Shown here: in pieces, positions 1 to 64,000 of the stretch
How positions within the stretch are numbered: position 1 is the stretch's first letter
Layout: every line of letters begins with the position of its first letter
From: Physcia stellaris
Lineage: Eukaryota; Ascomycota; Lecanoromycetes; Caliciales; Physciaceae
DNA length: 64,000 nt
Reading direction: 5' to 3'
Assembly: GCA_018902385.1 (NCBI GenBank)
Contig: JABSSW010000009.1
Coordinates: 62,001 to 126,000, forward strand
Program-made: the position numbers and the translations under genes
The notes under the pieces: model-generated
Told to the model about the DNA's origin: nothing
What the model saw: the letters and a program-made list of their open reading frames with translations, nothing else
Database searches by the model: none

Positions 1-1
1 C

Positions 2-878
2 GGAGAAGTCCACCTTGACGTCCTAGTGTCGATTGGTACTGGAAAGCAGACCCGGGAAGACAAGTATCCCAATGCTTTCGAGATCGGAGGCCTAAAACAG
101 GTTTATCTATCCTTTATCAAAGCCTTGGACACAGAATCTGCCTGGGAAGATTTCAGGCGCAAGAGATCTTACAATAAATTTCGACATCACCGCCTCAATG
201 TGCCATTGCATGGAAGCTACGTTGGCCTTGACGACTGGAAGTCAATGAATTCACTAAATAAAATTGTTCAGGAGCACTTTCAACATTCCAGACACCAGAT
301 GAATGCAGTACAAGATATTGCAGCTCAGCTCATAGCAAGCCTCCTATTTTTTGAACCAATTCCTCCGGATACACATCTGCAGCCATTTGACCGCATGCAT
401 CGGATTCGTGGGCAGATCTGGTGTCGACTACCCAAAGGAAGTCATGCACTGATCTTACTAATCGACCGAATCTGCGCGTTTCGGTATTTGGAAGAAAACG
501 TAAAGTTTCCGAATCAGTGGGTCCCGGGTAAGTGTCTCGGAGCCTTCAAATTCGATTACACGAGTCTTTGTTGGAGATTGGCTGTTTACTCGCAAAACAT
601 ATAATACAACCCAACACCTACCTTACAATACAGATACTAACTCCAAATCATCAATAGTACCACTGATTGATGGATGGAAATCGAAAATCAGAACCCAAGG
701 CGAACACCTCGCGATCCCTATCACTATCAAAACCATGGATCAAAACTCACGCATTTACGTAGCTGTAACGTTGAAAGATGGAAAACGTGGATCTGGTCCT
801 GTTTTGGAGAGAACCTTTACGATCAGTGGGTTCCCCATCATATTTAAAGACCTCGAAGCCATTGTCACTGCGCAGTAA
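2..878 (+). CDS. Patatin-like phospholipase, C-terminal part (5' end outside window)
   Basis: Two exons are visible: 2-527, open at the window edge, and 658-878. The intron 528-657 has a GTAAGT donor, a TACTAAC branch and a TAG acceptor. The first residues, GEVHLDVLVSIGTGKQ, match the end of the patatin (iPLA2-like) catalytic domain of large fungal proteins, where a 'D/S-[VL]-G-TG' segment follows the catalytic Asp strand. After it come a helical stretch and a C-terminal beta domain ending near 'FTISGFPIIFKDLEAI', as in fungal patatin/FabD-type proteins. The family hydrolyses acyl esters of phospholipids; the GXSXG nucleophile and the N-terminus would lie upstream. The exon chain is sure; the family call is moderate because the diagnostic half is missing. 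Confidence 0.6.
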
Positions 879-1416
879 GGCGAACGATATACGACACGTC
901 CGATTGCTAGACCAGAATCAAATTACTCGTGCGAATATGACTATACCCCTTGAAAAAGTCTTTTCACAGTCTATCTCAAGCATTGCTAAGTCATACATGA
1001 GCAATGATTCAAACTTTGCCATTATCTCTAGTTGGATTACAGTTCGTTTATTCATGAGAATACAATTACGAATCGCGTTAAGTATATCAATTATAATAAA
1101 CAATTACATGTCTCTCTCGAAATAACGCATGATTAATTCTTATAATAGAATATATCCTTTTTTATTTTTCGAAGCATTGATTCATTGAATCAACTCAATC
1201 GTAAAGCAATCGACGTGAAAATCAATCCTTCGCTTCACAACCTAGTGACAAGTAAGAACGACGATAGGATTATACATCAGAGACCTGCAAATTGAGAGAT
1301 AAAGCTGAGAGAAGTGATTCCAATTCCGAGTCAGGTCTTTCCTCGAGCGACACTACTTCAAGCGGAGCTTAATGTGATGGCACTCAAGCTCCGCCATCCA
1401 ACGCTCTCGACACTGC
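879..1416. other. Intergenic, AT-rich, no gene seen
   Basis: This is the 3' flank of the phospholipase gene, locally AT-rich around 1,040-1,220. The open frames here lack splice support and protein-like composition. Confidence 0.5.
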
Positions 1417-1869
1417 ATGCGTTCTCGCTCAACTATCCATTGTTTCTTCAACGTCCGCAGCAGAAAGATCAGCTATCAATGCCATCCATTTCGCGGTCGA
1501 GTTCGTCAACTGCCAATAGAGGCCAGACCAATCCATTACTGCCATGGCTTCACGGTACGAAAACAGTTCTTTTCCTCACAGCCGCAAGCAGTCTCAACGC
1601 CTCGGGAAACCCCATCGCCGGAATTGGTGTCAACCTCTGAGCAAGTTCCACAGCCCGAACGCGTCCCGGCCTCTGAACGAGTCTCAGGACCCGAGGCGGT
1701 CTCACGAGCTGAGCGACTCTCAAACACGACCGTGCTCAAAAGAAACAACGAAGTAGCAGCTAGGGATCATGATGCTTCGGAGTCTGTTGACGTCGACGTA
1801 ACAAATCCATCTAATAGAGTCGCCTTCGTTGGAGGAATGAGTGTTGTGTCACGTGTCGTTTGTAGCTGA
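1417..1869 (+). CDS. Possible small protein with hexapeptide repeat (uncertain)
   Basis: A 150-codon open frame. Its first third is not protein-like, but its second half carries six copies of an E-x-V-x-x-x hexapeptide, followed by a charged C-terminus ending VVSRVVCS. The repeat is made by an 18-bp DNA unit, so it keeps frame. I see no domain, no signal peptide and no clear intron, and the true start could be an internal ATG. It could equally be a non-coding minisatellite that happens to be open. Confidence 0.25.
   Translation: MRSRSTIHCFFNVRSRKISYQCHPFRGRVRQLPIEARPIHYCHGFTVRKQFFSSQPQAVSTPRETPSPELVSTSEQVPQPERVPASERVSGPEAVSRAERLSNTTVLKRNNEVAARDHDASESVDVDVTNPSNRVAFVGGMSVVSRVVCS
1621..1728 (+). 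repeat. 18-bp minisatellite, six units
   Basis: Six head-to-tail 18-bp units begin at 1621, 1639, 1657, 1675, 1693 and 1711. Each starts GA(A/G) and most have GT at positions 8-9. They encode ELVSTS, EQVPQP, ERVPAS, ERVSGP, EAVSRA and ERLSNT. The units differ at several bases, so the array is old. Confidence 0.75.
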
Positions 1870-2142
1870 AGAGTTGTTAATACGATGGCGACCAGATGCT
1901 ACATTGGCAAACAATAATGTACCTTTTATGTATTTCTTCCAGTCAAATTGTAGATTTCAAAAGAAACATGGTTGCTACGTACTCTGTCCTGCTCGACATA
2001 AGTTATTTTGGAAAATTCCTTGATTAAAGAGAGTCTTTGATGGTAGGGTTCAGTTCACAGCTAAGCTCAGATTCATCTAGATTGGATTTTGTTACAATAG
2101 TGGATATATAAGAAATTGAATAAATATTAAACAACAGTTCAA

Positions 2143-2226
2143 GCCTTGCTGGCTCAATGGTAGAGCGCGTCACTAGTACTTCACCACGCTATGACGAGGT
2201 TCATGGTTCGATTCCATGGCAAGGCA
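2143..2226 (+). tRNA. tRNA-Thr(AGT) with a 12-nt intron
   Basis: A full cloverleaf: acceptor stem GCCTTGC (2143-2149) pairs with GCAAGGC (2219-2225), then discriminator A2226. The D stem is GCTC/GAGC. The anticodon stem is CGTCA (2168-2172) with TGACG (2192-2196). The T arm is CATGG-TTCGATT-CCATG (2202-2218) and contains the B box. The anticodon AGT is at 2175-2177; A34 would be read as inosine to decode ACY/ACA threonine codons. A 12-nt intron (2179-2190) follows position 37, the canonical place for tRNA introns. A T run at about 2232-2236 fits a Pol III terminator. Confidence 0.92.
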
Positions 2227-2647
2227 ATCTATTTTTCCAATTTTGTCCACCCTTTTTTGTCTTTTCACCTTATCCTCTGTTCATCCTCTTTGTATTAATT
2301 AGTAGGCGGAAATTTTTTTGGGACAGGGATATCAGAGCAGAAGATATAGACACCGAATCCCGGGTTTTTTACAGGACTCTCTTTCATTTCTACCTCGTGA
2401 CGAGGTGACGATATAAATTACAAATGCATGTCGCGCATGTCTATCCAATCATCTCTATACAATCGAGATACCGAGTACGCAAGTACAATAGTAGACCAAA
2501 ACAAAGACACCGCCCGACCCCGTTCAGCTGGGGATTGACAAGATCCACCTGCAACCCATACCAAAGATTCCGGAACGCACTCGCTAAATACCCAAAACAG
2601 ATGTCGCCCTTTGGTTGCAGTAAGGCCATTACCTCCTCTCACCAACT
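2227..2647. other. Intergenic between tRNA and MED15 3' end
   Basis: This holds the Pol III terminator T run just after the tRNA and the 3' flank of the minus-strand MED15 gene. I see no separate gene. Confidence 0.5.
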
Positions 2648-5600
2648 TCAACTCCACTTGGGCTCTATCTCTCCGAACCCATATACTCTTCCAAACTCCT
2701 CCGTGACGCCAGTCCCACCCCCCTCCAATTCTTTTTCCACCCTCGCCTTATCCCTACTAGCCCTCGCCCGTGCCTCTTCCTCCGTCTCGTTGAACAAAGC
2801 CTCCCAATCCATATCAGAAGGGTCCTGTACACCTGGTTCCACGTTCAAATCTAGCAATTCGAAATCATCCATTCCAGCTGTGAGATCGGGATCCATCCAA
2901 TCGATTGGAATCCAATTCTTCGAGAGACTGGGGTTCTGCGAAACGTCCATGCTGATCTTGACGGCATCGTGTTCGCTAACATCGCTGAGGCGCGGACTGG
3001 GGTTGGACGGGTCGGTGTTGTCGGAGCTGCTCTCAGGGGTAAGGTAATCTTGGATTTTGGTCCATGTTCGTGGGCCTTGAAGGGTGGAGAGGGGAGAGAA
3101 TGCTTCTTGTATAACATCTGGGCGGATGGAGGAAGCTGCCCAAGGGTCATCTGGGAGAATGACGTCTGGTAACACACTTGATGACGGAGCGGGCGTCTTA
3201 TGCGGTTGAGGGGTCTTTGATTTCGAGGCTGGGGAAGGACCAGTAGGCACACGGCTCATTGGTGTAGCGGATTCTTGCTTGACGCCCTGCGACGAGGCCG
3301 ATTGCTTCATCTTCGGAGCATCAGCAGGATCAACCTCTGCCTTTGGCTTCGCTTTTCCATTCTTGTCCAGATTCAAGGCAAGTTGCATCTGCTCAAGGGC
3401 GAACTTGAGAGGATCGTCAATACTAGGCTCCTTCGTTTCATGTTCCACCATGTGCTTGTCCAGGTCGATCTGGGTCGTAAAGCCTCTGCTTTCCGAACAG
3501 TTTGGCACTGGACAACGTAGCATGACGGGAGCGGGTGTTTTCTGAAGTTCTGGAGATTTTGTAATGAGAGGTGAAGCGGCAGGAATAGGAGTGCCCTGGA
3601 TGTGAGCCGGGGTATTTTCGGCACTGGTGTTGTGTTTGATTTTCTTTAATGCAGGAAGCTGAAGTTTGTCTTGGGTGAGTGGGTTCGGTCCATCACACAC
3701 AGCTGCCACACCCTGTGGCGAGTAGGGACCCCAAGGATTACGTGGTTGAGCCGAGGTGGGAGCAGGAGGCGCACGATTGTTCTCCTTCTTCATATTGTTT
3801 TGGTGCTGGAGCTTCATATTGTTTTGATGCTGTTGAAGATTGGCAGCACTCAAAGCAAGAGTGCTTTCCTTCGCCTGTTCCGCAACTTTCTGCGTCAAGG
3901 CCTTCTGCCGATTCATTCTATCCATCGTCGTATTGAAATACCCGTGCAATGTGGTTATATTGCTCTCCAGCTCCTCAAGGCCGATGGTAAAATGTTCAAC
4001 AGGACTTGCCAATTTCACTTGTTCGTTTCTGTACTGCTGTGCAAGTGTCAAATACTAAGTCACGTCAGCATTAGTATTCCGAGAAGACCGAATTAATTAC
4101 TTACCACTCGGGAAAGATTTCTGAGTCCATTCTCGTCGTTGAAAACCTTATAAAAAACAGACAGGAAAGGCCCCATTCGAGTAATCAGCTCTCGAGCAGA
4201 CGCCAGTTTCTCCAACATCTTTCTTCTAGTATCTGCATCCATGGGTACAGGTTGACGCTGAGGAGTAGCTTGTCGGACTTCATTAAGAATCGACTTGTAC
4301 CGTTCCTCCGACTTGATCATCTCAGCGGTCTTTGGCTGAGTCTGTGTCGGTGCTTGCGGTGGCGGTGCATTCGACTTCTCACGCTGCATAACCTGGCTCT
4401 GACTCTTCTGAGCTTCAGTCGATTTCTGGGGGATTTGGCCCATGTTCGCCGCGGGCGCTTTTGGCGGCGGCTTTGTCTGAGGCCGTTGCTGATTGACATT
4501 TGGATTAGGTACCTCAAAGACATCATCACTGCTTGGGCGCTTGATGCCTTTCTGCATAGCAGTGGTTTGTGCCGGCATTTGTGGTGTCGCTGTCGGCTGA
4601 GATTTGGCTTGGGCATTCACCATCGGTGTCTGCTGCGGTTGAGGTCGTTGCGCTGGCGGAGCTGGCTGCTGCGGTTGCCCCATCTCTATCCCCATATTCT
4701 GACCTGGATTCTGCGCTGCCTGTCGTCGCTGCAGCATATGTTGTTGTAGCTGTTCCTGCCTGCGTCTCATGATTTCCTGAGTTCTGTGTTTCATGACCAT
4801 GCCTTGAATAATGTCGTCCGTTAGGGAAGCAAGCTGAGGATGCTTCTCTCGAAGGTTATTGATTTCCTGTGGCGTTGGCTGTGGGATATGCAGATTTTGG
4901 AGATTGGCTTGAGGTTGGTTCGGTCTGGGCGTCATTTGTGCAGGTGGCGCTGCATTTCGCACTTCCTGGGGTGCTAATCCTTTCTTAGGCTGTAAACTCT
5001 GGTAGTGAAGTCCCTGAAGCCCTCGGAGCTTTTGCTCGCTCCCAAGAGGTAAGGTGTTTGCATTCATCTTAACCCATTGCTTGAGTTGGCCCCAAGTCTT
5101 GATGCCAGGAGGCAGTTGGGACAAAGCATTCCCCGTATTGAGTATACCTGTCGGATAATGATGCATATCCATCTGCTGCTCTTGCTCAGTCGTGAGTGAA
5201 TTGTTAGCAGCTCTTGCAGCTCGCTGTATGCCATTCCATTGCGGTTGATTTTGGGTTTGTTGCGATTGAGCTTGGCCATTGACTGGCTGCTGTGGCGCAA
5301 CATTTTGCTGCGTGAGTCGCGGTGTTGGTTGAGCGTTTTGGACGGCTTGAGCCTTTACAGGCATGGGCTGTCCTGGCTGACTTCTCTGCGCTTGCATCTG
5401 TACACCCTGTCCATTTGGCTGCCGTTGCCTCTGCGTCGCCTGCACCTTCATCAAAAAAGCCTTTTGTTCAGCTTCTGGCATCTGTTGCACTACTTGTTGG
5501 AATTGCTGCTGTGTCATACCATTGGGTAAACGTGGGGCACCGTTCTGCAAGAACTGTTGAGCATTCACCGGATTTTGTTGTCCCATTTGAGGAGCATTCT

Positions 5601-7085
5601 GCGGAGGTTGCCCATTTGACTGTGCAGCCTGAGGCCCAAAAGCTCTATTTAGATTTGGCATATTGGCATTCTGCTGTGGTGTGCGAGCGACGTTGTTGAG
5701 TCCGCCTGTCTGGCCCTGCAACACATTCGGAGGAACCCCATTCATACCGTTGGCGAACAAATTTGCCGGTTGCGGAGGTTGACCGCTCTGCTGATTCCAC
5801 ATCTGTGGAGGCTGCTGTGGTATTTGCGGAGTTTGTGCTGGTCGGGTCATAGCATTTTGTGGAGTTGCTTGCGGTGCACCTCCCACAGCCCTTTGCTGTG
5901 GGTTGATCGGCTGGCTCGCCGGAACCACGACTTGGCCATTTTCCTGGGACCTTAGTGCACTCAGTCGCATCTGATCGACACTTCCCATGAATGAAGAATC
6001 AAATGACTGCGGTGCAGATACGGGTGTGGGCTGTTGATTCGGTGCACGAGTCAAATCTTGTGAGATGGGTCGATTCTGCTGAGGAACAGAGACGCTCTGG
6101 GGCCCCGTCATTAGTTGACCAGCTCTCTGGGCTTTTCTCACTTCTTCGAACCATTTAAGTGCTTGTTGTTGGAAGTGAGACCGCATGAGTTGGGGTAGTG
6201 GTGCATTTGGGTTGTTTTGCTGCAAAATAGCGCTAAGCTTGTTCATGTGATCTGGATTCCTACTGGCGGTCGAGTATAGTTCTTGGATCTTACGCTGGAT
6301 TTCCTGCTGCTCCTGTGGAGTATACTTCAATTGCTGCTGCGTTGGCATCGGCTGTTGCGGCATGTTCGGTGGCATGCCCTGCATCCGCGCCTGTGGATTA
6401 ACCATCTGCATTTGTGCTTGAGGCTGCATCGCCATGCCTTGAGCCTGGTTTTGTTGCTGTTGCAAGAGTCTTTGCTGCATTTGTTGCTGTTGCTGCTGTA
6501 ACTGTTGCTGATTCATATTTGGCATTCCTTGCATCTGCATTTGTTGCTGAGCGGCGTTCATCTGAGGAGGCTGCCCATTCTGGAATTGCTGTTGCATCTT
6601 TGATGCCTGCTGGGCTCGAGTTTTGGCAATATCTTCCATCTTGGATCTGCACCTTTGGTCGTATTGATTCTTTCCAGTCGGTTAGCTATATCGGAGAGGG
6701 ACGGAGGACACAATAGCATACCCTGTCGGGAGAATCTTGAAATGTCTTTTGTTCGAATTGGATTGCGACCTGGATGGCATTATCGATACTCAAGTCGTTT
6801 TTAATGAGTCGCACCTGAGAAAAGCTGCGAACAGTCAGACATGATGGTGGGGCAGAATTGTGGGACATGGTACATTTGGAAAACATTGTTTGCTCTTTGC
6901 TGAATAGGTAGCGTGGTCTGCCAACCTTGAGTCGGAAAATGCTGTTGGTTTAGCTGAATCAACTGAAATATTCGTGCTTGAGCTGCTTGTGCTTGATTCG
7001 CGGGCCGCTGTGGTCCGCCCTGCTGGGGCACGCCTTGAGGCCCGATGGGCTGCATGCCCATGTTTGAGAAATGGGCCGGATTCAT
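2648..7085 (-). CDS. MED15: Mediator complex subunit 15 (KIX domain, Gln-rich)
   Basis: Four exons on the minus strand: 7085-6874, 6824-6722, 6669-4105 and 4054-2648. The introns are 49, 52 and 50 bp, and the chain encodes about 1,428 residues in one frame. Med15 (Gal11) is the tail-module Mediator subunit that transcription activators contact. The first 110 residues form the KIX-like fold typical of fungal Med15: 'GWQTTLPIQQRANNVFQ' early, then 'AIQVAIQFEQKTFQDSPDR' and a basic helix 'RCRSKMEDIAKTRAQQ'. A long Gln/Pro/Asn-rich region follows, with a pure polyQ stretch coded around 6,430-6,560. Near the C-terminus a C-x4-C-x14-H-x3-H motif (CPVPNC...HMVEH) could bind zinc. An acidic tail ends EPKWS. 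Identity is strong; exact junctions are inferred from frame and consensus. Confidence 0.9.
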
Positions 7086-8972
7086 TGCAGCGCGTGACGG
7101 GCTGTTCCTTTCAGAAACAGCGTGATGTATCCCAAGTCACCCTATGTTCCGGGCATGGTTTATTCCAACTAGATAGCCCCTCCCCGCCCTTAGTCGAGTA
7201 TCGGTGGAGTGACGAGAGAGATGGAGGATCAAAAGGATTTGTCGGCGAGTGCTGGACGCTGTAGAGTGGAGGATGCAGAGCGAGTAGACGGTATGGAAAT
7301 TGGTTGAACTGTGGGTGAGTCAAGGTGAAGCATTCGAGATAGGATTCTGGTAGGTGGAATAAGACCGCAACAAGGGTGGGATCACTGTTAACTCAACGAC
7401 TGTTAGCAAGTGCAAAGTCTCTGAGTGCGAGTGCTTGGGGAAGGAACGTCGAGTTACAGGGGTGGGATGGTGAACAGGTGAAGAAGATGGTCAGGGCGAT
7501 ATGGCAGCCTTGCTTACGGAGGCAGAAATGGGGCGTGACAGCTAAGCAGTGCCCAGTGTCGATATAGCGAATCAAGCTCTGTTCATGATCTTTGCAAAGT
7601 CCCCAGGCCAATGTGACTTGGAAGCGGAGGATGAAGTGCCCGTTTCGTGAGACAATCTGAACTTGAGATGATTGTGTGACTGGCCGGCTAGCGGCTGACA
7701 GGTCCCAGTGCTGGGGGATTGGAGAAAGACGTAGGGTGGTATGTTGAGATTTGGCTGGAGCTGAAAGGCACAAAGAAGCGGGTAGCTCGCGGATGAGCAG
7801 GCGATGGACAGATTCGTGAGCGACGAGGAAGAATAAAGACCGACACTCGATTCACCAACTGTACTCGTACAGGAACAACAGAGCGAAGAAGAGGGAGAGC
7901 GGAGGTGGAACACAAGAGTGGGCGAGGGTGTGTGCTGGACATGGGGATCGAGTGGTGGTCTTGGACTCTTGGACTCTTTTCGTCTCACACGTTTCCATTG
8001 GGAATTGATTGGCGCAACACCGGGGCTGCTAAATGCTGCTAGGCCCTTCATCTATCCCTCAAACAGCCAAGTGCCCCCTGTTAAACGCTGCGCAAATCCC
8101 TCCACGTCCGCCGACGGTGCATCAACTTGTCCCAACCAGGCCGTCGCTCTCCCGTCAGGCATGAAGGTATATGTGACATGTCGTGCACTGCCGGCTTCCT
8201 ACATCCATTCATTCCATCTCGTGAAAGCGCAATTACGACCAGAAACGTTGGTGAAATCATCGAGGGGAAGCATCTCGTGAATCATGTCCAGATCTTCTAT
8301 GACCATGCGAGCATCAAAGTCTTGCCTGCTTGGCTTGACCCGGGGAACGCCATGGTGACAGCGGAGTTGGGTCGTGTTCTAAGAATGGACAAGAGTCCAC
8401 AAGAGGCCAAGCCACACGCTCTCACCGAGACCTTGCGAGCCCGTAGTCAGGTTGCACTCGGATCATAATTGGAAGTCTGTTATTGCTCGCTACTAGTACA
8501 TTCAGTAGGTTTGGTTCCTCGTATGTAGAATGCCCCTTGACACCAATTATACCTCTCTATGTCTTGCATTGATATTCTTTGAACCTCAATCGTGAATTCA
8601 CGCATTGCCGACTTTGGGGATTCAATGCCAAGGCTCCCGAGGGTTGCCCTGCAGATCACCCGCGTTCGCGTACTTTAGCCATCGTTTACAAAAGCGCGCT
8701 TTCAATCCTCAGTCATCCTCTCGAGTCTCCACGACCTCGAGTCTGATCCTGCAGCATCCTCGTACTGGCAGAGAACCGTGGCTGTTACAGCCATTCATGG
8801 GCAACTACCTAACACTATAGCGGGCCAAGCGCGCCTTCATCCTCCCTGCAATACACTCAGCACAAGACCATGAAGTAAATACGTCTACCTTCTCGTACTC
8901 GTACCCTCATCCGGTCAATACTGTAGCTTTGCGGGTTAAGCGACCGTGGAGGCCAAGGTCTTTATCTAGGCC
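7086..8972. other. Intergenic between divergent MED15 and coiled-coil gene
   Basis: About 1.9 kb with upstream sequence for MED15 (-) and the gene at 8,973 (+). Several 90-160 codon frames exist on both strands, but none has a recognisable domain, a supported intron chain or a convincing start. The frame at 8,127-8,468 looks the most protein-like and remains unproven. Confidence 0.4.
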
Positions 8973-9467
8973 ATGGAGGACCAGGCAATGGATACTTTCA
9001 TGGATACCTCAACTACTCCTCCGCCCGCTCCTGCTCCTGCTCCGGACTCCACCTCACAGCCCCTGGCAAGCGAAGAGCAGCCTCCAGCAACGATTCCCGA
9101 AACTACATCCGTTCCATCCCAAGCCCAGCCCAACCCCCGGCCAGCGGAAAGACCATACACAAAGCGTCTGCTCCCCGATTCCCTATCTTCGCCGTATCCG
9201 CATGGCCTCATCACCGGTGAAGCACGTACAGAGGAACAACAAGCTGCTCTCGATGTACGGAAATCCGAGATCCTGTCTACTATGACCAACGATCAGATTG
9301 AGCTAAGATATCAAGCGACGGCTAAAAAGGTGCAAGATCTGCTTCAGGAGATCAAGGCCGGCAATGAGAAGATTGAAAAAGAAGTGGAAAACGCGAAGAA
9401 GACTAGGGAGATGGAGCGCCGTGCTTGGCTTGGGATGAAGAAAGCCGCGGCTGACGGCGAAATCTGA
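8973..9467 (+). CDS. Small coiled-coil protein, unknown function
   Basis: A single-exon frame of 164 residues starting in a good fungal context (ggccATGG). Residues 1-55 are Pro/Thr/Ala-rich and probably disordered. Then comes 'RPYTKRLLPDSLSSPYPHG', followed from about residue 85 by a charged helix (RYQATAKKVQDLLQEIKAGN and on) that should form a coiled coil to about residue 155. I see no signal peptide or membrane segment. It converges on TAD1 with 133 bp between stop codons. I do not recognise the family; the composition and clean start make it a likely real gene. Confidence 0.65.
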   Translation: MEDQAMDTFMDTSTTPPPAPAPAPDSTSQPLASEEQPPATIPETTSVPSQAQPNPRPAERPYTKRLLPDSLSSPYPHGLITGEARTEEQQAALDVRKSEILSTMTNDQIELRYQATAKKVQDLLQEIKAGNEKIEKEVENAKKTREMERRAWLGMKKAAADGEI

Positions 9468-9600
9468 GGAGCAGTGCCTACAGAGACAATAATCACCCCT
9501 GATGGATGGGATGTTCTGAACAGAGTGGGTTCCAGTTGAGGGAGAAGAAGCAGGAAGCTCAAAACGCCAGCCATGTGTTTCGAACTTTGTACTGTCAGGC

Positions 9601-10922
9601 TCAGGAACTCAGCCCGGTGCTATTTCGCGGTACTCCATTCTTGATCCAGCCTTTGAGTGCATTGCTCCGAACGTCATCTTTCACCTTTTCCCGATCAGAT
9701 ACCGATTGTGAGTGGTCTCTAAATGCTACGTATCCAGATCGCACTTGCTGATCTGCAAGTTGGTTGGAGACTTCACTAGCGAGTTGCGACATCTTGAATT
9801 GAGAAATAGCGCTGGCGCCTCTAGCGTCGTCCTGCTTCCAGCCTTGGATGACACCGTTTACAAGAGTCTCACCCAAGTGATAGTTCCAGACCGCCGAGAT
9901 ATTGGATCCCCTTGGAGAGTCCGGATTGGCAGGTACGAGCCGTCGTGAGAATTGAAATTCGAGCTCGGTGGTTTGCACGGTAAAGGGCTGGTACCCATAG
10001 GCCCCCTTCCAGAGCTTACCATTCAAGGCCTTCATTCGGCCACTTGGTCCAAAAGCTCTTTGACAAGCTACTTCTCTGTACTGGGACGATGGCAGAATTA
10101 ATTTCGTGAGATATGCATTGGCAGGATTGACGAGATGGCAAGTGTATCTGCTGAGTAAGGAAGTACACTGCTTCAAGGCGAGTTTGTCCGAACATGATTT
10201 GGAAAGCGTAGGCGGGCTATCACCTCTGGCTTGACATGATCAATCAACAATGGCAAACTAGCTCAGGTCGGCTTCGTTACCTGGTTTACGCCGAACTACC
10301 CCAAGTTCTGAGAAATTCCCCCGGCCCAGCATGACGGATGGCTGTCCACCTTCAACGACCTTGACTGGCCAAGGCGAGGCATCCTCTTGCGCTTCAATGA
10401 TGAGCTCCATACTGGCGTCTCCACATGGTGCTTCCGAGCAATACATGTGGATTCGGACGTCGTCACGGATCGCGAATGGCTGCTCATGGCCATCACCCTT
10501 GTGGGGGGATATCCGCCATTGAAGAATCTTCGAACGGTACTCAGGGGACCTCAATAAATGAGCGCATTCTTGAAGAAGGAGGTAATTGAACGACCTTAAT
10601 GCCAAGATCTCGGCATGCCAGTCATGAAGGATGTATCCAGAGGCTTCTGAGATTTTCGCTGCTGGAAGACATTTCATGCCAGTGCTAGCGAGATAATGAG
10701 TACATCCAGGAGGTGGAAGTGGTCTTTTGGTAAGGAGCCTCACCCTAGAGATACGCACTCAAGGTCCACAGAATCACGATAAGAAAGCACTATTCCACTC
10801 AGTGGGACCCAACTTTGCAAACCATTTGTCTGCATAGGCTTGCTTTTTGAGGGCAGAGCATTAAACGCTTTGAACACGGCATTAACCAGACCATTTTCCA
10901 AACTTGAAGTAGCTACCGACAT
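9601..10922 (-). CDS. TAD1: tRNA-specific adenosine deaminase (ADAT1/Tad1)
   Basis: Three exons: 10922-10744, 10684-10281 and 10223-9601, with introns of 59 and 57 bp, giving 401 residues, close to yeast Tad1 (400). Tad1 deaminates A37 of eukaryotic tRNA-Ala to inosine. Its signatures are 'VSLGTGMKCLP' (across the first splice), 'DWHAEILALRS' with zinc-ligand His83 and catalytic Glu85, 'CSEAPCGDASME' with Cys147, and 'LSKSCSDKLAL' with Cys205, the third zinc ligand. All catalytic residues are present. The start at 10,922 was chosen because it gives the normal N-terminus ('AVFKAFNALPSKSKP'). It lies head-to-head with the NT-C2 gene. Confidence 0.92.
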
Positions 10923-11305
10923 CGACCTCAGCTCCGTCCCCACGCACTCTTGTATTTGATTTGAGAAAAAGAACTTGAGAGTTATGCCCTGAGTACTTAT
11001 GCAGTAGGTACCTAGTTCAAGTGGCGCATAAAGTAGTCCAAGGCCGTCGCCGACCACACAAGGGTTGGACCCTGAGAATTACATAAGCTCAAGGCTCTTT
11101 GGCCGGAATCAATTCCGTGTATTTTCACATGCTTTTCGAGAAATAACATTTAGCTTGAGGCCTGACCCTAACGGATTCAGGTCCCGAGCAATCCGCAATA
11201 GTACATACTTAGGGCTAAGTACCGTACCGACCAGCTCTCAATGCCCGCTCCTTCTCATGCTGAAGGAATGTTCAAGGGGTCTTGGGTCGAAGCCCGTGAG
11301 TCACG
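10923..11305. promoter_or_regulatory. Shared upstream region of TAD1 and the NT-C2 gene
   Basis: A 383-bp gap between two divergent start codons, so it must hold promoters for both genes. I see no clear TATA box. Confidence 0.5.
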
Positions 11306-12637
11306 ATGCAGGCTTTTGGTAAGTTAATAGCTTCCTGCGCTACGCCACTGCAATGGCAGGCTACTTCAATCGCTCAGTCAGGTCGCTGATCAATGCCACA
11401 GTACCAAAGAACAGGAGGGTATTGTACAGCGCTCCTCGAAATAGTCTTTGGGATCTAACATGATTCATAGCCAAAATTTGATCTACATCTGAAGGTAGGC
11501 CAACCCCAGAGTCTGCCCTGGGAGACAGCTAACGCTACGCTAGATCATTGACTTGAATAATGTCCCTCTTGTCTCGGGAACCTCCTACGTCAAGTGGCAC
11601 TTGCCCTCTTCAACTTCCGCTGAACACCGTGGACGTACCTCCAAAGCCTTCATTAGGGAGCATAAAGTATCATGGGAGTACGAGAAATCCCTACCTGTAC
11701 GCCTGACGGTGGACCGCAATGGCATGCTTCAAGAGACGGAGATACACTTCGAGGTCATGCAGGAGTACTCGTCTGGAGCAAGGGGCGAGAGGATCATACT
11801 GGGTAATATTAAACTGAACCTAGCCGAATATGTTGAAGCGAGCGATGACTCGGAGGAGGGTGTTTGTAGGAGGTATCTCATGCAGGAGAGTAAGATAAAC
11901 AGCACGTTGAAGGTAGATAAGATTGCTTGAAAGGGAGGTATTCGCTGATTCTTGTCCAGATTTGCATTCTCATGAAGCAACTTGAAGGGGACCGGAATTT
12001 TGCTTGGTGAGTGACCCTTGAAGATACTTTTCATGATGAACATGCTAACTTAGATAGTCCTTCACTAAGGACCGCGGCAGTCTTTGGAGGTATCGCTGGT
12101 ATCATGACTGCTGAACAAGGTGATCCCGACGACCTCGGTCACATGCCCTCTATGTCGAAGAAAACTCGAGAACTGGGCAAAATCCAAGACATGTATAGAC
12201 GGACACTCGCAGCATCTTGGGCGGCACAAGCAGGAGAGCTTCCGGCCGACAAATGCATTGAGGACATCTTCGCCGGAGGTGACGGGTGGGGAAGTCGAAC
12301 ACCAAACGGGCAAACACCACATCTTAGGCCAAGCGATGACAGTACCGAGGACCGTGACAGCGATACTGACAGACGAACAGTGAGAAGGCAGGACAACAAG
12401 TCATCGACCTATGGTAATCATCTTGGAACTAAGCCACGATCGCCACGGCATTCTCCCAAGAACAGCAATGATGAGATACAAAACGCTCGAGGAGTGAGTG
12501 GTCGCGCCAGCATCGAGCAACGAGTACATTCTAGTCCTGGCAAATCAAAGCCCTGGGATTCCAAGCGATCCAATGAGATCAACGAATTCAGTGCTCGAGA
12601 AGATCTGCGTAGTTGGCATATCTCGCCGCCTAGCTGA
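11306..12637 (+). CDS. NT-C2 domain protein (fungal EEIG1/EHBP1-like)
   Basis: Six exons: 11306-11318, 11402-11418, 11471-11494, 11544-11912, 11960-12006 and 12058-12637. They total 1,050 nt, 349 residues. The three micro-exons join to read MQAFVPKNRRPKFDLHLK, then 'IIDLNNVPLVSGTSYVKWHL', the opening of the N-terminal C2 (NT-C2) domain, a lipid-binding-type fold found in EEIG1 and EHBP1 proteins. After the C2 domain a conserved fungal block follows ('DMYRRTLAASWAAQ', 'ECIEDIF'-like 'KCIEDIFAGGDGW'). The C-terminus is Ser/Arg-rich and probably disordered. Likely a membrane- or cytoskeleton-linked adaptor; the exact role is unknown. It converges on the Rad51 paralogue (103-bp gap). Confidence 0.82.
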
Positions 12638-12740
12638 TAGTGGTCCGGTCTGTATGATCACTGGTTCGAGCGGCTTGCTCTTAGGAGATTGCTCGTCCGA
12701 TGTCGAAAGACCATACCACATCGCATACCATATCCTAGTA

Positions 12741-14098
12741 TTATGCACCTTCAACGTGCATGCTCTTGATATGAACGCCATCGACGACCTCAAAGGCAGC
12801 CCAACTTTCCGCACGAGTAGCGTTCCTATCATAAAGCACTTCGAAAATACCACAACGGTGAGCTTGACGGCCTTCGCTGTTGTCGGCATAGGCAAAGTCA
12901 GCATCCTCTTTAGTTTTCGGCATTGTGGATAACATAATTGATGTGTCAATCAGATATGTGAAAGATTTTCCAAGAGCAGGTTTCCCAGCGACCGAGGAGA
13001 AGATTGAGACATCGTCCCCATACCGGCGTTGGTATCGGGTATACTTCGAGGATCCCAATCCAACAACCCCGTTAATGAGTATTGTACAGATCTGTCGTCC
13101 CATGGTTAAGTGACGTACGGATCGCATGAAGCTTGTGAGTAGTGCTTGGCCTGGCTCGCTCGAGTGAGTTCATTACTCGAGAGGTCAGAAGGATCTTTTT
13201 TACCTTGCACCTGACTTTTGGTATTGAGCGGACCAAAGATGTTTGCAATTGTATCGATAAGGACCATACCTATCGTTTCATCCTGAACGAGCATTGTATC
13301 ATGGTCCCGGGGTCCAGACTCTTCCGCTGGCTTCTCGGTCACAGATGCCTCACGATCCTCGTCTTCTGAGAGCCCATCTTCACTGTCTGCTACTGCAACG
13401 CGCCGCCGTACCCCTTTCTCAACGTCGGAATCTGTCCTCTGCTCGCAGATTTCCGCAACCTCAGTGACAGCTTCAATCAGGCCAGCCACGTCAAATACTC
13501 TCATCACTTTTACGCGGTCTAGCAAGGCCGTGGCCTCCTGGATAAGTCCCTCGGTCACAGGCTCCGATTCCGCAGGCTGCTTTGCATAGACATAGCCAGA
13601 TTGATGATACGTGGTGCGCTGACGCTGATCTCGCAGGCGGGCAGCAAGCACGTCCCGCAGACGCACTGGTGAGAAAGTACCGCTGGTGTCTATGATGGCC
13701 ACTTCGCCTTTCAATTTACCCAACAGGTGGCTGGCGACGGCATGGAAAGCTATCTAGCACTCATGTCAGGAATGTTACCAGTGTACGTGTAATGCAGTGT
13801 CTTTGACCATGTGGGCAGCTACAATACGACCCTAGTTGAATTCAACGTCGAATCGTCTACATACAGTAGTCTTCCCTGTCCCATGAGGCCCCGAAATCGA
13901 AGTAATCTCCCCATACCTGAATCCGCCCTGTAATGCAAGATTATCGACGCTAGTCGATCCCGAGCTTGCTGGTGTGGGCACATTGGCTCTACTGGAAAGT
14001 GCTGTGTTGAGGAGCGATGATCCAAGGGTTGGTGTAGGACTGGATGTATGTTCCTTCATGATGTTCAAAAATTCGGGCTTCGTTGCGAACGCAGACAT
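12741..14098 (-). CDS. Rad51/RecA-family recombination paralogue
   Basis: Three exons: 14098-13865, 13753-13204 and 13150-12741. The introns (111 and 53 bp) give 397 residues. It has a RecA-type ATPase core: 'GGFRYGEITSISGPHGTGKTT' spans the Walker A motif (residues 70-77), and 'MVLIDTI' near residue 245 is Walker B. 'SQVQGQALLTSFMRSVRHLT' and 'ICTILINGVVGL' fit the later core strands of Rad51 paralogues. The N-terminal helix-hairpin-helix domain of Rad51 itself is absent, as in the paralogues (Rad55/XRCC2/Rad51D type), which mediate Rad51 filament assembly in double-strand-break repair. An acidic insertion of about 55 residues (182-236) interrupts the core. I cannot say which paralogue it is. 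Confidence 0.82.
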
Positions 14099-14418
14099 TC
14101 CACAACGTAATACCTTCTTGGACCTGAACGATCATCGTTGTGCAAGGTTTTTATTGCGACTGTTTTCTGGTATTTCAAGACATCAATCGACACTTGCGTC
14201 CACGATATATCAATACTGAACACCTGTAATCTAGTCCAGCGTCCATCTTAAACTCTGTGGCGTGTAGAAGTATTTCAGGGTTAAAGGTCAGGAAGTGAGA
14301 ATATCAGGGTTATTAGCACGGGATCAGTTCCGTCATCGGAGATGCAAAAACGTTACGCCGGCATAATTCTTCGGGATCTTGCTAAAGCTCTCTGCTCGCT
14401 CTTGAAGGAAATCGCCTT
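14099..14418. promoter_or_regulatory. Shared upstream region, Rad51 paralogue and SLS1-like gene
   Basis: A 320-bp gap between two divergent start codons; nothing more specific is seen. Confidence 0.45.
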
Positions 14419-17400
14419 ATGTTCGCTTCTGGCCACAATCTAGAAGGCCTCCAGACATGCATCACCTGTCGGTATCGTCTCGTCATGCGGCAGCATGTTG
14501 CCCGCCGATCCCCTCATGTATCCATCACTCCCCGATCAAGGCAGATGCATCGCACATCAAGACTCCCTCAGCAACAGGCACACGCACAGCAGGTCTTGTC
14601 TCATATGGTGAAGACCGACCGTCATGTAACAGATGCCGAATATCAGCGTGGCCTCAAGCACGGGGAAAGGCGTGTGAATCTCTTCAAGAAAGATTCTCTC
14701 GGCATGGACTCGCTAGGTCGACCCGCCGAAGCGCTCATCCTTCGAGGTGGTGACAACGAAAGAGGACCTGGAATCTATGTGAATTATTTGAAGAAGCTTG
14801 GTCATAGGAATCTCCCGTTGAGCGCGTCACAACTGCTGGCCCGGATTGACGCCGAGAAAGGGATTGTTGGAGCACACAAGGTAGCGGAGAACCTGGAGGA
14901 TATCAGATCAACGTGGGCCGCAAGCTTAAAGACAAAAGAACTGCCTACCAGAGACGAGTATTCTGCGCTTGCACAGACTGTACGCGATGGATTTACGGCG
15001 AAACAGTTAACGGAGTATTATGGGAAAGAAGCGCTAGAGTGCACTACTAATCCTGACGATTTGGCTAAGGCGTACTCGGATAACCTTTATACACGTTCTG
15101 CTTGGCACATTGGAACTACGGGCTTTCCAGCGAACGCTGCGACAAGATTTGGTTTGATAAGGAAAGCTGCGCTGCAACATCATGAAGCAGCTGGAACCGA
15201 CGATGCTCAGAAAGTACAGCAGAAGTCATACGGCGTGAAGAATGAGCGATGGGATTCCAAAAGAGTAGTCACGCGCAAAATCCTTCGCGATCGCTGGCAA
15301 ATAACGTCCGTCGAAGATGAGGCGGCAATAGGTGAAGTAGACATTTGGCCTCGATCGGAGTACCTCAGGGTACTTTTAAACCATAGTAAGGAAATCTTGT
15401 GCCTCTCGCGCTACATAACAGTGGCTGATCAGACGGCAGACCAGGATATCTTACAGCGACTCTCGCAAAGATACGGTGCGAAGATCGATACCTCTGCTGA
15501 GAAGAGCATCATCCGTATCACCGCGGAGAGAGCAACTTCTGGTGATGTTCTGAAATTCATCGTTTACATGCTTGGGAGAATGCGGCAGCGAGACATCGAG
15601 ATACCGCCAGTATCTCATAAGCGCGACAAGACTGTGAAGGTGCTTTCTGCGAAAGAGAGAGTGCAGAATACAGCATTCCGAGGGCATCTTCAACAGGTCA
15701 CGAACACAATCATCGAACCCACTGCTCGGCTAACAGAGAAAGGTGCATCTACAAAGGTGAATTGATCCGCCAACCTAAAGCTAAAAAATGTATTGCTAAC
15801 CCACGTGAGGTTTCAATCTTTTTCTTAGGCCCCTCGGAAGAAGATGTTGATGATGCAGAAAGGTTACTCCTACAGTCTGTGCACCCTCAATCGAGACCCG
15901 TCAATGTACAATACGGGGCAAGCCACGGGGACAGAGCGATTGCACCCATTCCAATTGAGGTGGGAAATGGGCTGCCCTTAGCACAGAGGACTGGAGAGTA
16001 TTGTCGCTGGTCTAGGACTGTGGAAAGAGTAGGGCGAAGTCCCGAACACAAGGCGACACAGATACCCGACCCGAAAAGACTGAGAGAGGACGAGGCAATC
16101 ATGCAGAAAGTTTTGATAGGCCTTGAAAAACACCACAGCAAAAAACAAGGCTCACTAAAGGAAGCCAAGCTTGAAGGACCACAATCTCCCCATTGGCTTC
16201 CCAAGCTTGAGTTAGATTATTCTGTCACTATTGGCCGAGTTATTTCTCCAGTAGAGGATGCAAAGAATGTCAAGATCTCGAAGCTCCATGCGAAGAGGAA
16301 TCGCTGGTCCTCCATTTTGTGTGATTCAATTACACGTCAGCACGAGTTCTTATGTTCAAGCAATGGCCTGCAACCGTTCTTCCGCAGTGGCAAGAACAAA
16401 AAATTGAGTCAACGGGAATTCCTGCTTGTGCGATTAAGCCCTGGCGTAACATCCATAAAATCTACCCCATCGTTGTCGACAGGCAGCAAACTCCTGCCAG
16501 CCACACCGACGCCTCTTCCCGAGCTCGAGATTCAGCTTGACATTAACCAGGATCATCAGCAGCTTACGCCAAATCAAATCCGCTTTGTCTTTAATACTAA
16601 AAAGACAGACTTACTGCTACCTCAGCAGCCTAGTGACCTTCGATTCATGACCGAAAATTTTGTCAATGCGTCCACGGAGTTAGATCCGAGAATATCAGCT
16701 TTCATAGATTCAAGTAACTTAAACCTCTGGGGCTCTGAGCGGCTCAAGACACCATCAAGCCTCACCATTGAGGTCCCTTATAGGTACGGAGGTAACAAGG
16801 ATGACCCTGTTACACAGCGGCAGCCCGTCGAGTACACATTCACCGCGCTTGAACACAATGCGCAGCTTCTTTGCGTACAAGGAGATCACCAATATAAGTA
16901 TACAGTCATTGAAGCAGGGCGCATGGGAGGTCAACGCGAAGAATTCTGCATCAACGCTCCTTACCCTGCAAAACAACCTATGAAATCACTTTGCGAGAGA
17001 GCCTGCGCTTGGATTAGGGACATGACGAGCATTACTAGCCAATCGCAATCATTCCGGCGATCGTCTGCGAGTCAATCTTCCGTGGCGGCTGAATCCTTCA
17101 CAACAAGAAATAGGCGTCGAAATGAAGACAAAATCGACGACGGTCCTTCCTCTAATGTCTCCGTAAGGCGTGTCGAAGCCGAAACGAATAAAGCGGGGTG
17201 GGCTGCACTGCGACGAAGGTACGGAGATTCTTTTCAGAAGAATAGAAGGGACGATGTACTGGGTTCCTACAAACGAAGACTCGGTCGTAGAGGGTGGGGT
17301 CAAGATGTGATTGATGAACCAGCTGGATTGAGCGTGCGGCGCATCGGATCTAAATTGAATCAAGCAAGCAAAGACGCCGTGCGGCGAAGACTCGAGAGGA

Positions 17401-17654
17401 ATGATCACATCAAGCGGCTAAAGGCTGGCGTGCCAAGTCGTTACAGCTGGAGGCTCGGCCGCAGGGAACGCGTCGAAAAGGCGCTAGGGAAAGAAAATGA
17501 ACGGGAATTTCAGAGGGGTGATGGAGGACGAGGTGTTCTTCTTTCGTCTAGAGGAATGCTTGGTCGGAGGGATCACTTCCGTCGATCTGTAAGAGCAGGT
17601 CAAGCCAGCTCCGTGAGAGAGCCTCCTGTGTCCCTACATGAAGGGCGCTACTGA
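14419..17654 (+). CDS. Mitochondrial inner-membrane regulator, SLS1-like
   Basis: Two exons, 14419-15742 and 15829-17654, giving about 1,049 residues. The acceptor is strong (GCTAAC branch, TTTTTCTTAG). The donor GTGCAT at 15743 is weak but is the one that keeps frame; GTGAAT at 15757 would not. The N-terminus is basic and Ser/Arg-rich with few acidic residues, fitting a mitochondrial presequence. 'KKDSLGMDSLGRPAEALILRG' and the long helical/KH-like body resemble the fungal SLS1 family, which ties mitochondrial transcripts to translation at the inner membrane. Residues after about 850 are very Arg-rich ('RRLGRRGWGQ', 'WRLGRRERVEKAL'). The family call rests on recalled motifs. Confidence 0.6.
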
Positions 17655-18555
17655 GGGCGTCGTGGTGCCTGCTTCACTACGGACTTAATCTCGCTATTCC
17701 AGATAAAAAAAGTACGGCTAGCTGTCAGCCGCAATCTCCCATGATCTCTACTAAATTCTGCCAGTCGGGAGAAGCTGCGCCGTGGAAGTCTGACGGTTTG
17801 ATGTGAGCTGGTTGGAAAATGCGGTCGAAGGGTCGCAGTGATGACCGGTTTTTCATGAACCCTGCTTTCATCAAGGCCTCCTCAACCCCATCCTCTGCCC
17901 AAAGTTCCTTTATCCCTCCTCATCCGACACCAAGCACCCCAAAAACCCGCACTACCCAAACACCACCCTGACCCACCACGCCCACACACTCAGCACCACC
18001 CTTTGGGCTTGGGGAAATTGGGGGAATCAGAGGAGATCGTAACTTGTGTCGGTGTAAGAAGACTATGGATAGTTTTCCTGCGGTGATCGAGAGGGAGTGA
18101 CTGGGTGGTCATGTTAGTAGCTGTTCGCAGAAATGGGTGAGAATGGGAGGAGATGAGGTGATATAATGATGGACGTGTCGCCGCGCTGGAGACGCTCCAC
18201 AGGCAGTCGCTGTGAGTTGGCTAAGTGGGCAACCTTGTCTTGCGGGTCTCGCTCTTGCATATCTGCTTACTGCTACTGCTGCACTAGTATAGCAAAGTAT
18301 GCCTTGTCCAAGTCTTTTCTTTGTTGTTTCGGGTTAAGATCAAGTCTGCCCGAGGGTGTGTCAAACCTCAGTCCGAAACCTTCACGGAGCGGATTCGATC
18401 CGCTTCATTATTTGTGTTATAAAATGTATGCATCACCTGACACTAACAAACAAGCGAGAGTATTTCAGCCTCCCATACCTCCTGACTTCGACCAGAGACG
18501 AGCCCCAAACCACATATCAGCAGAAGCTTACTGTACAGTCGCTCGACAACCAGAG
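17655..18555. other. Intergenic with C/A-rich strand-biased tract
   Basis: Roughly 17,870-18,003 is very rich in C and A and nearly free of G on this strand. A TATAAAA box at 18,418-18,424 lies 130 bp before family gene 1. No gene is seen. Confidence 0.5.
18418..18424 (+). promoter_or_regulatory. TATA box of family gene 1
   Basis: TATAAAA lies 132 bp before the chosen ATG at 18,556. It argues that the in-frame ATG at 18,424, right on the box, is not the start. Confidence 0.5.
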
Positions 18556-19354
18556 ATGGCTGGAAATTCAACGACGACCGTGCCGTTGCGATATGATTTG
18601 GTCAAAGAAATCGAGAAGCTTCTCTCTATCTGGTCTAAACTCAAAGGCAACGACAAGCAGAATTGCAAGAAACTTATCGACAGCAAAATCCGCTTCCTAC
18701 AAGACTGCAGTCGCCCACGTTACGAGCCCACTTACGAGTTCATGGAGAGTGCTCTCAGCCTTAAGCATAAGCTCGTTGCTGCTAAGTTTGATCTCGGCTC
18801 CATCGAATCCGTAATCTCCAAGGAGATGAAAGACTTGATGAACAAGAATGGTCTTCAGTACTCCGGAGGCGCGGAGGTGAGGCTTTATACTTGGTCCCCT
18901 TTCTGCTTACACACTTTCTGACTTAAAATAGGATCCATTTGCAAATGCTCCACAATTCGAAGTTAAGGTCTTTATGAGCGCGTTTGTTACGGCGTCCTCA
19001 AGCCCAACGGTAACATATATGCTACGATACGAGGAAGAGGTCTGGGGGACAATACAGGGCTATTACCGGTATAGGCTATATCAGATTCAAGGGAATGTGA
19101 AGACGGATACTGGAGTGAGTATAAGCGGTAGGACTCTGAACAAAATATTGCGCAACCATTACGATCGAGAGGACCGCGTGCTCGTTTTTTACGAAAAGGA
19201 CGGAAGCATGACGCTCAGTCTGGAGATGTCGAGCGCTGAGCAAGCATGCGCTTTCGTCGAACATGCTGAAAGCAAGAATGCCTGGTTCCCGGGTGAGTAG
19301 AAAGCCTCAGACATCAATTCAAGCGGAAACTAAGGATTATTAGAAAACGCATGA
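18556..19354 (+). CDS. Cluster family gene 1 (type A: helical module + PH-like domain)
   Basis: Three exons: 18556-18876, 18932-19292 and 19344-19354, 230 residues. Exon 1 is a helical module: 'LLSIWSKLKGNDKQNCKKLI', then 'KHKLVAAKFDLGSIESVISK'. A phase-0 intron follows at once. Exon 2 encodes a beta-rich domain ending in an amphipathic helix ('SAEQACAFVEHAE'), the layout of a PH-like fold. A second intron close to the stop adds only 'ENA'. Gene 2 has the same order, intron phase and near-terminal intron, so they are paralogues. No signal peptide or membrane segment, so probably intracellular. I know no named family and infer no function beyond possible lipid or protein binding by the PH-like domain. 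Confidence 0.75.
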
Positions 19355-20218
19355 AAACCTCCTCTTGATGCGTTCAACGAGGAATCCGAGGAAAACATGT
19401 TTCCTATGTACTCTGTTGAAATGGATCAAGATGTCATCTTGCGGTAATGGGTCTTGGGCTGCAGTACTGAGAAAAACCGCTTGTAGCTCAACCATCCTTG
19501 AAACATGAAAAGGTAGCTGATGGATAGAATCACTTAGCCGAGTCACGATTTTATCCTCGTGCTGCTTATCCCACATGATTTCCGCTAGATCCATTAAAGG
19601 ACCTTGATCAGGCATTCAACCCCACTTGCAGGGCTGATCGTCCCACTTTAGCAAGGGAATCTCTTGACAGACAGCTGAACCTGTGCCTGCGCGCAGACCG
19701 AAGACACCCAATACCCGTACCTAAAGCTTCTGGATATGGGCTTAGGCATTCTACGCATTTCGACTGAGTCCTCAGGATCCTATTCCAATCAATTATGGAG
19801 TGGACGCCTGGACGAACATCGCAGTCGAGTTCCCCTTCTGTCATCACCAACGACCTTTCCTCCAGTCTAGGTAGTCAGTAAATAACACCTTCGGCGCCTT
19901 TGCCAAGCCATTTTGGTATTGACTGATCTGTTTCGCCTTGTGGCTTTTTATGTAGGCCTTGCATTTCTGATCTGTCAGCCATCAACATCGACTCGGCAGG
20001 TTCCGTTCCGCCCTCGCTTACTTTATATCCCGTGACACCGGGCCGTTAATTTCTCGCCTTGACACCAATTTCTGAATTGCCATAAACTCAGAGCAGGTCG
20101 TCAAATCTCTCCTTGGAATTGAGTACATCACTCAGCAAATCCCGCCTCGGCGGCATTCCATCAGTATTTCTAATACAGCTCAGCCCGCGGAATACTTCAG
20201 TATCCCAACACTTTCAAC
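19355..20218. other. Intergenic, no gene seen
   Basis: This holds the upstream region of family gene 2, with a TATATC-type AT element near 20,021. A 91-codon minus-strand frame at 19,340-19,615 has no support. Confidence 0.4.
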
Positions 20219-21086
20219 ATGACAGCGGAATCCTTCCAACGCGAAGGGATGGAGAGAGCGATGCTCCAGATCACGAAGATCCTCCCGCTGTGGGCGCGAT
20301 TGGAGGGCGACAATCAATACAACATCAAGCTTCTGATCGACCACAAAGTCGGAAGCCTCACTCGCGGGTTTCGGTATCCAAACCTCAGCCAATATGAGTT
20401 GTTGGACCGTTTGCTAGACTTTGAAGGGACAATCAAGGCTGCTGGGTTTGACACTGGGTCTGTAAAGGCTTTGATCGATGAAGGGGTCAAGAGTATCATG
20501 TTGATAAATGGGCTTCCGTACGTACACCAAGATGTCAGCAATGAGCTGGCAAGTGTCCAAGGAGAGGTTGAAGATAGGGATGTCGATAAGGTAATGTACT
20601 ACCCAAAATCCTTCAATAAGCGATGATTGGTACTAAGTAGTGCATAGGTCGAAGAGCAAGTACCTCAAGAATTCAGAGCTATCCGTGTGGAGTATGGCAA
20701 TGTAGTGGTACTCACACCACTAAAAAAGCAGCATGGTCGCGTGTACTTTGATGCAACCACGGGGCAATACCGACTCGAGATCTCGTACGACTGGAGTCGT
20801 GTGGGTCGTTGGTTAATGCTAGGTCCTGATACAGTGCACGCCTTCTTTCAAGATGCTGATTACCGCATGATTATTTTTATGCTCTCCAACAATCGGCCAT
20901 GGCTTTCACTCGAACTGGCAAGCAGCCAGGACGTCATCGCTTTCGTTGCAGCGTTTGAAGAGAAATATGTTGGGGCATTCCGGGTCTCCATGTCGTGAGT
21001 AGATGCTGATGAGGTCAGCCCTCAGAGAATTGCTGACTGCTTTTAGACCTTATACGAGAGTGAAGGCTTATTTCAAGAACACTTGA
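20219..21086 (+). CDS. Cluster family gene 2 (type A: helical module + PH-like domain)
   Basis: Three exons: 20219-20590, 20648-20994 and 21047-21086, 252 residues. The helical module reads 'KILPLWARLEGDNQYNIKLL', then 'GTIKAAGFDTGSVKALIDEG', aligning with gene 1 ('LLSIWSKLKGNDKQNCKKLI', 'KLVAAKFDLGSIESVISKEM'). A phase-0 intron separates it from a PH-like beta domain ending 'SSQDVIAFVAAFEEKY'. As in gene 1, an intron just before the stop adds a short tail (PYTRVKAYFKNT). All junctions are GT-AG with branch-like sites. The divergence is large, so the duplication is old. Function unknown; probably intracellular. Confidence 0.78.
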
Positions 21087-22077
21087 GGTTATGGGACTGT
21101 GCACAAGCACGATTTACTGGTCAAAGCTTTATCTATGGATCTTGGTGTGAGAGCGAGCTATAGTGAGATTCGGGACCGATCTTTAAGTCCAGGAATTCCA
21201 TTCATTCAGTTTCTTCAATTGCGCTCCGGGTCAATGTTAATAAATCAATTCGTGCACTATTGGTGTTGTTACGAGTTTCGCCTGAGGTGCCCTTATCCCC
21301 ACCTGAGCCACCCAAGGGATTTCGCTACCTGTCTTACTTTACGCTTCAACGGTTACGCATCGATTTCCGATACTTGAGCCGGCTTTGAAGAACACAATAT
21401 GGTCATCGAAATCCTTATGATGCCAACCCTCCATACTGTTTGAACACGTCATCAAAGCAGCTCGAAAAGGCGCGGCATATAGCCTACTTGCACTCAGGCA
21501 TTCTCGCCAAGAAAACCCGAACCCAAGGGGTTTTAAGTAGTACGGTGATTGTGGCGCTGCAAAACGGAGAAGAGATCGTCCAGTTGCGACCCAGAAATTG
21601 GATCTCGAGCCCTTGGAGCTTGTTTGGGAAGTGTTTGACTCGATACCTTTCAACATTGGAATGATTCAGGACAAAAGAGCTAGGAGCTGAGGACATATGG
21701 GTTTACTGAATGAAGCGTATTCCTGGATATTTTTGCTCGATGGCTTGGCACAAGAGGTGACAGTGCACAAACTCTAGTCACCCTCATTGGCTTGTACTCG
21801 TAAGTTGTATCTTTGGCAGTAAATTCGGAAGTGACTACTAAGATGATAGATAAAGCTGGTGAGGTCGACAAATGATTCACGGTTTAGGTCATTGCGAGAT
21901 AGTTTCACTAGGTCAGCTTCACAGCAAGATCTTCCTCCATTCTGTTAAGAGGCCAAAGTTTCAATCCTCCCCGCACTCACTGAACGAAGACAATCGAGTC
22001 ATCAGAAACTCGATCTCTGTACGCTATGAACATCCCATCCGCATCTTGTTATTACTAAAAGTATATCTCAGGAAGCA
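21087..22077. other. Intergenic, no gene seen
   Basis: About 1 kb of sequence upstream of family gene 3. Short frames on both strands lack support. Confidence 0.4.
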
Positions 22078-22695
22078 ATGTACACATCGGGGAACACAGA
22101 ATTTGAGGAGCACCTCACCAAGCTTGAGTACCTTGCAAAAACACGAGAACATTTAAAATTCGGCCCTGAGGGTGCCAACAATCCTATTCTCATGCAAGCT
22201 GTTGCATACAACATCAAGTCCCTATCGTACTATGTGAAAAGCCCTTTAAAAGACCACGTGGACCGCTTAGTCGACCTCAGTGTCGCCTTCGAAAACCCTT
22301 GTGGCACCAACAGTCGTTTCCTTACTTCCGAATCAACGACCGAATTTGACGCGATCATCGAGGCTCAGGTGAACGACCGAGCTGATAAGCTGAAGCGGTC
22401 CGGAGCCCGTATCCATCTACATGGCTGGTCCGCTCTACACGCCAAGATCCCCGCTCCATATGAGCGCGCTCGAAAGCAGATCGAGTCGATTATCACCGAT
22501 GAATTAAAGCGTGAAGAGACAGATGCTAAGAGCGAAGTTGATGAGCGTGAAGAGAGAGATGCTAAGAGCAAAGCTGATGTACGATGTGTTCTAGAAATGT
22601 GCGAGTGCCGTTAGCTAACCGGCTTGTAGTCTCTCCTCCGCAAAGAAGAAGAAGAAAGAGCTGCCGCCAAAAAAGTGGGCGTCAAACGTGCTTGA
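22078..22695 (+). CDS. Cluster family gene 3 (type B: helical protein, charged tail)
   Basis: Two exons, 22078-22578 and 22630-22695, joined by a 51-bp phase-0 intron with a GCTAAC branch; 188 residues. The N-terminus reads 'EFEEHLTKLEYLAKTREHLK', matching gene 6 ('LFDPLESLEKLAKTRKFM'). The middle has 'DHVDRLVDLSVAFENPCGTN' and 'EFDAIIEAQVNDRADKL', the type B core. A W-containing loop and a helix ('YERARKQIESIITDELK') follow. The end is highly charged: two copies of an E/R-D-A-K-S-(E/K)-(V/A)-D unit, then a short Lys/Glu-rich exon 2. There is no signal peptide. Function unknown. Confidence 0.7.
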
Positions 22696-24663
22696 GGGAA
22701 GGGGCATATGGCGATGGAGACAAAGGTCGCTTACAAGCCAAGATTCGGAAGCCATCAAACTCCAGGCTAGACCTCAGGGTGATTGAAAACATGACAGTTC
22801 AGCATAGAGTTGCATGACAATAGTGGCTGACGCTACCACTGAACCAATCTTTCCTTCGAGCTGGTCATCTCAATCAAGATCATAACAGCGAGTTGACTTT
22901 GCTGGGTACAATTAAGTGTTGACGGCTCGCTCAGCGCAAGTTTTGCGTCTCTCTGAAGGAACCCTGACAGCCTATCTTGAAGGAACGATCCACCTGTGTC
23001 TGCCGTTTCCACGCCGCCTTATTATGGCGAAAGGGGGTCCCGCAAAATGTCTTTACCCGATTCAAGGTATTCAGCCTTATCTGACAGAAGATTGTCTTCA
23101 TCGATACTGGTCTTCGAGGCCTGCCCAGTGACTGACAGCGGCAAATTAGTAGCGTGGAATCAATCGTCGAACCTCGCCTTCTGAACCCCGTAATAAACCT
23201 TCTTGAATATGATCAAGGCAACATTTGCTATTTTCCTTTTCTCCTTTGTACCTCAACCAGAATGTTCTTTCGCTAACAAGACCCAACTTTGCTGAGAAAA
23301 AGGACATCACGCCCGGAGAAAGATCCAGCCATCAATCATCATGATCGTAGCAAGTTTAAGCAAAGCAGGGCTGGACCATTCGCCAGTACATCACTGCTAA
23401 ACTCCTTCCTTCCAGATTTTCCACGGCCATAGCCACGGAAAAGACGACTTGAGCAATCAGCTCGAGCAAATGTGCAACCTCGCCGAAAGCTGCCGACCAA
23501 TGGCAGGAGCTGATAGGCGATAATCGTGCCACCATCCCATTCCCACGTCCTGTCAAACGATTGGATCCCATTTTTTCCTCCACTACCAAAGTATCAAAGC
23601 CCACAAATTCGACCAAACCGAATCATGCAGACTGGTCAGCATCCGCAAAACCATAGCAACACGCAATTTGGGACGTGCGGGCGATTCTCTCCAGATCTTA
23701 CGGTACGAGAGCTAAAAAGCGGTTGAACAGCTACCAGCTACCGAGGTGAAGACATGGGCGTAGCGAGTCGAGGGGTGAGGATTTGCGATCAGTGTGTAAT
23801 GAGAGCCTAGGCGGAGGTATTTGAGCTGATGTGTTATCCTAAGAGACAGTTCGACCGTAATAAAAATCATAATAGGATTGGTGATTCGACCCCAATGACA
23901 GATTGGCTTTGTGCCTTTCTTTACTTCTTGCTTTGTATTACTACTACATTATCAACAGGTGTCGGATATCTCCTGAAACGCGCTGACGAGAGAATTAAAG
24001 AGTGCTATCATGTTTTTCGCTTGGTGGACTTTACGGTTAGACCTTCACACAAAACAGAAAGTTGGGATAAATTGATAGATCGGGATTAGCGCCGACCTTG
24101 TAGGGCTGATCTCCACATTTCTAGCAGATCTCTTGTCTCGGGCCGTGTAGCCGATAGCGTCGCCAGGGCTCGAGCATCTTACCTACACTCGCATTCTGCT
24201 TCTTACCTCGATGATAGGACGAACTTAATCCAAGCACCAATCAAAAATATAAAGGTCCGCTGTCCCTATATCTTTGGTAAACATGAACCAGATGGGTGGT
24301 CCAGCTGATTAAGCAGCGTTGCTGATTGGACGGTCTGGTAGCGCAGCCCCGCTTGGCGATCTGAAATTCCCCGCTGATTCCTTCTTGGCTTCTATTTTGT
24401 TACCACACTGACCTTGGCAAATACAAACAGTGCGATGATACTTTCAATGGTCCTCTTCGGTCTGCTATCGATTGCAGAACTGTGAAGCTCCGTTCTAAAA
24501 AGGCCCCACTGGTCGTTGGAGATAGCGGGACGATGATGTCACAGGCCATTGACTGATATCTACAAGCCTGCCGTAAACACCGAATTCTTCTGCACTTCCT
24601 ATCTCGCCATTTCTCTGAGATCGGAATTGTATTTAGGCCTCTTCTGCTATCCACATTATCGCA
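22696..24663. other. Intergenic, about 2 kb, no gene supported
   Basis: Scattered frames of 60-110 codons on both strands, none with domain or splice support. The last few hundred bases are upstream sequence for the aminotransferase gene. Confidence 0.45.
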
Positions 24664-26010
24664 ATGGCAGCCTCGACTCTTGCCCAATTCGGCACCAAGC
24701 ACGTAGCAAAAGGCATCGGCCGCCTCTCCTCCCAAGTCATCGAAAGCGGCTCAGGCAGCTATGTCACTATGGTCGGCGGCCGCCGCTTCCTGGACTTCAC
24801 CTGCGGCATCGGCGTCACCAATCTCGGTCACTGTCACCCAGCCGTGACCAGAGCCGCCCAGCAGCAACTCGGCCAACTGGTCCACGGGCAGATCAACATC
24901 GCCTTCCAAAAACCCTATCTCCAATTGGTCGAGTCATTACTTCCACTCATGCCACACAAATCGCTCGACACGTTTTTCTTCTGGAACTCCGGCGCCGAGG
25001 CCGTCGAAGCCGCTGTCAAGCTCGCGCGGCATGCGACTAAGAAGCAGAATATCATTGTCATGCAGGGCTCCTACCACGGTCGCACCTTCGGCACGATGGC
25101 AATGACCCGCTCAAAGACTGTGTATGGGGAGAACTACGCCCCATTGATGCCGGGCGTGTTCTCTGTGCCGTTTCCCTACTGCGCTCAATGCTCCGTAGCG
25201 AAGCATTCAGGCGGTAAGTACAACTTCGACAATTGCTGCATGGATCCCGTCATCCAGCTGGAGCTGCTCTTGAAGAGGGAAACCGCGCCCTCGGACACGG
25301 CTGCTATTTTTATTGAGCCGGTGCTGGGTGAGGGCGGGTATGTTCCCCCACCATCAGAGTACATGGCGAGGGTGCGAGAGATCTGCGATAAGAATAATAT
25401 CTTGCTTGTCGCAGATGAAGTCCAATCGGGTTTTGGACGCACGGGCAAGATGTTCGCGGTTGAGCATTGGGGCGTCAGGCCCGATATTTTGATCATGGCC
25501 AAAGGTATAGCGAATGGACTGCCGCTCTCTGCCATAGTGTCCCGGAAGGAATTGATGGACGCGCAGAAGCCCGGGTCAATGGGCGGGACGTATGCGGGCA
25601 ATGCGGTCAGCTGTGCGGCTGCCGTTGCTGTAGCTAAGGCTTTCCAGGAGGAGAGGATTTTGGAGAATGTCGCTGCGAGGGGCAAAGAGTTGATGGATAT
25701 GCTGAAGAGCGCTCAGAGGAATGAGAAGACGAAGAAGGTGGTGTACGACGTGAGGGGCCTGGGCTTGATGCTGGCGTTGGAGTGTCAGCCTGGTCATGGG
25801 TACGCGTCTAAGATCCAGGCGAAGTGCATGGAGAGGGATCTGCTGCTGCTTACGACTTCGATATACGATACAATTCGCTTTATTCCGCCGCTCAATATTT
25901 CCAAGGAGGATATGGCGAAGGGGTGTCAGATTATTAAGGAGGCTATCGAGGAGGTGGCTGAGGGCGATGATCCACAGGAAACGGGAATGAAAGGTCAGGC
26001 TTTGGAATAG
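24664..26010 (+). CDS. Class III PLP-dependent aminotransferase (4-aminobutyrate type)
   Basis: A single exon of 448 residues, the normal length for the family. Fold-type I, class III features run in order: 'GGRRFLDFTCGIGVTNLGHC' near the N-terminus, 'NSGAEAVEAAVKLAR' (residues 108-122; PLP phosphate binding), 'SYHGRTFGTMAMT' (aromatic residue stacking on PLP), 'DEVQSGFGRTGK' with Asp251, and 'MAKGIANGLPLSA' with Schiff-base Lys280. The family moves an amino group from an omega-amino acid such as GABA to a keto acid; the actual substrate cannot be read from sequence. No mitochondrial presequence is evident. It is intron-free and GC-rich, unlike the intron-bearing family genes around it, and probably unrelated in function. 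Confidence 0.9.
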   Translation: MAASTLAQFGTKHVAKGIGRLSSQVIESGSGSYVTMVGGRRFLDFTCGIGVTNLGHCHPAVTRAAQQQLGQLVHGQINIAFQKPYLQLVESLLPLMPHKSLDTFFFWNSGAEAVEAAVKLARHATKKQNIIVMQGSYHGRTFGTMAMTRSKTVYGENYAPLMPGVFSVPFPYCAQCSVAKHSGGKYNFDNCCMDPVIQLELLLKRETAPSDTAAIFIEPVLGEGGYVPPPSEYMARVREICDKNNILLVADEVQSGFGRTGKMFAVEHWGVRPDILIMAKGIANGLPLSAIVSRKELMDAQKPGSMGGTYAGNAVSCAAAVAVAKAFQEERILENVAARGKELMDMLKSAQRNEKTKKVVYDVRGLGLMLALECQPGHGYASKIQAKCMERDLLLLTTSIYDTIRFIPPLNISKEDMAKGCQIIKEAIEEVAEGDDPQETGMKGQALE

Positions 26011-26929
26011 ATAATTATACTAATTTATTCATTGAAGCATTGGAGAGTCGGTAGTCAGTGCTCTGGATTCATTGCCTTACATAATCGCGGATGCTGCTAA
26101 TTCAGGGTATCACAGGCGTGAGAAAGTGGTCGAATGTAGCCAGCACTCGGTGTCATTTTTTTTTTTCACCGCGAACCACATCGACGCAGTAGAAACTTAC
26201 GGTATTCTTTGCTAACTATTATTGCGCTTTGGTTTGCATAGGATCCGAAGCGCACAATCCCTGTTACCAGAAAGCCATGATTTTTCGCCAAATCTCGGAT
26301 TCAATCCACGACATGTATTGCGCTTTAAAATATCTACTGTTTAGACTGCTTCTGACTGCATACAGATAACCTGATGACCATGTTCCCTTCGGTCACACAA
26401 ATTGGTCGTTATTACCGGCGCTGAGTCTTTACTTTTTGTCATCGAAATGTGAGCTTTCTTGAGGCTCCTCTATCCTCTTGACAGTACTAGTGGCCTACTT
26501 TACGTTGACTTGTCATCTTCCATGGTCTAAGGGTCTTTCATCGATGACAAATTCTAGAGTTGACGCATTTTTCGCTCTTATGATAGTAATCTGAACCCGT
26601 CACTGACTCAAAATTGTCATGTCATCATTGGATACCAAGACACAAACCCGGACAGTTGATGATCCAATTTTTGATCAAGGACTTCGTTGCTGAATCAAGG
26701 GCAGTACTTACATCATAAACATCAGAGTCAGCTCTCTGACAACAAAATATAGTTTAAAAATGATGCAATATCCAGACCGCAGTCATCATATCGAAGTCCT
26801 TGGATATATAAGGACCGATGTTTCCTTCCAAATTTTCTCCCCTTCAACTACATTACCAACAACTTCCCTCGACAACATCTCCAAACATCTACAAAACCCA
26901 ACCCAAGCACAACCAAAACCACGCAAAAC
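26011..26929. other. Intergenic and promoter of family gene 4
   Basis: No gene is seen. A T run lies at about 26,159-26,168 and a TGACTCA (AP-1/Gcn4-like) site near 26,604. A TATA box is listed separately. Confidence 0.45.
26805..26811 (+). promoter_or_regulatory. TATA box of family gene 4
   Basis: TATATAA lies 125 bp before the ATG at 26,930, followed by a C/A-rich leader ending acgcaaaacATG. Confidence 0.55.
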
Positions 26930-27652
26930 ATGTCTTCAGTCGGCGTAATATCCAGAAGGAACTCAGCCTCATCATTCGCCGGAAGCGGCGCGCAGTACTC
27001 CAGGAGGAACTCAGCCTCATCATTCGCCGGAAGCGGCGCGCAATACTCCAGACCGGGTTCCGCAGCAAGCTTCTACTTCTCCAAAGACGACGAATTCGGC
27101 CACTGCGTCGAATCTCTCGCGCGCTACGTCCAGCTCCGCAAAGATCTCGCGCACACCACCCACGGCGCCAACGCCCCCGCCCTCATCGACACCATCGGGC
27201 TCAAGATAGCCTGCCTGGATCACTACGCCAAAGCGCGCGGCCCGGCCCGTGTGCAGACCGAGGAACTGGAGCAGTTGATCGAGCTCAGCAGTTCGCTGGC
27301 CGCGGGCCATGATTCGATGGGCGGCGTTCCGTACAAAGATATCAAAGGCCTGGATCAGTTCCTGGCCGATCAGATCCGCGCGCGGTGTCTGATTTATGAT
27401 GAAGAGGAAGGGGATCCTGAGTGGAAACTCAGAGTTTTTGAGCCCGTTGAGGGCTATAATGGGGAGCTCGTGCCCGTTGGCGGTTAAGGAGACGGATAAG
27501 GCTGTTATGAAGTATTTGGGGGATGCGAAGAAGGTTGTGAAGGCTGACCTTGAGGTATGGTTTTCCTGAAAACGGAGAGGGACTTGACTGATTGGTAATA
27601 GAAACTCCGGGCCGATTCCTCCTCCACTGCGAAGCCGAAAGGGAAGAAGTGA
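26930..27652 (+). CDS. Cluster family gene 4 (type B) with frame discrepancy
   Basis: Exon 1 starts at 26,930; exon 2 is 27602-27652 after a 47-bp phase-0 intron (27555-27601). The N-terminus is Ser/Arg-rich with a duplicated 16-residue block (S-RRNSASSFAGSGAQY). The type B core follows: 'CVESLARYVQLRKDLAHTT', 'ELEQLIELSSSLAAGHDSMG', 'KGLDQFLADQIRARCLIY', aligning with genes 3 and 5. The frame from the ATG stops at 27,485-27,487 (185 residues). A second good stretch ('VKETDKAVMKYLGDAKKVV', then 'KLRADSSSTAKPKGKK' in exon 2) matches the family C-terminus but lies one base out of frame. Either the gene is broken or truncated, a sequence error is present, or an unusual intron exists. Confidence 0.6.
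26952..27047 (+). repeat. 48-bp in-frame tandem duplication in family gene 4
   Basis: Two 48-bp units (26952-26999 and 27000-27047) are nearly identical and duplicate 16 residues without breaking frame. A few bases of a third unit follow. The near-identity says it is recent. Confidence 0.9.
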
Positions 27653-27895
27653 GAGCTTGAGTCGAACTTTATGAACCTGGCGCTGGGTACTATCCTTAGA
27701 GATAGAGTAGCGGAGAAGTCGTGTGCATGCGAGAAAACAGCGTGTTCTTAGACAGATAGATATGAATATGGATGAAGATAGAGTATGCATGCAAAACTGA
27801 AGCTTTGAACGCTTCTCACCAGTCAGGACCCGATTGATTTCTATTTGCGTTCAACCCCAAATGAGATATTATGTTCATGTCTAAACCTGTACACA

Positions 27896-27900
27896 GCGTC
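27896..27900. repeat. Target-site duplication of outer Copia element, left
   Basis: GCGTC precedes the left LTR; the same five bases follow the right LTR at 39010-39014. Confidence 0.85.
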
Positions 27901-28054
27901 TGTTACAGGTATGTAGGGTGCAACGTGCTTATTATTCATGATAATACTATCTACCGTACATGTGATGAATGTGAATTATTGTACAAAGTTTGCACGCTAG
28001 CCTATAACAGAATAACGTTTTGACATTGTCTTTGATGATAAATTTATTTCAACA
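27901..28054 (-). repeat. Outer element LTR (3' LTR for the minus-strand element)
   Basis: It is 154 bp, begins TGTTACAG and ends TTTCAACA. It aligns base for base with 38856-39009; by eye all differences are C/T or G/A. Confidence 0.9.
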
Positions 28055-31000
28055 TTTTTTCTCGAATTTGCAAAAATATAAAATCATGATGTTTAATTCA
28101 TTTCGAACATGTCGATAAATCGTTGATATTTGAACGAAAATAAAAATTTGATGAAATCGTCGATTGACATGATGTCGATCGTTATATATTTGAATTCAAT
28201 GCGATTTTTTTTAATTTCGTTTTTTACATAATGATATACGATATCGACGTGCTTGATGCGATCATGATGTATCGAATTTTCATTGAATGTTTTGACGTTT
28301 TGATTGTCAATATTTATCAATATTTTGACGTAATTGTTCGATTGATTTTGAATTCGTAAATTAACGAATAATTGTCTGAATCAAATAATTTTTTTGACGA
28401 CGAATGAAATGATCATATATTCGACGACGCAAATAAACGTGATCACGATAAATTGAAATTTTGACATTCAATTTATCGAATCGTCGTTTAATAGAAACAA
28501 ATATGTTTCGATGAATTTTTGAAAATTTTGTCACGAACTCAATTTGCATCGCAATATGTTTCGATGTCTAATTTCTTGTTGAAATTATCGTCGTATACTA
28601 TAAAAAAATCGACGATGAAATTTAAATAAATTATAACACGCTTGACTGTTTTGATATGATTAAAATTGAAATTTTGAACAAATCGATTGATTATAAAAAT
28701 CGCATTCGTTACATTTGATTTAATTTTTATCATTGCAAACATGATTGAATTCATCATAATTTGATATTGTTTGATATTTTGATCGATGATCTGATTGCTA
28801 TTGAACAGTGAATCAAATGATTTTTTCATGAATGTTCGAATTGATTTCGCATTTTGTAAATCGAATTTCTTAACGACGCGTTGAATATATGCTTTTTGAT
28901 TAAAACGAATTATGTGCATTTCGCGATTTCTGAAAATGATCATATCAAAATAGAAATTTATTGATTCAAAATCAATCATATCGAAAACGTTATTGAATTT
29001 CGTTTTTGCTTTATTAGTCATGATTTTATTGAAAACAATGATTTTGATATTATCGACTCATGTAATAATGATAAAATTCTTGAAATCAGCATTCGTGACG
29101 AATATGTTTTGATTCGCGTCGAAAAAATTGAAAATTAATTTTTGTAAAAAAAATTCGAACAAACGTTTATATCATAGTTTGAATGATTGTTTCAAATCAT
29201 ACAATGTTTTGTTCAATTTGCAAATAATTTTGTCATTGTCACATTCAATCGAATATTTAACGTAAATATTTAAATCAATGAATTCGTATAAAAACGCAAT
29301 TTTCACGTTCATTTGTTCAATTTTCAAATTCAAAAAAACGATAACGACGAATAAAACTCGAAAAATCATTGATTTGACGACGAAAACAAAAATTTGATCA
29401 AAATCAATGTCGTATTGTTGTAAGAATTCTTTGACGCATTATTTAGTTTTGTATCGTATTATAACGTCATCGACATTGCGTTTGAATTTGTAAATTCATT
29501 TATCGTTCAACGATTTTCTTTCATCGAGCGTGAAATTTATTAGATTTCAAATGTGATTTTTCGATAAAAAATCGAATTCTTTTCTCATTGCTTTTAATCA
29601 TTGTGAAAAATGAAAATTTCGTGCGACGTCGTTGTAATTATTTGATTTTTTTCGTCGATCGTCAGCATTGTTATGAACTTTTTAAACGAAAAAATGTCGA
29701 TGTTTTCGACGTAATCGATCAACAATAAAACGAAATTGATCGTATTCAATTCAACGTCTGTAATTGAAATTGATTGAAAATCAACAATGTTGTCGAACAA
29801 AACAATTAAATCATTTGAATTTGAATTTCAATTCGCGAACAATTCACGCATTGCTAAATGAAACATCGTGAAACTGACAGAAATTATGACATTGTAAACG
29901 ATAAAATTCATAAAAAAATTTATTCGAATTGTCTTTTTGTTTGAGCGCATTGTAACGTACTTTTTGTAAAATTTTTTGAAAATTTTTTTGCTGTCATGAC
30001 GTCATTGATTTTTGTATGATAATATTTGAAAATTTGATTTTGATATATGATCGAATTTCAATGCTTTGAAAAATTTGAAATTGAATTTTTTGTTTTTTTG
30101 CAATGAATTCAATGTGAATAACAAAAAAATTTATCATTGTTGAATCAACAATTGATTCGATAAAATTTTTATCGAATTCGATGTCAATTTTTGATGTTGA
30201 TTTGTGATTATAAATATCGAAATTTTTGACGCATTCGATTTTTGACTAATCGATATGTAAATTCGATAAATGATGTCATCGTCATATTCGATGAAAATTT
30301 TTTTTTCGACGTTCGACTTCAAATAATTTTTGATTTTTTTGTTGATGACGACGTAAACGATTGATTCGAATGAATACATGTTCGTCAATTTCGAAAATTG
30401 TTCGTAAATATTTTCGAACGATGATTGATTTTTCAAATACGAAACTGAACGTCGATTTTTGATATACGTCATTGCATGTGAAATGTTTGATCACAAAAAT
30501 TCGATATGTTTTTCGTCAATAACGTTGTTTTGATCATGATAATGAGAATGCGTTGATATGCTTCGATTACATCATTGACGTTTTGAACATTTGTTGAAAT
30601 TAAATTGAATTCAATGTTTTGATTGTCAAAATAATTGATTGATTGCGTGTTGCGAAATTCGTTGTCATAATTTGTACGTACGATTTTGACGTTAACATCG
30701 AATTGACGTTTGATTCAATTGATGTATTTAATAAAACATTGTAATCATTCGTGTTTGTTTTTGACGATGTATATTTTCGTTCAACGTGATTTGTCATCGA
30801 TGATATTGATATAATAACGCTCATTTTTAAAATTTTCGATCGTTATTAATATTAAATCAATGTGAATAATATGAAACGTTTTTCAACATGATGAATATTT
30901 TTTTTATTCGATTTTTTTTTTTTTGCTTTGATTAATTTGCAAACATCGCAATGATTATTTTTGCAATCGTTTTGATAAAAATGATTCAATTTTTTTAAAT

Positions 31001-31262
31001 ATTGACGTAATAAAAAAAATTCATGTGATTCAAATTTCGATGTCATACGATGAACGACAATGATGATGTTGTTGACAATGCAATCATTTGATGTAATTGC
31101 AATTTCAAAACGTATAATTCGTTGTTTTGCAAAAAAACATATTCGATTGATTTGTTTTGATGTTTGAAAATGTGATTTTCAATGTTTCAATAAACGTTTT
31201 GTTTTTCGAATGTTGATATTGACAGCAAGTTTGTTGACGAGTTTGACATGTAAAAAATTGAC

Positions 31263-31267
31263 AAATC
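31263..31267. repeat. Target-site duplication of inner Copia element, left
   Basis: AAATC precedes the inner left LTR; the same bases follow the inner right LTR at 37124-37128. Confidence 0.85.
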
Positions 31268-31464
31268 TGTTGAAAAGTACGATGACAGAAAACTGAAGAA
31301 TAAACACGAATGTGATCAAAGATTTCTGATTGATCGACTAAGCGAGACGTGTCAAAATCGGTCATTATTAAAGACATCTGCGCAATCAAATTGTACTTAT
31401 TTCTGTACGTAATTTCGATAATATTGCATGCAATGCAATGACAGTCACTCACATTCGTTCAATA
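31268..31464 (+). repeat. Inner element 5' LTR
   Basis: 197 bp, beginning TGTTGAAAAG; it aligns along its full length with 36927-37123. Confidence 0.88.
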
Positions 31465-34400
31465 GATTATGAAATTCGGATTAGCATAAACTTTTGTGAC
31501 TGTCAGCGTCAATCGTTCGATCACGGAGTCACGAGGTCAAACAGTTGTGAAAAAAACTCATCGTTCGATCGCGTTAAAGCAATAGAAAGAATTTACACGA
31601 TTCGATCGACAGCTTCACGAGAAAACACACGGCAATAGAGAGAATTTACATTCGAATACATATTTACATATCACATCACGCATCATGAACGATTTCGAGA
31701 TCAGCAAATTCAACGCGCGTCGAGTTTGCGATATTCTTACTCGTCAGAATTGCGAGAAATGATTCAAGTTAATGAAGCAATGATTCATCGACGAAAAATC
31801 TGAATGATCGTCGACTCAGATTATGTGTCGAGATTGTTGTCGAATGATTTTCGAAAATCAAAATGAGATGTCGATTTGAGCTTTGATGAAAAAGAGACTG
31901 AAAAGAAGTTCGACGCAAAAGCACAATATCAACTCATCGAATGTATCGATGACGATGATCAAGAATTGATGACGAAACTGAAAACTGTCAAAAAGATTTG
32001 AAAAGTTTTTGTCAACAAATACAAACAAAAGTTTGCTACAATTGGACGACAATTGTTGCAAAAACTCATGAATTACAAAAAGTTTTCAAACGTGATCATT
32101 GAGATCGTTTATATCGATATCATCAAAAAAATCGCAAAGTTGCAAGCATGCAATCAGACATGACGAATTTGTTCAAATCAGAACGTCGTTTTCAGACACT
32201 TTTAGCATTTTTGTCTGTCGAATACGATGTCATTCGTGATGCAATCGACGCACAAAACAATCTCGATGTCGATAGATTTATTCAGAAGTTGCAAAAAAAA
32301 AAAAACACAACTCATTGCAAACAAGATCGTCGAATCGACATTGATAATCAAAAACAATCGTCGTCAATCTTATCGCATATTTCAACGACGATTTTTCAAT
32401 TTCGACGAAAGTTCTCGTCGTCTCAAGACTAAAGCGAAAAAAAAGACGAAATGTTTTTTTTGCGATGATTCACATCGAATCGCAAAATGTGATTTTCTGA
32501 AAAAATTAAGAAAATGAACGAAAAAACAGAAAATCAAAAGCTTTTACGCAAGAATAAAAGCACAAAGCGTACAACGTCGTCGATTTTTTTCGTTCAACAA
32601 CAATTCAAATTTCGACATCGACATCGATTCAGACAATGAAAAACACATGAAAAAAATCGTCGTTCTATTCAAAAAGCTGATCAATAAATTTCTCAAGTCT
32701 GTATGAATTGCAAATATCGATGTTTCGTCACACATGACTGACGATTTTCGATTCTTTAATGAATTTCTCAAATCGATTAAAAAGCGCACGATCAAAATCG
32801 GAAAAAAAAAATTGTACTCAAATCAATGTGATTCATGATGACGATGCGAATCAAAAATGATGAAAGCACGTTAACGGAAATGCTTTATGTATCTGATTTC
32901 GACGTCAATTTTCTATTCGGCAGACACTTTATCAAAAAAATTAATAAAAAATTTCAATGACGATAGTTTGTTCATGCGCAATAAGCAAAACGTTGAAGTA
33001 TTTCGAGCATTCGTTCAAGGAGATGTTTACATAGTAGACAAGATCACATCAGAATTTAAAAAATACGCATTGTTAGCGAGCAGCACGATGTTTGCAATTG
33101 AATTTCTTAAAATTTTGTCTGTTTCATTTGCAATGTCAACAATCGTGAATTCGAACGATATTTTGCTCGATGCAAATATTGACTCTCGAAATGATATCGA
33201 GATCGATTTTCAATCATCGGATGTTGATTCAAAGTATTGATTCAAATGTTGATTCAAGTATTGATGTTGATTCAAAATGCTGACCAAAAAAGACGTGATC
33301 TATACGAGTTATGACATCGACGTTTTGATCATATGAGATTTGCAAAATTTCGAAATTTGCACAAAGTCACAACTTTACGCAAGTCAATTTTCATCGTCGA
33401 GAATCGCAGCGATTCATGTAAGATATGTGCGATTACGAAGATGATTAATGCACATAATCGTCGTTTAATCGAACGCAAAACTCATATATTGAAACTGATG
33501 TCTATTGATATTTGCGAATTCTTATCTGCTTCAAAATTCGGCTACGAATACTTTCTAGAAATCGTGAATAATCACTCTCGACGAACGTGAATTCTATTTT
33601 TTCGCAAACGAGTCGATGCTTTTGAAGTCTTCAACAAATGAAAGTTGAAAATGAAACTAGAAATTCAACGAAAACTACAGACAATACGTTGTGACAACGT
33701 CAAAGAACTGAAATTTATACTCGATTTTTGATGCGAATTTATCGGCATTGTTTCACAGTACATCGTTCCGTACAATTTCATTCAGAACGACGTAATAGAG
33801 CGTGTCATAAGAACGTCCGAAAATCAAATTCGAGCAATGATTCAAGACGCAAAACTGCTCATAAAATTTTGATTTGAAGCAAAAAGACAAATGCATACGT
33901 TCGCAATCGTATGAACACGAAATCAATAATCGACGACAATTCAACAAGTTCTATTGAAGTTTGAACAAATATTAAGTCGTCGATAGATCACATACGCGTT
34001 TGAGAATGCAAATGTTACTCGTTCGTCGATACTAAATCATTGTTTGAGAAAAATAGAAAAAACAAATTCGTCAATACAGAGAAATCAGATGTGTTTATGA
34101 ATTATGACGAAAACATCACGATTCAATACAAAATATGAACTTTCGATCGTCGTGATGTCATCAAGCATCACAAAATAGTGTTTTTTGAGCATGAAAAATG
34201 AAAAAACGAATCATTGAATCTGTTCACGATTACGATGAACGAATTATCTGAAAAACGATCTGTCGAAAAATCACGCAAAATAACTTCTGCATTTGCAATC
34301 GCTTCGATGACATCGACGTTTACATCAGTTTTTGCTGCATCAGTTTCTGCGAAATTCTCGATTTCTGTTGCGTCTATGATTTCGAAAAACGAGAAAAAAA

Positions 34401-36926
34401 TCCAGCCAATGCACATGAAAAAGAACGATGAATTCATCGATACATCAAATGAAAAAAATGAAATCAACGAATTTACGACGAAATCAACAGTTCAAACGCG
34501 TGCTAAATTAAGCATTTTCACGAAATTTTCACGCATGATGCAACAATTTCTCCACGTGACAATTTCTAAGCGTAAGCGAGATACTACGGACGAGAAAAAG
34601 CGAAATGAAGCATCGCAACAAGATTGCACGCGTCATGATGACACTTCTGATCGAGAATTTTTGATACGTGCGAAGCACGATGAGTGAACTCTGTTCGCAA
34701 CAACAAAAAATACAAATCGACAATTCGTTGAAAAGTTGATCATATCTGTGTCGAAAACTATCAGAAGACTGTCAATGATTTCATTTGAAATAAATTTTGA
34801 CTCGAGATTATTCAAGTCGAATTGACGACGTTAATAGCTAATGAGATTTGAAACGTCGTTATTTCATCGAAGAACGTCAATATCGTCATCAGTAAATGAG
34901 TATTCAAGATCAAAATGCATGTGGATGATACGTTGAACAAGTTGAAGATCAAACTCGTTGCAAAAAATTTCTCACAAATATATGAAATAGATTATACAGA
35001 TATTTTTGTTTCAACTGTTAAATTCGATACTTTTCGTTTGTTTCTCGTCATCGTCGCGTTGAAAAATTTCGAATGTCATCAAATGAACGTCAACAATGCT
35101 TTCACGAAATCATTCTTAAAAGAAGTAATTTACATGAAATCGCCACTCGACGTGAATTTATTTTTCGGACAAGCACTTCTGATTCGTCGGAGTCTTTATG
35201 GATTGAAGCAAACAACTAGAGATTGACACGAGCGTTGCGTAAAAAAATTGCACAAATTGAGTTTCGAACAGACTTCGACTGATTCATGTATGCTTCGTCA
35301 TAAAAAACGAGAAATCATACTATTTTTTTACGTGAATGACATTTCTGTTGTCGTCAAATTCAACGAGCAAATCAACTGATTCAAAAATGAGTTTAAGAAG
35401 ATATTCAAAGTCAAAAATCTGAGAGAAATGCAGAAGATTTTTGACATTAAAATCACTCGCGATCGTAAAAGACGAATTATTCGATTGAATCAGACTCATT
35501 ATTTGAGCGAAATATTGGATGAGTTGCATATGAACATCGATAAGCACAAACGTACGAAATTATTCATTTGAACGATTACGATTCATTCAGATCAGCTGAA
35601 TCGGACGACGAGCGAATTGATTCAAAAAATTATCAACACAAAATTGAAAAGCTCATGTATGTTGTCATACACACTCGTTCAAATATCGTTTTCGCATTAA
35701 AACGATTAAGTCAATATCTCAATGACTTTGCGAAACATCATGACAGAACAATGAAGATTTTGCTTCGTTACATTCGATCGATTATCGATTTAAATTTTGT
35801 ATACGACTTGAGACTGAACAACAGTGAAAGTCTCAGAGTCAAAACTTATTCGAATTCTGACTACGCAGTCGATAAACTGAACAAAAAATCGATTTTCGAA
35901 TACGTTTATATGTTCGCTGAAAAATCAATATCATGAATGAATCGTAAGCAGAAATCGGTCGCTATCTCAATCACTGAAGCCGAGTACATGGCTTTATCGA
36001 CATGCGTTAAAGAAAAATTATGAATAACACAGCTTTTTCGGGATTTGAATCTCATCAAATATCTCGAAATCGAATTAAATCAGATAGCAATCATCCAGAA
36101 CGATAAGCATGAAATCTGTTCATCAATGCAATTCTTGAAAAATAATCAAATCGCTAATTTGTTGATCAAAGACGCACATATTCATGAACGATCAAAACAC
36201 ATTGATGTGATTTATCACAACATCAGAAATTTGCATCAAAAAAATTTGATTCAATTGAATTACGTTTCAAGTGCAGACATGATAATCGATGATTTGACTA
36301 AATCGTTGTCAAGAAATAAGTTCAAAAAGTTCGTGAAGCAGTTGAAATTGAAAAAATCGAAAATCAATTAGATTTTTCTCAATTGTCAAAACTGTTTTTT
36401 TCATACTAAGATGCTGATGATTGAATCGTACACATTTGACGAGTTATGATCGAAAACAGAAACTCGTTGATCGTGCTCAGATTCGAATTGCATGATGATT
36501 CAAAATGATTTTCTTTGAAGTCGTTCGAGTCTAATTTTTTGACTAGAAAAAATCAGTGTTTTTCTCATCAATGATCAAGAAAGTTCGAACTTAGTGAAAG
36601 TTACGTCATTTCTTTCATTCTGAAGCGATGATGGCTCGATTGTACGAATCTGACAAGTTATGATTGAAAACATGAGCTCGTTGATCGTGCTCAGACTGAA
36701 GTTGAATAATGATTCAGAATGATTTTCTTCGAGATCATTCGAACTCGATTTTCTGATCTGAGAAATTCAATGTTTCTTTCATCAATGATTAAGAAAACTC
36801 GAGCTTAGTGAAAGCTACGTCGATGCAAAAATCAGCAATCAATAAAAACCACATCAGTGTAAGAATCAGAGTTCAGTGAAAGTCGCATTTAAATGTGCAA
36901 TGAACATGATTGTCATCGAGTGAAAA

Positions 36927-37123
36927 TGTTGAAAAGTACGATGACAAAAGACTGAAAGATAGACACGAATGTGATCAAAGACTTCTGATTGATCGATTAA
37001 GCGAGACGTGTCAAGATCGATCACTACTAGAGACATCTGCGCAATCAAATTGTACTTACTTCTGTACGTAACTTCGGTAGTATTGCATGTAATGCAATGG
37101 CAGTCACTCACATTCGTTCAATA
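36927..37123 (+). repeat. Inner element 3' LTR
   Basis: 197 bp, the partner of 31268-31464 and the same length. Confidence 0.88.
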
Positions 37124-37128
37124 AAATC
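37124..37128. repeat. Target-site duplication of inner Copia element, right
   Basis: AAATC, matching 31263-31267. Confidence 0.85.
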
Positions 37129-38855
37129 AATGAATTGATCATTTGCATTGTTGTAAAAAAAACGAACAATAATTTGATTATTTTTTCTTTTCAACAATGA
37201 AGCGAGCTTTGTTTGCAACTACAACATGTTCAGTGTGAAACATGAAAAAATGTATGAAATTTCGATTTTTGCACACGTGAATGTTGACGTTCGAATTTGT
37301 GTATCACAACATATCGTTGACTGAATGACTAATGAACAAAGTTTGTTTTCATGATTCAATCAACGACGTTGATTGTTATTGAAAATTTTGAATTTTTTCA
37401 GAATTTTGTCGTATGAATAATCAAACATGTTTTTGTCAATTCATTTTTTGAAAACGCTTTTTGAATGATTATAATAGCATTTTTCAAAATCATGTTTGAT
37501 GAGATCGTTGTTTATGCATTTCTGATTGATGCAAAAAAATCGATGTATTCAAATCTTGATGTGTTGAAACGAATACGTTTAAATTTTTCGAAACGATCAA
37601 CGATCAATGCAATTGAGTTTGATTTTGTTATCGTATCGATGATGACTTTAACGAAATTCAAAAGAAAAATTCTCGTTTCGATGAGATTTGTGTTTTCGAA
37701 AATTCATTCGTCACGTTGACGAATCACGAAATAATTGAAATGAATTAATTTGTGCATTTTGAACAACAAGATATTTTGACAAAATACGTTGACGATGAGT
37801 TTCGAATCAACGTTTTCGATGATCAATTGATTGTGTAATGATTCAACGACTTTGATGTAAAACTCGACGCTCGCTAAGATAACAAATCGATCAATGAGAT
37901 CGAAAATGATATCGACGAGAAAAACGAAAGTATTCTTTTTGAAGCGTTTTGCTATCTTTGTTCAATAGATCAATGATGTTGAATTCGTTATGACAGTGAT
38001 AAAGAAGCGATGATTGGCGTTCATTGCATTGAACAAATAAAAAAAAATTTTATTCAGATTTCGTTCGTGTTTCTCGACGACGATGATGAGATTCGTGAAC
38101 TTGACTTTCGCTTTTGCATCGATGAGATTTCAGTCGATATTTTTGTTGTATAAAAATTCGACGATAAACATTGATTTTATTGATAAATTGATTGTTCATT
38201 CAACATGATTGACTCGAAAATCGTTTTTGACGTCGATTTCTCAATTGAAATACTGTTTTGACTTTGAAATGAAAACGACAAAACTGTGAATGATGTTTGA
38301 CGTAATCATTGTGATGTTTGAGTTTGAAAATTTGAATCGTATAAATGAAAAAAAAAAAAAAATAAAACGTATGTGACTCGTGAAATCGTGTAAAACGTGT
38401 AAATTTCATGTCGTATTTGTTTTTTTTTTCATTTCGTAGCAGATGAGTTCGAAACATCGATTCGAAACAATGACGAATTCATTGAGTCATCGAATCGTGT
38501 ATGTGAAATTTCGTGTTTTTTGAAAACGTTTTCATCGAAATCGAATGATCGATCGTGCGTTCGAATTTGACGTTCGTTTGAACGATGAATGACGTTTTCA
38601 TCGATCGACGTCGATGTTGATTTTTGAATTTTTGAAAAATTAAATGACGATCGTTAAAGTAAACAATATGCATTTTATTGACGACATTAAATGACGATAA
38701 ACTCGTTGTGAATTCAACTTAATGTTTTCGAGTTTGATCGTCGTTTAGTCAATCAGAAATTTTTCGATCGACGCATTTAAATCAACGTTTCAACGTTGTA
38801 AAATAATATGAATCGATTCGAATGATATTTGACAAACATTGTCGAATTCATAATT

Positions 38856-39009
38856 TGTTACAGATATGTAAAGTGCAACGTGTTTATTATTCATGATAAT
38901 ACTATCTATCGTACATGTGATGGATGTGAATTATTGTACAGAATTTGCACGCTAGCCTATAACAGAATAACGCCTTGGCATTGCCTTTGGTGGTGAGTTT
39001 ACTCCAACA
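38856..39009 (-). repeat. Outer element LTR (5' LTR for the minus-strand element)
   Basis: 154 bp, partner of 27901-28054. Its last 60 bp keep more C and G than the other copy. Confidence 0.9.
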
Positions 39010-39014
39010 GCGTC
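39010..39014. repeat. Target-site duplication of outer Copia element, right
   Basis: GCGTC, matching 27896-27900. Confidence 0.85.
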
Positions 39015-39598
39015 GACATCTATTGCTATTTATCCTGCTGCTGATGATTGGTCTGGGGATCTTTGTAAAAAGTTCACGCCCCTCGCTGACAAAGGTTCTG
39101 TGTTTGTGGACTAATTAGAGGCAATGGAGAAGTCTTGGGTGTTGGCCGAGATCTTAAGTACATATGCTTGTATGCGGTTGCTATCCGTGAATCGAAGGAT
39201 TATCTGGGTCCATTGCTAATCTAGGCAACGATCTGCTGTAAAGCTCGACTCACAGTCACCCCTTCGAGCTGTTCTGTTAATTTTGGCCGCTGCTTCAGAG
39301 ATTACACCACAGAGCCGAAGCTTAGAGCTACTGTGGCGTCAGTGGGCGATCACTCTCCATGTATCCATCGTTCAGTTTCATCGAGTCGCTTTCGATAGAT
39401 GCCTGATGTTGGGCCCCCGCGCAGGTCGTACCTGCCGTGATTGGGATCGAAATCTATCATACGCAGGGTTTCATCTGACTTTCTGAACGTCGGCTGTTGG
39501 ATTCCCTTACAATTCTGATGACTTATTCACGATTATCCTCTCACGAAGATCAAGCATAACAATATCAAAGCAGAAAACCAAGACAACCTATCTAGATC
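39015..39598. other. Intergenic, normal composition resumes
   Basis: Base composition returns to normal at the LTR edge. No gene; upstream sequence of family gene 5. Confidence 0.5.
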
Positions 39599-40304
39599 AT
39601 GGCCTCGGTAGGTTTCACGAGCACAGTGTGATAGTTTTCATCGCTCATTATACTGACGTCCTCTACCACAGACACTCTACAGCAACTTGAAAGCGCTCCA
39701 GCGACTCACTCCAATCCGCGAATCCATGTCCGCCATTTCAGCATCCCCAAACTTCCTGGAAAGCCAAGCCATGAGACTGAACATTCTCATCACACTGTAC
39801 CTCGACCTCATCACCGGTCTACCAGCTCACGAACAATTCCCGCGCTACGACCCGATGGAGCTGGGCGTCTTGGTCAAAATCAGCAGAAGCCTAGGAACCC
39901 CTTACGGCAGCTACTTCCCAGCGTTTCAGTACGAAAAGCTGGCGGGTCTGGATAGCATCATGGAAAGGAAGGTGCAACAATGGTGCTTCTTGCTGGAAGC
40001 TCGTCAAGATCCTCCGACTCTGGAATACGTGATGGGGTTGAGGGTGGATGTGGATGAAAGTTTTGTGAAGACTGTGGGGCAGATCAATAGGTTTATTGTT
40101 ACGGCTCTGAATCAGGAGCAGGAGGTTGCTGGCGAGCTTCGAAAGGTATTTGAGCTGTTGTTCGTTGTGGCTGGGTTACTGACGCTGGTATAGGAGATGC
40201 TGGCGCATAGAGATGTTGATGACAGCTTTTGCATCCAGCTGGGTGGAGAGTATGACGTTATGAATACTGCATGGGACGCACCCAAAGAGGCGAAGAAATT
40301 CTAG
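39599..40304 (+). CDS. Cluster family gene 5 (type B, 9-nt first exon)
   Basis: Three exons: 39599-39607, 39672-40145 and 40194-40304, 197 residues. Exon 1 codes only for Met-Ala-Ser; exon 2 opens 'TLYSNLKALQRLTPIRESMS'. The type B core is clear: 'ELGVLVKISRSLGTPYGSYF' and 'AGLDSIMERKVQQWCFLLEA' align with gene 4 ('ELEQLIELSSSLAAGHDSMG', 'KGLDQFLADQIRARCLIYDE'). A helix 'SFVKTVGQINRFIVTALNQE' ends the module, followed by a phase-0 intron and a tail ending PKEAKKF. The ATG is chosen because the mini-exon splices in frame and gene 6 has the same design. No signal peptide or membrane helix. Function unknown. Confidence 0.75.
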
Positions 40305-41075
40305 AGCATGCGGTTGGCGGCGCCCCGCAGTATAGGAACAGGACCTGAGATGCTTTGACGCCTAGGATTAAGTAGCTATCCCTTAGCCTCTCGGTAGATT
40401 GCGTCTCTTTGGTTAGTAAATGAGAGATTGTTAGGAGATGGTAAACGTTCACCGTTCTAATGTGCCTTACTGAAGATTAAGACCAGTGCACTTTGGTGTG
40501 CCAGTAATATCCCATGGATCCATGGTGGCATGGTCTGGTGTGGTGCGACTCTAACTTGAATCCATGGCAACAGGACGTAAGTTCATCCTCGGTAAAAAGC
40601 ATGATCAACAGCCATTCTTACCCTTCTGATGGAGAAGTTTTCTATCTCTGACTTTAGCCACGACTTAAATCCAAACGGGTTGTATGATCCCACAACAACG
40701 ACAATCCTTTTTTGGATTCATCGATGAAATACAAAACTGGAAAATTCATGAGTACTTGACTTTTCATGTCGATTTCAAACTGTGATTGCCAGGGTAGCAG
40801 AGTCACTGGTGATTCCCTCCAACGTGATCCAGTCGCATAAGCAATACAGGGTCGCAGCTATAGCCGTGGGTCATCATCACTGTGAAACGTGCACCATCAC
40901 TGACGTAGTACGTGTGACACTACCTTGAGTGTCATCGCTTGGGTATATAAACCCCAGCAGCCCCTCAATCTTAGAAGCTCTCCCATGATCTTTACGAACA
41001 CACACACTGAAGAACTCATACGAATCCCTGAACGTTCCCGACTTCTAAGCACATTCAATCAAGCAGTACAGCAAG
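40305..41075. other. Intergenic and promoter of family gene 6
   Basis: No gene is seen. It contains a perfect 14-bp palindrome CCATGGATCCATGG at 40,512-40,525 and a TATA box at 40,944-40,950. Confidence 0.5.
40944..40950 (+). promoter_or_regulatory. TATA box of family gene 6
   Basis: TATATAA lies 132 bp before the ATG at 41,076, the same spacing as in genes 1 and 4. Confidence 0.55.
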
Positions 41076-41716
41076 ATGAGCGTAGTGAGTTCTCATTGGT
41101 TGCTCCCACTGGCTTTCTCTTCTGTTGGGTGTTAATGTGATGAGGTTAACCTTGACTATCAGAATCAATCCGACCCTCTTTTCGATCCCCTCGAGAGCCT
41201 GGAGAAGCTCGCCAAAACCCGAAAGTTCATGTGCAGCCTCAAGAACGATGAACTGGAATTCCTCAACCGCAACGAACCTACTGAGCTATGTCTGGAAGCA
41301 CTCTTCACTGTGGTGAAAGCACAAGCCTCACTCCTCTACAGCCGCGTGACCACCAATGAGAAAATAATCACCGAAGAGATTCTCCTTCAGATTGTTAATG
41401 TTGGCAGAGACTTGAATACAATTCTTCCATATGATAGATACCATAGTTACACCCCGGCTGTTAAGACGCTGGACAAGGTTCTGTTTCACTTGTTCTCCAC
41501 ATCGACGATCAAACTCACCAACGATGAAGCGATTGGGATGCAACACTGGTCGGCTTGGAGGGCTAGTCTACCACGCGATTGTGAAAAGGCTACCGGTCAG
41601 TTGGACAAGCTTATCATAGCTGAATTGAAGACATTAAGGGCCAAGCCCGAGTCCTCCTACGACGTAAGCGACCACGGCCATCGTCCACTCAAACTCGGCT
41701 AACCTTTCTATAGTGA
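41076..41716 (+). CDS. Cluster family gene 6 (type B, 9-nt first exon)
   Basis: Three exons: 41076-41084, 41163-41663 and 41714-41716, 170 residues. Exon 1 codes for Met-Ser-Val only, as in gene 5. Exon 2 reads 'DPLFDPLESLEKLAKTRKFM', matching gene 3 'TEFEEHLTKLEYLAKTREHL'. Later 'ILLQIVNVGRDLNTILPYDR' and 'AVKTLDKVLFHLFSTSTIKL' follow the type B core, and 'LDKLIIAELKTLRAK' is like gene 3's last helix. The final intron (GTAAGC donor, GCTAAC branch) puts a TGA straight after the splice, so the charged tail of other members is absent; a slightly later acceptor would add two residues. Function unknown. Confidence 0.72.
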
Positions 41717-42896
41717 TGATGAGAGTGCTTGACATACCTCCAGGCGACGACACCGGCGGGTGACTGTCACGATCAAAGTATGTTATGGAGATCTGTCGGA
41801 GGCCAAAGCTGCTGTTGTCACCATTAAAAGTCTTATTGTTGAATGCGGCAGAAGAGTCAGTATTTGAGGCCACATAGAATGCATTTTTCTAATGAATAAA
41901 TTAAAAACTGAGGGTTATTACCTGCTTTACATACTATACCTACTCCCTGCCTGCTACTGCCCAACTTTTAGGTGACTTAGGGCTTCTCTTCGCTTGCCAG
42001 ATCACATGATCGACTAGCAACCAGTGACATTCATGAAGCCCAAATCTCTTTGCTTCTGGATCGGCATGTTTGTAACCAAACACGCTCCATCACAAGCGAT
42101 CGAGTAAAGCTAATCAAGATTGATGGCGATTGTCTTGTTGGGGACGCCGATTATCCTGGTCCTTGTCTCTTTCTAAATACGGAAACAATCAGCTACGACC
42201 TCAGCGAGAGAAATAATCATGGAGATTATACTTACCGAACATTTCGGACGCCGCTGTATGAACTCAAGAGTGCACCCTCGTCATGACCTATTGCGCTGAC
42301 TTGTAGCGTCGAATTGAAAGGGTGGATTCACACTTACACATAAGGTAGGTAGCAAAAAGAACGTTGAGGGTATGATCGTGAAGAATGAGCAGACTGCGGG
42401 AAGACTTTGGAGTCGGACACCATTTCTCGGGCTCCTGAGGGAGAAAGTGAAAGGGTAAGAAGAGGGGAAGACAAAGGCGTCCCAACGAACCTGGACAAGT
42501 AAGTAAAAGGACAGATGTACTCTACCAGCGGAGTGACTAGCACTGGGTTCTAAGCAGAGAGCCCCAGTCCGGTGGTATCTCCCGCCGCAAGAACTAGCCA
42601 CGAAATGTGTTAAGCTGAAGAAGTACCCGATAAGGTGATCTTCTCATTCGCGAATCAACCGAAAACCTATTTGCATCGAAGACCACCTAGTTCTCAAGAA
42701 GATGTCTACAAGATATGGAGAACGACATTACATGGCTCTCCCAGTCCATCAGCCCATAAGTGCCGTCGGCACAACTTCCAAGCATACTCGCTATCCCTCA
42801 AGGTACTCAACTCACTCCCCGTCCTTGAACCCCACAAACTGACGAAACTAACTCAGTATCCCACCCGAAGACCAACCGAGCTTGCTATCACCCGTA
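41717..42896. other. Intergenic, no gene supported
   Basis: About 1.2 kb. A possible leader exon for family gene 7 (ATG at about 42,731, donor GTACTC, ACTAAC branch, CAG acceptor near 42,855) can be drawn, but it leads into the wrong frame for the helical module. Confidence 0.4.
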
Positions 42897-43790
42897 ATGC
42901 CCACCTCCGCACCCCCTCGTCAGCGCTCCCCTTCCTTCCCCACCCACGACCAAATCCTAACATCAATCCCCACCGCCACCCCCGGTTCGCCGAAATCACC
43001 TACACCAACCCCATCGACCGCCTCCTCGACGCCATCACCAATTTCGAGCTCAGCATCGAGATCCGCGACCGCTTGACACATGCCGAACTGACTACTTTCG
43101 ACAAGCTTTTCGTGGCCAAAGCGAAAGAGCTGGGGGCGTCCGGTGTTGAGGGGTCGTATAGCCAGCAGCTGCAGGCGTTGAAGCGGTTGACCAAGGCCAG
43201 AGCGCATTTGAGGGGAGATTGTCCGGGCGTGGTGGAGGATTTGGATGCGATTGTTGGAAGGCTGCTAGGTATGCTAGGGGGAGAGGAGGGTGATGTCGTG
43301 AGTTTTTGGGTCCTTTTTCCACTCTTGTGGCGGTTAGCTTACAGTATTGCAGCAAGCTTCGAATGGAAGTCTGAAGCGAGGGCCACAACAAATTGTTTCA
43401 CACCCTCGTCCTTCTGTGGCAGCTAGTATCACCAGCAGTACCAGTACCCGGACATCCTCCGACAAGATCCAGCTATCCAGCATTTCCACGGATTTGAACC
43501 ATCTCCGCCGGTCCGCTGGCCATAAGCTCTACCTGCGATTGAACGATAAAGAGGGTTATCTGGAGATTAAAGGCATCAACTCGAAACTTACTGCTGAGAT
43601 TGGCGATAAGAAGATTGCTTGTGCCGAGATCAAGTCCTTGGGTGACATCTCGGACAGGGAGATCAGCATAGGGATAAGAGACGGCGGTGAGGTCGTGCTT
43701 GAGCTGCGGGATGAGAAAGATGCGGAGGCTTTGATTCAGTGGCTTGAGGCGATTAGTGGCGTTACTGCCTATACGGCTCGCTGCTACTAA
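42897..43790 (+). CDS. Cluster family gene 7 (type A: helical module + PH-like domain), N-terminus unresolved
   Basis: Two supported exons end at 43,297 and run 43,353-43,790, with a 55-bp phase-0 intron. The helical module reads 'NPIDRLLDAITNFELSIEIR', 'DKLFVAKAKELGASGVEGSY' and 'RAHLRGDCPGVVEDLDAIVG'. Exon 2 has a Ser-rich linker then a PH-like domain ('GHKLYLRLNDKEGYLEIKG' to 'DEKDAEALIQWLEAISG'). The ATG at 42,897 opens a plausible Ser/Pro-rich N-terminus ('MPTSAPPRQRSPSFPTHDQ') but in another frame; the module's own frame has no ATG back to about 42,635. The 5' end is an unseen exon, a sequence error or a frameshift. The start given is provisional. Confidence 0.55.
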
Positions 43791-44242
43791 GGGTGTTCAG
43801 ACATGGATCCAGGTAAAGAGAAGAGTTTGCCGGGACCGAAAATAAGCTCCACTAAGGACGTGAGCGGCCTACCTGCGTACGCAGCAGTCTGATTAGATAT
43901 CTCAGGGATCGAACGAACTACGTACTTTTCTGTTCGACGTCTCTGCTAGAGAGTAATGTGTTTGACGTCTCTGCTAGAAACTTTGATCTAGGTCTCTTTG
44001 CAGTATCTTTTCGCTTTGATGATAAACATATTGCACTGACCGCCTTGGGTGGCATGACGGATCACTTGCGCTTGAGGAGAGGTTCAAGAAAACCACGAGA
44101 TCTAACTGTGGACTACCCGCCGTAAACGTTTACCTATAACCATTCTTCAAATTGATAAGTGGGTAGCTTTTGCTTCTGTCATCCAAGTCTCCGATGTCTT
44201 GAGCGTGATAGATCGTCTACGATCCAGCCCAAAAGGGGCTAC
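43791..44242. other. Intergenic between convergent family genes 7 and 8
   Basis: A 15-bp direct repeat GACGTCTCTGCTAGA occurs at 43,936-43,950 and 43,964-43,978. Otherwise nothing is seen. Confidence 0.5.
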
Positions 44243-44821
44243 CTATAAAAAAAGCCGTATCCCAGTTTTGAATCCGGCTTGAGGTGACTCTTTACTAAGT
44301 ATTACCTATACCAAGTGAGAAATAGCACATTGTAGAAACAAGCGAAGCACATCACTTACTTCCAGCTGTCCCTCCGTCTCGTTGCTGAGCTTCCTCACAA
44401 GGTATGGAAGGCACTCGCCCCAGAGTCTCTCGTCCACGTTCCAGCTTGGTAGCCGCTCAAGTTCCTTTTTCGAATCCACCAGCAGTAGGAGCCTGTCAAA
44501 AAGCTGGCTTTTCTCTTTGGAGGAGGATGTTTTAACTCCACGGATGCAATCTTGGAGGATCTCGTCTAGGATGGATCTTGCAGATTGATCTATAGGCTCC
44601 GAGTTTACGCGTAGCTCTACAAGTTGATGCAGTTGTTTGACTTGGAGCGGGAAGGCATCGTCGTGCTTGGGAACGCATAGCTTTAGACAAATGAACTTCA
44701 ATTTAATAAATCTGTCGTAACCTTGGGTACCAGATAGGGCGTCCCAGTTTTCAACTAGCTTTCCAACTTCTGTTAGAGTTTTATCGAACAGCTCGGATGT
44801 GGTTGCTATGTTGGATGTCAT
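44243..44821 (-). CDS. Cluster family gene 8 (type A-like helical protein)
   Basis: Two exons on the minus strand, 44821-44360 and 44305-44243, with a 54-bp phase-0 intron with a strong GTAAGT donor; 174 residues. The N-terminus 'LTEVGKLVENWDALSGTQGY' parallels gene 1 'LVKEIEKLLSIWSKLKGNDK', and 'LHQLVELRVNSEPIDQSARS' with 'ILDEILQDC' follows the same helical plan. Unlike genes 1, 2 and 7 there is no PH-like domain after the intron, only a 21-residue tail. It is the only family member on the minus strand here. Without the splice the frame would run 17 codons further and stop. Function unknown. Confidence 0.65.
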
Positions 44822-46634
44822 CTTTACGTTTGAGAGAATGTCCCAGCTGGGTATTCTAGCTCAAGAGGTCTTGTGTGCTCTTATAGAAAAGCAATCTAGG
44901 GGACAACTCACGATAATTTATTGACTGTACAGCGCATGCTGACTACTTGTTCGCTTGCGGGAATGTATTGTCAGCAAACTACAGTTATTGTCGTGGCTCC
45001 ATGCTCCAGCAGCAGGTGGTGAATTATTTCGCGCAGCCACACGAGTCTATCAAATTTGAAAGGGGTTTTCCACTTGAATCTAATAGCCACGATCATCTTT
45101 TCGATTCGAGACGAAGACAAGATATGGTGCCTAGTGTCTGGTCGTACAGTGCTCGGCCAGGAACTATGCCTGTACCAAAGACAACAGCGAGGTCTCGAAG
45201 AGAAGATCACGATATCATGATGCGGCGATATAAAGATACAGAGTATCAGCGCAGCAACTGGACTGTTAGATAATCTTCCAGTTGGCAGAGCGATCAGTCG
45301 GTCTTAGTTTGTCAGATAGATTTACAGCACAAGAGCAGTTTGCACCCGCATTAGCCGTGCTACTGCCAGCGGCTCGCCAACAAATGATCGTTAGTCAGAT
45401 ACAATCAACGAAGAGTCTAGTACGTCACGTCAACTTAAGCTTGGGCTTATCGTCTTGATTTCTGAGCATCCGGTTAGCCACAACCATGGCCCAATCAAGA
45501 CAACGGGTACTTGCCTCCTACTCCCTCTCAGCGTCACGAGCAGTCCGTTTTAATCCTTACAAATGGACCTTGTCCAGCGTGCCCTATCAAAGCCCCACAG
45601 GCTTCCAAGACCCAAAGCCTTGATCTTTGCAAGTACACGCAGATCAGTCACCGAGAACGATGTTGGCCTTGTAGTTGACATGTAATATTCCTGCTTAGAA
45701 GCCTTTGACGAAGGGGTTCCATGGACTTTCTGCAAGGAATGATAGACAGATGTAAGTGATAATGCACAAGCTGAATTGATAGTCCATATGTTGTCAAGCT
45801 ACTCGTCTTTTGTTTACTACCTACTCCGTAGGTACATGGAACACCAGCCGGTCAGCCTTTTAGCACTAAGGTCAGCCCAGGCAAATTCGGTCTCGCTTGG
45901 TTTTCTGAGACGCATGCGCATCCTGAAAACCACTGTGAGCGCTCGGTAGGTTCTTCAAACAGGTTACTGGCTTTAGTGTCTTGATGTAATGCTGATTGGA
46001 ATTTAAAGCTCGCTCTACACCCACAGAGGAAATGCGAAAACAAAATCAATATGTGGATGCCGAGCATTTCGAGGGATTCTCCTATGAAGTTTGTCTGGAG
46101 CTGATCAGCAGAGACGAGCAAAGATTTCTGTCTCGCCCTACTCGCTAATGAAATAACCTTACACGAGGATCAAGCGATGATCGGGAACAGCTTTAGGCAG
46201 TCAGAGCCGTCGAATCAATGCTTCCTTAGTTTTGGCTAATCCTAATATGTGCATAACTAGCACTGCCTATGGCATTCAGTGATGAAAAATCGCAGAGGGA
46301 GAGCCAGGCAACGATTCAAATTATCCCAAGCTTGAATTTATTCTCCGAGGCAGTTTGAAGCAGGCTTGAGGAATTCGACAGGTCGGTAAACATTCCCCGG
46401 AAGACGCGTAAGCCTGAGTATCGTCTTCTGAGAGAGCAAAAGGAGGCGCAAAGACGAGTTCGCGTGTAATTGATGTTGGAAAATGACTCCGGCGAGCGTC
46501 TAGGCGACTTGTGCAAATCCCGCCCATTCGGATTTAGGCATTCGCTTTATCTCCTGACGTACGAGTACACTTCTGTACATACGTACAATCTGCTTTCATC
46601 ATGCGCTGAGTCGAATCAACAGAGGATCGTAGCA
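44822..46634. other. Intergenic, about 1.8 kb, no gene supported
   Basis: Short frames on both strands (for example 44,947-45,273 + and 46,316-46,527 -) have no domain or splice support. A decayed gene remnant cannot be excluded. Confidence 0.4.
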
Positions 46635-48807
46635 ATGACCTCCTCGGCGGGGTCCAACGTGTTCGCTCTCACCGCAATTCTCGCCATCTGTACCCTGGTT
46701 CTTCTACTACTGCGCCATTTCCTACCACTGCGCTCCACGCCAGCCTACCTACTCGTGCCTATTTTCCTTGCTCTCGCCTTACCTATCAGTACCATACTTC
46801 TCGTACCGATAGATCTCGCTTCAAGCTCAAGGAACAAGGATGATGCCACAAGGGGGATTTGGCTTCCTCAGAGCGTCGTCTTGGTCGCGTGGCGCATAAT
46901 ATACTGGTTGACGTTTGCCTTGACGTGGTGGGCAAATCCCTCACAGACGTCTTAGACGAGGCTAATCTTGTGACACCAGGTTCATTCTGCCTCTACTCGG
47001 CGAGTACCTCGACTCTGGCTACCGGACTCCCAGGGACCGTCTCATATATTCCCTACGTTCCAATGGTCGCTACCAGCTGATTGCGCTAGCGTGTGGAACT
47101 GCCGGTCTCGTCTATATCCTTCTGCAGAATGGCTTCAAGGGGACTTCGGTCAAAGCTCTTATCATGGCGTATGTTGATGCTATAACGGCTAGGAAGCTAG
47201 GGCTAATGGCAGCTAGACTTGCATATTGCTGGGGCCTAATCTTTGCGATTTACCTCATGGGTCATGGACTGGTGGCAATACCACGGAGACTTATACGGAA
47301 TGCAAATACCAGCGGGCGACTTCGACGGCTTCAGGCGAACGCTCCTAAAGTTCACGATCGGCTGACAACCTCAATCGCCGAGCTTGAGGATTTGGAGGCA
47401 CAGGTCACTCTCTTGAGACAGCGGAAGAACGGTATATCTAGAGATCACCAAGAATGGATTGAAGAGCTGGCCGACATGTCGGATCTGCCGGAGGCACGGT
47501 ACCTGTCAAACGCACCGTACTCAGCTGGTGCTACAGTACCAGCTGTCATTACTGATCGATACCTTGCAGAATTATCAAGGAAGCTCAACCGGGCCAGGCA
47601 CAAGCGGATACGCTTCGTTGATGCTTGGGACCGGCTGGTCAGGAAGGCCTACGAGCTACAAGCAATACTAGATGCATCTACTACCAAGCGGCTGGATTTC
47701 GGAAAACCTTCACCGCATGCTTCCGTCTTGGAAAGGCTAACTTTGCTGACACCTTACACCCGCTACATGCTCTATGCGAAGATAATACCGGCGATAAGGC
47801 TCGCTCATGCCGTTGTTTTTGCTTTGGCTTCCGTCTTCGTCGTGTGGTCAGAATTGATCAAGTTCGCTGCTCCAAAGCTATCTGTGATCAGCCTTACGGT
47901 TGTTACACATCGTGGAGATGATAGCGAGGTTACTTTCGCCGGTCAGCTTATTGCATCTCTTTGGCTCCTCTACATGTGTAGTGCGGCATTGGCAAGCTTC
48001 GACGACGTAAAGGTTTGGGGCAATCGTGCTCTCGTTCGCAGAAATACATACGGTGAAAGTGCTGCGTGGTACTCTGGCCAGATAGCCAAACTGACCGTTC
48101 CACTCGCTTATAATTTTGTTACATTCCTTCCGGGCGGGATACATAAAGAGACAACATTCTACCATTTTCTTGGCAGCCTGATCAACCTGACGCCTCTTGG
48201 AAAGGGATTCGATTATTTCTTTCCAATGTTCATCCTCCTGCCCGTCTGCGCCGCTCTCTTCAACATATATGGACGAGTCAAGAACATCTTTAGCTTTGGT
48301 TTGATCGAGGATGATGACGAGGAGACCCCACCTGGCTTCGGAGGTGGAGGATGGCGTGAAGGCCGCGAACTCATTGAGCGCGAATTGAATGGGTCGTCAC
48401 AGCTGGGTCTGACTGCTCGCCGCGACGGGGTAGTGTCACCTCGAGCTTCGGGTCACAGTACACCTACAGGTACCGGAGGCCGACGGAGTCAGCTAGCAGC
48501 AACCCCCTCTGCAGGGCGGCCAGAACCTGTTCGCTCAAACACTGGCGAGCGGCAAGCGCAACGGCTTGCAGACGCGACAAGGGCTGCAGAAGAGGAAGAT
48601 GAAAACATCTTCCAGGGGTTTGCACACCGAGTACGGAACACCTTTGATACTGTTGAACGGCCGGAATGGCTTTCAGATCTTGGCAAGAGACCAAAATGGA
48701 TGGGAGGAGTGGACGGCTTAAATGAAAATAGTGGTCGGGCGGAGTCCGGGCGAGGGATAGGTAGATGGTTTGGAGGCCGACCTGCGGACGGAAGAGTCAG
48801 GTTGTAG
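46635..48807 (+). CDS. LMBR1-like multipass membrane protein
   Basis: Three exons: 46635-46927, 46980-47168 and 47217-48807, 690 residues. Hydrophobic helices begin at the N-terminus ('NVFALTAILAICTLVLLLL', 'YLLVPIFLALALPISTILLV'). The family's 'YRTPRDRLIYSLRSNGRYQL' loop follows in exon 2. A charged coiled-coil loop (about residues 205-265: 'LTTSIAELEDLEAQVTLLRQ') comes between membrane blocks, with more helices to about residue 540. The C-terminal 150 residues are Gly/Arg/Glu-rich and cytosolic-looking. LMBR1-domain proteins include the lipocalin receptor and lysosomal cobalamin exporter LMBD1; the role of the fungal branch is unclear. It sits between family genes but looks like a conserved unrelated gene. 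Confidence 0.82.
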
Positions 48808-49557
48808 GTCATGAGTTATACGTTGCATAGCGGTGGAGTTGGGTTTTCGGATCCGGGGTCACAGTGGTCTTGGGCACGCCTTGGGCATAGCGTGAGGACG
48901 GCAGGTGGATCACGGATCACGTATCAGATGATTAGAATTTTCAGTGCACATATATACTGCTATAATATCATCAACCCTTGTCACGTTTACGAGACTCGTG
49001 ATATTCACAAGGTATCAAAATAAATATTAAGGTAGAGACAGTACGGAGTAGAAAGTACTAGTGGATCGTGATCAGGCCAGGGCTTGGCATTCAGGGTCCA
49101 TTTGATTGGAGAAAAGGTGAGTGGCTGAAAGTGGTAAAAGACTCCTAGACAACTTCCAACCCATTGTTTGCTACCCTATCCTGTACATAATTCATATCTT
49201 CTCGGCTTATAATAGATGCCAGCAATCTTTAAAGACCGATCTCGCAGTGACTCCACGAACATGAGCCTCAAACGCTCGTAGAACGGGTGTATCTCTGCAC
49301 GTGCGACGAGAGTGGGATCAGTGCCCAGAAAGGACTCGTACAAACAACCACCTCTGCCTGTCCACCTCCTGCGGAAGAAGCAAACCGACAGCGCATTAGA
49401 CCAACCTGTTCATCCTTCGATTCATGCCATTAGCCGACAGGTGGAGCTAGCTTGGCAGCCAATCTACAAAATGGCTGAGAGGTAATCGGACTCCTAGATT
49501 TAACACAGCGTCGCGGACATTTCACCATTTCCATTGTGAGGAACGCTTAGAGAAAAT
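48808..49557. other. Intergenic, no gene seen
   Basis: 3' flank of the LMBR1-like gene and promoter region of the TeaR-like gene. Nothing specific is seen. Confidence 0.45.
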
Positions 49558-51577
49558 ATGGCAGCTGTGACAACTGTCACCCATCGGCGGGGTCTGAGCA
49601 ATGGCGGCGGCGGGGAGGACGATATCAATACATGGAACTATCCGAGGCCCAGCAGTCAAGAGGTATTCCCCTGCTTCCTGCAAACAAGATTCCCAACATT
49701 TGCGACTGTAGTCAGAGGCTTGAGCATTGAGAATGAGAATGATCACCAATCTGCTCACATTAAAAGCGGTGTTTCAATCACCCTCATCACCAACGCAGCT
49801 CACTGACTCGTTGTCTCTAGCAGAACGCAGGGCCGTCATTCTCCAAGCCATTCTCCTCCACCAATCAGCCTTCTACCCTGAGGAATGGAGACCCCGTGCC
49901 TACAGCTAGACTACAGGTCAATGGAGCATCGAAATATTCCCACGCTGCGGCACAGCATCTTGGTGGTCAGAAAGAGCTTGCGTTGACCTCACAAACACCT
50001 CCATCATCTCAGGCGAAAGAGGGGAATTATCTGACACCATACAAGCATGGGGCAAATCGACCGGCATTGGCTGATGCCAGCAGGAGTGGCAGTGAGAATG
50101 ATAGCTTGCTAGATCTCTACGGTCAACCCATTAGTAATCCTGGGAGCATTGAGAGGCGTGAACGGACACCTCCTCAACCTGCACTACCACAAGCAGACCC
50201 CTTGTTTACACTTGAGGATGAAGACCCTGAGCGATCGAGGTGGATCCACAGGGACAAGCTGGCGTTGATAGAAAGCCATGAGCTACAAGAAGCTGGGATC
50301 AAATTGCCTCGTCACAGTAGTCTTCGCGGAAGATCCGGCAGCAGGTCGAAAGGGAGAAAAAGTCACAGTAGGGGAGTCAGTCGGGATTTACCTGTAAACG
50401 GGACTCAAGAGCTAGAACTTGCAATATTACCTGGTAAGAACACCCAACGTCAGAGAAGTCGTTCACCAGACAAGCCGCAACAAGAAACTGGAGCTATTGC
50501 GACCGACATGGCTGAGTTCGATCTCCGGACGCCTGAGGAGATTGCATCTGACCCGCAATCTAGCCCAATGTACCGCCAGAATGGTCTTCGAGCAAGCTCA
50601 TCTCGAATACCATTACCAACATCGAGCCCAATGCCCATTCCACAAGAGCATCGAGAGAGGCACATACCTTTGCCAAGGACCCGAGGAACAAGCGGAAACT
50701 GGGGTTCAGCTGACGAAGACGGTATCGGGTACAACAAGCTGAGAAGGCGAAGCCAGAGTGTTGGAAGCCAGGTGCTCCTTGACGACGGCGAGCCTCTTAA
50801 CCCTATTGGTACTCCAAGAGGAGCTGCCAATGATACTTACACCACATCCCCTTCTACGTCACCGAAAAAGCAGGACACAGCTAGTAGCAAGGTTGTACCT
50901 ACTAACAACGCACGGAAAGCATCAGCAGCGCTTCGAAATGTTTCTGAACCGCCAAAAGCTAGGACTCCCTCAACTTCGTCACGGGTATCGCCTGCCACGC
51001 GACCCAAGTCACGTTCTGGACTAGAGCCTAGGCCTGCAACCGCCATCAACAGACCTGAAGGCGAAGCTCCGTGGCTAGCTGATATGTATAAGCCTGACCC
51101 TAGACTACCACCAGATGAGCAGTTGGTGCCTACGCACGCCAAACGTCTTCAGCAAAAGCAACTCGAAGAACAAGCGAAAGCTAATGCTTCCACCCCACCT
51201 CAAAAACATGACTTCAATCCTGTCGCCGTACATACTCAGAATGGGCTTCAGCCCCGTCGCCCACGGTTGCAAGGAGTCCGAGAGAATTGAATGAGAAAAG
51301 TTCCGCCGAGAACCAGGCCGGTTGGCCACTGGGCGTGACCCCAAAACCCTCCATGAGCAATACCAATGGCGGTACCACTGGCAATGCCAATGGGGGAGGA
51401 AACAGTCCAGGAGGCGCAAGCGACCACGCCGGCTACAGTACGATACCCAAAGTCAAGAGCACGCCCCCAATTGGCCCCCTATCTAGCCCCAAGCCTGATC
51501 AGCAGCCGATGAGGCGGGAGATGGAGAAAAGGGTCAACGAGAAGGAACCTGGATGCGGATGCTGTGTCATTATGTAA
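49558..51577 (+). CDS. TeaR-like cell-polarity protein with CaaX prenylation motif
   Basis: Exon 1 is 49558-49662. After a 158-bp intron (CTGAC branch) the second exon starts at 49,821. The protein is long, Ser/Pro-rich and disordered. Conserved islands are 'NTWNYPRPSS' near the start, 'PISNPGSIERRERTPP', and 'RWIHRDKLALIESHELQEAG'. The C-terminus is 'EKEPGCGCCVIM', a CaaX farnesylation site with nearby cysteines that could be palmitoylated. This fits fungal TeaR/Mod5, membrane anchors that receive the kelch protein TeaA/Tea1 at hyphal tips. The main frame stops at 51,288-51,290, and the CaaX-bearing part continues two bases out of frame from about 51,287. A 35-bp intron could reconcile them but is unusually short. 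Confidence 0.62.
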
Positions 51578-52189
51578 GAACCTTGGAGGTAGGCTTGCTA
51601 CTCGTGTTTCGTGGATAGGTGGGGAACTGAGTACGAGTACATACATGTCTCTTCTTCCACCTAAATACTTCAAGCGTGTTGCACTTTGAGCGATCGAAGG
51701 ATTGTGTTTTTGAGCATTCAAGCCCGGTTCCTGCAGGGCCCCTTTTCTACGACGAAATGATCATTGAACCCTTTGAGCTGGTTGGTTCCATGTGTATCTA
51801 AAATTATTCCCACTTTATATTGTACCTTTTCAACAACTGCTGCAGACCCTTCCGCGAGTTTGCCTTGATTGTTCCAGGTCTGTAAACCAGGTTTCTCGCT
51901 GGCGGACTATTACTTCTCACAGGCGATAAGGGATGAAATCATACTAACGACCCCTGATTGCTTCTTCAACAAAGAGCATATTTGTCTCCTGCAGGGTATC
52001 CGCAGACCTTTTAACTGACGAGTCTCTAGGAAACAATATCAATGAAAACCTTTAAGACATATAACCCTCAGAAATCCATCAGTCCAGCCAGATCCCTCCA
52101 AGTCAACCAGAAAGATCTCATTACCCAGACCTAGACTTACATCACCCTCTACAAGTCCACAGATATCTCCAAAACAAAAATAAGAAGCC
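51578..52189. other. Intergenic, promoter of family gene 9
   Basis: No gene is seen. An AT element CATATAACC near 52,060 lies about 130 bp before the ATG of family gene 9. Confidence 0.4.
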
Positions 52190-52996
52190 ATGGACCCCAC
52201 CGCGAACACCTTCGAAGCAGCCCTCTCCTCCCTCGCAGCGCTAACCGCGCTCCAACCACATCTGACAGGCGCCTCCCACCTCCTCAAACCCACGAAAAAG
52301 CTTATCGAGGAGAAAATCACCACACTAGCCAGAAGCCCCTCCCACACCACCAAACACCTCCCCCGCCTAGCGAAAATCCGCGGCGAGCTGCACCGGTGCA
52401 ATATATCCACCGCACAAGTGGACGCGCTCATCGACGCGCAATTGCGACCTCGTTCTGGGGTGGATGGGGCTGGATATCTAGCGTTGCTGGAGACTAGGCG
52501 TGTTCTTGCGAGCGAGGCACTTGGTTTCGAGTTCTCGAGGCTTGATGCGCTTATTGGTGATGTTGCGGAGCAGCTGCGTGATGATGAGGTGGTGGTGAAT
52601 CAGGTAGGATCTTTACCGCGTCGTCTCGGACGAGGGTATGTATAGTGTCGTTTGACTGATTGAGCGCGCACTACCCTAGATTCCGAGATCCGGGGAAAGG
52701 AAATCGTGGAGACGCCGCAGCCGAAAGCCAGCCAGGGCAGGGGAGAGACGGAGACGGAGAAGGGGGAAGAGGTGAGTTGGTCTGTCCAAAAAAGGGGTGA
52801 GATGGTAGGCTGATGATTTGTGGGATAGGCTTCTGGGATGGAGGTGATGAGTGATGTTGCTCCTGAGCAGGGGCCTGAGGGATCGGAGGAGGAGATGGAT
52901 TACGGTGATGAGGTCACGACTACTCCGATTCAGCCTCGCCGGTTGAGCTTGACGCTTTCTTCGCCGCATGAGAATCGAGGTGGGCGGCATGGATGA
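52190..52996 (+). CDS. Cluster family gene 9 (type A-like helical protein, acidic tail)
   Basis: Three exons: 52190-52603, 52688-52771 and 52829-52996, 221 residues, all introns phase 0. The helical module: 'FEAALSSLAALTALQPHLTG', 'KPTKKLIEEKITTLARSPSH', then 'KIRGELHRCNISTAQVDALI'. It matches gene 2 ('LLIDHKVGSLTRG', 'GTIKAAGFDTGSVKALIDEG'). After the family's phase-0 intron there is a disordered acidic part ('EEEMDYGDEVTTT') instead of a PH-like domain. The second exon's acceptor was placed at 52,687 because the nearer AG at 52,680 would break the frame. Strong codon bias and GC-rich coding resemble gene 4. Function unknown; it is the family member furthest from the Copia island. Confidence 0.65.
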
Positions 52997-54530
52997 GGGG
53001 GATTGAGAGGATTGAGTGGCGAAGGTGGCAAGTTGGGATGGGGTTTTGAGGGGTTAGGATATGTTGGGTTTCTCGTTTTGTTGTTAGAGGTACCGTTTTG
53101 GGGGCAGTGAGCCCTTGAAAGAATTTGTTTGCTGAGGGTGGGTAAGAAGGGGCTACCTACTGTGTCCAGTACCTGATGCTTAGCAGAAATACGATATTAC
53201 TTGAATTACTTTCCGTTCCCGATGACCGTACAGCACGCACTGCCCAACTCAGCCCACTATTTCTTTAAACTTTCGCTCCTTTAAACCAGAACAAAATTCA
53301 AATGTCGCCAGTTCATTCCACACGAAAAAGGGATTGCCATACAGACTTCCAAGGAGGATTACCCGTGAACGACCACCTATTATACTTCTCCCACTATGCA
53401 TATCTTCCAGAATCCTTTCGCCATTCCCCACTACACCTAACAGCATACGTAGCTAAGATTTACCACCTAGGACAATAGCAATGAGAGGAATCCTTGCCAC
53501 TCCTAAGGGTAGCTAGGCTGCAAATTACATGTATCAAGAGACGAAATTGTCATTTGAGGTGCTTTCGTCGCTACCGTTGTGAAATGCCTCTCGGAACCGT
53601 GTCCTTTACAGATAAGGTAGTTGCTTCGAGGACTGCACATCAAATGATCAGTCAACCCTGGATGTGATTTGATCGTCAGGGACATCTTCGATGTCTCGCC
53701 CTAAATCAGCCTTCGACCTCGATTTTACGGGGTTGAAAACTCTGCATCGCGGAATAGACAAATCTACAAGTGTTATACCACTCCAAAGCTTGCAAGCATA
53801 TACCTTAGCAATGGGAAAAGCTGGAGAGGTAGATTGTGCAGCGAATGCAACCTCGGGCGTGGAGTCCACGTGGGGAACTGAGTAATGAGTATGCGCGAGG
53901 GGCATAAGGCTTGCGAAGTTTGTCTCGTTTGCTGGGAGATGCCCCAATGAGAGCGAGAATGATCGTAGAGTCCTTTTAAATGGGCATGAAGCCAGGCTGA
54001 GCTGAGGTTATACTGATAGAGGGCATATAGCTCGGTTTCGTGACAGTCTCCGTCAGGTCAGCCCATACCGGGACGATTCATATTTCCTTTGAGGAGGGTT
54101 AACATTGGTCAGCGACGGGCAAGTGCACCATACATCAAACACGTAAATTATAGCATCTGATGCATGCTTTCCGCACGGATGAAGGAAGATTAGAGGTTAC
54201 ATTGGTCCTGTTCAGGTCGCCATATTAAAAAACCTTGATTTCTTGCCCATCCCGCTGTTTATACCAGTGACAGCGTTCGGTGACCTTCGGAGTTTCTCTT
54301 GAGGGCTTTTCGTTCCAAGGCTCTTTTGACCAGGCGACACTATCCTATAGCTCAAGACCGTCATCTTTGTTGAGAGCGGTCCCGAGCGGGTACAGGGCTA
54401 TAGAGAGATCTTCGAAATGCACGTTCCGTACCCTTAGTACAGCAGAAGACTGTACGACGTCCGTGTTTTCAACCGCGGTGAGGTGGTACGATGTCATTTG
54501 CGTACGTAAAAAGTGTCATCGCAAGTCGCG
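52997..54530. other. Intergenic, about 1.5 kb, no gene supported
   Basis: Short frames at 53,249-53,446 (-), 53,648-53,947 (-) and 53,691-53,885 (+) have no support. The right end is 3' flank of the F-box gene. Confidence 0.4.
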
Positions 54531-55640
54531 TCAATTCCAAAGTGTTGCAAGTATGGAGAATCCCAAACAGGTCAACAGTCTGTTATATCCAGCATGGGAA
54601 ACGGCGAAGAAGTGTAAATACCACCATTGTTGGGATTTACCTCCCACTAAGAGTCAAATGTCTCAGAGTGCTACTGTGAGCCGCAATGGTTTGAGGGCTA
54701 ATGTTGCCTTCGAACCCAAGTAGTACAAATTCCTCTAGTCCGGTATGAATTTGCAGAAGAGCTTCAAGCTTCCCCAAGTCAAAATAGCCCTGTTTATCCC
54801 GTCCACCTAAGTCAATTTTCAAAACCTTGATTCGGCATTCTTCCAAATTGCATAGAATATTGTTGAGCAGGTAGCCTACATTCCGGCAATCTCGGAGTTC
54901 CAGCGTTGTCAGCTTGGAGAAGTCTACCTGGGCCTGCAGTTCAGTCGGTTGAGGAGGGAATGAGTATCTCGAGAGCGAGAGATGCTGAATCGTCGATCTC
55001 AGGCTATCGGAATGTAAATGCGAAAGTCGAGATCGAGATGCACCTAAGACCTGGTTTGTGGTATGGAATTCCAAGTTCAGAGCCTGAACGATTTTCGGGC
55101 GGCAAGGGTGGTCTTGTAGCATACAGTATAAATCTGCTGGCATGACATCGGCCCCAGACCAGCTATAGTAATTCAGTAGCTGAAAAAAAAACTATCGATT
55201 ATGGGGCGAGGAACCTGACACACCAGAAATATTCCAAGTTGGTAAGAACATTGAGAAGCTTGCCGACATCGGTCATCAACGTCTTTCCTGGGGTGTTCGA
55301 AATATGTTCTTCTTGACAGCAAACAGCTAATCGCCTTGGAAACTTGCGATAATAAGGTTGATGCATCAAATGAAGCAGTTGCCTGGCAGGTCTGGAGCCC
55401 ATGCGCACATCAATATTGATGGAGCGATAAAGCCAAGGTGTGGCGGCAGCTCTGGCTCGTCTAGACACCAAACAAAGCGTTAGGAGGCATTTCTTATTCC
55501 CGTTGTCATAAAGCTTAGTCTCAAAATCAGCATCCGTACCGCAGAATTAGTATTGGTGCATTAATTACTTGTCGACAGATCTCAAAGAGAATGTCAGAAT
55601 CGAGGACGAGGATGTGAACGTTTGTAACGGTACTGTTCAT
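54531..55640 (-). CDS. F-box protein, short
   Basis: Four exons on the minus strand: 55640-55569, 55513-55220, 55179-54641 and 54579-54531, about 317 residues. The N-terminus 'LDSDILFEICRQLYDNGNK' and 'LLTLCLVSRRARAAATPWLY' is the F-box-like start common in filamentous fungi; F-box proteins carry substrates to SCF ubiquitin ligases. 'RLLHLMHQP'-type 'ARQLLHLMHQPYYRKFPRRL' and an LRR-like part ('KLTTLELRDCRNVGYLLNNI', 'STLRHLTLSG') follow. Intron 2 is only 40 bp. The last junction (GTAAAT donor) is uncertain; if unspliced, the protein ends at 54,637. Relatives are often longer, so the 3' half may be lost. Confidence 0.6.
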
Positions 55641-57179
55641 GGTACGTTAGATAAGATTTTTGATCGGTGATATACACCTGGACTGTCCAAGTAAAAGTTT
55701 TCAGGGAGAGTATAGAGCAAAATTTTCTTTAGGAGGCTCTATGTGTTGTTTGCTGCAATGAGAGGAGTACGGGTATGGAGATGAGCAGCAAGAACATCTC
55801 GGACGACGAATTTTCAAGGAACAGTGCTCCGAGCAAGCTGGAAGATGCAGCGTATCAGACGATGACAGCACTGCAAGCCAGGAATCCCAGGAACTACAGG
55901 GAGCATAATGAAGACACTAGTGAGGGTAGCAAGACGCAGCAGATGTAATGAAAGGGAGTCCCCTAGCCAGCTAGAGACTGCAGGAAGTGAATCCTGCTGA
56001 GTCTAATATTCATAACAAGGAGTGACCTGGTTGGGACAAACGCGAGGTTGCTTCTATAGAGCTCGATGAATATAGTGTGTTGCTTGCGGTCCTTTGGCTG
56101 GTGCGCATGTGTCTTCGCATAGACTCATGGTAACATTCTCAGAAGACCACTCACACAAAGTATCATATGATGCTGATAAGGCAACCAGGCGAACCACGCT
56201 TGATGATGCCGCCGAGAGGGGTTCTGCCGCACTAGTGCTTACTAATTCCGATGTACAGAACGCTTGCGAGCGCTTAGCACTCCTAGATCACTCCCCGTCC
56301 TATTAGAGTTCTGATTTTAACTTGTATACATCAACTTTGATGTTAAAATTTTCTCCTAAGCGCTGCAAACACGAGGCTAGACTAGAACTAGCTTAAGCGC
56401 GGGGCCAACCTCATTCACCGGCGCCAACATTTGCCTTTGGCTTGGCTCTTGTAGTCCAATCATATAAGGTAGTGATGGTGTGGCATGCCTGTGCCTCACC
56501 CTGGGGCACAAAACGAGACGCAATCGCGGTACACTTGTTTTATGATAGGTCCTTGTGATTTTACTCTTTCTCAGTTTATAAGCCACCGCTTCTGACTGGA
56601 TGCTAAAACCTTGAGGGATTCCATCTAAACTTCAAGCTGTTCATCAAACGTGTGCTCTACCTTTTAAGGCTACATCTCCGAATTGGAGACCGCCTTAATG
56701 CAGAGGTGGTGCCATTAATGTGAAATCCCCCACCGTGCAGGCAGTGTGGCCAAGGAAAGCGATAGACTTCCGTCTACGCACTGACACGGGCACGCAACAA
56801 TGGAGCAACCCCCAGATGAACCTAGGGGGAACCACTACAGATCTGGTCTCCCCAATATGCGAGCCTTTCAAATCGCTTCCATCCAACACTTGTCCTACAG
56901 AGTAAGGATCAGAACAATCCACCATCGATTCAATGCATGGTCCTTGGGTCGGATAAAGTGGTGCTAAGGCAAGGAGCTGTATAACGTTCCGATGGTTGTG
57001 GCTGAGACGAAACCCTTCTTCTCAACTGAAGTTGTCAGTTCGCTTACCGGGACCTCACCAGGGAGTTTATTGAATAAGCTTGATTACCTGAGAGTTTTCT
57101 TCTTTGTTCTCTTTTCCAGTTCTTGCCTCCTACAAACTTTACAAGCATTTCCAGTCTTCCTTCTCTCACGTGAGATAAA
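55641..57179. other. Intergenic, about 1.5 kb, one small open frame
   Basis: Apart from the small frame listed separately nothing is supported. The last 200 bases are promoter and leader of the rhodopsin-domain gene. Confidence 0.4.
55775..55948 (+). CDS. Small 57-residue open frame, doubtful
   Basis: A short ATG-to-TAA frame of hydrophilic, protein-like composition (MEMSSKNISDDEF, ending 'NEDTSEGSKTQQM'). It may be a fragment of a lost gene; no homology is recognised. Confidence 0.2.
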   Translation: MEMSSKNISDDEFSRNSAPSKLEDAAYQTMTALQARNPRNYREHNEDTSEGSKTQQM

Positions 57180-58678
57180 ATGGATCACTCGCGAGAAAAC
57201 AATCCTCGAGGAGCCCAAGCAATCAATGTTAGCATTGCCATAGGCATCATCGCTGTCGTTGCAGTCATTCTTCGGATTATTGCAAGATCCAGGAGCAAAA
57301 GTGTTTTAGCAATGGATGATTGGCTTGTTGTTGGGAGCTTGCTACCTCTTTTTGCCATGATATCTGCCAGTATCCTTAGTAAGTAGTTACTTGAAATCCT
57401 TCAAATAATTGCTTGGTTCTAAACGGCTTCATAGTGGTGACTCGTGGGGGTTGGGCAAACCGGATAGTACTCTTGAGCCAGCACAGATGTCCATTCTTCT
57501 AAAGGTAGGTCTGGATAGCCAGGCTCAGCTTCACGGCGGCTCACGATGAACAGACACTTATGGGCACTATGATAAGCTACTCGGTCACCATCACGACAGT
57601 TAGGCTGTCTATCATACTGCTTTATCGCCGTCTATTCGTGACTTCAAATTTTAGGATGCTTAGTATGGTTGTCACAATACTTTGCATGATGTGGCTCACA
57701 ATTGCTGTCTTGACGGATATATTTCAGTGTCATCCGCTGACTGCCGCGTTCGACGCTCGATTACTTTTCACGGAAAAATGCATTGACCTACAAGCATTCT
57801 ATTGGGGTGTTACATCGGCAAATATGGTAAGCAGCTTTTTGTTCACTACATGCGTATGGAAGATGCTCAAGTATCTCTCGAATCTACGTGGCCTGTAGTG
57901 ATACAACGCCTTTTTCGTGGAAAGCTTACTGGTCTTCAGCTCTGACTGAATATATCAACCAGGTCCTCGACATAATCATTTTATGTCTACCCATACGCTC
58001 GATTTGGGATCTACAAATATCAAGAAAGCAAAGACTCAGCCTCTGTGGTATATTTCTCCTAGGTAGTTTGTATGACCATTATTCTTCTGTCATTACAATA
58101 GAACTACGTCTAAGAAACACAGTGTCTGCATTGCCGGTCTCATGCGAATCGTCACTATCGGTCATTTAGCGAAAGCAGATATCTCTTGTAAGATTTCTTC
58201 TTCCTTTCATCTACCCCAAAGAAAAAGTGAAAAAGGGTCAAATTTTCTGCTAAGCTGGTATCTAGACAGTCTTATCCTAGAATACATATGGTCCCAAATT
58301 GAGCCAGGGACTGCAATCATTTGCGCGTGCATCATAACCTACCGTCCACTTTTCACCACCTCGATGTTCGAAAGACTGGCTTCCAAAGTACGTCGCACCT
58401 CAAGCGGCGTCAAGGACATGTCGAGGGATGGTCCCAATTCAACCACGTCAGGCGTCATGAGCGATCAAGAGATGGTCTGGCCAGTCGCTCGTGATTGTTT
58501 TGGCCGTGACATCAAGCCCAAACACAGCCTATATTCTAAAGCCGGGAATGGAGAGCTCCACGTGATCAGTGTTGGGGAAGCGCCACAAGATCTAGAAAAG
58601 AAATACCATGGGCGAGATGGTACGGCGAACCGTGGCGTAATCAAAGTGATCAATAGCTTCGAGGCTACTAGAGTATAA
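57180..58678 (+). CDS. Fungal rhodopsin-domain (SAT4-type) seven-helix membrane protein
   Basis: Six exons: 57180-57382, 57435-57504, 57554-57826, 57963-58069, 58123-58187 and 58266-58678, 376 residues. The pattern is that of the fungal integral-membrane 'rhodopsin' family: TM1 'AINVSIAIGIIAVVAVILRI', 'LAMDDWLVVGSLL', 'SWGLGKPDSTLEPAQMSILL', 'TTVRLSIILLYRRLF', 'VLDIIILCLPIRSIWDLQ', 'SFVCIAGLMRIVTI' and 'IEPGTAIICACIITYRPLF'. The C-terminal tail of about 100 residues is cytosolic and Ser-rich. Members are mostly uncharacterised, some being CFEM-linked receptors; no CFEM domain is present here. A non-obvious donor (GTAGTT at 57383) was chosen over GTAAGT at 57379 because only it gives the family's 'WGLGK' motif. 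Confidence 0.82.
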
Positions 58679-59563
58679 AATGCAAGGAACTGGGACGCTT
58701 GTCATAGTAGATTTAAGACTAGGGATATGAAAACGCCTAGGCGGTGTAACACAGATATTGACTGGAGTTACTAGCTAGTCTCATGACCAATTAGAGAAGA
58801 GAGTACTTCAGCCTATCCATCTCACAACTACAGTCTACAGACTGAGAGACTGCTGTGGTCGTTTGCCTTTATCCATTAGACAGTAGAAGCTCGATCTACC
58901 CAGCCTTATACCGTACACTGTAGCGTGCAGTCATAATCCATTCCTCCTTACGCCCTATCAAAACCTCAAGCTAAATACAAGCCTCATGAATACCGTTTGA
59001 TTGCAACAAATTCCATAATTTGCCAAGGGAAGTGAGTACGATTGTTCCTGATGAGCCGAAATGACTTTTTGCACGGATACAGCTTAATAAATCATTTTGA
59101 ATTGCGCTGCAATCTCGTGTCCACTGACACTTCGACACCTCATCGCTTTGAATGAGAAATTCGCAATTATCTTCAATTTACACCGCGAGAATATCAACGT
59201 CCATCTTTCGTCCGGAGGCTGAGCAATACTAGAGTCATTTGTAGGACGAGAATATTTTAGACATTGGATGATCATGATATTCGACTGAATAGCAACCAAC
59301 TTTGCCTGAAATAATAATACAGGTCGTGAAGTCTATCAAATGTTCCAACATATAGTACTAACTGCTACAGCGAGTATCTAAGATGAGACCCAATCTTCTT
59401 GGAATTCGAGAGAGCTTTATGTCCGCACCAGATCCGATGAGAAGTCCTTAAAAAACGTCCATTAATCGTCAACAAATTCTCGACCGAAATAAGCGACCAA
59501 TGATTAGTGTTCCTGCCGCCATGGATATTATCACCGGAGATCGTCCACCAGCATACTGCCGGA
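58679..59563. other. Intergenic between convergent genes, no gene seen
   Basis: About 0.9 kb of AT-rich 3' flank for both neighbours. Confidence 0.45.
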
Positions 59564-60421
59564 TCAGGGTCCACCTCTACCACGTCCAGCACGTCCTTTC
59601 CCTTTCCCCGCTCTGGCACCGCCACCATTGCGTCGATTTGGCCCAGCTGCGGAAGTCTGGTCTTCAGGTACCGTAGACCTCGCTTCAACCTGAATACTTC
59701 CGCTCTGTTCATTACTGTGGTCTGTTCCAGGTTGGACTCCTCCAGGCTGATCAGAAGCCGGTCCTTTTTGACGCCGCTGATGGGCCAGCTCCCCATGGGG
59801 CCGTAAAGCTTTAGACGCTTGCTTGTTTTTCTGCTGAATGAGCTTGTGTAGCATGTCGGGGTTTATCATTTCACCAGCTATCTCACTCAAAACTCGATGC
59901 TCCTCATTCTTGTCGGCTAATTGCTTCTTAGCTTCAGCTAGGTCTGATACCAAGCCCTTCGTTTCTTGAATGAATGCATTCTTCTCTTTCGCTACCCGAG
60001 ATCCCTCATTTTCGTGGAAAGCCTTTATAGTCTCGAGTTCCTTAGAGACTTCTGTCGCCCATTCACGGAGTACCTCGATGTTGCCGTCAATTTTGGCAAG
60101 TTTCTGCTGGACTTCTGAAAAGCTAAGTGTTCCGGATACAATGTGATTGAGACCCATCTTGGAACTCTCACCAACGCTCCCTTGTGGATCGCCGCTTCGA
60201 GGATCGACTGCTGCTGCTTTCGGGGCAGTGGAACTTTTCCTTGACGGTGTTGTAGTAGTCTGGAGGCCTCCGTGGTCATTGTCCGGTACCGGAACACCGC
60301 CAGAAGTACCCTGAGATTCTTCATCACTGCTACTATATGTGCTCGCAGCTTCATCTCTGATGGCTGCTGTGGCAGTCGTGTAATTCAGGTCGAGTCCTTC
60401 GAGATCTTTCATGTAAGCCAT
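59564..60421 (-). CDS. Coiled-coil protein with RG-rich tail, unknown
   Basis: A single exon of 285 residues. The N-terminal 90 residues are Ser/Thr/Pro-rich. From about residue 100 ('FSEVQQKLAKIDGNIEVLRE') to 190 there is a long charged coiled coil. The tail is disordered and ends in an RG-rich stretch ('GKGKGRAGRGRGGP') of the kind that often binds RNA. The start is the ATG at 60,421. I see no catalytic motif. The clean 285-codon frame with uneven, domain-like composition makes it likely real. Confidence 0.65.
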   Translation of the reverse strand: MAYMKDLEGLDLNYTTATAAIRDEAASTYSSSDEESQGTSGGVPVPDNDHGGLQTTTTPSRKSSTAPKAAAVDPRSGDPQGSVGESSKMGLNHIVSGTLSFSEVQQKLAKIDGNIEVLREWATEVSKELETIKAFHENEGSRVAKEKNAFIQETKGLVSDLAEAKKQLADKNEEHRVLSEIAGEMINPDMLHKLIQQKNKQASKALRPHGELAHQRRQKGPASDQPGGVQPGTDHSNEQSGSIQVEARSTVPEDQTSAAGPNRRNGGGARAGKGKGRAGRGRGGP

Positions 60422-62474
60422 ATTGAACGCTGGGATTCAATCACTGAATTAAATGCTATCGAAAACTGTAAAAACTGGAATGTCCAAGGAACATATTGAG
60501 CAGACTCCAGGTTTAGAGCAAATGTCATGTTTATAGAGTAAGCATGTTTGCCTAGGTCATTCCGACTTCTTTGTAAGGCGGCTTGATACCTGATCTATTT
60601 CCTTCTGGCCCTTTCTGTGGATTTGAAAAAGCCAAAAGATACTGAGACATCATGAATACTGGCCGAAGGCTCCTGGTTCTCGCGTCTCCGAAGACTGTCA
60701 AAATAATCTGAATCTGCTCTTGCGAGTTTCTCGAAATCCAACTCGGACTCCCATACACGGCAATACAAGAATGGGAAACACACACAAGTACCAGACGGGT
60801 ATCATGAGATACAACTGATGGGTTGCCATTGGAAAACATTCAAGATCTATGGAGGACGTGGTGGCTGCTACCTACTCGTTTGGCTTCAAAATTCGGAAGG
60901 AGAATTTACGGCATCAATACGAGATGACAAGGTGCCTAACGATGCAAACCGTACGAAAAAGGCTCTGCACCGCATCGCACCGCGAAGATTTCGTAGCAAA
61001 CCGTACGGCCGAGGCTTCGCATCGAACCGTACCACGAAATCGTGATGCATCGATAATTTGTATATCATTTTCGTAATTTCATGAAATCACATGTTTGACA
61101 AGGACTTGTTACCTAATTCTCGATGCACAAATTTTATGCACAATCGATAATGAGCTTTATGCATCCACAGCCTTGATTCTTTAGGAATGTAACAGATTAT
61201 AAAAATCACTTGCATCGTCGTACAGGGAATAATCACGACTCATTGCATTGTATGGTGTCATTCGATACGATGCAAGAAATGGATCGCGTCGCACGCACCA
61301 AATGAGCTCGAAACCGTGGTGCACCATTGGGCGCCTTGGGCCGCCGCCGCCGGGGATGACCTTTGTACCTGAATGGATTCGCAAGATTGGATATGTACAG
61401 CTACTTGGACCTGAATCCAAATTCCTTATGATCATAAATATCAATTATTGGTAAGTAGTGATTAGTTAATGGTTTTTATCACTACAACATCAACTTTTGC
61501 AATTTTCATAGCGGAACGGCTTATGCCAAGACACGCTTACCACAAGCAATCTAGCGCACGACTCGAAATATCAGCCGAACTGGCTTTTCAGCCTTCAGCT
61601 GCCTTCTCGTCCACGCCATCCGATGCACAGCATCATTCCGATTTAGCAGATGGTTCCATACGACACTTCCTGGTACAGCTAGCTATGCATGCAGTACCCA
61701 TGTATGAGGCGTCGTTGCGCGAACGAAAAGCTCCCGATAATCACACACTTCGTATTCACTAATGCGCGTTCGAGTCAACAGCAGAACGCGTCACGGATAC
61801 GTTTATGAATACGATGTTGAACTTTATTCCTGCTGCTGTCTCTTCTTCCTCTTCGCGTAGTTTGTCTTTTCTCTTTAACATCTTGAACAATCTCTGCATG
61901 GTCGGATTTGTCTCCGTACGGCTTTCCCACCAATTCGGGGTTCGCTCCATCTTCAAATAGTACATTCTGTCATATTGGCTTCCTTAAGTCTATCGCTCCA
62001 CGAATGAGCGATTCCGGCGCATTGGTCCATTATTTCGTTCCAAGCAGTGGCTTTTCGGCGCCAGTGTTCTAGACCAGCACTGAGCATGAGGCTGCTAAAA
62101 TCTGACAGCCTTGGCCAAGCTAGCGGACTAATCAGCTACTCGCAGCCTGCAACGGTGTGCTGCTTTGCCATCAGCCACTCGCCGCCTTGCCCTCTCGCGG
62201 AATGTTTGGCCTCGTGATCACAATTCTTATGATTTACAAGAGTATTAAGGGATTGTCAAACTCCTTCTGGGCTGTGGGTATCTTTCCTCATTCCCCCAAC
62301 TATCTTTCTTCCATTCCTCCCATAGGTAGATTGTTTTCTCCACTCGGTATATATATCATATCCTGCCTTTGGTAAGTATTCTTGCTGCATCCTTTGTTCA
62401 CCTGGTATCCTTTCCTCCACATTCTCGTGTTTTAATAAAGTCCATCACCCATCAAGGCTTTAGGAACGCGCAAT
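60422..62474. other. Intergenic, about 2 kb, short imperfect repeats
   Basis: No gene is supported; frames of 60-100 codons lack domains. Around 60,944-61,045 a GC-rich patch holds two imperfect direct copies of about 50 bp, each starting GCAAACCGTACG, plus a partial third. The right end is the promoter of the oxidoreductase gene. Confidence 0.4.
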
Positions 62475-64000
62475 ATGTTAGATCTACCATCGGCATGGGA
62501 CGCTTGCGTCGACGACCGCATACGCATCATCAGGGACAAACTAAGCGACATTGGCTTCGCGAAGGAAGTTCCAGGCCTCAAGGCCGTCCTTGATGACTAC
62601 CTCAATCCCGAAATTGATACCACCAAAGTCGACTTTCACCGTGGCCTCCTCAAGGTATTCAAAGACTCCGAAACCGACTACACATACTCAACTCTCTTGA
62701 ACAATTACTCGGAGGATGAAAAGTCAAGACTTCAGCGATTTGTCAACGGCGATGATCCTGGTAAGATCAGCAAGGGCTTCGTCATGGGCCCTAGCTTGGG
62801 CGCCCGGGAAGAGATGAATATCATGCACGAGGCAGAAAGGGTCGCGATCTCTGCTGCTGGCATAGTCCATGTTGATGGCCTGAGCAGTGATGAATTAATG
62901 GAGAAAGATTCACACTTTCACAAGTTCGTACATGCGTTGGCTGATTTCTTCCATATACACAAACACGAGGACGCTATCACGGTAAGTGCCCTGCACGAAA
63001 GTAGATAGACACTCTAAGATCCGACTAGGTTTACAAGGATGCTCATTTCCAGAATTGGGGTCTCAACATCCAGAACAAGCCCCTATACACTTGCATCCCA
63101 ACTACTGTCAAGAGTGTGGTGAGGATCGTAAAATTTGCAAAAGAAAACGATCTGAGCGTACGATGTGCTGGCTTCCGTGAGTGTTCCTACTGGAATGTCT
63201 GAAACTGCGCTCACGATTGCGCTACAGGTCACTCATGGTCGCCATTGTTTGGCAAAGACGGGCAAATTCTGATATCACTCCTCAATCTACACACCGCAAC
63301 TCATCTGCCCAACACCACTGCTTTACCTCTTCCGGAGTCAAAGCCTACAGAACTGGAAACCATCGACATAGCGCCAGGCACAGCACGTGTGAAAGGGAAC
63401 ACTCTTGTTAGAGTGGGTGCAGCTGTCACGAACGAGCGTCTTAGACGCTGGTGTGTGGAGAACAAGAAAGTCACGCTACCTATTAATGTCATCATGGTCG
63501 AGATTACCCTTGGCGGAAGCAATGCGCCCATATGTCATGGCTCCGGCCGCCGTCATCAAACACTCAGCGATCTTGTCCGTGCCATCGAATATGTAGACGC
63601 TAACGGCGTTCTCCGGACCGTCTCAAAGCCCGAGCATCTTCGTGCAGCAGCTGGTTGCTTCGGTCTCATGGGTGTCGTCACTCATCTCACTCTCGAGCTG
63701 TCACCTATGACCTACGCGAATATGGTTCCTGAAAAAATTCCAGTCATGAAAGCTGTACCCCCTCCACCAGGCATGCCTGACTCTGCAATCCCAAGAGCCC
63801 TCTTCATCGAGCGTACGCCGGAGGAGAAAGCTGCGGACCAAGCGCTTTTCGAAAAGCGAGCAAGTGACGACTTTTACAGCGAATGGTTCTGGTTTCCTTT
63901 CAGCGATTTCAGCTGGTGAGCACTTTGAGACGTCTACATCCCAATTGAGTAACGTTAATCCTGAAATTTGAATAGGGTGAACTGCTGGTCTGACACGCCC
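62475..64000 (+). CDS. FAD-linked oxidoreductase (lactone-oxidase-like), 3' end outside window
   Basis: Exons: 62475-62981, 63029-63176, 63228-63915 and 63976 to the window end; all joins keep frame. Residues 1-165 are an N-terminal extension. Then a PCMH-type FAD domain: 'NWGLNIQNKPLYTCIPTTVK', 'DLSVRCAGFRHSWSPLFGKD' (His where related oxidases attach FAD covalently), 'VGAAVTNERLRRWCVENKKV' and 'LGGSNAPICHGSGRRHQTLS'. It resembles sugar-lactone oxidases such as D-arabinono-1,4-lactone oxidase, which oxidise lactones with O2, but the substrate is not readable and the C-terminal domain is cut off. The N-terminal extension suggests a fungal-specific subgroup. Confidence 0.82.

Follow-up and report, generated by a model that had tools for sequence, protein, structure and literature searches.

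A local array of diverged genes with kindred helical exons and varying tails in Physcia stellaris

We have found a local array of nine genes (G1 to G9) in the genome of Physcia stellaris, in each of which a helical exon is closed by a phase-0 intron. Comparison of their sequences ties seven of the genes (G1, G2, G9 and G3 to G6) to one another, G8 is probably an eighth member of the family, and G7, judged by its place and layout, is possibly a ninth. The searches support the view that the family has no name in Pfam, PHROGs, NCBIfam or the PDB, a set of libraries to which fungal protein databases do not belong. To the explanation as a whole, in which tandem paralogues with a bundle exon and varying tails would encode cytosolic, adaptor-like proteins, we assign a probability of roughly one half. 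It builds on the gene order, the modeled intron phase, the kinship of seven genes and the bundle predicted for G2, each of which the analysis showed; the proteins are probably cytosolic and would most likely act as adaptors.

The window, i.e., the whole stretch of 64,000 nucleotides that was analyzed, comprises bases 62001-126000 of contig C9 in a genome of 44 Mb and 147 contigs. The array sits among genes with known domains, and a fungal rhodopsin domain was also found among the ORFs of the window. This domain, the introns and the repeat island would fit the genome of a filamentous ascomycete. Taxon-restricted genes in local arrays are a familiar kind. The genes flanking the array or lying among its members, and the members themselves, are as follows (window positions).

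14386-17651: Sls1-like gene, known domain
18556-19300, plus strand: G1; helical exon 18556-18876, phase-0 intron 18877-18931, tail exon 18932-19300, perhaps PH-like; 229 aa
20219-20998, plus strand: G2; helical exon 20219-20590, phase-0 intron 20591-20647, tail exon 20648-20998, PH-like in a low-confidence prediction; 240 aa
22078-22695, plus strand: G3; helical exon 22078-22578, phase-0 intron 22579-22629, charged tail 22630-22695; 188 aa
24664-26007: aminotransferase of class III whose nearest PDB entries are 4-aminobutyrate transaminases
26930-27652, plus strand: G4; helical exon 26930-27433, then exons 27489-27554 and 27602-27652; 206 aa
39599-40304, plus strand: G5; three-codon exon 39599-39607, helical exon 39672-40145, tail 40194-40304; 197 aa
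41076-41716, plus strand: G6; three-codon exon 41076-41084, helical exon 41163-41663, phase-0 intron followed at once by the stop codon; 170 aa
42702-43790, plus strand: G7; 5' exon 42702-42802, helical exon 42871-43297, tail exon 43353-43790; 321 aa; membership unproven by sequence
44243-44821, minus strand: G8; helical exon 44360-44821, phase-0 intron 44306-44359, short tail 44243-44305; 174 aa
46470-48804: LMBR1-like gene, known domain
52190-52996, plus strand: G9; helical exon 52190-52603, phase-0 intron, acidic tail exons 52700-52771 and 52829-52996; 217 aa

A preliminary description of this locus, made from the sequence, had reported nine paralogues with helical motifs of two types (A and B), a phase-0 intron straight after the helical module, and products of about 170-250 aa. 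The motifs were all found where it had placed them, and the phase-0 intron closes the helical exon in 9/9 models; the size range holds for eight genes but not for G7, at 321 aa. The first intron of G4 has a non-canonical donor (GTTTTT), and because this donor is poor and a homologous piece lies downstream in the +1 frame, a frameshift is possible in that gene. Adjacent G5 and G6 have in common a three-codon first exon with a phase-0 intron. The helical frame of G7 lacks an ATG and therefore requires the 5' exon, which is joined to it by a phase-2 intron. Neither these three-codon exons nor the G7 5' exon and its phase-2 intron figured in the preliminary description. TATAWAD boxes occur in 3/9 genes, at -138 (G1), -125 (G4) and -132 (G6), in agreement with the earlier mention of a TATA box about 130 bp upstream of some genes; the expectation outside the island is 0.0235 per 110-bp stretch, for a pattern picked post hoc with that mention already known. 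Codon usage scored the modeled frame above both shifted frames in 9/9 genes, and the antisense frame scored above the sense frame in two of the nine (G6 and G8, the latter with a negative score). In six family pairs, which are 24-34% identical within their aligned parts, codon position 2 was the most conserved in every case (0.55-0.62 vs. 0.26-0.39 at position 3), a pattern to be expected where selection acts on proteins built around hydrophobic cores.

Kinship among the genes was assessed using phmmer, local alignment and profile comparison, each against its own controls. With phmmer, only G1-G2 was plain (E 5.5e-14); G3-G6, G3-G4, G4-G5 and G2-G9 were best hits among 1,800 shuffles, at weak scores. 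The G9 query of the phmmer and flank searches carried a mis-spliced tail. By local alignment with 300 shuffles, 8/36 pairs were unequalled by any shuffle, namely G1-G2, G1-G8, G2-G9, G3-G4, G3-G6, G3-G7 and G4-G5 (z at least 5.6, 0/300) and G4-G6 (z 3.9, 0/300). Since a control pair taken as unrelated, consisting of the G1 module and the PH region of an Ulp2-like gene, gave z 3.3, no z below 5 was counted as evidence. A null of reversed modules, which retains helix periodicity (81 comparisons), left six of the 36 pairs above all controls (G1-G2, G3-G6, G3-G4, G4-G5, G1-G8 and G2-G9) and dropped G3-G7 (1/81) and G4-G6 (3/81). The alignments of G1-G8 (z 6.0) and G2-G9 are in register from near the start codon.

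Profiles of type B that left out one gene at a time recovered G3 (E 4.3e-5), G4 (0.0096), G5 (0.14) and G6 (7.3e-8), each above all 3,484 background ORFs. When profiles were built from all members minus one, G1, G3, G4, G5, G6 and G8 each ranked directly behind the members on being left out, and G2 (rank 58), G7 (rank 12) and G9 (rank 49) were missed. Profile scores were further compared with 150 or 200 column shuffles and with 165 same-contig ORFs of at least 150 aa from the same 256 kb. In the tests of G4 and G5 against type B, of G9 against either type, and of type A against type B, the score was reached by 0/150 or 0/200 shuffles and 0/165 ORFs. G8 against type A was borderline (1/150 shuffles, 1/165 ORFs), and G7 was matched by three of the 165 ORFs against type B (0/150 shuffles) and by six against type A (2/150 shuffles).

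Both motif types were seen, as described earlier, but they probably belong to one superfamily, though most single-gene matches across types are weak. An hhalign comparison of type A with type B scored 24.2, in register across helices one and two (43 columns), with column shuffles averaging 10.7 (0/200); none of the 165 ORFs scored singly against type B reached 24.2. With the roles swapped the score was 18.75 (0/200), near the top shuffle at 18.23; reversed profiles scored 13.9 and 12.0, and alternative alignments (19.5, E 0.028) were weaker and out of register. G9 matches both types, with 0/150 shuffles and 0/165 ORFs for each. Single genes mostly fail to bridge the types, as judged by the ORFs reaching the score of G3 against A (2/165), G1 against B (12/165) and G8 against B (14/165), and no fork of the tree is strong (A vs. 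B 72/81, G1 with G2 87/86).

That the nine are not one family, and are instead unrelated short helical ORFs whose helices resemble one another as helices do, is quite unlikely. The links of G7, and partly those of G8, fail the control of same-contig ORFs, and the z of 3.3 between sequences taken as unrelated, the three genes missed by all-minus-one profiles and the weak tree fit such a view; the seven core genes, however, are linked by scores above those of reversed sequences, shuffles and all 165 ORFs, and coincidence would also have to account for the common phase-0 joint and the short first exon of G5 and G6. The profile and all-against-all comparisons that had been proposed as a check thus gave kinship for seven of the supposed nine paralogues, with G8 borderline and G7 not established, and no match to a known family above cut-off. 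What the preliminary description had taken for an unnamed, helical, locally clustered family is borne out for seven, probably eight, genes.

Searches up to E 10 with ten queries gave no Pfam match above cut-off for the family, the queries covering it apart from the 5' exon of G7 and five short tails (G3, G4, G5, G8, G9), under filters that drop most matches above 0.1. TcdB_N, listed for G1 at E 0.067, was dropped as equal to the level of reversed controls (0.085). PHROGs returned four single-member families (best 0.0016, unnamed), NCBIfam returned GroES at 0.1, and a PDB search by sequence, run with five queries from the family, found nothing under E 0.09. No prokaryotic or viral relative was confirmed (a single protein each, exon 1 of G2 and G6). 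Ten protein searches of the organism's own genome, with the helical exon of G7 not among the queries, led to the array locus only, besides one 21-residue match on contig C38 at chance level (E 0.235). This search was crude, in that a first pass from G3 missed G6 and G4; a type-B consensus query recovered 4/4 type-B genes. No additional member was found in 192 kb of flanks or among the short ORFs of the window. The family was not recognized among the papers listed in literature searches.

The AlphaFold2 model of G2 shows a four-helix bundle of fair quality (pLDDT 66-89 per ten-residue block over residues 11-100), and that of G3 has six helices in a helix order similar to that of G2. Structure prediction had been proposed earlier as a check for a shared fold; the G3 model is poor (mean pLDDT 59). 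For the G2 model, Foldseek gave 0 matches at E <= 0.001, and a viral fold library likewise gave nothing at E <= 0.001. Internal alpha-hairpin repeats were considered and are unsupported, with one of ten segment pairs at 0.002 and the rest at 0.02 or worse, and self-comparison at shuffle level in seven of the nine genes (the exceptions being G2, 3/100, and G8, 4/100).

A transmembrane-like stretch was not found in the nine models (largest 19-residue hydropathy mean 1.25). The N-termini are mostly non-hydrophobic; by a crude measure, applied with a signal peptide in mind, the highest ten-residue hydropathy mean at the N-terminal end is 1.83 in G9 and at most 1.26 in the other eight. The N-termini bear on the idea that the genes encode membrane-killing four-helix proteins of the HeLo/MLKL type in a new sequence guise, which is very improbable. 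The predicted N-terminal four-helix bundle would suit it, and fungal HeLo, HeLo-like and SesA proteins likewise have a small helical N-terminal module. Unlike these, however, the present family has no match to HeLo, HeLo-like or SesA in Pfam up to E 10 with ten queries and no NLR domain in the nearby ORFs scanned, its N-termini are of the character just given, and MLKL (4btf) appears in the Foldseek list at E 1.8 with a probability of 0.04. NLR, HET and HeLo domains were absent (Pfam, E <= 0.01) from 20 non-family ORFs of the window and from 10/13 ORFs of at least 220 aa in about 40 kb outside it, a flank scan confined to ORFs of this size, smaller ones being left out.

The tail of G2 is predicted by AlphaFold2 as seven strands followed by a C-terminal helix, at low confidence (block pLDDT 32-71), an order of strands and helix like that of the PH superfold and of PH_35. 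Exon 2 of G1 resembles exon 2 of G2 (z 6.6, 0/300; phmmer E 0.02 and 0.098), and the G7 tail showed no match to the tails of G1 and G2 (z 0.2 and 0.8; 9/150 shuffles). PF25424 (PH_35, the PH domain of a fungal deubiquitinating enzyme) was the top Pfam family of two of the three tails, with E 0.0022 and 18.4 bits for G7 and E 0.3 and 11.5 bits for G2, so that the present tails differ from PH_35 in scoring under its curated cut-off of 28; no PH_35 match was listed for the G1 tail. Six reversed controls gave a best E of 0.085. PH-superfold chains (Ran-binding domain, PH, EVH1) made up 6 of the 50 matches listed from 356 weak Foldseek matches of the G2 model, listed without the aligned range. A PH-like fold may thus be proposed for the tails of G1 and G2 and perhaps of G7; it was no part of the preliminary description. 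The single PH_35 domain above cut-off in the genome lies on contig C76, in a gene that we take to encode an Ulp2-like protease. Derivation of the tail from this gene was considered and is unsupported, the domain having no pairwise match to the three tails.

Habc domains (Sso1/Sso2, Vam3, Vti1) ranked with the best structural matches for the G2 as well as the G3 model, and the N-terminal Habc of syntaxins is an up-and-down helical bundle of about 80-100 residues, as that predicted here appears to be. The C-terminal transmembrane anchor of syntaxins and SNAREs, in contrast, has no counterpart in the nine models. The PH domain of Sec3 docks on the four-helix bundle of Sso2, as described in PMC5267525. 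By analogy, the genes might encode Habc-like regulators of membrane fusion whose PH-like tail would dock on the bundle as Sec3 does on Sso2; this we consider unlikely, and the resemblance to Habc and the Sec3-Sso2 docking are taken as a lead only. Decidedly doubtful is a further elaboration, in which lineage-restricted, Habc-like bundle exons are joined in phase 0 to a PH-like domain that would dock on the bundle of the same protein or of a paralogue, the neighboring genes forming an exchangeable set that would steer membrane fusion or hyphal contact.

The array had been described as lying around a transposon island; the array is confirmed, but the island proved to be a separate insertion, composed of two LTR elements that are not part of the family.

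27901-39009: outer LTR retrotransposon; LTRs 27901-28054 and 38856-39009 (154 nt)
31268-37123: inner, nested LTR element; LTRs 31268-31464 and 36927-37123 (197 nt), flanked by AAATC

The outer element is bounded by a 5-bp duplication (GCGTC at 27896-27900 and 39010-39014). The LTR pairs are 88% (outer) and 91% (inner) alike, and 18/18 differences in each pair are transitions, a pattern that would fit repeat-induced point mutation. The island lies between G4 and G5, which would be neighbors if the element were removed and which are about 24% identical where aligned. Because the LTRs are 88% and 91% alike, against this protein identity of G4 and G5, the island would be younger than the divergence of the family, and we infer that the insertion came afterwards. 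Its position mid-array might suggest that repeats drove the amplification or that the genes are tamed transposon genes, a notion we find hardly credible: a single element that duplicated 5 bp of its target and houses a second one, LTRs so alike and differing by transitions only, and parted genes so diverged all speak against it, as does RVT_2 (E 1.6e-05, below its cut-off) being the sole Pfam match among four island ORFs scanned. The position of the island within the array looks coincidental.

In the adaptor reading, to which our one-in-two estimate applies and which the kindred bundle exon, the phase-0 joint and the varying tails would fit, the tandem paralogues (seven of them, probably eight, perhaps nine) would encode small, probably cytosolic proteins. 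The helical exon would fold as an up-and-down four-helix bundle, and type B appears to carry a third helical hairpin as well. The phase-0 intron would couple this exon to tails that may be PH-like (G1, G2 and perhaps G7), charged (G3, G4 and G9) or short (G5, G6 and G8). The bundle would grip a protein partner, the tail would set the location or provide a second contact, and the copies would have diverged in their choice of partner. Strong divergence between neighbors (six pairs, 24-34% identical where aligned) could also speak for a role in self/non-self recognition or in the response to stress or the environment, with diversifying selection acting on the copies. TATA boxes, common in inducible genes, occur in three of the nine and would agree with such a role; the nearby ORFs scanned gave no NLR, HET or HeLo domains, however, and old duplicates would look the same without it, so that we regard this role as rather unlikely. 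The value of the locus lies in its visible modular layout, in which a kindred helical exon meets several kinds of tail, some of them predicted to be PH-like, at a phase-0 joint. If related species show the same layout, the array would provide a compact case for the origin of new intracellular binding proteins and for the division of work among them.

Short repeats are found within genes of the helical-bundle family. In G4 (26930-27652, plus strand), a 48-nt tandem repeat of 2.3 copies (window 26943-27052) lies in the N-terminus and encodes RRNSASSF twice, a motif that we read as resembling a basophilic kinase site. In G3 (22078-22695, plus strand), two copies of a 36-nt repeat (window 22508-22579) close the helical exon directly 5' of the phase-0 intron and lengthen the charged end of the protein.

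Features of the window and its left flank
2143-2226, tRNA gene (Rfam, 56.9 bits)
24664-26007, class-III aminotransferase, an intronless open frame between G3 and G4, within the array
27896-39014, nested LTR retrotransposons; target-site duplications GCGTC (outer) and AAATC (inner)
28539-29054, minus strand, RVT_2-matching fragment, below the RVT_2 cut-off
54637-55188, minus strand, ORF past G9 whose LRR matches are weak, at E 8.7e-06 and under the cut-off
L016:355-1107, ORF immediately left of the window, in whose last part a patatin-like phospholipase domain begins (E 1.4e-06)

The LTRs of the nested elements differ by transitions only, the GC content of this region is ~0.27-0.34, and the RVT_2 fragment is presumably copia-type. 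The top PDB matches of the aminotransferase are 4-aminobutyrate transaminases. ARAGORN returned an unusual four-base anticodon (agta) for the tRNA gene, which perhaps contains an intron. The single above-cut-off domain found in the genome for PH_35 (Pfam PF25424), the profile nearest to the G7 and G2 tails, is located on another contig (C76, stretch L030), where it precedes what we take to be an Ulp2-type protease domain.
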